NCBI GenBank assembly: GCA_016931115.1
Contig: JAFGFM010000083.1
Span: 1-35,437, forward strand
Reading direction: 5' to 3'
Length of the DNA stretch: 35,437 nt
Origin: Deltaproteobacteria bacterium
GTDB lineage: Bacteria > Desulfobacterota > DSM-4660 > Desulfatiglandales > HGW-15
In this document: piece after piece, positions 1 to 35,437 of the stretch
How the letters are laid out: each line of letters opens with the position of its first letter
How positions within the stretch are numbered: position 1 is the first letter of the stretch
Made by a program: the position numbers and the translations under genes
Notes under the pieces: generated by a model
Seen by the model: the letters and a program-made list of their open reading frames with translations, nothing else
What the model was told of the DNA's origin: nothing
Database searches by the model: none

Positions 1-622
1 CTGCCGCAAATGCATCGTTTTCCATCTCCGGTTTTATTTTTTTTGCTATTATCTTGGATGCCAGTGCAACCGCCATTGAGTGATGCCAGAGATCGCCTGA
101 ATCAAGTTTGTACCCGTCAAGGGACTCGCCCAGCAGGGTAGAAGAACCTGCCATAGAGACTATTTCACCTACGGTCTTGTAACCAAGCAGCACAGAGGCA
201 TGCTGCACCGATGATACCTTGCCGGCAAGGCCGTAAAAGGCAGAGTTGGAAAGTCTTAAAACCCTTGTAGCCATTGCCTGATCAGTTTCAAGGATATCGG
301 AAAGTGCCTTGAAATTGGATTTAGGGTCATTCATGATCTCCCTTGCCTTGAACATTACCTGGGGCATGGGCGGGAGTTCCTGAAGCCTTCGCATGATAAT
401 TTTCTGAAGAGTTTCACCCCTTGGCAGCTCTCTTTCCTCTTCCGCCCTGTCAGGGGCGCTGGTTGCCCTGGGTGCGGAAGCCTCTCCATTTGTTTTTTCC
501 CTTAGATCTATCTTTATAATACCCTTGCATGCGGGACATGGAAATGAGACCACCTCACCGAATGGGAGCCTTTCTTCCGGTATATCATATACCTTGCCAC
601 AGCCTGTACATTTTATCTTCAT
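1..622 (-). CDS. HDOD-domain signalling protein, 3' end cut by window edge
   Basis: The frame is open from an ATG at 622 to the window edge, so only the first 207 or so residues are visible. The N-terminus carries a small zinc ribbon with cysteines at about residues 5, 8, 29 and 32. A charged, Ala/Pro/Glu-rich linker follows. From about residue 85 the sequence matches an HDOD domain: LPPMPQV, then ILETDQAMATRVLRLSNSAFYG, and later LWHHSMAVALA. HDOD proteins are non-catalytic relatives of HD phosphohydrolases that act in signalling, often linked to chemotaxis, motility or cell-cycle control. It lies 41 bases downstream of the CheD-like gene on the same strand, so the two are probably co-transcribed. 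The family is clear; the specific role is unknown. Confidence 0.8.
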   Translation of the reverse strand, partial: MKIKCTGCGKVYDIPEERLPFGEVVSFPCPACKGIIKIDLREKTNGEASAPRATSAPDRAEEERELPRGETLQKIIMRRLQELPPMPQVMFKAREIMNDPKSNFKALSDILETDQAMATRVLRLSNSAFYGLAGKVSSVQHASVLLGYKTVGEIVSMAGSSTLLGESLDGYKLDSGDLWHHSMAVALASKIIAKKIKPEMENDAFAA

Positions 623-663
623 AATAACCTTTCCCCGGGGCGATATGCCTGGTTGAGTTCAGA

Positions 664-1101
664 CTATTTTATCTGAATCTCCCCTGTGTCAATATTCAGA
701 ATCATAGAGCGGATATTTGATCCGCCTGTCTGATCGGTTTTTATATTCAGTTTGGCCTTTGCCAGGGCTGCCTTTGCGGCCTCTGCTACCTTTAAGCCGA
801 CATTGGTGCTTGCAGGCGAACCTGCCATTGTTGCCCCCCCTGCCACTGCAACCGTATAGGGAGGCGCTGCCCCCTCCTTTTCAAACAGTTTTATAGCATA
901 TGTAACCGCTGAATCGGCAAATTTGGCCGGATTGGCCGGATTTATGGTGTCTGCCTGAGGGGCCAGGGTATGTATGCCTATGCCTATCTTTTTTGCATGG
1001 TTGTACAAAAGGATCCCGACGCCTACGCCTATTCGATCTATTCTCAGTATCCCTTTGTCTGCAAGCAAACACTGCATTATTTTTACTGAAGTTTCTGCCA
1101 T
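664..1101 (-). CDS. CheD-like protein lacking the catalytic cysteine
   Basis: This 145-aa protein has the length and layout of CheD, the chemoreceptor glutamine deamidase. Visible are a glycine-rich strand (residues 25-31), GIHTLAP with His44, the AVAGGATM loop (about 86-93), NVGLKVAEAA and a C-terminal DQTGGSNIRSM...TGEI. Known CheD enzymes use Cys27, His44 and Thr21 (Thermotoga numbering). Here His44 is kept, but position 27, exactly 17 residues before it, is glycine, and position 21 is isoleucine. The only cysteine (residue 11) is outside the fold core. It is therefore probably not a deamidase and may act as a binding or regulatory module, for example towards a CheC-type partner. It starts at ATG 1101 with GGAAAGAG upstream and precedes the HDOD gene. 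Confidence 0.75.
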   Translation of the reverse strand: MAETSVKIMQCLLADKGILRIDRIGVGVGILLYNHAKKIGIGIHTLAPQADTINPANPAKFADSAVTYAIKLFEKEGAAPPYTVAVAGGATMAGSPASTNVGLKVAEAAKAALAKAKLNIKTDQTGGSNIRSMILNIDTGEIQIK

Positions 1102-1545
1102 TCTCTTTCCGCTTTAATGAAGATAGTTAATATCCTGTATTTGTAAATTACCATAAAATTAACTCTTTGCAATAAATATACCGATTTTTTGTTTTAAGCG
1201 CAAAATAAAAAATTGTTCGGATTTAGTTTGTTATTTACTTGTTTTTTAAGGAAAAAACAGGGCTTATTATGGAGCAATTACCCCGGCTTAATGGCGGCTT
1301 TTAGTATTCAAAAAGCCTTTTCGTCAAAATACAGAAAATTATTGTTACAGGCAGTCAATGTATTGACATTATCTTCAAAACCCTCTCTATGACACGGTAA
1401 TCTCCCTGTAACCAAATAAAGCCTTATTTGTCCCCTGATTAAAGCAGGGGACTGTTTTCAATTGACAAGCAAAACAGCTCTGGATTATTACTCTGACATC
1501 ATTTCAAATAAACGGCGCATGGAAAAATCAGGAAGGGAAAAAAGA
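1102..1545. other. Intergenic region between divergent cheD-like and rhodanese genes
   Basis: An AT-rich gap of 444 bases. It should hold promoters for both divergent genes. A TTGACA at 1363-1368 is a possible -35 box for the plus strand, but the hexamer 17 bases later (TCTATG) is a poor -10. The hairpin at 1430-1452 is listed separately. I see no convincing gene here. Confidence 0.5.
1430..1452 (+). terminator. Hairpin upstream of rhodanese gene, terminator or attenuator-like
   Basis: GTCCCCTG (1430-1437) pairs perfectly with CAGGGGAC (1445-1452) around a 7-base loop, followed by TGTTTTC. Since no plus-strand gene precedes it in the window, it would lie in the leader of the rhodanese transcript, so attenuation is possible. 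The T-tract is short. Confidence 0.35.
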
Positions 1546-2181
1546 ATGAATAGGAAAATATTGATAGGTACTGTTCTTCTGATAATTGCAGGGGTAAATA
1601 TTTTATTTTCCTCTGGCATGCTTTTCGCCCAGGAGGCACCGGTAGTGAAAAAAATAATGAGCATAGATGCCTATGACCGCCTCAAGACCAGGCCCGATAC
1701 CTTCCTGATTGATGTAAGGACAAGGGAGGAGTATCAGTTTACAGGTCACCCTGAAAATGCATATCTCTTCCCCTATATGATGATGACCGGCAAACTTGCA
1801 AAAACCGATGACAGGTATGAATATCAGTTTAATCTGAAAAATATTAATTTTCTTGACGAGATAAACAAGGTCTTTAAAAAGAGCGATAACCTTCTTATTA
1901 TATGCAGGGATGGTAAAAGAAGCGCCCAGGCCGCAAAAGAGCTTGCAGATGCCGGTTTTCAAAATGTTTTTGATGTGGAGGATGGCTTTGAGGGCAGGGA
2001 ATTTCCATATTTTGAGGACCCTAACCTGGATAAATGGTACAAAAACCTCACAAGACAGAACAAGGTAAATGGGTACAAACAACGTCGACATTACGGATGG
2101 CAGTTCTGGGGGCTCCCCTGGACATATGAGATGGACCCGAATTATCTTTATCCACCTGATCTGCCTAAAACCGCCAATTAA
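1546..2181 (+). CDS. Exported rhodanese-domain protein
   Basis: A 211-aa protein with an N-terminal hydrophobic segment (about residues 5-26, ending GMLFAQEA) that looks like a signal peptide or anchor, followed by one rhodanese domain. The domain shows LIDVRTREEYQFTGHPENA and the active-site loop CRDGKRS, with its nucleophilic cysteine. Single-domain exported rhodaneses (PspE type) transfer sulfane sulfur or handle periplasmic sulfur species. The C-terminal extension is rich in aromatic residues (HYGWQFWGLPWTYEMDPNYLYPP), which is unusual and could be a docking tail. I chose ATG 1546 because GGAAGGGA sits upstream and the signal peptide follows directly; the frame stays open upstream to a TTG at 1462. 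Confidence 0.85.
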   Translation: MNRKILIGTVLLIIAGVNILFSSGMLFAQEAPVVKKIMSIDAYDRLKTRPDTFLIDVRTREEYQFTGHPENAYLFPYMMMTGKLAKTDDRYEYQFNLKNINFLDEINKVFKKSDNLLIICRDGKRSAQAAKELADAGFQNVFDVEDGFEGREFPYFEDPNLDKWYKNLTRQNKVNGYKQRRHYGWQFWGLPWTYEMDPNYLYPPDLPKTAN

Positions 2182-2369
2182 TTAAAGCTGTTGATTATAT
2201 AATTAAAACCTGTTATTGTCCGGCTCAAATAAACGTTTTTTGATTGAAAAGGTTTAAAAAAAGCATTTTCATACTTTCATTGTTCACAAATCCTCAGCTT
2301 TTTCTATTAGACCGCATTAAAGAGTAATCCGTTTATTCTTGATACAATTTGATATTTTAAGGAATCAGT

Positions 2370-4616
2370 ATGGCTAAATTGAATTATTTAAAAAACCTGA
2401 AGTTATGTCTCATAACAATGATCTTTAGCAGCCTTTTTGTATTTCCATGCTCAGCGGAAATGGCCAGGGAATCGGAGGCCAGCTACACTGTCCCCTACAC
2501 TGAATCAACGCCTTCCATAGATGGAAAGATCACAGATGGCGAATGGGGAGCAGCGAGCCTCATATTCCTCGACAATGAAACAGAACCATCCCAGAATGTG
2601 CCTGCAATTGTGGATACAGAGGTGCTGATAATGGAAGATGGTGCAAATATTTACCTGGCCTTTATCGCCTCAGACCCTGAACCAGCGGATATCCGTGCAT
2701 TTTTCAGTGACAGGGATGCATGCTTTGAGGATGACAGGGTAGGGGTGGTTTTTGATACCTTCAATGATGAACACGGGGCGTTTCAGTTTTTTTCCAATCC
2801 TCTTGGCGTGCAGATGGATGGCATATGCACTAATGATATAATGTTTAATGATTACTCCTGGAATGCAATCTGGGAATCAACCGGTAAAATTACAGACACA
2901 GGGTTTATAGTTGAGATGAGGATACCCCTTGATCAGCTGCGATTTTCTGCCGGGCTTGATAAGCAGATCTGGGGAGTAGACCTTGTCAGGTTTTACCCAA
3001 GGAGCAAGGGCCACAGGTTTTCTAACAATACCAAGGATTATAATAAATCATGCTACCTGTGCCAGCTGAAAAAGATTGAAGGTTTTGAAAAAATTGATCA
3101 AAAGTTGAATCTGCGAATAGTTCCGACCCTGACCGGGACATATTCTGAGATCCGGCCTGCAACCGGTGCAGCGAATTGGCAGGATGATTACAAGCTTGAC
3201 GGCGGTGTTGATATCCGCTGGGGCATTAATGAGGATTCCTACCTGAATGCCACTATAAACCCCGATTTTTCTCAGGTTGAGGCTGATGTGGCCAAGCTTG
3301 ATGTTAATAATACATTTGCATTGTATTTTCCGGAAAGACGCGAATTCTTTCTGGAGGGGGCTGACTACTTTAAAACAGCTGTAAATCTGGTTCATTCAAG
3401 AAATATTACATCCCCGGATTTCGGCATTAAGCTGACTGGTAAGCGCGATGTGCATACATATGGTCTGTTTTTTACCAATGATGAAATCACAAATATATTG
3501 ATACCGGGCCAGCAGGGTTCATTTCCTGTCACACTTGAAGGTGTTGATAGTCTTAATACGGTAATCCGGTATCGCAGTGATATAAACAGGGATATAAAGC
3601 TCGGGGTAATCCTTACAAACCGTGATGCAGATGGCTATAAAAATACCGTAGCAGGTTTTGATGGTGATATCCGCCTGGGGCCAAGCGACAGGGTGAGGTT
3701 GCAGCTTATGAACTCGCACTCTGAATATCCTGACAGTATGCAGATCCTTTATGGTCAGAAGGAAAAAGTAAATGATTACGCCTACCTGTTTGACTACAGT
3801 CATGATGATTTCAAATGGTTCTGGAGCGCCAGGTACGAGGAATATGGGGATGATTTCAGGGCTGATATGGGGTTTATCAATCGTGTGGATTATAACAAGG
3901 CCGGGATAGAATTTGGACGTAAATGGCTTTTCGGACCAGGGAGCCACTTTAACCGCATATTCTTAGGTGGAGGCCTTGAGAAGAGCCGTGACGAGGAAGG
4001 GGGAAACCTTGGTAACAGTTTTGACATAACCCTCAATGTTGAAGGGCCTATGCAGTCGTTTATGTTTCTTACATACAGGCAGGGGGAAGAGCTTTACAAC
4101 GGGGTATTTTTTGATAAATATACAGCAAGCCTGTTTGGCCGCATACGGCCATTGGCAGGGGTAGACATATCCCTGGACGCATCATATGGTGATGACATTG
4201 ATTATTACAATACTCGCACTGGCAGGCAATTCTCCTTTGGTCCATGGGTGGACCTGCGAATGGGAAAACATTTCAAGGCAAGCCTGAGACACACATATCA
4301 GAAAATGGAGATTGATGGCCAGAGGCTATATTCCACAAACCTGAGTGACCTGCGTTTTACCTATCAGTTTACCATAAGGAGTTTTTTAAGGATAACCCTC
4401 AAGTATTCGGATACCAAACGTAACAGTTCATTATATATCTATGACATTGATAGCAGGTATAAGGATATGACCACCCAGTTTTTGTACAGCTATAAAATTA
4501 CCCCTCAAACCCGGTTTTTCATAGGTTTTTCTGATACAGGTTTTCAGGATGACCAAAGAGGCAGTATGTACAAGACAAACCGCACACTGTTCACCAAGAT
4601 CAGTTATGAGTTGTAA
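2370..4616 (+). CDS. DUF5916-type outer-membrane protein with CBM9/DOMON-like N-terminal domain
   Basis: A 748-aa protein with a signal peptide (hydrophobic to about residue 28, cleavage near CSA/EMA). Residues 45-240 resemble the family 9 carbohydrate-binding/DOMON fold (SIDGKITDGEWGAAS, DRVGVVFDTFND, VEMRIPLDQLRF). Next is the signature of the DUF5916 family, NPDFSQVEADVAKLDVNNTFALYFPERREFFLEGADYF. The rest alternates short polar and hydrophobic strands and ends KISYEL, as expected for an outer-membrane beta-barrel. The biochemical role of this family is not settled; surface binding or uptake of a ligand is likely. AAGGAA precedes ATG 2370. It stands alone, bounded on the right by a hairpin and a convergent gene. 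Confidence 0.8.
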   Translation: MAKLNYLKNLKLCLITMIFSSLFVFPCSAEMARESEASYTVPYTESTPSIDGKITDGEWGAASLIFLDNETEPSQNVPAIVDTEVLIMEDGANIYLAFIASDPEPADIRAFFSDRDACFEDDRVGVVFDTFNDEHGAFQFFSNPLGVQMDGICTNDIMFNDYSWNAIWESTGKITDTGFIVEMRIPLDQLRFSAGLDKQIWGVDLVRFYPRSKGHRFSNNTKDYNKSCYLCQLKKIEGFEKIDQKLNLRIVPTLTGTYSEIRPATGAANWQDDYKLDGGVDIRWGINEDSYLNATINPDFSQVEADVAKLDVNNTFALYFPERREFFLEGADYFKTAVNLVHSRNITSPDFGIKLTGKRDVHTYGLFFTNDEITNILIPGQQGSFPVTLEGVDSLNTVIRYRSDINRDIKLGVILTNRDADGYKNTVAGFDGDIRLGPSDRVRLQLMNSHSEYPDSMQILYGQKEKVNDYAYLFDYSHDDFKWFWSARYEEYGDDFRADMGFINRVDYNKAGIEFGRKWLFGPGSHFNRIFLGGGLEKSRDEEGGNLGNSFDITLNVEGPMQSFMFLTYRQGEELYNGVFFDKYTASLFGRIRPLAGVDISLDASYGDDIDYYNTRTGRQFSFGPWVDLRMGKHFKASLRHTYQKMEIDGQRLYSTNLSDLRFTYQFTIRSFLRITLKYSDTKRNSSLYIYDIDSRYKDMTTQFLYSYKITPQTRFFIGFSDTGFQDDQRGSMYKTNRTLFTKISYEL

Positions 4617-4626
4617 CGCATAATAT

Positions 4627-4660
4627 ATCACCCCGGTCACGGCTTTTTGACAGGGGTGAT
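4627..4660. terminator. Hairpin between convergent genes
   Basis: ATCACCCC (4627-4634) pairs with GGGGTGAT (4653-4660), leaving an 18-base loop. It lies 10 bases after the stop of the DUF5916 gene and just before the stop of the minus-strand SDR gene, where a shared terminator is expected. There is no strong T-run on either side. Confidence 0.4.
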
Positions 4661-4665
4661 TCATT

Positions 4666-5544
4666 TCAGTCCCAATGAATAATCTCTGGAAAGATAGTAG
4701 CTGTCAACCCTTTGGCCAGTGTATTTGGTATGAGCTCTGCAAGTTCCTCGGTTGTCCACCCCTTTTCATTCTTTAATATCTCCTTTACCGGGGGCGGATC
4801 AACGAATATCCCTACATGCCCCTTCCATACCTCAAATATCTGACCGTTTGTGTTTCCAGCTTCCTCACTTACAAGATATGTCACAAGGCTTGCAACATCC
4901 TCGGGGCGGTTTGCTGCCACAAGTGGTATGTTTTCCTTTGTGCCGCGCCATGCGGCAATAGGGCGTATGGCATTTACTGTGATACCGAAATCTGCCACAT
5001 CCCTTGCAACAGTGCGGGTTAAACCAACAATGCCCTCCTTTGCAGCGCTGTAATCTGCAAAGCCCCGCCAACCGAATGCGGTGTGGGATGCGGTATTTAC
5101 AACCCTTCCATATTTTTGTTTTTTCATGTATGAGCATGCCCTGCGTAAGGTAAAAAACATGCCGTAGAGGTGGGTCTTAAGTACCACGTCCCAGTCGTTA
5201 AAGGACACTTCATCTATGTCACGGGGTTCACGCACAACACCGGCATTGTTAACAAGTATATCGATCCTGCCAAACTCCCTTACCGCTGTATCAATGATTC
5301 TATTGGCACCATCCTCAGTAGCAACCGAATCATAATTAGGTACAGCAGTCCCTCCGCCAGCAATTATCTCGCTAACAACCTTATCCGCCGGCCCATTTGA
5401 TGTGCCCACCCCGTCGGTTGATGTGCCTATATCATTAACCACAACCTTTGCGCCATGCCGGGCCATAGAGATCGCATGTGCCCGTCCAATACCGTTTCCT
5501 GCCCCTGTAACAACTGCAATCCTGTCCTTAAGCATGGGTTTCAT
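4666..5544 (-). CDS. Short-chain dehydrogenase/reductase, HSD17B4-like
   Basis: A 292-aa SDR. The Rossmann motif TGAGNGIG lies near residues 13-20, NNAG near residue 100, and the catalytic Ser (NTAS) and YSAAK follow. The segment VVVNDIG plus a Gly/Ser/Asp-rich insertion before DKVVSEI is typical of SDRs related to the 3-hydroxyacyl-CoA dehydrogenase part of peroxisomal multifunctional enzyme 2 (HSD17B4), so the substrate may be a 3-hydroxyacyl-CoA or a steroid-like alcohol. The C-terminus (ILKNEKGWTTEELAELIP) extends the usual 250-aa SDR core. I chose ATG 5544 because GAGGAC lies just upstream; an ATG at 5574 would overlap the preceding nitroreductase gene. The 10-base gap implies an operon with that gene. 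Confidence 0.85.
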   Translation of the reverse strand: MKPMLKDRIAVVTGAGNGIGRAHAISMARHGAKVVVNDIGTSTDGVGTSNGPADKVVSEIIAGGGTAVPNYDSVATEDGANRIIDTAVREFGRIDILVNNAGVVREPRDIDEVSFNDWDVVLKTHLYGMFFTLRRACSYMKKQKYGRVVNTASHTAFGWRGFADYSAAKEGIVGLTRTVARDVADFGITVNAIRPIAAWRGTKENIPLVAANRPEDVASLVTYLVSEEAGNTNGQIFEVWKGHVGIFVDPPPVKEILKNEKGWTTEELAELIPNTLAKGLTATIFPEIIHWD

Positions 5545-5554
5545 AATGTCCTCA

Positions 5555-6115
5555 CTATTCAAGGTTCCATTCATTATAGCAGATCACCTCTGATTCAGGT
5601 TTGCGGTCACGCTTGCTGTGTTCAATGACTTTATGTTTTTCGTTAAGGTAGCTGTCATCACCCGGGTAACCAAGTGCTATAAGGGTTATCACTATGTAAT
5701 CGTCCGGGATATTAAATGCCTCTTTGATCTTTAAAGGTTCATACCCTGCAATGGCATGTGCGTAGAGCCCTTCCTTAAAACCCTGCAGCATGAGATTCTG
5801 GACAGCCAATCCGCAGTCAAATAGTGCATATTCCCTTCTGTCATTCAGCATACAGTCAAAGGCAGGTTTTGTTGCTACAACAACAGCGGCCTTTGCATGT
5901 TTAAACCAGTAATTGCCCTCTGACAAAGCCCCGAAGACCCAGTTAAGCGCCTCATTATCCGTTGCTATCAGAAACCGCCATGACTGATTATTAAAGCATG
6001 ACGGGGCATAGGTTGCAGCGGTCATGATCCTTTTAATGGCATCTTCAGGTATTTTTTTATCACTGAATGCCCGATATGATCTGCGGATATTAATTTCATG
6101 TAACAGTTCTGTCAT
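5555..6115 (-). CDS. Nitroreductase-family flavoprotein
   Basis: A 186-aa protein of normal length for FMN-dependent nitroreductases. Near the N-terminus RRSYRAFSDKKIP matches the phosphate-binding Arg-Ser-x-Arg-x-Phe motif, followed by AATYAPSCFNNQSWRF, which is the usual SPSxxNxQPW region with a Cys variant. GLAVQNLMLQGFKEGL and the late ALGYPGDD agree with the family. These enzymes reduce nitro-aromatics, quinones or enones with NAD(P)H. The SDR gene follows after 10 bases, so the two may act on one substrate class. AAAGGAGAG precedes ATG 6115. The substrate cannot be told from sequence. Confidence 0.85.
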   Translation of the reverse strand: MTELLHEINIRRSYRAFSDKKIPEDAIKRIMTAATYAPSCFNNQSWRFLIATDNEALNWVFGALSEGNYWFKHAKAAVVVATKPAFDCMLNDRREYALFDCGLAVQNLMLQGFKEGLYAHAIAGYEPLKIKEAFNIPDDYIVITLIALGYPGDDSYLNEKHKVIEHSKRDRKPESEVICYNEWNLE

Positions 6116-6233
6116 AGTTGCTCTCCTTTAATGAAGGTAGGTAAAAGGTATTTTTGGTGCAATATAAAATAAAAGAGACCCTGCTGGCTATATATTTTTT
6201 CCAGGTCAGGATGAAGATATTCGCAAGGGAATA

Positions 6234-7514
6234 TTATTTCAAGGGTATAAAAAGATTAAGATCAATCTTCTCTGCCATGACCCTGTGGCCTGTTTCATTA
6301 GGGTGCAGGTGATCACCTGTATCATATTCAGGGAGCATTCGCCTCGGATTTGCCGGATCAGCCACTGCCCTCTCCATATCAATAACAGCATCAAACCTGC
6401 CGCTGTTTCTTATCCATTCATTTACCCTTTGCCTTGCCTGTTCACTCCATTCAGAGTCGTAGAATGATCCTCCAAAGGGCATAAGTGTTGCACCATAAAC
6501 AAGGATACCCTTTTCATGTGCAAGGGTGATCATACCCGCATAGGCGTCAATCAGCTCTTTCGCAATTTTATCCGCCTCTTCCCTGCTCTTTGTCTGACCA
6601 ATATCATTGATTCCTTCCAGTATTATCAAAAAGCGTGCCCTGCTTTGATCCAGCACATCAGAGGGAAAACGCTTTAAGGCCGCAGGCCCAAGACACTCTC
6701 TCAGGACACAATTTCCGCCTAACCCCATATTGAGAACAGCAATACCGGCTGTTTCCCTCTTTTCTTTCAGCCTTCTATAAAGCTCATCCGGCCAGCGGTT
6801 CTGCCTGTTTGTGCCTGACCCCCTTCCGTCTGTAATGGAGTCACCAAGCACAATAAGTGCACCTGAAGATTCCCCTGCCTGCACATCAATGGAATCTATT
6901 ATGTACCAGTGATCAGCCTGAAGCACATCTGTAAGATCAGCGGATTCAATCAAATTGCCTATACCCAGAAAGGAGGTGGTACGGGAACCCGGATGACCAG
7001 TCACATCAGGAGATGTATCACCAAAATGGATGGTAACAGCCACCCTTGAACGCGGGATTAATGTAAAAATAACAGGATCAGAGGTTACTGTTGCACCCGG
7101 TATAATTACGGTATCAGGTCTCGTATCAAATCTCAGTCTCTGTTCGGTTGACCTGTCTATAGCGCCTTTCCCGGTTGAAACAGCGATGCGGGCAGATTTT
7201 ATGGTCACAGGGCTGGTACCGTATTCATTGGAAAACCTTACCCTGAGCATTTCCCCTCCAATGGTAACCTGCACAACCTGCCTTATGGTGTTGCTGTCAA
7301 GACCTGGCGCAGGGGGCAGATTATGGGGCTCAACAGGCTGCTGTGCTGTGGCCCAGGTAGATATCCACTCTGAAACAGGTATGAACTTTTGAGTGTGTGA
7401 TGACCCGCATGAAGATATTGCTATAAGAAAAAGAAGAAAGATAAATATCCTGAGAGCGGTTAAAAGAGAGCAGTGGTTTGCATACCTTTTATATTTAATC
7501 ACTTTTGATGGCAT
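6234..7514 (-). CDS. SGNH/GDSL-family hydrolase lipoprotein
   Basis: A 426-aa exported esterase-type protein. A basic N-terminus and hydrophobic stretch end in ISSC-GSS, a lipobox, so it is probably a lipoprotein. After a beta-rich N-terminal domain (EWISTWATAQQ..., common in this family) comes the SGNH core: LGDSITDG (nucleophile Ser), NMGLGGN, EGINDIG and the late DHLHPNETGH with the Asp-x-x-His pair. Such proteins remove acyl groups from sugars or hydrolyse esters in the periplasm. I chose ATG 7514 because AGAGGATCAA precedes it and it lies 10 bases after the response regulator stop; a longer frame from 7577 would overlap that gene. Co-transcription with the two-component genes is likely. 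Confidence 0.85.
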   Translation of the reverse strand: MPSKVIKYKRYANHCSLLTALRIFIFLLFLIAISSCGSSHTQKFIPVSEWISTWATAQQPVEPHNLPPAPGLDSNTIRQVVQVTIGGEMLRVRFSNEYGTSPVTIKSARIAVSTGKGAIDRSTEQRLRFDTRPDTVIIPGATVTSDPVIFTLIPRSRVAVTIHFGDTSPDVTGHPGSRTTSFLGIGNLIESADLTDVLQADHWYIIDSIDVQAGESSGALIVLGDSITDGRGSGTNRQNRWPDELYRRLKEKRETAGIAVLNMGLGGNCVLRECLGPAALKRFPSDVLDQSRARFLIILEGINDIGQTKSREEADKIAKELIDAYAGMITLAHEKGILVYGATLMPFGGSFYDSEWSEQARQRVNEWIRNSGRFDAVIDMERAVADPANPRRMLPEYDTGDHLHPNETGHRVMAEKIDLNLFIPLK

Positions 7515-7524
7515 TTGATCCTCT

Positions 7525-8964
7525 TTATTCACTGTATTTTTTGAGCCTGTGACGCAGGGTATTTCTGCTGATTCCAAGCATCTCAGCAGCCTTTACCTGG
7601 TTGTTTCCCGATTTCTCAAGCACCTTCATAATAATAGTCTCTTCAACTGTTTCAATAATATTGGCATGAATGCCTTCATTAAAAAGCTGCATTACCTCAG
7701 GCATTATGTTTTCTATTTTTTCCCTCAGGCTGTTTATGAGCTGATTGCGGTTTGTGGCGTGTGCATCATACTCCTTTTGCCTGTCCAGAAATTCTATATG
7801 TTCCTCTGTAATAATATCACCTGCGCACAGTATTACCGCCCTGTTCAGACAGTTTTCAAGCTCCCTGATATTGCCGGGCCATGAATAGGACTTAAGGCGG
7901 TTCATCACCCTTTCTGATACAGACCTTATGGCCCTGTTATGCTCAGACCCGAAACGGTTTATGAAATACTCCACCAGCTCAGGTATATCTTCGGTTCGCC
8001 TCCTCAGGGGGGGCAGATCAATGGAAATGACCTTTAACCTCCAGTAGAGGTCTTCTCTGAAGGTGCCCTCCTGTACTGCGAGGGAAAGGTCTCTGTTTGT
8101 TGCAGTGATAATGCGCACATCAACCTTGATTGTTTTTACACCGCCAAGCCTTTCAAACTCACCCTCCTGGAGTACCCTTAAAAGTTTTGCCTGAAGGGGC
8201 ATGGAGAGTTCACCAATTTCATCCAGAAAACAGGTCCCGCCATTAGCCCTTTCGATTTTACCGATCTTTGTATTGCGGGCGCCTGTAAATGCCCCTGGTT
8301 CATATCCGAAAAGCTCGCTCTCAAAAAGCTGTTCAGGTATTGCGGCGCAGTTAATGGCAATAAAGGGTTTGCCGTCCCGTTTGCTGTGATGAAAGATGGC
8401 CTTTGCGACAAGCTCCTTGCCTGTCCCGCTTTCACCTGTGAGAAGGACTGCTACATTCTTTTCCGCTATCTGGCCAATAGTCTTATAGACATCCTGCATG
8501 GCCTTGCTCCGCCCTATCATTTTCAGGCTCTTTTCTGATGCTTCTTGCCTTGCGGTCGTCACCATGTCAGGAAGAAAAACCCTCTCCTTCATTCGCCTGT
8601 TCAGTTCAAGAGCCTCACTGACAATACGGCTCAGCTCCTTGCGTTCAAATGGCTTGCTCAGATAATCATATGCCCCGCGCTTCATGGCCGTAATGGCAGT
8701 ATCAGTATTACCATATGCTGTCATTATGATAACAGGTGTTTTTATCTGTGCATTTTTGATCTCATGCAATGTGTCAAGGCCATTTAGGCCGGGCATCTTG
8801 TAGTCCAGTAAAATAAGATCAAAGTTTTCATCCCTGATTTTATTTATGGCCTCCTGACCGGAAAGGCATGCGGTTACTTCATAACCTTTTCTGTTGAAGA
8901 ACCTGGTTAGAAAGTGGTTTAACCCTTCATCATCGTCAATCAGTAATATTCTCTCAGTTTCCAT
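7525..8964 (-). CDS. NtrC-family sigma-54-dependent response regulator
   Basis: A 479-aa protein with three domains. The receiver domain (1-120) has acidic D10-D12, phospho-acceptor D54 in LLDYKMPGLNG, Thr82 and Lys104. The AAA+ domain has Walker A GESGTGKE at 177-184, the sigma-54 contact loop GAFTGA, and Walker B CFLDEIGEL. The C-terminal Fis-type helix-turn-helix ends with KAAEMLGISRNTLRHRLKKY. It should activate sigma-54 promoters when phosphorylated by the kinase encoded one base upstream (8966). The targets are not visible; I did not find a convincing -24/-12 promoter near its neighbours. Confidence 0.95.
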   Translation of the reverse strand: METERILLIDDDEGLNHFLTRFFNRKGYEVTACLSGQEAINKIRDENFDLILLDYKMPGLNGLDTLHEIKNAQIKTPVIIMTAYGNTDTAITAMKRGAYDYLSKPFERKELSRIVSEALELNRRMKERVFLPDMVTTARQEASEKSLKMIGRSKAMQDVYKTIGQIAEKNVAVLLTGESGTGKELVAKAIFHHSKRDGKPFIAINCAAIPEQLFESELFGYEPGAFTGARNTKIGKIERANGGTCFLDEIGELSMPLQAKLLRVLQEGEFERLGGVKTIKVDVRIITATNRDLSLAVQEGTFREDLYWRLKVISIDLPPLRRRTEDIPELVEYFINRFGSEHNRAIRSVSERVMNRLKSYSWPGNIRELENCLNRAVILCAGDIITEEHIEFLDRQKEYDAHATNRNQLINSLREKIENIMPEVMQLFNEGIHANIIETVEETIIMKVLEKSGNNQVKAAEMLGISRNTLRHRLKKYSE

Positions 8965-8965
8965 T

Positions 8966-10807
8966 TTACCCTTCAGATATTACAGGAAGAAATATAGAAA
9001 AACAGGCCCCGCCTTCCGGCCTGTTTGCTGCTGTTATCTCTCCGTTGTGTCGTTTTATTGTATTAAAAACAGTGGGAAGCCCAAGGCCTGTCCCTGCTGC
9101 TTTGGTAGTAAAAAAGGGATCAAAGATATAAATCAGGTTTTCAGGCGAAATGCCTGGGCCAGAATCTTCAACATCTATCCGCACGGCCGAGACCGGGTTT
9201 TCCCCCTCCTCTGCGAGTCTGCATTCGGTAAGGCTGACCCTGATATATATGCGGCCTTTTTCAGGCATTACCTCCAGGGCATTTATAAAAAGATTGATCA
9301 GCGCCTCTTCAAGGAGCTTTATGTCTCCCCTGATCTCCGGAAGGTTCGGAGCGACCATGGTTTCTATGGTGCATTCCTGCTTGTTTGCCATGGGGCGAAC
9401 AAGTGACACAACATCTCTTATCAGGTATCCAGTGGAAATATTTGAAAACTCCATCTCCTTTGGTTTTGTATAATCAAGCAGGCGGTTAATAGCGGCCTCT
9501 ATCCGGGATATCTGCCCCATTGCTATGCCAAAATCCTCTATAAACTCCGGTGATATCTCTATCTCCCCCTGTATTGATTCAAGAAACAGCTTTAACGATG
9601 TCAGAGGAGTGCGGATTTCATGGGCAACAGCAGCGCCAAGGCGTCCGAGGGCTGCAAATTTTTCAGACTGTTCGGCTATTATTTTAAAATGTTTAAGGGT
9701 CTCACCTGTTTCTTCAAGTTCGGCAGACTTGAGGTTGATTTTTTCAACAAGTGTGTCCTGTCGTTGCTTGATTTTCCGGGCCATATCATTAAAGGCACGG
9801 TACAGCACCCCTATCTCATCACTTCGCCTGGTATCAAGCTCTTCAGGAAAATACTCAGACTGGGCAAGGATCTTTGCCGACCTGCTAAGCCCCTGCACCG
9901 GGCGGATAAAATGATATGAAATCACCCAGGTGAGCACAAATGCGCTTCCTATTGCTGTCAGCATCATGAAACCGATTAAACGTTTCATACTGTCAGCGCT
10001 TTTGAATGCCTCAGCCTTGTCCTGTTCAACAACAATATACCAGTCTGTGCCCTCTACCCTGTGAGATCTTCCAAGCACCTCAATATTGCGGTAATCCCTG
10101 TATATGTTTTTCCGTTCACCCGGCCCGAAGGTATTTTTGAAGCTTCCTGAATGGGATATGTTTTCAGACAGGATACGCCAGGGCTCCTTGTGGGCAAGAA
10201 ATGTCCCGTTTCTATCAACAAGATAACACTCCCCTGTTTCTCCAAGTGAAACATGGAGTATGATGCTTATGATATTATGGGTACCGACCGTGCCAAGTAC
10301 GCTTCCGATCTTTTGGCCATTTTCATAAACAGGCGCTATTAACTGGAATGTTGATTCCTTTTCTTCTGGCAAATATTTAACCTGAGGAGCGGCAAGAGAG
10401 TCCTGATGGTCACTGTCAGCAACAGCTATCTCCGGGCCTTGAGGGTAATCACCCGTACTGTATACAGGTTCATTTTTGTCTGAAAATATGGATATGTCAT
10501 TATATACATTATACTGGTCACGAACCAGGTCAAGATAAGGGGCCATAAGGGCTGGCTCCATGGATTTCACAATTGATGTGCCTGCAATAACCTGCATATC
10601 CTGTTTTCGTTCCTGAAGCCACCGCTCAAGAATAACCGCCTTGTCAGCGGCAATGTTCTCTATCTGGCGTGATAACAGATTATTGATGACAGCCTCGGTG
10701 GTTTTTATGGAGAATATCCCGAAAACAAGGGGTGGAACAACTGCAAGCACAAGAAATAAAAAGACCAGTTTGTTTTTAAGATTAAAGATTTTTTTATATA
10801 AGTGCAA
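8966..10807 (-). CDS. Membrane sensor histidine kinase with periplasmic Cache-like domain
   Basis: A 613-aa kinase. Membrane segments lie at about 13-35 and 276-298 and flank a large extracytoplasmic region resembling a double-Cache sensor (VYNDISIFSDKNEPVYSTGDY, YLVDRNGTFLAHKE, EVLGRSHRVEGTDWYIVVEQD). A HAMP region (about 299-350) and a short coiled coil follow. The H-box has phospho-acceptor His396 in AVAHEIRTPLTSLK. The ATPase domain has the N-box INALEVMP, DSGPGIS, the F-box FDPFFTTK and GTGLGL. The start appears to be a TTG (10807) with AGAGGGG eight bases upstream; no in-frame ATG precedes the first membrane segment. It is coupled to the sigma-54 regulator downstream. The ligand is unknown, possibly a small organic acid. 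Confidence 0.93.
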   Translation of the reverse strand: MHLYKKIFNLKNKLVFLFLVLAVVPPLVFGIFSIKTTEAVINNLLSRQIENIAADKAVILERWLQERKQDMQVIAGTSIVKSMEPALMAPYLDLVRDQYNVYNDISIFSDKNEPVYSTGDYPQGPEIAVADSDHQDSLAAPQVKYLPEEKESTFQLIAPVYENGQKIGSVLGTVGTHNIISIILHVSLGETGECYLVDRNGTFLAHKEPWRILSENISHSGSFKNTFGPGERKNIYRDYRNIEVLGRSHRVEGTDWYIVVEQDKAEAFKSADSMKRLIGFMMLTAIGSAFVLTWVISYHFIRPVQGLSRSAKILAQSEYFPEELDTRRSDEIGVLYRAFNDMARKIKQRQDTLVEKINLKSAELEETGETLKHFKIIAEQSEKFAALGRLGAAVAHEIRTPLTSLKLFLESIQGEIEISPEFIEDFGIAMGQISRIEAAINRLLDYTKPKEMEFSNISTGYLIRDVVSLVRPMANKQECTIETMVAPNLPEIRGDIKLLEEALINLFINALEVMPEKGRIYIRVSLTECRLAEEGENPVSAVRIDVEDSGPGISPENLIYIFDPFFTTKAAGTGLGLPTVFNTIKRHNGEITAANRPEGGACFSIFLPVISEG

Positions 10808-10850
10808 CTTAAAAGCCCCTCTGATTATCCATGTACCAATGTATTTCTAT

Positions 10851-13430
10851 CTACTGCCAGTATAAAACAAGCTCCTGACTTACAACATTTGACCTGATGA
10901 TGAGGTTATTATCCTTCAAGTCGTAGACTTTTACAATATGAGAAAGCGCCTCATCCCCGGGGCGGAAATGTGCGAGCCTGTTAGTGACCCCTGAAAGCAT
11001 CTCCGGCCTGAAAATGACATCATCTTTTTCAGGGTAAATTGCACCGTAAAAAATAGAGGTCTCAGTAAGATCATGAAAAAAGTGTGTGCCGAATGAAAGA
11101 TCAGGTATCATGCTTCCTGCCGGATAGCTGATCTCCATAAGTGCTGTTATATGGTTGATCTCTGAAAATTTTACAGGGACACCCATAGCCGGTGTCTGGG
11201 TGCCCCATCTTCCCGGCCCCATGAGCAGTGCGGGATTTTTCCGGGGATCTATTATCTCCCTGTTAAGTTTCCCGATCAGCCTTGCCACGCTGTACTTTTC
11301 TGCAGGTGTTGATGCAGCATAGTTTTCAGGGTCCACCCAGATGAGCATGGTAACAGGCAAAACCACGTTGCCTCCCATGAAATTTCCTTCCATCCGGGTA
11401 AATACCTTTTCAGGGTCAACCTTATCAGTAAGAGGAATATTCACCGTATTGTATATGGTCTGAAATGGCCGGCACTGAAGCAGGTTGACCTGCATGCCAT
11501 GATTGAAATCATGGTTTACAGTAAACTCTATCTCTACCGGGACAGTATATGCCCTTTCTATGGTCTTCATCATCCTGCTCATGGTTTCTACCAGAGGCGT
11601 ATCCGTGAGGAGGGTGTCAAAGGTTAATACCCATCGCCTTTCTGGAAAAGGCTTGTCATAATTTTCTGCGCCAGGGTCGTTTACAGCAATTGATTTTATA
11701 TCTATGTCCGGGGCCTTTTCAATAAGTTCCGGCAATGATAAGGTCTTAAATGTGTTTTCTTTGAGATCCAGATAATCCACATAATGCTGGGAGTATTTTT
11801 TTATATCCTGCATACCGGCGAGGGGTTTTGTCAGGGGGTCATCCATTGCGATGATCCGGGGGTAGTCGGTTTCAACCCTGTTTACCGCACGGGTGCCCAG
11901 ACCCATCACAAGGCGCAGCATACCTGCCTCAGGGTTCATATCCTTTTTCCATACATAGGGGTTGCGTGAGAGGCCAACGCCTGCCAGTTCAGGGAAAAAA
12001 CAGTCATTATGGCCTGCCCCTGAGACCCTTTGAACTATAATGGCCATATGTTCATCTGTTTTATCAAGGCCGCGCTGCATCCTGTAAGAAAGGGCCTCTT
12101 CACTCATTGTACAGGCATAGATCCGTTTTATTGCCTCTTCAAATATCTCATAACGTTTTTCCGGAGAGGTATGGTTTACACAGAAATAGCTCTCATATCT
12201 CCCGGCAAAGGCGCTCCCGAATGCATCCTCAAGGAGACTGCTGGAACGCACTATAATGGGCGATTGCCCGAAATACTCAAGCATAAGCTCAAAGCGTTCA
12301 CGTACAGGGTCAGGGAAGGTCCCGGAGAGGATCTTTTCTCTCAGCTCCCCCGCCTTTTCAAAATACCCTTCGGGCGTTTTATGTGCCATAAAGGGTTTCC
12401 ACAATACATTCCTCACAATAAAGGAATAGAATACATCAGAGCCTATATAAAAGGAGTCATGGGGTTCAAGCATGTGTGCCCAGTCAAAACCCTCATCTTT
12501 CATCAATATCTTTCTGGAAAGCAGCATACCCAGGGCCTTGCCCCCTATAAACCCTGTCCCCATAAGTCTTTCCTTGATAAAAAGCAGGTCTTCAAGTGTG
12601 AAATATTTTCTGATAATGGCAGTCATCCGCCTGTTTCTGCTCAGGATCAGGCGGCTCAGGTATTCCACCCTGTCCTCCTTTTCAAGGGGGTCAGCGCCTG
12701 AGTGAATAAGCTCGCCGGCCTCAACAAAGAGGTGATCAAAGTAGTCAAGCGAACGCCTGGCATTTACTGAATTCTCCATCATCAGGTGGGAAAAGAGCCT
12801 TGAAGCTTCAACACTGTTTATAACGGGGACCAGGTCAGACCTCTCCTTGATGTGGGGGAAAAACATTGTAGAGGAATATCTGCCCTGCACCTTTATGGGG
12901 TGTATACATAGTTTACGTTCAAAGCTGTATAGGTCAATCAGTATCTGGGTAGTCTCCCTGATACCTGCAACCGCCTTGAATGAGTGATGATTTCTCAGTA
13001 TGGCAAAATAGGCAATGGTATTAAGTTCAAACAGATAGGGGCATGTGACAAAAAAAAAGTTGACGATCATCATGTCAGATGCCCATTCAAAGAGCAGATC
13101 AGAAAGGGAGTCAAAGACATAACATGTGTCACGTCCCTCAGTTGTTATGATATTGTGTATTGATGATGTAAATGATTCAAATCCGCCGGAGATATCCAGC
13201 GTATAGACCTGTATATTTTTTCTCGGCGCAAGAAGAGGCAGATGCCTTGCAAACCGGATATAAACGACCTTCTCACCGGTTGAAGTGGCATTGTTCACAA
13301 AATACGAGACCATTTTGCGGTATGCATCGATATCATCCACCTGCCATACCACATTATCGCCCCTGTGCAGGTAATCTATGATATTGTCAAGACTTTCCCA
13401 TCCTGTACTTACGTGCGAGTGATGTGACAT
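10851..13430 (-). CDS. PEP/pyruvate-binding (PPDK_N-like) protein with KaiC/RecA-like N-terminal domain
   Basis: An 859-aa protein. The first 190 or so residues (STGWESLDNIIDYLHRGDNVVWQVDD..., later CYVFDSLSDLLFEW) resemble a RecA/KaiC-type fold, but the P-loop is replaced by LHRGDNVVW, so ATP binding there is doubtful. The central part is the ATP-grasp domain of PEP synthase and pyruvate phosphate dikinase (GFIGGKALGM, SPIIVRSSSLLEDAFGSAFAGRYES, VNLLQCRPFQ). No phosphohistidine swivel domain or C-terminal PEP-binding barrel follows. It is therefore not a complete PEP synthase and more probably a regulatory or partial phosphotransferase. It precedes the histidine kinase by 43 bases, which suggests a signalling link. 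Confidence 0.75.
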   Translation of the reverse strand: MSHHSHVSTGWESLDNIIDYLHRGDNVVWQVDDIDAYRKMVSYFVNNATSTGEKVVYIRFARHLPLLAPRKNIQVYTLDISGGFESFTSSIHNIITTEGRDTCYVFDSLSDLLFEWASDMMIVNFFFVTCPYLFELNTIAYFAILRNHHSFKAVAGIRETTQILIDLYSFERKLCIHPIKVQGRYSSTMFFPHIKERSDLVPVINSVEASRLFSHLMMENSVNARRSLDYFDHLFVEAGELIHSGADPLEKEDRVEYLSRLILSRNRRMTAIIRKYFTLEDLLFIKERLMGTGFIGGKALGMLLSRKILMKDEGFDWAHMLEPHDSFYIGSDVFYSFIVRNVLWKPFMAHKTPEGYFEKAGELREKILSGTFPDPVRERFELMLEYFGQSPIIVRSSSLLEDAFGSAFAGRYESYFCVNHTSPEKRYEIFEEAIKRIYACTMSEEALSYRMQRGLDKTDEHMAIIVQRVSGAGHNDCFFPELAGVGLSRNPYVWKKDMNPEAGMLRLVMGLGTRAVNRVETDYPRIIAMDDPLTKPLAGMQDIKKYSQHYVDYLDLKENTFKTLSLPELIEKAPDIDIKSIAVNDPGAENYDKPFPERRWVLTFDTLLTDTPLVETMSRMMKTIERAYTVPVEIEFTVNHDFNHGMQVNLLQCRPFQTIYNTVNIPLTDKVDPEKVFTRMEGNFMGGNVVLPVTMLIWVDPENYAASTPAEKYSVARLIGKLNREIIDPRKNPALLMGPGRWGTQTPAMGVPVKFSEINHITALMEISYPAGSMIPDLSFGTHFFHDLTETSIFYGAIYPEKDDVIFRPEMLSGVTNRLAHFRPGDEALSHIVKVYDLKDNNLIIRSNVVSQELVLYWQ

Positions 13431-13462
13431 TTCTCCCTGTTAGCCCCGCCTCTGATAATACA

Positions 13463-13503
13463 ATGGATGATCTTACGGACCTTTGACCCGCAAGATCATC
13501 CAT
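13463..13503 (-). terminator. Hairpin after gdhA
   Basis: Twelve bases (13463-13474, ATGGATGATCTT) pair perfectly with 13492-13503, extended inward by three more pairs after one mismatch, with a 9-base loop. It lies 25 bases after the gdhA stop and upstream of the next minus-strand gene, so it probably ends the gdhA transcript. The following T-tract is weak. Confidence 0.5.
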
Positions 13504-13527
13504 CTTATGTTTTGAACAGAATCAGGT

Positions 13528-14901
<1,374 letters not shown>

Positions 14902-15444
14902 TTAGTTAGCGTATTTGTACTCCATAACTTCATAATCGCCATCATTCCTAATGGTGTAAATCTTTGCATATTTTTGTTTTAACTCTGTCGGTCTTTTCCA
15001 TTTATACCAGTGAATATCATCAGGGGTAATGCCGTCAATACCTGAGAACTCCATTTTTAATTCCTTCAGGTTGTCATATCCACTGCCAAAAAAGGGCAGT
15101 TTCGAAAAAAAAGGCCTGATGCTTCTCATATCTGTTGTTGCGGCAAAATGGGTGGGAAACAGTGGATCGCCAAAAACAAGGAGATATCGATCCGGAGATG
15201 AGGTTATATTGTAATCTGAAGGGATATCCTCCTTTTTTATCTCTTCAAAATGTTCCTTCAGTATTGCCCCTGCCTCTACATTATCCACATCATCAACAGA
15301 GAGGAGATCCGGGCATGTAAAATACCCGAAGATATAAAGTACAATACTGAAATTGCTTATCTGTTCATAGACAGGCTGTTCCCTTTCACACATCTTTGTT
15401 GTTTCATCAATCCTTTCCTTGACCAGAATACCCTCGGTGTTCAT
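14902..15444 (-). CDS. Unknown 180-aa protein upstream of gdhA
   Basis: I do not recognise this protein. From ATG 15444, which has a strong AGGAGGTGGATC before it, the product is 180 aa, soluble and acidic (MNTEGILVKERIDETTK...), with no signal peptide or membrane segment. Aromatic-rich stretches include FSIVLYIFGYFTCPDLL and RPFFSKLPFFGSGYDNL; the C-terminus IYTIRNDGDYEVMEYKYAN reads as strands. The frame is open further upstream to 15543 but has no ribosome site there. Because gdhA begins 18 bases after its stop, a role tied to glutamate dehydrogenase or nitrogen status is possible but unproven. Confidence 0.7.
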   Translation of the reverse strand: MNTEGILVKERIDETTKMCEREQPVYEQISNFSIVLYIFGYFTCPDLLSVDDVDNVEAGAILKEHFEEIKKEDIPSDYNITSSPDRYLLVFGDPLFPTHFAATTDMRSIRPFFSKLPFFGSGYDNLKELKMEFSGIDGITPDDIHWYKWKRPTELKQKYAKIYTIRNDGDYEVMEYKYAN

Positions 15445-15950
15445 GATCCACCTCCTTATAATGAGTATTAAAGAACTCTCCCGGTCAGCATAAAGAAAAA
15501 GCCGGGCATATGATATCTGCTTTAAACATAAGGCAAAGAGCATGCCAGCAATTTCATTTTTGAGAATAATTGATAACGTTAAGATATTACTGGTAAATCA
15601 AAAAGAGATGCCTGAATTGGATAAGGGGGTGGTGGTGAAAATTCACCAGACCTTTTATTATTTTACATGGCTTTTTATATTAATAACTTTTGAATGCCTT
15701 GCCAGGTCAGCAAAAACCTTATCCTGTGCATTTTTTGAACAGGGGTGGTGAAAAGACAGCATTGAAACAGGTAATCACGCGGCAAGGTAATAAAGGATAT
15801 TTTTGTGAGTAGATATTTGACATAATGATACCTGAGGTATTGCCTGCATCTGAAAAATTCATTTCAGGATCATTTTTATTTATGGACATCTCCATTATGC
15901 TGCTTAGATTAGAGAAAAAATTATCACGACAAAAAAAAGGAGGAATAGAG
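15445..15950. other. Intergenic region between divergent genes
   Basis: About 500 bases between divergent small genes. It should contain two promoters; I could not fix them. A perfect 13-bp palindrome (ATACCTGAGGTAT, 15828-15840) lies 110 bases before the 69-aa gene and could bind a regulator. An open frame at 15542-15751 has no ribosome site or familiar protein features and I do not call it. Confidence 0.4.
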
Positions 15951-16160
15951 ATGTCTAAAATGAGAATAGAGACACATCCCACACTGGAGGCATGTATTAC
16001 AGAAGATGGAAAGCTCTGTCTTAAACAGGAAGGCCTTGATGGCAAGGAAAATACCGTTCTTATTCCCCGTGAATATGCGGGAAAGATAATCAACTGGCTC
16101 CAGATCCTCTCTGATGAAAAGCGTGGGGCCGGTGATACGGATTTTATTGCAGAGGACTAA
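15951..16160 (+). CDS. Unknown 69-aa protein
   Basis: A small gene with a strong AAAGGAGGAATAGAG before ATG 15951. The 69-aa product (MSKMRIETHPTLEACITEDGKLCLKQ...) is acidic at the C-terminus and appears to form beta strands followed by one helix (REYAGKIINWLQILSDEK). I do not recognise the family. The good ribosome site and the following 13-bp terminator stem argue that it is real. The frame is open upstream to 15825, but that part lacks a ribosome site and reads as non-coding. Confidence 0.65.
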   Translation: MSKMRIETHPTLEACITEDGKLCLKQEGLDGKENTVLIPREYAGKIINWLQILSDEKRGAGDTDFIAED

Positions 16161-16189
16161 TAGCCGTTCAAATATCTAATTAACAGGTG

Positions 16190-16236
16190 AAAGGGATTTC
16201 AGAAACAAACGGCCTTTTATGCCCTGAAATCCCTTT
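16190..16236. terminator. Bidirectional terminator-like hairpin
   Basis: Thirteen bases (AAAGGGATTTCAG, 16190-16202) pair perfectly with 16224-16236, around a 21-base loop. The stem lies between the convergent 69-aa gene and the GAF gene, so it can serve both. The outer A/T pairs supply a short T-run in each direction. Confidence 0.65.
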
Positions 16237-16248
16237 GCTAAAATTCAC

Positions 16249-16878
16249 TTACATACCAGATGGCGGGGCACTGTGACCTGTGAAGACACTCGGGCCATGC
16301 TCATATGATGTGCGTACCCTGGGTCTGAATATCCTCGTGTCACGCATTGCCTTCAGGATCTCGATACTGTCTTTGTAACCCTGATTAACACGGCACATCT
16401 CCAGCGCCATGCCTGCTATCAGGGCCACAGCCTGCACAAAATTCATATCATCCATAATAAATTCCCATGGCTCTGAGGTATAAACCCTCATGCATCCTAA
16501 CGTCTTCTCACCAATTAGGATGGGTACAGAAAGGATGGAAGCTATGCCCTCCTTTCTTGCAGCCTCAGGGTACTGTATGCGCGGATCATCAGTAACATCA
16601 TATACGGCCTCGGGTTTTCCATTTTCAAGAGATGATGCAATGGAAAGAAGAGAGCTTACCGGGCCCTTGTCAAGGTATTCCTGGCTGAGCCCGTAGCTGC
16701 CAGCCAGTTTTAATTCATGGACCATCGGACTGAATAAAAACAGTGCGCAGCCTTTGACACCAAGTGCATTGGTTACGGCCTCAACTATATCCATAACAAT
16801 CTCCTTAGGGTCATGGAGTCTCGGTATGGCCTTTGTTATACGGATAAGTGTTTCATAATTGGTTTTTGGCTTTTCCAT
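16249..16878 (-). CDS. GAF-domain protein
   Basis: A 209-aa cytoplasmic protein made of essentially one GAF domain: ETLIRITKAIPRLHDPKEIVMDIVEAVTNALGVKGCALFLF at the start, then LKLAGSYGLSQEYLDKGPVSS and GIASILSVPILIGEKTLGCMRVYTSEP, all characteristic of GAF sensors. No kinase, cyclase or helix-turn-helix is attached, so it probably senses a small ligand and acts through a partner. The final 45 residues (YKDSIEILKAMRDTRIFRPRVRTSYE...) form a helix and a polar tail. AAGGAGG precedes ATG 16878. No partner gene is obvious, since its upstream neighbour region is a decayed gene. Confidence 0.85.
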   Translation of the reverse strand: MEKPKTNYETLIRITKAIPRLHDPKEIVMDIVEAVTNALGVKGCALFLFSPMVHELKLAGSYGLSQEYLDKGPVSSLLSIASSLENGKPEAVYDVTDDPRIQYPEAARKEGIASILSVPILIGEKTLGCMRVYTSEPWEFIMDDMNFVQAVALIAGMALEMCRVNQGYKDSIEILKAMRDTRIFRPRVRTSYEHGPSVFTGHSAPPSGM

Positions 16879-17170
16879 TTTGACCTCCTTTTTAAATTGT
16901 TAACATCCTTTACTGCCTGCACAAATACTGAGTGTTCGAGTCATCTGAATATCCAACCAAAAAAAGACTCTTCCTGTTTGCGAACTTTAAATATGCACTG
17001 GAAAAGGCCTGTTCAGAAAACTGTTGTTTAACATTATGATAAGAGAACATATACGGTAATGGAGTATTTGCGAGCAGTTCCGTATGCATTGAAAAGGAAA
17101 ATCAGCCCTGATATCAGCTGTAAGTTTTCAATATCAGATGACAATATTAGACCAGAATAGCTTACAGGTG
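16879..17170. other. Intergenic region without intact gene
   Basis: This stretch holds the presumed GAF promoter near its left end. On the minus strand 17034-17141 there is a short frame (SSDIENLQLISGLIFLFNAYGTARKYS...) that could be the decayed C-terminal part of the HEPN-like gene at 17171-17355, but the match is weak. Nothing else is convincing. Confidence 0.35.
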
Positions 17171-17355
17171 TCAATGAATGGTTTTAGGGGAAACCTTCTT
17201 TTCCAGTATCAAGTGGCCTATAAAAAGAGACCAGCTATAATGACCTTTTTCAAAAAGAGTTTCCATCACCGGAAAATCGTTGTTAGATGTCTTGCGATTC
17301 CTCCTATTTTATTTATGACATCTTTATTGACCCGTGAAGACATTATTTTATCCAT
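17171..17355 (-). pseudogene. Decayed HEPN-domain gene (two short frames)
   Basis: From ATG 17355, preceded by a textbook ACAGGAGGTAACC, a 29-aa frame runs to a TGA that overlaps an ATG at 17266 (TGATG). The second frame encodes 31 residues including LFEKGHYSWSLFIGHLILEK. This closely resembles the core helix of HEPN-domain proteins, where a motif of the type 'LF..G.Y.W.LF..HL..EK' precedes LLKA. Here the helix breaks off after EK, so the domain is incomplete. The pattern suggests a HEPN gene (usually part of a HEPN/nucleotidyltransferase toxin-antitoxin pair) damaged by frameshift and deletion. An intact pair of micro-genes with a coupled start is the alternative. Confidence 0.4.
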
Positions 17356-17373
17356 CTGGTTACCTCCTGTAAT

Positions 17374-17398
17374 AATGCTTACATCTAATGTAAACATT
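17374..17398. promoter_or_regulatory. Imperfect palindrome next to HEPN-like remnant, possible operator
   Basis: Arms AATGCTTACAT (17374-17384) and ATGTAAACATT (17388-17398) are inverted with one mismatch around CTA. The palindrome lies just upstream of the ribosome site of the minus-strand HEPN-like frame, the expected place for an autoregulatory operator. Confidence 0.4.
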
Positions 17399-17526
17399 AT
17401 TTGATGTCATTTTTTTATTGGAAAATGCAGACCTGTCATTGACGTCAGATTGATATCCTAAAAAATTGCGGGTTTCAGACAAGTGTGAATCTATATTAAA
17501 TAGTCAGGTTTCAAACCCTAAACTTC

Positions 17527-17555
17527 TTGACATCAAACTATCTGTCAGCTATAAA
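17527..17555 (+). promoter_or_regulatory. Sigma-70-type promoter of the TetR/acyl-CoA gene block
   Basis: TTGACA (17527-17532), a 17-base spacer and TATAAA (17550-17555) form a near-consensus housekeeping promoter. It lies 62 bases before the TetR gene and reads into the plus-strand block. Its -10 box abuts a perfect palindrome, so strong but repressible transcription is expected. Confidence 0.8.
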
Positions 17556-17568
17556 CCGAACGTTCGGT
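17555..17568. promoter_or_regulatory. Palindromic operator, probable TetR-family binding site
   Basis: ACCGAACGTTCGGT is a perfect 14-bp palindrome that begins at the last base of the -10 box and covers the likely transcription start. Its position 49 bases before a TetR-family gene suggests autorepression and control of the downstream genes, with release probably by an acyl-CoA. I saw no second full copy in the window. Confidence 0.75.
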
Positions 17569-17617
17569 AAAGTTAATTTCCAGGGTAAATATATGCCGGT
17601 TTCAGCAGGAATGGGAA

Positions 17618-18181
17618 ATGAATAAAAAAGAGCAGATACTTCAGGAAATAGCTGAATTGTTTTATGTGAACGGATATGAGAAGACATCCATAAGGGATAT
17701 CTCAAATGCCCTCAATATCAGCAAGCCCGGTCTTTATTATCATTTCACCAACAAGCAGGAGATGCTCTTTGATATGATCTATGACTTCATCGAGGGCACC
17801 AACAAGTATCTATTCAATGAATTATCTACCCTTAAAACCCCTGAAGAAAAGCTCCTCTGCATAATAATAAATCATATAGAATCATTTATTAAATACCCGG
17901 CCAGGATGAGGGTGCTTGTTTATGAGGCCCACTCCCTGGAAGATGACTATTACCAGAAGTTCAAGCAGAAACAGCGTGAATACATTGCTGTTATCAGGGA
18001 GATCCTTCAGGAAATAATGGAAAGGCATGACTCAAGAAGGAATATAAATGTTGTAACATTTACCCTTCTTGGTATGCTCAACTGGATTATACAGTGGTAT
18101 GAGCCCAAGGGAGTAGTATCGCCTGGTGAGCTCGCAGAGGAGATGTACACCTTTTTTATTAATGGCTTAAAGAATAGATAA
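17618..18181 (+). CDS. TetR-family transcriptional repressor
   Basis: A 187-aa regulator. The N-terminal helix-turn-helix is clear: EQILQEIAELFYVNGYEKTSIRDISNALNISKPGLYYHFTNKQEMLFDMI. The C-terminal ligand domain (about 60-187) is all-helical and is similar in style to regulators of fatty-acid degradation. It lies first in the block, directly behind a strong promoter with a palindromic operator, and 17 bases before an acyl-CoA ligase. It therefore probably represses the block until a CoA-thioester or the free acid binds. An AGGA-containing ribosome site precedes ATG 17618. MftR-like function is possible from context but cannot be shown. Confidence 0.92.
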   Translation: MNKKEQILQEIAELFYVNGYEKTSIRDISNALNISKPGLYYHFTNKQEMLFDMIYDFIEGTNKYLFNELSTLKTPEEKLLCIIINHIESFIKYPARMRVLVYEAHSLEDDYYQKFKQKQREYIAVIREILQEIMERHDSRRNINVVTFTLLGMLNWIIQWYEPKGVVSPGELAEEMYTFFINGLKNR

Positions 18182-18198
18182 ATTAATAAGGATATTTT

Positions 18199-19998
18199 AT
18201 GGAACAGTGGACACTACCAAAGGTCTTTTACGAACAGCTTAACAGGATAAGCAACAGGACATTTCTGATATATAAAAAGGATGCAAAGTGGCAGAACGTT
18301 TCATGGGCCGAGGTTGGTGAAAAGGTGATGAACCTTTCAATTGGGCTTATGAAGCTTGGAGTAAAAAAGGGTGACCGTGTTTCAGTAATCTCAGAAACCA
18401 GGCCTGATTATGCATACACAGTAACCGCCATTGCTAATGCGGGGGCCATTTTCACCGGGATATACCAGACAAACAGCCCCAGGGAATGCGCCCATGTGAT
18501 CAATGATTCAGGGGCAAAGATAGTTTTTGCAGAAAACAGGGCGCAGTGTGAGAAGATATTAAAGGCGGCGGAAAACTGCCCCCATATAGAAAAGATAATA
18601 GTATTTGATGGCTTTTCTCCTGTGGAAGACCCGCGTGTTATCAGCCTCGCTGCTCTTTATGCACTTGGTAAGGTGGAATATGAGAAAAGTGGCGACAAAG
18701 AATATCTTGAAAGGCTACATGATGTAAAGCCTGAGGATGTAACCGCTATTATTTATACATCAGGCACAACAGGGCCACCAAAGGGTGTTATGGATACAAA
18801 CCGCGGAATACTAATGAACCTGCGGGAATATACCAAGTTTTTCCCAGTAGATGAAACAGACAGGGGCCTCTCTTTTCTCCCAATGGCACATGCGTTAGAG
18901 CTCAGGAACGGCCACTGGTTCCACATAACCTTTGGTATTGAACAGGTATATGCAGAGGGGATGCGGCAGCTCTTTGACAATGTGCGCGAGATGGGGCCTA
19001 CATTCTTTTTTACAACGCCCAGGTTTTTTGAAAAACATCATAATATTATCTCGGCCGAGATAGAAAAGGCCTCACCATTCAGGAAAAGGATAATTAAATG
19101 GTGCCTGAAGGCTGGCGCCAGGTACAATGATGATTCATGGAATGTAAAGGGAAGCTCTCCGGATATTTTTACATCTCTTTCATATGCCCTTGCAAAGAGG
19201 CTCTTTATAAACGATGTTCGTGAAAAGGTGGGTAGAAAACTGAGGTATGGCGGGGTGGGAGGCGCACCCATGACTGCCGAAATGCTCAATTTTTTCAGGT
19301 CATGCGGGGTACCCCTTTATGAAGGATATGGGCTTACAGAGGGGTGCGGTCAACTGGCAATTAACAGGCCGGGCGTTTTTAAACTTGGTACAGTCGGAAA
19401 GCCTCTTGATGGTATAGAGGTAAAACTTAAAGATGATGGCGAGATAGTTGCCAGGGGCTGGCTCAGTACGCCAGGTTACTGGAATAATGCGAAGGCTACA
19501 GAAGAGCTCTATGAGGGCGGCTGGCTCAATACAGGAGACATCGGCACCTTTGATGCGGATGGTTTTCTGAAGATAACCGGCAGGAAAAAGGAGATACTCA
19601 TTACCTCCGGCGGGAAAAATGTATCACCATCCTATATTGAAAACATCATTAAACTGAGCCCCTATATCAGCCAGGTTGTTGTGTTCGGCGAAGGCAAGGA
19701 TTATCTTGTTGCCCTTCTTACCCTTAACCAGGAAGAGGTGAAAAGATACGCCGAAAAGAATAATATCGCATACAGGGATTATGCTGACCTCATTACCAAA
19801 AAAGAGATTATTGATCTTATTCAAAAGGAGGTTGATTATCAGAACAGGGAGGTTGCAAAGGTTGAGCAGATAAAGAGGTTTACAATTCTGAAGGATGAGT
19901 TCAGCCAGGAGCGTGAAGAGGTAACACCCACATTTAAGATCAAAAGAAATAATATTACTGAGCGGTATAAGGATTTGGTGGCAAGGATGTATGAATAA
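18199..19998 (+). CDS. Long-chain-type acyl-CoA synthetase (AMP-forming)
   Basis: A 599-aa ANL-superfamily ligase, a normal length for long-chain acyl-CoA synthetases. The P-loop-like motif IIYTSGTTGPPKGVM, the YEGYGLTEGCG motif, TGDIGTFDADGFLKITGRKKEILITSGGKNVSP, and a C-terminal PTFKIKRNNI (catalytic Lys) are all present. It activates a carboxylic acid with ATP and CoA, giving AMP and pyrophosphate, and would feed the following beta-oxidation-like enzymes. The TetR gene ends 17 bases upstream and AAGGATATT precedes ATG 18199. By context the substrate is a branched or cyclic acid rather than a simple fatty acid, which is inference. Confidence 0.92.
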   Translation: MEQWTLPKVFYEQLNRISNRTFLIYKKDAKWQNVSWAEVGEKVMNLSIGLMKLGVKKGDRVSVISETRPDYAYTVTAIANAGAIFTGIYQTNSPRECAHVINDSGAKIVFAENRAQCEKILKAAENCPHIEKIIVFDGFSPVEDPRVISLAALYALGKVEYEKSGDKEYLERLHDVKPEDVTAIIYTSGTTGPPKGVMDTNRGILMNLREYTKFFPVDETDRGLSFLPMAHALELRNGHWFHITFGIEQVYAEGMRQLFDNVREMGPTFFFTTPRFFEKHHNIISAEIEKASPFRKRIIKWCLKAGARYNDDSWNVKGSSPDIFTSLSYALAKRLFINDVREKVGRKLRYGGVGGAPMTAEMLNFFRSCGVPLYEGYGLTEGCGQLAINRPGVFKLGTVGKPLDGIEVKLKDDGEIVARGWLSTPGYWNNAKATEELYEGGWLNTGDIGTFDADGFLKITGRKKEILITSGGKNVSPSYIENIIKLSPYISQVVVFGEGKDYLVALLTLNQEEVKRYAEKNNIAYRDYADLITKKEIIDLIQKEVDYQNREVAKVEQIKRFTILKDEFSQEREEVTPTFKIKRNNITERYKDLVARMYE

Positions 19999-20004
19999 AA
20001 GATA

Positions 20005-20075
20005 GGTGCAAGGCACAGGGCGCAGGGTGCAGGGAAGAAAAGAAAAAGGATGGGCGCAGGGCGCAAGGTGCAGGG
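20005..20075. repeat. Degenerate 7-bp tandem repeat, two segments
   Basis: After the ligase stop, heptamers of the form GG(T/C)(G/A)CA(A/G) run in register at 20005-20034 (GGTGCAA, GGCACAG, GGCGCAG, GGTGCAG) and again at 20053-20075. The period is exactly 7 while the middle letters vary. The same heptamer type recurs at 21145, 25221 and 35421. Confidence 0.8.
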
Positions 20076-20085
20076 ATTAAAAGAC

Positions 20086-20283
20086 GAACACTTAACATCG
20101 AACTTTGAATAAAGGCTTGTAGGTTTAAAACGAAATATCGTCATACCCGCGCAGGCGGGCATCCATTTGTTTTTGCCACTGATGATATTTTCTGGATTCC
20201 CGCCTTCGCGGGAATGACGAGTAGTGGGCTAACGTATGTATTTCATTGGAAGTTGAATGTTGAACGTTCGATGATCAGTGTTC
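20086..20283. repeat. Nested inverted-repeat element with 7-bp-period outer arms
   Basis: The outer left arm (20086-20110) reads as heptamers GAACACT, TAACATC, GAACTTT. The outer right arm (20249-20283), read on the minus strand, gives GAACACT, GATCATC, GAACGTT, CAACATT, CAACTTC. Between them lies a second inverted pair, 20139-20165 and 20193-20220, of the REP-like kind with CCCGC/GCGGG stems ending in TGACGA or its complement. Together with the arrays at 20005-20075 this fills the 351-base gap between the ligase and crotonase genes. No protein-coding gene is seen in that gap. Confidence 0.7.
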
Positions 20284-20349
20284 ATTTTGAAAAGATTAAG
20301 CAGGTTAAAAGAATAGTCAAAATGTAAAGCTCTTTAAACGGAGGAAAAT

Positions 20350-21138
20350 ATGTCAAAATATGAAACTATTATTTATGAAGTGAAGGATCATGTGGCAAAG
20401 CTCACGCTTAACAGGCCTGATAAGCTTAATGCCATGACAGGCACCACATTCAGGGAGATAACCGAGGCGCTGAATGAGGCAGAAAGGGATAATGATGTAA
20501 GGGTGCTTGTTATTACAGGAAACGGCAGGGCCTTTTGCGCCGGTGTTGACCTCAAGTTTGCGGCAAAGGAGTTAACCAACCTGAAATCACAGACAGATTT
20601 TCTGACTGTCGGCAAGGAGCTCCTTGTAAAGATTGAGAGCCTGTCAAAACCGGTTATTGCAGCGATCAACGGCCTTGCACTGGCAGGCGGCTTTGAGATC
20701 CTTCTTGCATGTGACCTTGCAGTTGCAGTGGAAGATGCCATGATAGGCGACCAGCACATGAAGGTGGGGATGTTCGGCGCTGGCGGGACACCTTACAGGC
20801 TGCCTCTTTTAATAGGCATGAGGAGGGCAAAGGAGCTTCTTCTCACAGGTAAATGGATATCAGGTAAAGAAGCTGAAAGGATAGGGCTTGTTAACCGCGC
20901 TGTGCCTGCGAGTGAGTTTGAAAAGGCTGTAGAAGAGATGTCAGCAGAACTCGCAGACAAGAGCCCGACAGCTATGAGATTAACAAAATCATATATCAAT
21001 AAATCCATAATGTCTGATGCTGATGTAAGGCTTGAGGCTGCAATGCTTTCTGCAATAGTCAATGATACATCAGAGGATCATAATGAGGCGCTCAAGGCAT
21101 TTGGCGAAAAGAGAAAGCCGGAGTTTACGGGGAGATAA
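20350..21138 (+). CDS. Enoyl-CoA hydratase/isomerase (crotonase) family protein, atypical active site
   Basis: A 262-aa crotonase of usual length. CoA/oxyanion-hole motifs are present (GRAFCAGVDLKF, NGLALAGGFEILLACDLAVA). In rat enoyl-CoA hydratase Glu144 and Glu164 do catalysis. Here the first is kept (Glu116), but the second, exactly 20 residues on, is His136 (IGDQHMKVGMFGAGG). The enzyme may therefore be an isomerase, hydrolase or C-C lyase rather than a classical hydratase. GGAGGAAAAT precedes ATG 20350. It follows the ligase after a repeat-filled gap and precedes the racemase-like gene. Confidence 0.88.
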   Translation: MSKYETIIYEVKDHVAKLTLNRPDKLNAMTGTTFREITEALNEAERDNDVRVLVITGNGRAFCAGVDLKFAAKELTNLKSQTDFLTVGKELLVKIESLSKPVIAAINGLALAGGFEILLACDLAVAVEDAMIGDQHMKVGMFGAGGTPYRLPLLIGMRRAKELLLTGKWISGKEAERIGLVNRAVPASEFEKAVEEMSAELADKSPTAMRLTKSYINKSIMSDADVRLEAAMLSAIVNDTSEDHNEALKAFGEKRKPEFTGR

Positions 21139-21144
21139 AAGAGA

Positions 21145-21229
21145 GGCACAAGGTGCAAGGCGCAGGGTGCAAGGAAAACCCAAAGAATAAAACCTTGCGC
21201 CTTGAGCCCTGTGCCCTGTACCTTGCACC
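21145..21229. repeat. 7-bp-period repeat with inverted copy
   Basis: Left arm 21145-21174 reads GGCACAA, GGTGCAA, GGCGCAG, GGTGCAA. Right arm 21193-21229 is an inverted array of the same heptamers. The RNA would fold into a long, imperfect hairpin between the crotonase and the CaiB/BaiF gene. Confidence 0.8.
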
Positions 21230-21262
21230 GGATAATTATTGGTAAAATATTTGGAAAAAAAT

Positions 21263-22492
21263 ATGCAGTCAAATAATAAAGAAAATCTACAGGCTTTGTC
21301 TGGCTTAACCGTCCTTGACCTCAGCAGGTTTGCGCCGGGCCCTTTCTGTACAGGGATATTAGGCGATATGGGGGCAGATATAATCAAGATAGAAGAGGCG
21401 GGCAGGCCATCTGGAAGACGCGCCGAGAATGGAAAGGGGAAAGGTATGCCAGAGGTCAGGGAGTTTGCACCGCCTGATTCTCCATATGACCCCTCAAACA
21501 GAAATAAGAGAAGCATAGGTATAAACCTTAAAAGTGATGCGGGTCGGGAGATCTTTTACAGGCTTGCAAAAAAGGCCGATATTGTTGTTGAGGGGTTCAG
21601 GCCCGGCGTTACTGACAGGCTTGGCATAGGCTATGAAAAACTCAGGGAAATAAACAGGCGGATCATATACTGTGCAATAACAGGTTATGGCCAGGACGGC
21701 CCCTACAAATTTCTGCCAGGCCATGATGTAAACTATATATCACAGGCAGGTTATCTCGCTATTTTAAAGGAACCCAGGCTCCCCGGTAATCTTATCGGTG
21801 ATATTGCAGGCGGCGGTATGCAGGCGGTTATTGGCATCCTTGCTGCTGTTATCGCAAGGGCGAAAACAGGTGAAGGGCAGTTTGTGGATATTTCAATCAC
21901 AGATGGTGTAATAGCTCAGCTTGGTCCATACTTTGCGGCTTACTCCATGAACAAAAAGATGCCTGATGAGATAGACTTGGTAAGTACCGGTACAGTGCCT
22001 TTTTACAATCTTTATAGAACAAAAGATGGTAAGATGCTGGGCCTGGGCTGCTCAGAGCCCTGGTTTTATGTGAATCTGTGCAAGGCCATGGGTTGCGAGG
22101 AGATGATTCCTTATCAAGGCGAGGTTGAAAAATATGAAGAGATAACCGAAAGATTCTCTAAAATATTTCTTACAAAGACAAGGGATGAATGGTTTGATAT
22201 CCTCACAAAATCTGATATTGCTGTAAGTAAAGTGCTCTCATTTGATGAACTTGCAGAGGACCCTCAGATTAAACACAGGGATATGATAGTTGAGCTGGAT
22301 CATCCGGAACTGGGCAAGGTAAAACAGGCAGGTATCCCAGTAAAGCTCTCTGCCACTCCAGGGAGCATAAGGAAGTTTGCCCCTAAGCGGGGAGAGGATG
22401 CGGTTAATATCCTTTTAGAAACAGGATATAGTAAAGAGGAAATAGAAAAACTTGAAAAGGATGATGTGATTTATACCGGGGAAAAGGCATAG
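21263..22492 (+). CDS. CaiB/BaiF-family protein, probable alpha-methylacyl-CoA racemase type
   Basis: A 409-aa class III CoA-transferase-fold protein. The N-terminal LSGLTVLDLSRFAPGPFCTGILGDMGADIIKIE is typical. The family has two functional groups. Alpha-methylacyl-CoA racemases (MCR numbering His126, Asp156, Glu241) show GHDINY, GDFGGG and an E-P-x-F-Y segment. Here GHDVNY (His154), GDIAGGG (Asp180) and SEPWFY (Glu265) align with all three, so a racemase is likely. The CoA-transferase aspartate region (SITDGV) is also kept, so CoA transfer is not excluded. I chose ATG 21263; the frame reaches a TTG at 21239 inside repeat-adjacent sequence. A racemase fits degradation of a 2-methyl-branched acyl chain, such as a sterol side chain. 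Confidence 0.8.
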   Translation: MQSNNKENLQALSGLTVLDLSRFAPGPFCTGILGDMGADIIKIEEAGRPSGRRAENGKGKGMPEVREFAPPDSPYDPSNRNKRSIGINLKSDAGREIFYRLAKKADIVVEGFRPGVTDRLGIGYEKLREINRRIIYCAITGYGQDGPYKFLPGHDVNYISQAGYLAILKEPRLPGNLIGDIAGGGMQAVIGILAAVIARAKTGEGQFVDISITDGVIAQLGPYFAAYSMNKKMPDEIDLVSTGTVPFYNLYRTKDGKMLGLGCSEPWFYVNLCKAMGCEEMIPYQGEVEKYEEITERFSKIFLTKTRDEWFDILTKSDIAVSKVLSFDELAEDPQIKHRDMIVELDHPELGKVKQAGIPVKLSATPGSIRKFAPKRGEDAVNILLETGYSKEEIEKLEKDDVIYTGEKA

Positions 22493-22611
22493 CAAAACAC
22501 GCAAAGCGCATAGGGCAAAGTGCAAAGCACAACACGCATAGGGCAAAGCGCAAAGCGTATAAAAATTCTTTAGTATTTTTTACGCTATGCTCCATGCCCT
22601 CTGCGCTATGC
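22493..22611. repeat. 7-bp-period repeat with inverted copy, second sequence class
   Basis: Heptamers GCAAAGC, GCATAGG, GCAAAGT, GCAAAGC and similar run from just after the stop codon to about 22560. An inverted version (TACGCTATGC to GCGCTATGC) lies at 22581-22611. The unit differs from the GGTGCAA class, but period and fold-back design are the same. Confidence 0.75.
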
Positions 22612-22651
22612 AAATATTTTATTAAATATAAAACTCAAAACGGAGAACAAT

Positions 22652-23074
22652 ATGGATAAAAAACGTATACCAGTACAGGAAGGACTATTTATAGAGGCTG
22701 ATCCCGGAACCGGGAAATCGTACCTGATCGGAAACAAGTGCAAAAAATGCGGCCTTACAGCATTTCCAAAGACCCCGGTCTGCCCGAGGTGTCAGATTCA
22801 GGATACCATGGAAGAAACCAAATTTGAAGGCAAGGGAACCTTAGACAGTTACAGCATTGTACAGGCGGCTCTGCCCGGATTTCAGCAGCCCTCTATCCAG
22901 GCATATATCAACCTTGATAATGGCCCCAAGATGTGGTCACTGGTTACCGGCTGCGAACCAACTGAAGGCTCCCTTAAACTTGGTATGAAGATGGAGATGG
23001 TCATAGACAAGATAAGGGATGACGAAGAGGGTAATGAACTGATCAGTTATCAATTTAAACCGGCCGGGAAATAA
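22652..23074 (+). CDS. DUF35 zinc-ribbon/OB-fold protein, thiolase partner
   Basis: A 140-aa protein with a rubredoxin-like zinc ribbon (Cys30, Cys33, Cys44, Cys47) followed by an OB-fold (GKGTLDSYSIVQAALPGFQQPSIQAYINLDNGP...). Proteins of this kind pair with thiolase-like enzymes next door, as in the Ltp2/ChsH2 steroid aldolase and in acetoacetyl-CoA-type complexes. Its stop is 10 bases before the thiolase gene, so complex formation is very likely. GGAGAACAAT precedes ATG 22652. The zinc ribbon is probably structural, the OB-fold a CoA-binding or interaction surface. Confidence 0.9.
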   Translation: MDKKRIPVQEGLFIEADPGTGKSYLIGNKCKKCGLTAFPKTPVCPRCQIQDTMEETKFEGKGTLDSYSIVQAALPGFQQPSIQAYINLDNGPKMWSLVTGCEPTEGSLKLGMKMEMVIDKIRDDEEGNELISYQFKPAGK

Positions 23075-23084
23075 GGAGGAGATC

Positions 23085-24245
23085 ATGAGAGATGTATCAA
23101 TAATTGGGGTCGGGATGACCCGTTTTGGCAAGTTTGAAGATCGTGACATGAAGGACCTTGGCCGTGAGGCAGTATGGACAGCCCTGAATGATGCAGGTGT
23201 CGGTATAAAAGATATTCAAGTTGCATACGTTGCAAATGCAGTGGGTCAGCAGCTCACCGAACTCAAGGGAACAATAGGTCAGCATGTCCTGACATCAGCC
23301 GGTATCTTCGGGATACCGGTAATTAATGTGGAAAATGCCTGTACAGGCGGCTCCACTTCTCTGAGGGGAGCCTATTTGGAGGTCGCCTCAGGAAATGCAG
23401 ATGTTGCCCTTGCAGTCGGTGTTGAAAAGCTCTTCTGCGGAGATTCAGCAAAATCGGCCCAGACAATGGCTGCCGGTACGATCTATGCGAAATTCGGTTT
23501 CATGTTTGTTGCCCTCTATGCGCTTCAGCTTAAAAAATGGATGGCAGCATCAGGCGCAACCAAGCTGCACTTTGCAAAGGTGGCGGCAAAGAATAAATAT
23601 AATGGTTCTCTTAACCCTTATGCCCAGTTCCAGAAGGCAATGACAGTCGAGCAGATACTGGAGTCACGTGTTGTTGCAGAGCCTCTGACCCAGTTCATGT
23701 GTTCCACAATGGCGGATGGCGCAGCCGCGGCAATCGTATGCAGCAGCGATATCGCTAAAAAGATATCCCAAAAATACCCTATTCAGATAGCCGCATGTGA
23801 ACTTGTATCTGGTACATATAATATACCGGGCGAGGAGCATGAAGAGATAACCACAAGGGCAGCCTTAAAGGCATATGAAAAGGCAGGAATAGGCCCGGAG
23901 GATGTTCAGGTGGTTGAGGTGCATGATGCTATGTCTCCGGCAGAACTGAGGATGTATGAAGAGCTGCATCTCTGTAAACCGGGTGAGGCAGGTATGATGA
24001 TAGATGAAGGTCATACCACACTGACAGGCAGGATACCTGTTAACCCGAGCGGAGGCCTTGCTGCAAAGGGTCACCCCATATCCGCGACAGGCCTGGCCCA
24101 GGTATATGAGGTTGTTACCCAGATGAGGGGTGAGGCAGGAAAGAGACAGGTAACCAATAATCCCAAGGTAGGGCTTGTTGAAAATGCGGGCGGCTGGACA
24201 ATGGATGATAATGCGGCCTGCGCGGTTACCATACTGAAGAAATAG
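23085..24245 (+). CDS. Thiolase-family (SCP-x-like) acyl-CoA acyltransferase or lyase
   Basis: A 386-aa protein of the SCP-x thiolase group. The nucleophile is probably Cys86 in VENACTGGSTSLRGAY. NPSGGLAAKGHPISATGLAQV carries the conserved histidine. The second, proton-shuttling cysteine of classical thiolases (CxGGG near the C-terminus) is absent: the segment reads VENAGGWTMDD. SCP-x-like and Ltp2-like proteins share this lack, so the reaction could be thiolytic cleavage or a retro-aldol split, with the DUF35 protein as partner. AAGGAGGAGATC precedes ATG 23085. The role fits chain shortening of the CoA-ester pathway encoded around it. Confidence 0.88.
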   Translation: MRDVSIIGVGMTRFGKFEDRDMKDLGREAVWTALNDAGVGIKDIQVAYVANAVGQQLTELKGTIGQHVLTSAGIFGIPVINVENACTGGSTSLRGAYLEVASGNADVALAVGVEKLFCGDSAKSAQTMAAGTIYAKFGFMFVALYALQLKKWMAASGATKLHFAKVAAKNKYNGSLNPYAQFQKAMTVEQILESRVVAEPLTQFMCSTMADGAAAAIVCSSDIAKKISQKYPIQIAACELVSGTYNIPGEEHEEITTRAALKAYEKAGIGPEDVQVVEVHDAMSPAELRMYEELHLCKPGEAGMMIDEGHTTLTGRIPVNPSGGLAAKGHPISATGLAQVYEVVTQMRGEAGKRQVTNNPKVGLVENAGGWTMDDNAACAVTILKK

Positions 24246-24316
24246 GTTTACGGTTTACGGTATTCGGTTTGCGGGGGTTTTGTATTCCGCAGACCCCAAA
24301 CCTCAGACCGTATACC
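24246..24316. repeat. 7-bp-period repeat with inverted copy, third sequence class
   Basis: Starting at the thiolase stop, GTTTACG, GTTTACG, GTATTCG, GTTTGCG run with a 7-base period. The right half (24288-24316), read on the minus strand, gives GGTATAC, GGTCTGA, GGTTTGG, GGTCTGC. The fold-back again lies between two genes of the block. Confidence 0.75.
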
Positions 24317-24366
24317 TGATGGCCTGTGTATAATATTTTTAAATGTTAAATTGTGTGGAGGGAAAA

Positions 24367-25218
24367 ATGGAGATTAAAAAAGTGGGAATAGTCGGTTGCG
24401 GTATTATGGGGTGCGGGATTGCCCAGGTATGTGCGCAGTCTGGCTACGATGTAATGGTAATGGATACCAAGAAGGAATATCTGGATAAAGGTCTTGCCAC
24501 AATAGATAAGGTGCTTGCAAGGTCTGTGGAAAAGGAGAGGATCACTGCCGATGAAAAGAGCGCTATCCAGGCAAGGATCAAGGGGACACTCACACTGGAT
24601 GATTTCAAGGATGTTGACTATGTTGTTGAGGCGGTTATCGAAGACCTGACAGTCAAACAGGATGTATTTAAGAAACTTGATAAGGTTTGTCAGCCCCACA
24701 CCATCCTTGCCTCAAATACCTCGACCATAAGTGTTATCAATATTGCAGCTGCAACCAACAGGCCAGACAAGGTAATCGGCACACATTTTTCAAACCCTGT
24801 ACCTCTCATGAAGGTGGTTGAGGTTATCAATGCCATCTCTACAACAGAAGAGACAACAAACATCACCAGGAAATTTCTGGAATCAATAGATAAGACAATG
24901 GTTGTATCAAAGGATGTGCCGGGCTTTCTTTCAAACAGGATTCTAACGCCATTCCTCTTAAATGCAGTGCGTATGGTAGAGGCAGGTGTTGGTACAAAGG
25001 AGGATATAGATACACTGATTACCCAGGGTCTCCGCCATCCAATGGGGCCTCTTACACTTCTTGATCTGATTGGTATTGATACAGTATATCGCGGCGCAAT
25101 GACTATCTATGAAGAGATTAAAGACCCTCAGTACCTTCCACCCACACTGATGAAACAAATGGTTATTGCCGGGTGGCATGGAAGAAAGACAGGCAAGGGG
25201 TTTTACGAGTATAAATAA
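24367..25218 (+). CDS. 3-hydroxyacyl-CoA dehydrogenase (3-hydroxybutyryl-CoA dehydrogenase type)
   Basis: A 283-aa protein of standard length. The NAD-binding motif GCGIMGCGIAQVCAQSGYDV starts at residue 8. The segment ASNTSTISV and the catalytic GTHFSNPVPLMKVVEV (His with downstream Asn/Glu dyad partners) are clear, as is DVPGFLSNRI at the C-terminal domain boundary. It oxidises an L-3-hydroxyacyl-CoA to the 3-ketoacyl-CoA for the thiolase. I chose ATG 24367 with GGAGG seven bases upstream; the frame reaches ATG 24343 without a ribosome site. It lies between the thiolase and the BaiE-like dehydratase. Confidence 0.93.
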   Translation: MEIKKVGIVGCGIMGCGIAQVCAQSGYDVMVMDTKKEYLDKGLATIDKVLARSVEKERITADEKSAIQARIKGTLTLDDFKDVDYVVEAVIEDLTVKQDVFKKLDKVCQPHTILASNTSTISVINIAAATNRPDKVIGTHFSNPVPLMKVVEVINAISTTEETTNITRKFLESIDKTMVVSKDVPGFLSNRILTPFLLNAVRMVEAGVGTKEDIDTLITQGLRHPMGPLTLLDLIGIDTVYRGAMTIYEEIKDPQYLPPTLMKQMVIAGWHGRKTGKGFYEYK

Positions 25219-25220
25219 AA

Positions 25221-25290
25221 GCAAGGCGCAAGGCGCAGGGTGCAAGGCTCAGGGTAGCGGGCACAAGGTACAGGGCGCAAGGCGTGGGGA
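25221..25290. repeat. 7-bp-period repeat, GGCGCAA class
   Basis: About ten heptamers in register (GCAAGGC, GCAAGGC, GCAGGGT, GCAAGGC and variants) begin two bases after the dehydrogenase stop. This array has no clear inverted half. It is an open frame in phase with the next gene, which explains a falsely long start for that gene. Confidence 0.75.
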
Positions 25291-25303
25291 AGGGGATAAA
25301 ATT

Positions 25304-25969
25304 ATGGATAATTCAGAAGTAGTTGCCAGGTTAGCGGCTAAGGTTGAGGAGCTTGAACAAAAGGTTCAGGTGCTTGAAGATATTGAGGCCATTAAAAAAC
25401 TCCAGAGGGCATACGGCTATTACCTGGATAAAATGATGTGGGATGAACTTGTTGATTGTTTTGCTGAAGATGGTTCTCTTGAACTTGCCCAGAGAGGTGT
25501 TTACATAGGGAAAAAGAACATAAGAAGATTAATGGACCTTATGCCTGACAGCCAGAATGGTATACAATACGGACTTCTTATGAACCACATGAACCTCCAG
25601 GGCATTGTAACTATTGATCCGGGCGGAAAAACCGCAAAGGGCAGGTGGCGCATGTTTGGCCAGGTAGGAAAATGGAAGGAAAAGGCATTCTGGGCTGAGG
25701 GCACATATGAAAACACCTATGTGAAGGAAGAGGGCATATGGAAGGCCAAATCCATGCATGTCTATACAACCTTTATGACACCCTTTGACAAGGGGTGGGG
25801 CAAGGAGTATGAGAACTTTATTCCGAAGCCAGACCCGAGCTGTCCGCCAGACCTGCCGCCTACCGAGGTATTTGGCGATTACCCGGATGTCTATATCCCT
25901 CCTTTTCACTATGTACACCCGGTAACTGGTAAACCGGTGGATACAAGGATAAAGGAAAAGACTAAGTAG
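25304..25969 (+). CDS. BaiE-like dehydratase of the SnoaL/NTF2 fold
   Basis: A 221-aa protein. A short coiled coil (residues 8-25) leads into LEDIEAIKKLQRAYGYYLDKMMWDEL, which strongly resembles bile acid 7-alpha-dehydratase BaiE. BaiE's catalytic Tyr30, Asp35 and His83 correspond to Tyr37, Asp42 and His95 here, with the same Tyr-Asp spacing and the same xMxHxxxxxxxxID context. It probably removes water from a ring or chain hydroxyl next to an enone. The C-terminal extension is Pro-rich (PDPSCPPDLPP...). I chose ATG 25304 because the frame upstream runs through repeat DNA. The mycofactocin precursor gene follows 86 bases later. Confidence 0.82.
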   Translation: MDNSEVVARLAAKVEELEQKVQVLEDIEAIKKLQRAYGYYLDKMMWDELVDCFAEDGSLELAQRGVYIGKKNIRRLMDLMPDSQNGIQYGLLMNHMNLQGIVTIDPGGKTAKGRWRMFGQVGKWKEKAFWAEGTYENTYVKEEGIWKAKSMHVYTTFMTPFDKGWGKEYENFIPKPDPSCPPDLPPTEVFGDYPDVYIPPFHYVHPVTGKPVDTRIKEKTK

Positions 25970-26055
25970 GTTACCGGATAAGGATTAGGATTGATAAGAT
26001 AAGACTCTTAATCTATGCTATTTAATAAGTTTACTTATATTGAGGTTTTATAAAA

Positions 26056-26199
26056 ATGAAAGAACAGGAAAAACAGGTTGTAAAAATCTCTGATACAACA
26101 GGTTGCGAAACCGGAAAGACAAAGGAAGATGATATCTTCAAAACCCAGGAAATCAAGATTGAGGAAATGGCAATAGACGGTATATGCGGGGTATACTAA
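26056..26199 (+). CDS. mftA: Mycofactocin precursor peptide MftA
   Basis: A 47-aa peptide too short for usual ORF cut-offs. It is charged and Lys/Glu-rich and ends IDGICGVY before a TAA. The C-terminal (I/V)DG-x-CGVY motif is the hallmark of MftA. In known systems MftC decarboxylates the last Tyr and crosslinks it to the preceding Val; a peptidase then frees the Val-Tyr residue, which becomes the redox-active core. Both the terminal Val-Tyr and the Cys-Gly before it are intact here. GAGG lies 10 bases before ATG 26056. mftB and mftC follow on the same strand, but after an unusually long 258-base gap. Confidence 0.93.
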   Translation: MKEQEKQVVKISDTTGCETGKTKEDDIFKTQEIKIEEMAIDGICGVY

Positions 26200-26230
26200 A
26201 CTAAAACAACATTTTTTATGGTGGGGTATA

Positions 26231-26259
26231 ATCCGCCGTCGCTAAAGCTATGGCGGGAT
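26231..26259. repeat. REP-like palindrome between mftA and mftB
   Basis: An interrupted palindrome with TCCGCC and GGCGGGA ends and an inner GCTAAAGC (26241-26248). It can form a stable hairpin shortly after the mftA stop. It may end or protect the mftA message, or be a mobile repeat. Confidence 0.5.
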
Positions 26260-26346
26260 AAGAACCGCACCATACGAATACTTGTACGGGCTATCGGTGG
26301 GGAGTGAATTTTGACCCATGGTGCACGGGGATGTAAAAATAAGGAT

Positions 26347-26423
26347 TCACACAAAGACACGAAGCCACAAAGAAAAGGGTTTTACTTTTTTTAAAATCTT
26401 TGTGTCTTTGCGGCTTCGTGTGA
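26347..26423. repeat. Fold-back repeat with 7-bp periodicity between mftA and mftB
   Basis: Two 27-base arms, 26347-26373 and 26397-26423, are inverted copies with about five mismatches. The arms share short units such as CACAAAG and ACACGAA spaced by 7, and the mismatches look like exchanged heptamers rather than random changes. The stem could separate mftA expression from mftB. Confidence 0.7.
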
Positions 26424-26457
26424 CACAATACATGCAACCTATCCCAGGTTTAAAATT

Positions 26458-26718
26458 ATGAACACTAGGTACAAACTAGCCAAAGGATCACAGGTCAGGG
26501 AAGAGGATTTTGGGCTGCTTTTCTACAGGATGAACGGCCCCAGACTCTTTTTTTTATCTTCCGGTGATCTTTTAACCCCTGAATTTTTTGAAGGGGTTAT
26601 GACCCTTGAAGAGTGGATGATACATAACTGCAGAAACGATGCCGGTGTGGCGAAGGTTTCAGAACTGGAAAAAATCCTTAGCCAGATGTCTCACAAAGGG
26701 GTGATCATTGAGTGCTGA
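26458..26718 (+). CDS. mftB: Mycofactocin chaperone MftB (PqqD-like RRE protein)
   Basis: An 86-aa protein matching MftB in length and in its opening YKLAKGSQVREEDFGLLFYRMNGPRLFFLSSGDLL. MftB is a small winged-helix peptide-recognition protein of the PqqD/RRE class that holds MftA and presents it to the radical SAM enzyme MftC. The helical C-terminus (VSELEKILSQMSHKGVI) fits the fold. The stop overlaps the likely TTG start of mftC, so the two are translationally coupled. No clear ribosome site is seen before ATG 26458; CCAGG lies about 10 bases upstream. Confidence 0.93.
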   Translation: MNTRYKLAKGSQVREEDFGLLFYRMNGPRLFFLSSGDLLTPEFFEGVMTLEEWMIHNCRNDAGVAKVSELEKILSQMSHKGVIIEC

Positions 26719-27733
26719 AATGGCAAAAAAGGGGCTTCGTGCCCCTGTAAATGTTACATGGGAGATTACACTCAAATGCAACCTGCACTGTGTTCACTGC
26801 CTTTCCGGTTCAGGTGAGGCATCAAAGGATGAATTGACCACATCTGAATGCATGAGGCTCATTGATGAACTGTCAGCCATAAAGGTCTTTCAGGTCAATA
26901 TCGGTGGAGGTGAGCCCTTTATCAGGGAGGATTTTCTTGATCTCCTTGATTACAGCCATAAAAAGGGCCTTGTTACATGTGTGAGCACAAACGGCACACT
27001 GATTGATAACACTATTGCCAGACGGCTTGCAAAAATGGAGATGCTTTACCTTCAGGTCAGCCTGGACGGTGTTGATGAGGCGACAAACGACACCATTCGT
27101 GGTAAAGGCACATACAGAAAGATAATTAACGCAATTGAAACCCTCACAGCCAATAATGTAAAGTTCAGCATCAATACAGTCCTCACGCGCACCAACTTTG
27201 AACAGCTTGAAAGCCTGCGGGATATGGCAGGGAAATATGGCTCAGAACTTCGTGTTTCACGTTTCAGGCCTTCTGGCAGGGGAAAGGCCAGCAAGGCCGA
27301 TTTAGGCCCCACAGCCGAACAGCTTGAATACTTTGCTGCATGGCTTGAAGGACATGATCTTGTGAAGACAGGTGATTCTTTCTTCTGCCTCACCTCGGAT
27401 CACAGGAGGGAAAAGGGGCTTGACATGTGCGGGGCAGCAAAGATGACATGCTGCGTCTCTCCAGGCGGTAATGTTTATCCATGCGCCTTTATGCAGGAGC
27501 CGCCTTTTTATTCAGGCAATGTGAGGAGAGAATCGATCAAGAAGATATGGGATAATTCATTAATATTTAAACAGTTCAGGAATATCAATGTGAAATCCTG
27601 CATGACGTGTTACCGCTTTGAGGTATGCAGGGGCGGTTGCCCTGCAATGGCATATCATACATATCACGATATCAATATGCCTGACCCTGAGTGTCTTGTT
27701 AACCTGAAGGCTGGGACAGGGATTACCCTGTAG
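26708..27733 (+). CDS. mftC: Mycofactocin radical SAM maturase MftC
   Basis: A 341-aa radical SAM protein with a SPASM extension. CNLHCVHC (Cys24, Cys28, Cys31) binds the SAM cluster, followed by the NIGGGEPFIREDF glycine-rich strand. The C-terminal part has CGAAKMTCCVSPGGNVYPCAF and KSCMTCYRFEVCRGGCPA, the auxiliary-cluster cysteines. In characterised systems MftC decarboxylates and crosslinks MftA's terminal Val-Tyr. I chose the TTG at 26708, which overlaps the mftB stop and has GGGGTGAT at the right distance; an ATG at 26720 is possible. The OYE gene follows after 11 bases. Confidence 0.95.
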   Translation: MSAEMAKKGLRAPVNVTWEITLKCNLHCVHCLSGSGEASKDELTTSECMRLIDELSAIKVFQVNIGGGEPFIREDFLDLLDYSHKKGLVTCVSTNGTLIDNTIARRLAKMEMLYLQVSLDGVDEATNDTIRGKGTYRKIINAIETLTANNVKFSINTVLTRTNFEQLESLRDMAGKYGSELRVSRFRPSGRGKASKADLGPTAEQLEYFAAWLEGHDLVKTGDSFFCLTSDHRREKGLDMCGAAKMTCCVSPGGNVYPCAFMQEPPFYSGNVRRESIKKIWDNSLIFKQFRNINVKSCMTCYRFEVCRGGCPAMAYHTYHDINMPDPECLVNLKAGTGITL

Positions 27734-27744
27734 AGGGTACAGCC

Positions 27745-29694
27745 ATGTTTGACCGTTTATTTACGCCTCTTGCTCTCGGAAAGACCATCATACCAAACAG
27801 GGTATGTTTTCTGGCCCACAGGACAAATTTCTCAAAACGCGGTGAACTGAACGAAAAGCACCTGGCATATTATACAAGAAGGGCAAAGGGCGGGTGCGGC
27901 CTTATTATCCTTGGCGAACTCTGCATTCACCCTGATAACAGGCCCTGGGGATCCCTTGTAAATTTTTATGATCCATCAGTTATAAGGCAGTTCAGAAAAC
28001 TTACTAATGCTATCCATTCACATGGGTCGCTCATCTTTGCCCAGCTCATTCACCACGGGTTTCAGAGTAGCGGCGCCATAACAAGAAAAGAGGTCTGGGG
28101 CCCGTCAGCAAATTCCGATATAAGCTTCGGGGAGGTATCAAAACCCATGGAGATCGAGGACATCCATGAGGTGATAGAGGCCTTTGCAAATGCAGCATTG
28201 ATTGCAGGGGAAGCTGGCTTTGATGGCGTTGAGATAGACATGGGCGCAGAATCACTCATAAGGCAGTTTCTCTCTCCACTTACAAATCACCGTGAAGATG
28301 AATATGGCGGGAATCTCAACAACAGGATGAGGTTTGCCACAGAGGTTCTTGAAAAGATAAAGTCAAAAGCAGGAGAGGATTTTGCTATTGGCGTCAGGCT
28401 CTGTGTTGATGAAAAGTTCTGGGGGGCCATTACACCTGAAGAATCAAAACAGTACGCTAAAACCTTTGAGGAAAGGGATCTTGCCTCATACATAAATACA
28501 ACAGTAGGCACATATTACAGCCTTTATATGTCCATGGCATCCATGCATACACCGCCAGGTTTTGCAATAGAGGCCGCTGAACTTTTAAAAAAGAATGTCA
28601 GGATGCCGGTTATTGCAAGTCATCAGATAACCTCTCCAAATATGGCGGAGGATATCCTTGAAAAAGGGCAGGCAGATGCAGTCGGTTTTATCAGGAACCT
28701 GATATGCGACCCGGATATGATCAAAAAGGCAAAGGAAGGCCGAATTAAAGATATACGATATTGCGTAAGGGACAACAAGGGGTGCATTGGCAGGGTTAAC
28801 AATAAAAAGCAGATAGGCTGCATACAGAACCCGGAGGTAGGGTTTGAAGGAAACATAAAAACTGCTGTGCCAGGAAAAGACTTTATACGAAAAAGGGTTG
28901 TTATAATCGGCGGAGGGCCTGCAGGGCTTGAGGCGGCAAGGAGAGCAGCAGAAAGAGGCCATGATGTAAAGGTATTTGAAAAGGAGAAACAGACGGGAGG
29001 TCAGATAAATCTGATAAAAAAAAGACCCAGGCGTCAGGGCATGGGGGCGATTATTACATATCTCATGCGCATGGCAGAGAACCTTAAAATCCCCATTATT
29101 ACCGGAATCGAAGTAACTGTGGAGATGGTGCTAAAGGAAAGCCCTGATGCTGTTATTGTGGCAACCGGAAGCTATCCCCGTGTGAAACCGGTGCCCGGTA
29201 ACTATGCCCCACCATTTGTTCTTAATGTATGGGAAGTGCTTCAGGGTGAATATCCGATAGGCGAAAATATTCTTTTCATAGATGAAAACGGCGGGCACCA
29301 TGCGGCTGCCACTGTTGAATACCTTGCTGACCAGGGAAAAAAAGTCCACATGGTTACCAGCGATCTTTTTATCGGTATAGAGCTTTCACCCCTTGGTGAT
29401 CTTTCCATTACAAGGCAGAGGTTGCTCCAGAAGGGGGTTACATTTGCATCAGACCTGCGCATAGAAGAGATCATCGGCATAAAGGCAAGATTTACTGATA
29501 TCTACACCAACATGCCAGTGATACTTGAGGGGTATGATACAATAATCCTTGATATGGGAAACAGGGCTGATGACAGATTATACATGGGGTTAAAGGGTAA
29601 AATAAAGGAGCTTTATCGCATCGGAGATTGTGTTGCGCCAAGGGGCATTGATATGGCCTTTCTTGAGGCAAGAAGGGTGGGGGAGATCATATGA
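27745..29694 (+). CDS. Mycofactocin-associated FadH/OYE-family oxidoreductase, first copy
   Basis: A 649-aa protein with the layout of 2,4-dienoyl-CoA reductase and of BaiCD/BaiH: an FMN barrel (about 1-335), an Fe-S segment, and a NAD(P)/FAD domain with VVIIGGGPAGLEAARRAAERGHDVKVFEKE. Two things are odd. The Fe-S motif, normally C-x2-C-x3-C-x11-C, reads Cys340, Asp343, Cys347, Cys359, so the second cysteine is Asp. The barrel motif usually written EIHGAHGYL reads EIDMGAESL, so both histidines and the tyrosine are replaced (Asp165, Ala168, Ser170). It is probably a dehydrogenase or reductase of an enone or CoA-enone. ATG 27745 has GAGGG upstream, and the stop overlaps the next gene by 4 bases. 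Confidence 0.9.
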   Translation: MFDRLFTPLALGKTIIPNRVCFLAHRTNFSKRGELNEKHLAYYTRRAKGGCGLIILGELCIHPDNRPWGSLVNFYDPSVIRQFRKLTNAIHSHGSLIFAQLIHHGFQSSGAITRKEVWGPSANSDISFGEVSKPMEIEDIHEVIEAFANAALIAGEAGFDGVEIDMGAESLIRQFLSPLTNHREDEYGGNLNNRMRFATEVLEKIKSKAGEDFAIGVRLCVDEKFWGAITPEESKQYAKTFEERDLASYINTTVGTYYSLYMSMASMHTPPGFAIEAAELLKKNVRMPVIASHQITSPNMAEDILEKGQADAVGFIRNLICDPDMIKKAKEGRIKDIRYCVRDNKGCIGRVNNKKQIGCIQNPEVGFEGNIKTAVPGKDFIRKRVVIIGGGPAGLEAARRAAERGHDVKVFEKEKQTGGQINLIKKRPRRQGMGAIITYLMRMAENLKIPIITGIEVTVEMVLKESPDAVIVATGSYPRVKPVPGNYAPPFVLNVWEVLQGEYPIGENILFIDENGGHHAAATVEYLADQGKKVHMVTSDLFIGIELSPLGDLSITRQRLLQKGVTFASDLRIEEIIGIKARFTDIYTNMPVILEGYDTIILDMGNRADDRLYMGLKGKIKELYRIGDCVAPRGIDMAFLEARRVGEII

Positions 29695-31649
29695 GTGAAT
29701 TTAAATATCTCTTCAGCCCGCTCAAGATAGGGAGTGTTGTTGTCCCTAACCGCATCCATTTTGCCGCACATATGACTAACTTCGGTGAGGATCAGCGTAT
29801 AAGCGACAGGCACATATTCTACTATACCGAAAGGGCAAAAGGGGGTTGCGGCCTTATAACAACCGAGGAACTCACAGTTCATCCCTCCGATCATGCCTAT
29901 GACAGGCTTGTGGATGCATTTAAGCCTGAGGTGGTTCAAGGGTATAAAAGACTTACCTACGCAATACATCAGTATGATACAAAGATATTTGCGCAGCTCA
30001 ACCATAATGGGATGCAGGCAGACGGCACCATATCAAGGCTCCCTGTATGGGGGCCATCTCCGGGGTCTGATCCCCTTTTCAGGGAGACATGCAAGGAGAT
30101 GGAGATAGCGGATATAAAGGAGTGCTGTGAATTCTATGCCAGAAGCGCTGTCTATGCTGTTGAAGGGGGCTTTGATGGAATAGAATTACAGCTTGGTCAC
30201 AGCTCGCTTATCAGGCAGTTTTTATCCCCTGCCACAAACCATAGAGAGGATGAATATGGAGGCAGCTTTGAAAACCGCATGAGGTTCTGTCTTGAGGTGA
30301 TAGATTCTGTGAGAAGGGCGGTGGGTGAGGGCTTTACACTGGGCATAAGGCTTAATGCAGATGAGATGCACCCCAGGGGTGGAATTAACCTTGAGGAGGC
30401 AAAAAGGATAGCTGTGCGTGTTGAAGAGGCAGGCCAGATCAACTTTATGGACCTGAGCCTGGGTACATTTCATAATCTCTTTCTGGTTGAAGGCTCCATG
30501 CATACACCGCTAGCCTACACAGTGCCTCTTGCATCGGCCATTCGATCGGTTATCTCACTCCCTGTCTTCTGCACCAACAGGATAAATGACCCGCACCTGG
30601 CAGAGAATATCCTTGCAGATGGTCAGGCGGATATGATCGGCATGGTAAGGGCGTTAATCTGCGACCCTGAACTTCCCAACAAGGCAATGGAGGGGAGATT
30701 TGAAGATATCAGACAGTGCATTGCATGCAATCAGGGGTGCATTGCACGTATGGGACTTGGCTATTCACTTGGATGCCTGCAAAATCCTGCGGTGGGTCTT
30801 GAAGAGACTATGGGAATCGGTAAGCTAAAGAGATGTGAAAAGCAGAAAAAGGTAGTTATAGTTGGCGGAGGCCCTGCCGGGCTTGAGGCGGCAAGGATCG
30901 CTGCCCTTCGTAAACACCAGGTTGTACTTTTTGAAAAGAATGAAGAGCCCGGGGGCCAGAATCTTATTGCAGGAAAGGCAGCAGGAAGGCAGGAGATTAC
31001 AGGTGTTACAAGGTGGTTACTGAGCCAGGTCAATAAGCTTGAAATAGATATAAGGCTTGGAGCGGAGGCAACCGCTGAAACAGTGCTGGCTGAGAATCCG
31101 GATGCTGTAATTATCGCTACCGGCTCAATGCCCAAGGAGCATCCCTTTCAGGGTGAATACTCTTCCCCTCAGGTGGTTAGTACTGTGCAGGTATTAAAGG
31201 AAGAGGTTGAGGTTGGCAAAAAGGTGCTTCTTATAGATAATGATGGCCACCATCAGGCCACAGGCACAGCAGAATACCTGGCTGACAGGGGAAAAGATGT
31301 GCATATAATCACCTCATCCCTTTTTACTGGCGGTAACCTTGGCCCCTTGCAGGATCTCTTCTTAACAAGAAAAAGACTTGCGGAAAAGGGTGTAACCTTC
31401 ACACCTGATATAGCTGTGCTTGAGATACAGGGCACAGTTGTGAAGGGGCTTCATGTATATTCAAATCAGATGATGGATTTTACAGGGTATGACACCATTG
31501 TGCTTGCGGTTGGCAATACCTCATGCGACCAGTTGTATTTTGCACTTAAGGGCAAGGTAAAAGAGCTTTACCGGGCAGGGGACTGTGTTGCCCCCAGAAA
31601 AACAGACATGGCCATAGTAGAGGGCCACAGGCTAGGAAGGCAAGTTTGA
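29691..31649 (+). CDS. Mycofactocin-associated FadH/OYE-family oxidoreductase, second copy
   Basis: A 652-aa paralogue of the preceding protein with the same order: FMN barrel, Fe-S motif, NAD(P)/FAD domain (VVIVGGGPAGLEAARIAALRKHQVVLFEKNEEPGG). The four Fe-S cysteines are all present here (Cys343, Cys346, Cys350, Cys362, in QCIACNQGCI). The barrel motif reads ELQLGHSSL: one histidine is kept (His170), but the tyrosine position is Ser172. Two linked copies resemble the BaiCD/BaiH pair of bile-acid dehydroxylation, where each reduces or oxidises a different enone. The start (ATG 29691) overlaps the previous stop, and the stop overlaps etfA, so all three are translationally coupled. Confidence 0.92.
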   Translation: MSEFKYLFSPLKIGSVVVPNRIHFAAHMTNFGEDQRISDRHIFYYTERAKGGCGLITTEELTVHPSDHAYDRLVDAFKPEVVQGYKRLTYAIHQYDTKIFAQLNHNGMQADGTISRLPVWGPSPGSDPLFRETCKEMEIADIKECCEFYARSAVYAVEGGFDGIELQLGHSSLIRQFLSPATNHREDEYGGSFENRMRFCLEVIDSVRRAVGEGFTLGIRLNADEMHPRGGINLEEAKRIAVRVEEAGQINFMDLSLGTFHNLFLVEGSMHTPLAYTVPLASAIRSVISLPVFCTNRINDPHLAENILADGQADMIGMVRALICDPELPNKAMEGRFEDIRQCIACNQGCIARMGLGYSLGCLQNPAVGLEETMGIGKLKRCEKQKKVVIVGGGPAGLEAARIAALRKHQVVLFEKNEEPGGQNLIAGKAAGRQEITGVTRWLLSQVNKLEIDIRLGAEATAETVLAENPDAVIIATGSMPKEHPFQGEYSSPQVVSTVQVLKEEVEVGKKVLLIDNDGHHQATGTAEYLADRGKDVHIITSSLFTGGNLGPLQDLFLTRKRLAEKGVTFTPDIAVLEIQGTVVKGLHVYSNQMMDFTGYDTIVLAVGNTSCDQLYFALKGKVKELYRAGDCVAPRKTDMAIVEGHRLGRQV

Positions 31650-32653
31650 CAGTAAACAGAGACATATGGATACTCGCTACTCACACAGGTGATGCTGTTG
31701 ATGAGACCACCTTTGGCCTGATAGCAGAGGCAAGGGATATTATAAGCAGGGAAGGTGGAAGCGGCAGGGTGACTGCTGTAATCATGGGTATACCTGAAGA
31801 TGCTGCTTTTGCCTCATTAAAAAATGGTGGCGCTGACAGGATTATCCATATAAGGCATGAGTCTCTGAACAGGTATAATGGCGAGCTCTTTGCCAGTCTG
31901 TTATTTGATCTTGCTAATGGACGCAGTTTATCATGCATCCTTTTAGCCCATAATGAAGGGAGATCAGACCTTGCACCCAGGCTCTCTGCAATGATGAATA
32001 GCGCACTAATAACACGCGCAATGGCGATCAGTTTTGATAAAGAGAATAGAGCTGTTGCAATAAGGCCGGTATCAAACGGGTATCTTTTTGAAGAGGTGGT
32101 AATAAACACTGATAATCCTCCGGTTATTTCATATCTTCCATCAGTGTTAAGCGCTGTAAATCCTTATAAAGGGCCGGTAGATACACCTGTAGAGATAATA
32201 TCCCCGGAGATTGATGAGTGTGCCCTCAGTGCAAGGGTAATAAAGGTAATTAAATCAGCTCCTGAAAATCTATCAATAGAAGATGCGAGTATTGTTGTGG
32301 CAGGGGGCCGTGGAGCAGGCAAGGGCGATGCGTTTAATATTCTCCATGAGTTGGCAAGGGAGATAGGGGCATCGGTTGGCGGTACAAGGCCTGTGATTGA
32401 TTTACAGATATTACCATTTGAGAGGCAGATAGGCCAGACCGGTAAGACCATTGCGCCTGATCTTATAATTAATTGCGGTGTATCCGGGGCAAATGAGTAC
32501 AGCGCTGGCATGGAAAAGAGTAAGAATGTGATATCCATAAACAAAGACCCAAGGGCAAGGATATTCAGGTTTTCTGACCTTGGCGTTGTGGGTGATTTAA
32601 ATGAGATTGTTCCTCTTTTGATTGAGAGGGTAAGGGAAGTTAAGGAAGAGTAA
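31646..32653 (+). CDS. etfA: Electron transfer flavoprotein alpha subunit, without adjacent beta subunit
   Basis: A 335-aa EtfA. The FAD-binding C-terminal half is very clear: PFERQIGQTGKTIAPDL, NCGVSGANEYSAGM, and INKDPRARIFRFSDLGVVGDL. The N-terminal half is the usual EtfA domain I. In most operons EtfB lies directly beside EtfA, but no EtfB is visible in the window. The start is a TTG at 31646 that overlaps the previous stop, with AGGAAGG upstream. It probably receives electrons from acyl-CoA or OYE-type steps and passes them to the membrane Fe-S protein two genes on. Confidence 0.93.
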   Translation: MTVNRDIWILATHTGDAVDETTFGLIAEARDIISREGGSGRVTAVIMGIPEDAAFASLKNGGADRIIHIRHESLNRYNGELFASLLFDLANGRSLSCILLAHNEGRSDLAPRLSAMMNSALITRAMAISFDKENRAVAIRPVSNGYLFEEVVINTDNPPVISYLPSVLSAVNPYKGPVDTPVEIISPEIDECALSARVIKVIKSAPENLSIEDASIVVAGGRGAGKGDAFNILHELAREIGASVGGTRPVIDLQILPFERQIGQTGKTIAPDLIINCGVSGANEYSAGMEKSKNVISINKDPRARIFRFSDLGVVGDLNEIVPLLIERVREVKEE

Positions 32654-32691
32654 ATAGGGTTCGAGGGAAAGACTCTAAGTTTAATGATGCA

Positions 32692-32741
32692 GGGTGGGAT
32701 TTTATATCCCACCTGATAAAGGTCGGGAGTAAATCCCGACC
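32692..32741. repeat. Two consecutive hairpins after etfA
   Basis: GGTGGGAT (32693-32700) pairs with ATCCCACC (32706-32713), and GGTCGGGA (32721-32728) pairs with TCCCGACC (32734-32741), each with a 5-base loop. Neither is followed by a T-run, so they look more like REP-type repeats or RNA-stabilising stems than terminators. Confidence 0.6.
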
Positions 32742-32770
32742 CTACGAAAAACAAAGATATCTTATATGCT

Positions 32771-33538
32771 ATGAATAATATTTGTTTAAAAAAATTCTAT
32801 TTACTGATTGCTATTGTATGGCTTATGCCTTGTAGCATTTTTGCCTATGAAATGAGTGACTGTATCTCATGTCACAGTGAAAATCCTGAAAGCGGTATAC
32901 CTCAAATATTAATTGCAGAGTTCAAGGCATCCATCCATGGGTCTATGATGACATGCGCTGAATGTCATTCCTACATAGAAGAGGGTCATGAGGCCGGTGA
33001 TGTGGATGAAAAGGTAAACTGCAATATGTGTCACCAGCAGGCGAATCTGCACGGGGCAACAGCAAATGCAGGATCAAGGCCTGAATGTTATACATGCCAC
33101 ACAAAACACAGCATTCTTCCCTCGCATTTTGAAAAATCCACAGTTAACAGGGCGCACCTTGAAGAGAGATGCAGCGAGTGTCATGAAGCACAGTATGGCA
33201 AAAGCGTTTATATGAAGGGTTTTACATCTTTCAGGATCAGGTCGCATAAAAAAGAGGATTTTAGCAGGGAGTTTAATGAGACAAACTGTATTGGCTGTCA
33301 TCAGGGTATGGCAATACATGGAACAGCAGAAAAGATTTCAGCGGATGACTGCGCGAAGTGTCACATGAAGGACAATAAAAATGCCATGATGGGCAGGTTT
33401 CATGCTGCTGCCAATTCCGGTCTGTCAATCAATGGTCTTTCTATAATCACCCAGATATTATTACTTGGTGTGCTAATCCTTGTTATAAGGTTTATCGTAA
33501 AAGCCCCATGGAAACAGTGCAAAAGGGGGAAATTTTAA
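32771..33538 (+). CDS. Membrane-anchored seven-haem cytochrome c
   Basis: A 255-aa exported protein. A signal peptide (about 1-25, ending CSIFA) is followed by seven CxxCH motifs: CISCH, CAECH, CNMCH, CYTCH, CSECH, CIGCH and CAKCH. A single membrane segment near the C-terminus (ITQILLLGVLILVIRFIV) anchors it, leaving a basic tail (KQCKRGKF) in the cytoplasm. Such proteins carry electrons between a membrane quinone or Fe-S enzyme and periplasmic acceptors. Its stop is one base before the next ATG, so it surely works with the HdrD-like protein. No named cytochrome family fits exactly. Confidence 0.9.
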   Translation: MNNICLKKFYLLIAIVWLMPCSIFAYEMSDCISCHSENPESGIPQILIAEFKASIHGSMMTCAECHSYIEEGHEAGDVDEKVNCNMCHQQANLHGATANAGSRPECYTCHTKHSILPSHFEKSTVNRAHLEERCSECHEAQYGKSVYMKGFTSFRIRSHKKEDFSREFNETNCIGCHQGMAIHGTAEKISADDCAKCHMKDNKNAMMGRFHAAANSGLSINGLSIITQILLLGVLILVIRFIVKAPWKQCKRGKF

Positions 33539-33539
33539 G

Positions 33540-35414
33540 ATGCTTACATCATTAGATCTTTTTCTCCTCTCCCTTGCCATTGTTATTATGGGCATTGGCT
33601 TTTCCCGGATATTCACCACCATACGTTCAGGCAGGCAGGAAAAATGTGAGAAGAAGAGGGGCTTTCTTATAGCCTATCTGCTTAACCATAAAACCATACT
33701 CAGGAAACCATTTGCTGGCATACTCCACATGGTGGTGTTCTGGGGATGTGTACTGCCTATAATCATCATTATACTGGCACAAACCTGGCTGATAATGCCC
33801 GGACTTTTATCATCCATAATCTCTGTGCTGCTTGATATTGTGGGTATACTGTTTCTTGCTGCCGCTATCATATTTTTTATAAGACGCTCAATATCAGAAG
33901 AGACACTCGGCCCAAAACTAAGCCGTTTACCCATTCTTATACTGATAATAATTCTCATTACCGGGTTTCTGGCTGAAGGCATAAGGCTTAGCATTGTTAA
34001 CCCTGAAAATATCTGGGTCTCTCCTGTTGGCTATTTGTTATCCTCCTTTTTGCCTGCATCACCTTTGTTGATGCAGATCATGATAAGGATACACCTTTAT
34101 TCAGTCATGCTTATGATAGCCCTTATCCCCTTTACCTTTTTTAGACACCTTATAATTTCTCCCCTGAACACAATTTGGAAAAAACAGGGTAACAGGGGAG
34201 AATTGAGGCCCGTGTTATCTGAAGATTCCCCTGGCGCAAACCATATCAGTGAATTTTCATGGAAGCAGCTCCTTGAGACTGAATCATGTGTTTCATGCGG
34301 AAGATGTGAAGAGAGCTGCCCTGCCTTTATCTCAGGGAAACCCCTTTCACCCAGGAAGATAGTAAGGGCAATCCATGAAATTGCCATATCAGGCAAAAAT
34401 ATATCTCTTGGTTCGCGTATCTCACCTGATGAGATATGGGCATGCACCACCTGCATGGCATGTGTGGAGGCATGCCCGGTCTATACGGTGCCGCTGGATA
34501 AGATAGTAGAATTGAGACGGCATCTCACCATGGGTAAAGGTGAACTGCCATTAGAGGCCCGTCCAATGATAAGGGCGCTTGAACTTTATGGAGATGTAAA
34601 CGGCAGGGGCGCATCTCACAGGGCGGACTGGGCAATGAACAGGGGGGTAAAGACGATTGGGCCGGATGAAAAAGAGGTTGAAATAGTTATCTGGACAGGC
34701 TGTTCAGGGGCCTTTCATCCCAGGTATCAGGATGTCTCAAGGGCGCTCGTCACCATACTCCAAAAGGCTGGCATTAACTTCAGGATACTGGGAGCAAATG
34801 AATTGTGCTGTGGTGACCCAGCCCGAAGGCTTGGAGATGAGGAGCTGTTTATAAGTTTAGCAAAGAAGAATCTTAAGACCTTAAGGGAGCATAATGTAAA
34901 CAGGATAATAACACTTTGCCCTCACTGTTTTAACACCCTTAAAAACGAATATCCGAAGATAGAAACTGAGAGTCTCCACAGGTTTGAGGTATTACATGCA
35001 ACTCAGTATGTGATGGGGCTCATAGAAAAAAATATTATTAACCCGGTCTATCCTCTTCAAAAAATGGTCACCCTGCATGACCCATGCTATCTTGGAAGGG
35101 CCAATAATATTTATGAACCTTTAAGGGGCATAATAAACAATATCCCCGGTGCAGAGATAAAAGAGCTTGAAAGATCCCGTGAAAAGGGCTTCTGCTGCGG
35201 TGGGGGCGGAGGCGGGATGTGGCTCCATGAACACCCTGGCAAACGAATAAATCTAATAAGGTCTGAAGAGATCGTTGAAAAGGGTATTGATATGGTGTGC
35301 ACCGCCTGCCCCTATTGCCAGACCATGATCAGCGATGGCATAAATGGGTTGGAGCTTGAAAGAGCGCCACAGGTGCTGGATATAATAGAGGTGTTAGAAC
35401 GGGCGTTGGGGTAA
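33540..35414 (+). CDS. Membrane HdrD/GlpC-like Fe-S oxidoreductase, probable ETF-quinone link
   Basis: A 624-aa protein. The N-terminal 215 or so residues hold about five hydrophobic segments resembling a NarI-type membrane domain, probably haem-b binding (HMVVFWG, IHLYSVMLMI). Two 4Fe-4S motifs follow, CVSCGRCEESCP and CTTCMACVEACP, and then two CCG-type segments as in HdrD (LCCGDPARRLG with CPHCFNTL; HDPCYLGR with FCCGGGGGGMW). This layout is that of proteins thought to move electrons from ETF to menaquinone in anaerobes, in reverse if oxidising acyl-CoA. It is next to etfA and the seven-haem cytochrome, which supports that role. A repeat begins just after the stop. Confidence 0.9.
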   Translation: MLTSLDLFLLSLAIVIMGIGFSRIFTTIRSGRQEKCEKKRGFLIAYLLNHKTILRKPFAGILHMVVFWGCVLPIIIIILAQTWLIMPGLLSSIISVLLDIVGILFLAAAIIFFIRRSISEETLGPKLSRLPILILIIILITGFLAEGIRLSIVNPENIWVSPVGYLLSSFLPASPLLMQIMIRIHLYSVMLMIALIPFTFFRHLIISPLNTIWKKQGNRGELRPVLSEDSPGANHISEFSWKQLLETESCVSCGRCEESCPAFISGKPLSPRKIVRAIHEIAISGKNISLGSRISPDEIWACTTCMACVEACPVYTVPLDKIVELRRHLTMGKGELPLEARPMIRALELYGDVNGRGASHRADWAMNRGVKTIGPDEKEVEIVIWTGCSGAFHPRYQDVSRALVTILQKAGINFRILGANELCCGDPARRLGDEELFISLAKKNLKTLREHNVNRIITLCPHCFNTLKNEYPKIETESLHRFEVLHATQYVMGLIEKNIINPVYPLQKMVTLHDPCYLGRANNIYEPLRGIINNIPGAEIKELERSREKGFCCGGGGGGMWLHEHPGKRINLIRSEEIVEKGIDMVCTACPYCQTMISDGINGLELERAPQVLDIIEVLERALG

Positions 35415-35420
35415 AAGAAA

Positions 35421-35437
35421 GGTGCAGGGCGCAAGGC
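35421..35437. repeat. 7-bp-period repeat cut by window edge
   Basis: GGTGCAG and GGCGCAA, the same heptamer class as at 20005, 21145 and 25221, start seven bases after the last stop. The array continues beyond the window. Confidence 0.65.

Follow-up and report, generated by a model that had tools for sequence, protein, structure and literature searches.

MftD and OYE2, the flavoenzyme of mycofactocin-system OYE family 2, occur together in none of 92 genomes and plasmids, and this absence of co-occurrence is the main new result reported here. Work on mycofactocin, a peptide-derived redox cofactor, has dealt almost exclusively with mycobacteria. In MftD-less loci, a chain of OYE2 flavoenzyme, ETF and membrane protein seems to replace MftD. 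The exclusion names one enzyme as candidate for both MftD-less synthesis and MftG-less reoxidation. If true, the ETF-EtfD or ETF-FixC line would link the cofactor to respiration through menaquinone in sulfate reducers, Geobacter relatives, Pelotomaculum, Thermoleophilia, Streptomyces and haloarchaea.

A mycofactocin locus with OYE flavoproteins

The window, meaning the whole stretch of DNA analyzed, is a whole contig of 35,437 nucleotides ending at position 35437, from the 98.5%-complete genome of an uncultured Desulfobacterota bacterium; a viral scan found no relatives. All listed genes lie on the plus strand between 17618 and 35414, and none has an internal stop (Table 1). Together, mftA, mftB and mftC fit the definition of a mycofactocin locus, with mftA carrying the C-terminal motif [I/V]DG-x-CG[V/I]Y. 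The single plus-strand block of mftA, mftB, mftC and CoA genes described in the first-pass annotation is thus real, mftB and mftC scoring over curated cut-offs and mftA ending in IDGICGVY.

Table 1. Features of the window, with coordinates and supporting evidence
Feature	Coordinates	Strand	Evidence
TetR-family regulator (TetR_C_24), not MftR	17618..18181	+	MftR model 20 bits, cut-off 225
Acyl-CoA ligase (AMP-binding, FadD-like)	18199..19998	+	profile matches
Enoyl-CoA hydratase (crotonase)	20350..21138	+	profile matches
CaiB-family type III CoA-transferase	21239..22492	+	PF02515; no NCBIfam model over cut-off; TTG start uncertain
DUF35/ChsH2-type OB protein, thiolase partner	22652..23074	+	profile matches
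SCP2-type thiolase	23085..24245	+	profile matches
3-hydroxyacyl-CoA dehydrogenase	24343..25218	+	PRK07819 345 bits, cut-off 319
SnoaL_4 protein	25304..25969	+	start shifted from 25166 to ATG 25304; PDB 8abt 118 bits, BaiE 40 bits
mftA, mycofactocin precursor, 47 aa, C-terminus IDGICGVY	26056..26199	+	
Inverted repeat, mftA-mftB interval	26350..26421	none	
mftB, RiPP recognition chaperone	26458..26718	+	TIGR03967 44.7 bits, cut-off 33
mftC, radical SAM maturase	26708..27733	+	TIGR03962 373.5 bits, cut-off 265
OYEa, divergent OYE2 paralogue	27745..29694	+	TIGR03997 741 bits; second Fe-S Cys replaced by Asp
OYE2 (OYEb), mycofactocin-system OYE family 2	29691..31649	+	TIGR03997 884 bits, cut-off 793
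etfA, ETF alpha	31646..32653	+	profile matches
7-haem c-type cytochrome with C-terminal hydrophobic anchor	32771..33538	+	7 CxxCH
EtfD/EMO-type membrane Fe-S protein (ETF:menaquinone oxidoreductase)	33540..35414	+	Fe-S/CCG motifs, membrane part

None of mftD, mftE and mftF lies within the window, as the first-pass annotation had stated. Extending the search for these genes and etfB, as it had proposed, recovered mftF (350 bits, cut-off 280) and etfB on C202, another contig of this genome, 4.6 kb long, on which etfB, rSAM2, mftF and rSAM3 continue the run; mftD and mftE were not found. For mftD (TIGR03966), nothing in the genome comes near the cut-off. Most mycofactocin loci, not all, contain mftE, and its model (TIGR03964) has no match in the window's genome, G067 or G024; no candidate for a peptidase substituting for MftE was identified. 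In the second genome of the window's genus the run lies on a single contig, and G067 has mftF and mftC on one contig. Mycofactocin in deltaproteobacteria has been known since 2011, and mftD likewise belongs to most mycofactocin loci, not all (PMC3023750).

A search for partner enzymes found no Zn-ADH of the mycofactocin-dependent type in the window's genome. The window's SDR was rejected as such a dehydrogenase, with 154 bits to TIGR03971 against a cut-off of 300. The Fe-ADH/SDR search, which covered 0.59 Mb of 5.18 Mb (about 11% of the genome), returned one Fe-ADH (32%), and within this coverage no mycofactocin-dependent dehydrogenase was found.

Compared with the classical mftABCDEF(G) cluster of mycobacteria, the genome shares mftA, mftB, mftC and mftF, all over or at family definitions, but has an OYE2 pair, ETF and EtfD in place of matches to mftD, mftE and mftG; its MftC reaches 373 bits, whereas those of classical Actinomycetota score 506-675. 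Mycofactocin loci on Streptomyces plasmids (for example, NZ_CP102515) likewise lack mftD and have mftABC followed by a pair of OYEs, then etfA, a module for quinone reduction, etfB and mftF. There, NCBI names the products 'mycofactocin system FadH/OYE oxidoreductase 1/2' and 'mycofactocin-associated ETF'. Unlike the window, these loci have FixC/FixX instead of cytochrome and EtfD, contain mftE, and have OYE1 rather than OYEa as the first OYE.

Distribution of MftD and OYE2

Loci with the core mftABC-OYE2-etfA-[FixC or cytochrome+EtfD]-etfB-mftF are found in Desulfobacterota, Bacillota, Thermoleophilia and Streptomyces, and in rearranged form in haloarchaea. Since Streptomyces and haloarchaea have OYE-type loci too, O2 avoidance is not the whole reason for them. 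Among 26 sampled Actinomycetota genomes, 20 carry only MftD and six only OYE2; the corresponding numbers for 12 plasmids are four and eight. The other 54 genomes, the window's and 53 more, include 46 with OYE2 and none with MftD over cut-off, in a search whose positive control gave matches in 20 of 26 Actinomycetota genomes and both plasmids.

On the MftC tree, at least four state changes fall on supported branches (seven on the best tree), and each is a loss of MftD with gain of OYE2 or the reverse. A sign test on the four supported pairs gives p 0.125, the exclusion resting on few independent switches. The OYE genes occupy the mftD position, directly after mftC. MftG scores over cut-off in only five genomes, all with MftD and none with OYE2, and many MftD-positive genomes have neither MftG over cut-off nor OYE2.

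OYE flavoproteins

The first-pass annotation called the two oxidoreductases BaiCD/BaiH-like. Against TIGR03997 (mycofactocin OYE 2), OYEb passes and OYEa falls below the cut-off, at 884 and 741 bits, versus only 420 and 353 bits to the BaiCD model NF041087 (cut-off 825). Judged by these scores and by the active site, a Bai identity is rejected for both, and their place is in or close to the mycofactocin-system OYE2 family.

OYE2 has the fold class of trimethylamine/histamine dehydrogenase and dienoyl-CoA reductase, and TMADH, histamine dehydrogenase and 6-HPON amine oxidase are among its relatives with known structures. No mycofactocin OYE examined over that site has the ene-reductase Tyr (FadH Y166). 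OYE2 keeps the His corresponding to TMADH H172, as do all four amine oxidases of known structure and neither of two reductases; it is the only one of Tyr169, His172 and Asp267 retained. Because Tyr169, Asp267 and the flavin-linking Cys30 of TMADH are absent from OYE2, amine-dehydrogenase chemistry is not proven, and the highest overall similarity of OYE2 is to 2-naphthoyl-CoA reductase and FadH. We infer that OYE2, kin to ETF-reducing amine dehydrogenases, would take over the MftD step, in which AHDP becomes premycofactocin. The AlphaFold models for EtfD and OYE2 have low confidence (pLDDT 63 and 60) and served only as a cross-check.

ETF, cytochrome and EtfD

The ETF protein in the window is ETF-alpha. 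Against the mycofactocin-associated ETF models NF038209 and TIGR04503, the subunits score 135 and 97 bits, under the cut-offs of 240 and 200, a difference from the Streptomyces plasmid loci. The last, HdrD-like protein of the window combines a membrane part of six helices with two 4Fe-4S motifs and two five-Cys CCG sites, and its gene lies next to etfA/etfB. By these features, all shared with EtfD (Rv0338c/MSMEG_0690), it is an EtfD homologue, predicted to reduce menaquinone with ETF; unlike EtfD, it is linked to mycofactocin genes and a 7-haem cytochrome, not to beta-oxidation alone. In other phyla the quinone-reductase slot holds FixC/FixX, and in the window's clade EtfD. This shared slot, the EtfD homology and the neighboring etfA/etfB support the earlier suggestion that ETF and a membrane Fe-S protein carry the electrons away. 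The cytochrome combines seven CxxCH motifs with a C-terminal hydrophobic stretch, and nine of nine homologues checked also have seven.

The CoA gene cassette

The CoA set comprises acyl-CoA ligase, crotonase, CaiB-family protein, DUF35, thiolase, 3-hydroxyacyl-CoA dehydrogenase and a SnoaL-fold protein. It lies beside the mycofactocin module in two genomes only, both of the window's genus, and the second keeps the gene order throughout at 74-97% identity. Other relatives carry the module without CoA genes, usually with a Zn-alcohol dehydrogenase upstream, and the DUF35-thiolase pairs of other genera share 33-49% identity and have different neighbors. The bile-acid-like CoA genes are thus a local addition beside the mft locus, seen in one genus. 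The proposed fusion of mycofactocin genes to a CoA pathway stands for these two genomes and not for other relatives; a comparison of gene order across Desulfobacterota likewise recovers the OYE2-ETF core, with adjoining CoA genes confined to the window's genus. The SnoaL protein was rejected as BaiE, scoring 40 bits to it and 118 to other SnoaL proteins.

Proposed role and alternatives

Deleting mftD in M. smegmatis abolishes mycofactocin production (PMC7491314), which means that some other enzyme has to stand in where a locus lacks MftD. The window's locus is of the OYE-ETF type, and we consider it somewhat probable that OYE2 does the MftD step here and that its electrons go to ETF, then EtfD, then menaquinone, with OYEa and the same line probably reoxidizing mycofactocin. 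MftC and a putative peptidase would yield AHDP, whose primary amine OYE2 would convert to the premycofactocin keto group; the 7-haem cytochrome may offer a side path for electrons, OYEa with ETF-EtfD would take over MftG's job, and MftF would glycosylate the product. It is possible, if doubtful, that mycofactocin is completed by three or more non-homologous routes: MftD, an OYE2-ETF amine dehydrogenase connected with the quinone pool, as in the window, and a nickel-pincer-dependent route. rSAM2/rSAM3 were rejected as a general MftD substitute because FixC-type loci lack rSAM2.

The OYE2-ETF chain may also, or only, reoxidize mycofactocinol, and the MftD and MftG roles of OYE2 are not separable from sequence. 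We judge it unlikely that OYE2, ETF and EtfD solely reoxidize the reduced cofactor, feeding menaquinone, while another enzyme does the MftD step. A complete ETF-to-quinone line does fit catabolic flux better than cofactor synthesis, no OYE2-positive genome has MftG over cut-off, and MftG is missing from about 25% of the genomes with mftC (PMC11778925). However, the sharp exclusion is with MftD, whose position the OYE genes hold, and many MftD-positive genomes have neither OYE2 nor an MftG over cut-off. It is very improbable that mycofactocin serves a cyclic or sterol acid pathway in which the OYEs act as BaiCD/BaiH-like enoate reductases or dehydrogenases. Ligase, CaiB, SnoaL fold and two OYE-FeS flavoproteins in one block resemble the bai operon of gut Firmicutes in general types, but no window member passes a Bai model, the OYEs reach half the BaiCD cut-off and lack the ene-reductase Tyr, and the OYE-ETF-EtfD set, part of the mycofactocin module, accompanies mft in genera without CoA genes. 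A sterol or bile-acid role, as first proposed, is not supported.

In the favored reading, the upstream CoA genes would be a separate acyl-CoA degradation cassette, recruited in one genus, that may supply reductant or merely share regulation. Functional coupling, in which one operon spans both and oxidation by the cassette feeds mycofactocin, is plausible at a little under even chances. The genes share one strand, gaps from HCDH to mftA are about 100 bp or less, the order is conserved in the second genome, the cassette sits where relatives have Zn-ADH, and MftR of M. smegmatis responds to long-chain acyl-CoA (PMC8728441). Yet the arrangement is seen in only one genus, the cassette has no mycofactocin-type dehydrogenase, and one gap measures 351 bp.

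A second Desulfobacterota clade carries larE-larB-larC inside its mft locus, a marker of the proposed nickel-pincer-dependent route.

The mycofactocin locus and its probable continuation

The sixteen genes of the locus, all on the forward strand, run from a TetR regulator through an acyl-CoA ligase, enoyl-CoA hydratase, CaiB, DUF35 protein, thiolase, 3-hydroxyacyl-CoA dehydrogenase and SnoaL to mftA, mftB, mftC, two old yellow enzymes (OYEa and OYEb, the latter termed OYE2), etfA, a 7-haem cytochrome and EtfD. Neighbouring genes overlap or almost touch from mftB through etfA, and the 258-bp mftA-mftB gap holds a near-perfect inverted repeat that is single-copy in the window. The window is an entire contig of 35,437 bases from a 5.18-Mb genome (240 contigs, 98.5% complete). 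Contig C202 of this genome carries etfB, rSAM2, mftF and rSAM3, the rSAMs being SPASM radical SAM proteins. C202 very probably continues the window, because a second genome of the genus has the whole order on one contig: TetR, mft, OYEa, OYE2, etfA, cytochrome, EtfD, etfB, rSAM2, mftF and rSAM3. Of the genes that the first-pass annotation proposed to seek rightward, mftF and etfB are thus located, and searches of the genome recovered neither mftD (top score 29 bits, cut-off 471) nor mftE (zero matches). On the MftC model rSAM2 reaches 127 bits (cut-off 265); a pair of SPASM proteins flanks mftF in the window's clade (L055).

Coordinates of features discussed in the text
Feature	Sequence	Position	Strand
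Mycofactocin locus	window	17618-35414	+
Inverted repeat	window	26350-26421	
OYEa	window	27745-29694	+
OYEb (OYE2)	window	29691-31649	+
SPASM proteins flanking mftF	L055	1-933; 2495-3595	
Lar-type mft locus	L074	8230-15445	

A conserved core and its probable electron route

Seven of 85 genomes of the window's class have mftC, as do 73 of 396 Actinomycetota genomes. A scan of GTDB contigs uncovered mftC loci in Desulfobacterota, Bacillota, Actinomycetota and haloarchaea. Neighbourhoods annotated by tblastn share the core mftA-mftB-mftC-OYE2-etfA-X-etfB-mftF, whose parts lie on the opposite strand in haloarchaea. FixC fills slot X in Geobacter relatives, Pelotomaculum, Thermoleophilia and Streptomyces; in the window's clade the 7-haem cytochrome plus EtfD does. 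The window's last gene is EtfD: it scores 295 bits against M. smegmatis EtfD (PDB 9ojn), also the top Foldseek match, and keeps 8/8 cysteines of two 4Fe-4S motifs and 10/10 of the CCG sites. Mycobacterial EtfD connects ETF to menaquinone (PMC13083937, PMC8593149). Two non-homologous ETF:quinone oxidoreductases thus occupy one slot, good evidence for an electron path from OYE through ETF to quinone. The OYE1/2 and ETF families were named by NCBI, and a 2011 paper already described deltaproteobacterial mycofactocin as well as loci lacking mftD or mftE (PMC3023750). A literature search of incomplete coverage, which leaves priority uncertain, found no paper on mycofactocin and ETF jointly and only a coumarin-degradation study for mycofactocin and old yellow enzyme.

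OYE2 as a candidate substitute for MftD

MftD and OYE2 are mutually exclusive. In a sample of 26 classical mftC genomes of Actinomycetota, MftD passes its cut-off in 20, where OYE2 scores never exceed 545 bits; in the other six, OYE2 scores 764-958 bits and nothing passes the MftD cut-off (single-table probability 4e-6, kinship ignored). Twelve mftC plasmids carry MftD (four) or OYE2 (eight), never both; among 54 genomes of other groups, MftD occurs in none and OYE2 in 46. On the MftC tree, Actinomycetota of the two states are interspersed, and supported branches bear four or more switches (seven on the best tree), always in opposite directions; a sign test on only four supported independent pairs gives p 0.125. 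Two Sphingopyxis plasmids without any mftC match (NZ_CP013345.1, NZ_CP009430.1) carry an MftD-like sequence (52% over 71%), probably another FMN dehydrogenase.

MftD converts AHDP to premycofactocin, and M. smegmatis without MftD makes no mycofactocin (PMC7491314), so MftD-less loci need another AHDP oxidase. OYE2, the sole enzyme they consistently carry, may be that substitute. Its fold family includes amine dehydrogenases, and TMADH reduces ETF. On this inferred mechanism, we lean slightly towards OYE2 performing the MftD step, with or without mycofactocinol reoxidation. Elsewhere the latter reaction belongs to MftG (PMC11778925), over cut-off in five genomes, all with MftD; the OYE2-ETF line could additionally take it on, and two-OYE loci could split the two jobs between their OYEs. 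That the line serves reoxidation only is a rather doubtful reading, which would leave AHDP oxidation in MftD-less loci to some enzyme other than OYE2.

OYE2 exceeds the TIGR03997 (mycofactocin-system OYE 2) cut-off and OYEa falls slightly under. Neither is a Bai protein, as an earlier "BaiCD/BaiH-like" label had it; their BaiCD scores are half the cut-off. In alignments with solved relatives, the tyrosine of FadH (Y166) and 2-naphthoyl-CoA reductase is absent from every mycofactocin OYE examined over that site. OYE2 keeps the histidine common to TMADH, two histamine dehydrogenases and 6-HPON amine oxidase, and none of TMADH Tyr169, Asp267 and Cys30. OYEa and its orthologues have Asp for the second Fe-S cysteine (C-x2-D-N-x2-C), as do some single OYE2 proteins in FixC-type loci.

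The CoA cassette and a second locus type

Where relatives have enough sequence upstream of mftA, most show a Zn-ADH there that is close to the NDMA-dependent family; none was found in the window's genus, where the CoA cassette (ligase to SnoaL) takes its place. With its ligase, crotonase, HCDH and DUF35-thiolase, the cassette resembles a beta-oxidation set that lacks an acyl-CoA dehydrogenase. CaiB and SnoaL are compatible with branched or cyclic substrates, yet point to no particular one. The adjacency to mycofactocin genes that the first-pass annotation described holds within this genus, the only one seen with the complete cassette beside mft; its DUF35 protein is 95% identical within the genus, and in the rest of the class identity does not exceed 49%. 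The cassette may be coupled to mycofactocin.

A second Desulfobacterota mft clade (L074, similarly L075-L095 and L118) has neither mftD nor OYE2. Its loci contain the genes larE-larB-larC for synthesis of the nickel-pincer cofactor, together with an aldehyde:ferredoxin oxidoreductase and a mycofactocin-coupled SDR (536 bits, cut-off 385). LarC occurs in 18 of 22 loci and in all eight genomes that have neither MftD nor OYE2. Some Desulfobacterota genomes seem to contain both types, OYE-ETF and Lar (L069 with L118 in one; G098, G099, G101 and G106).
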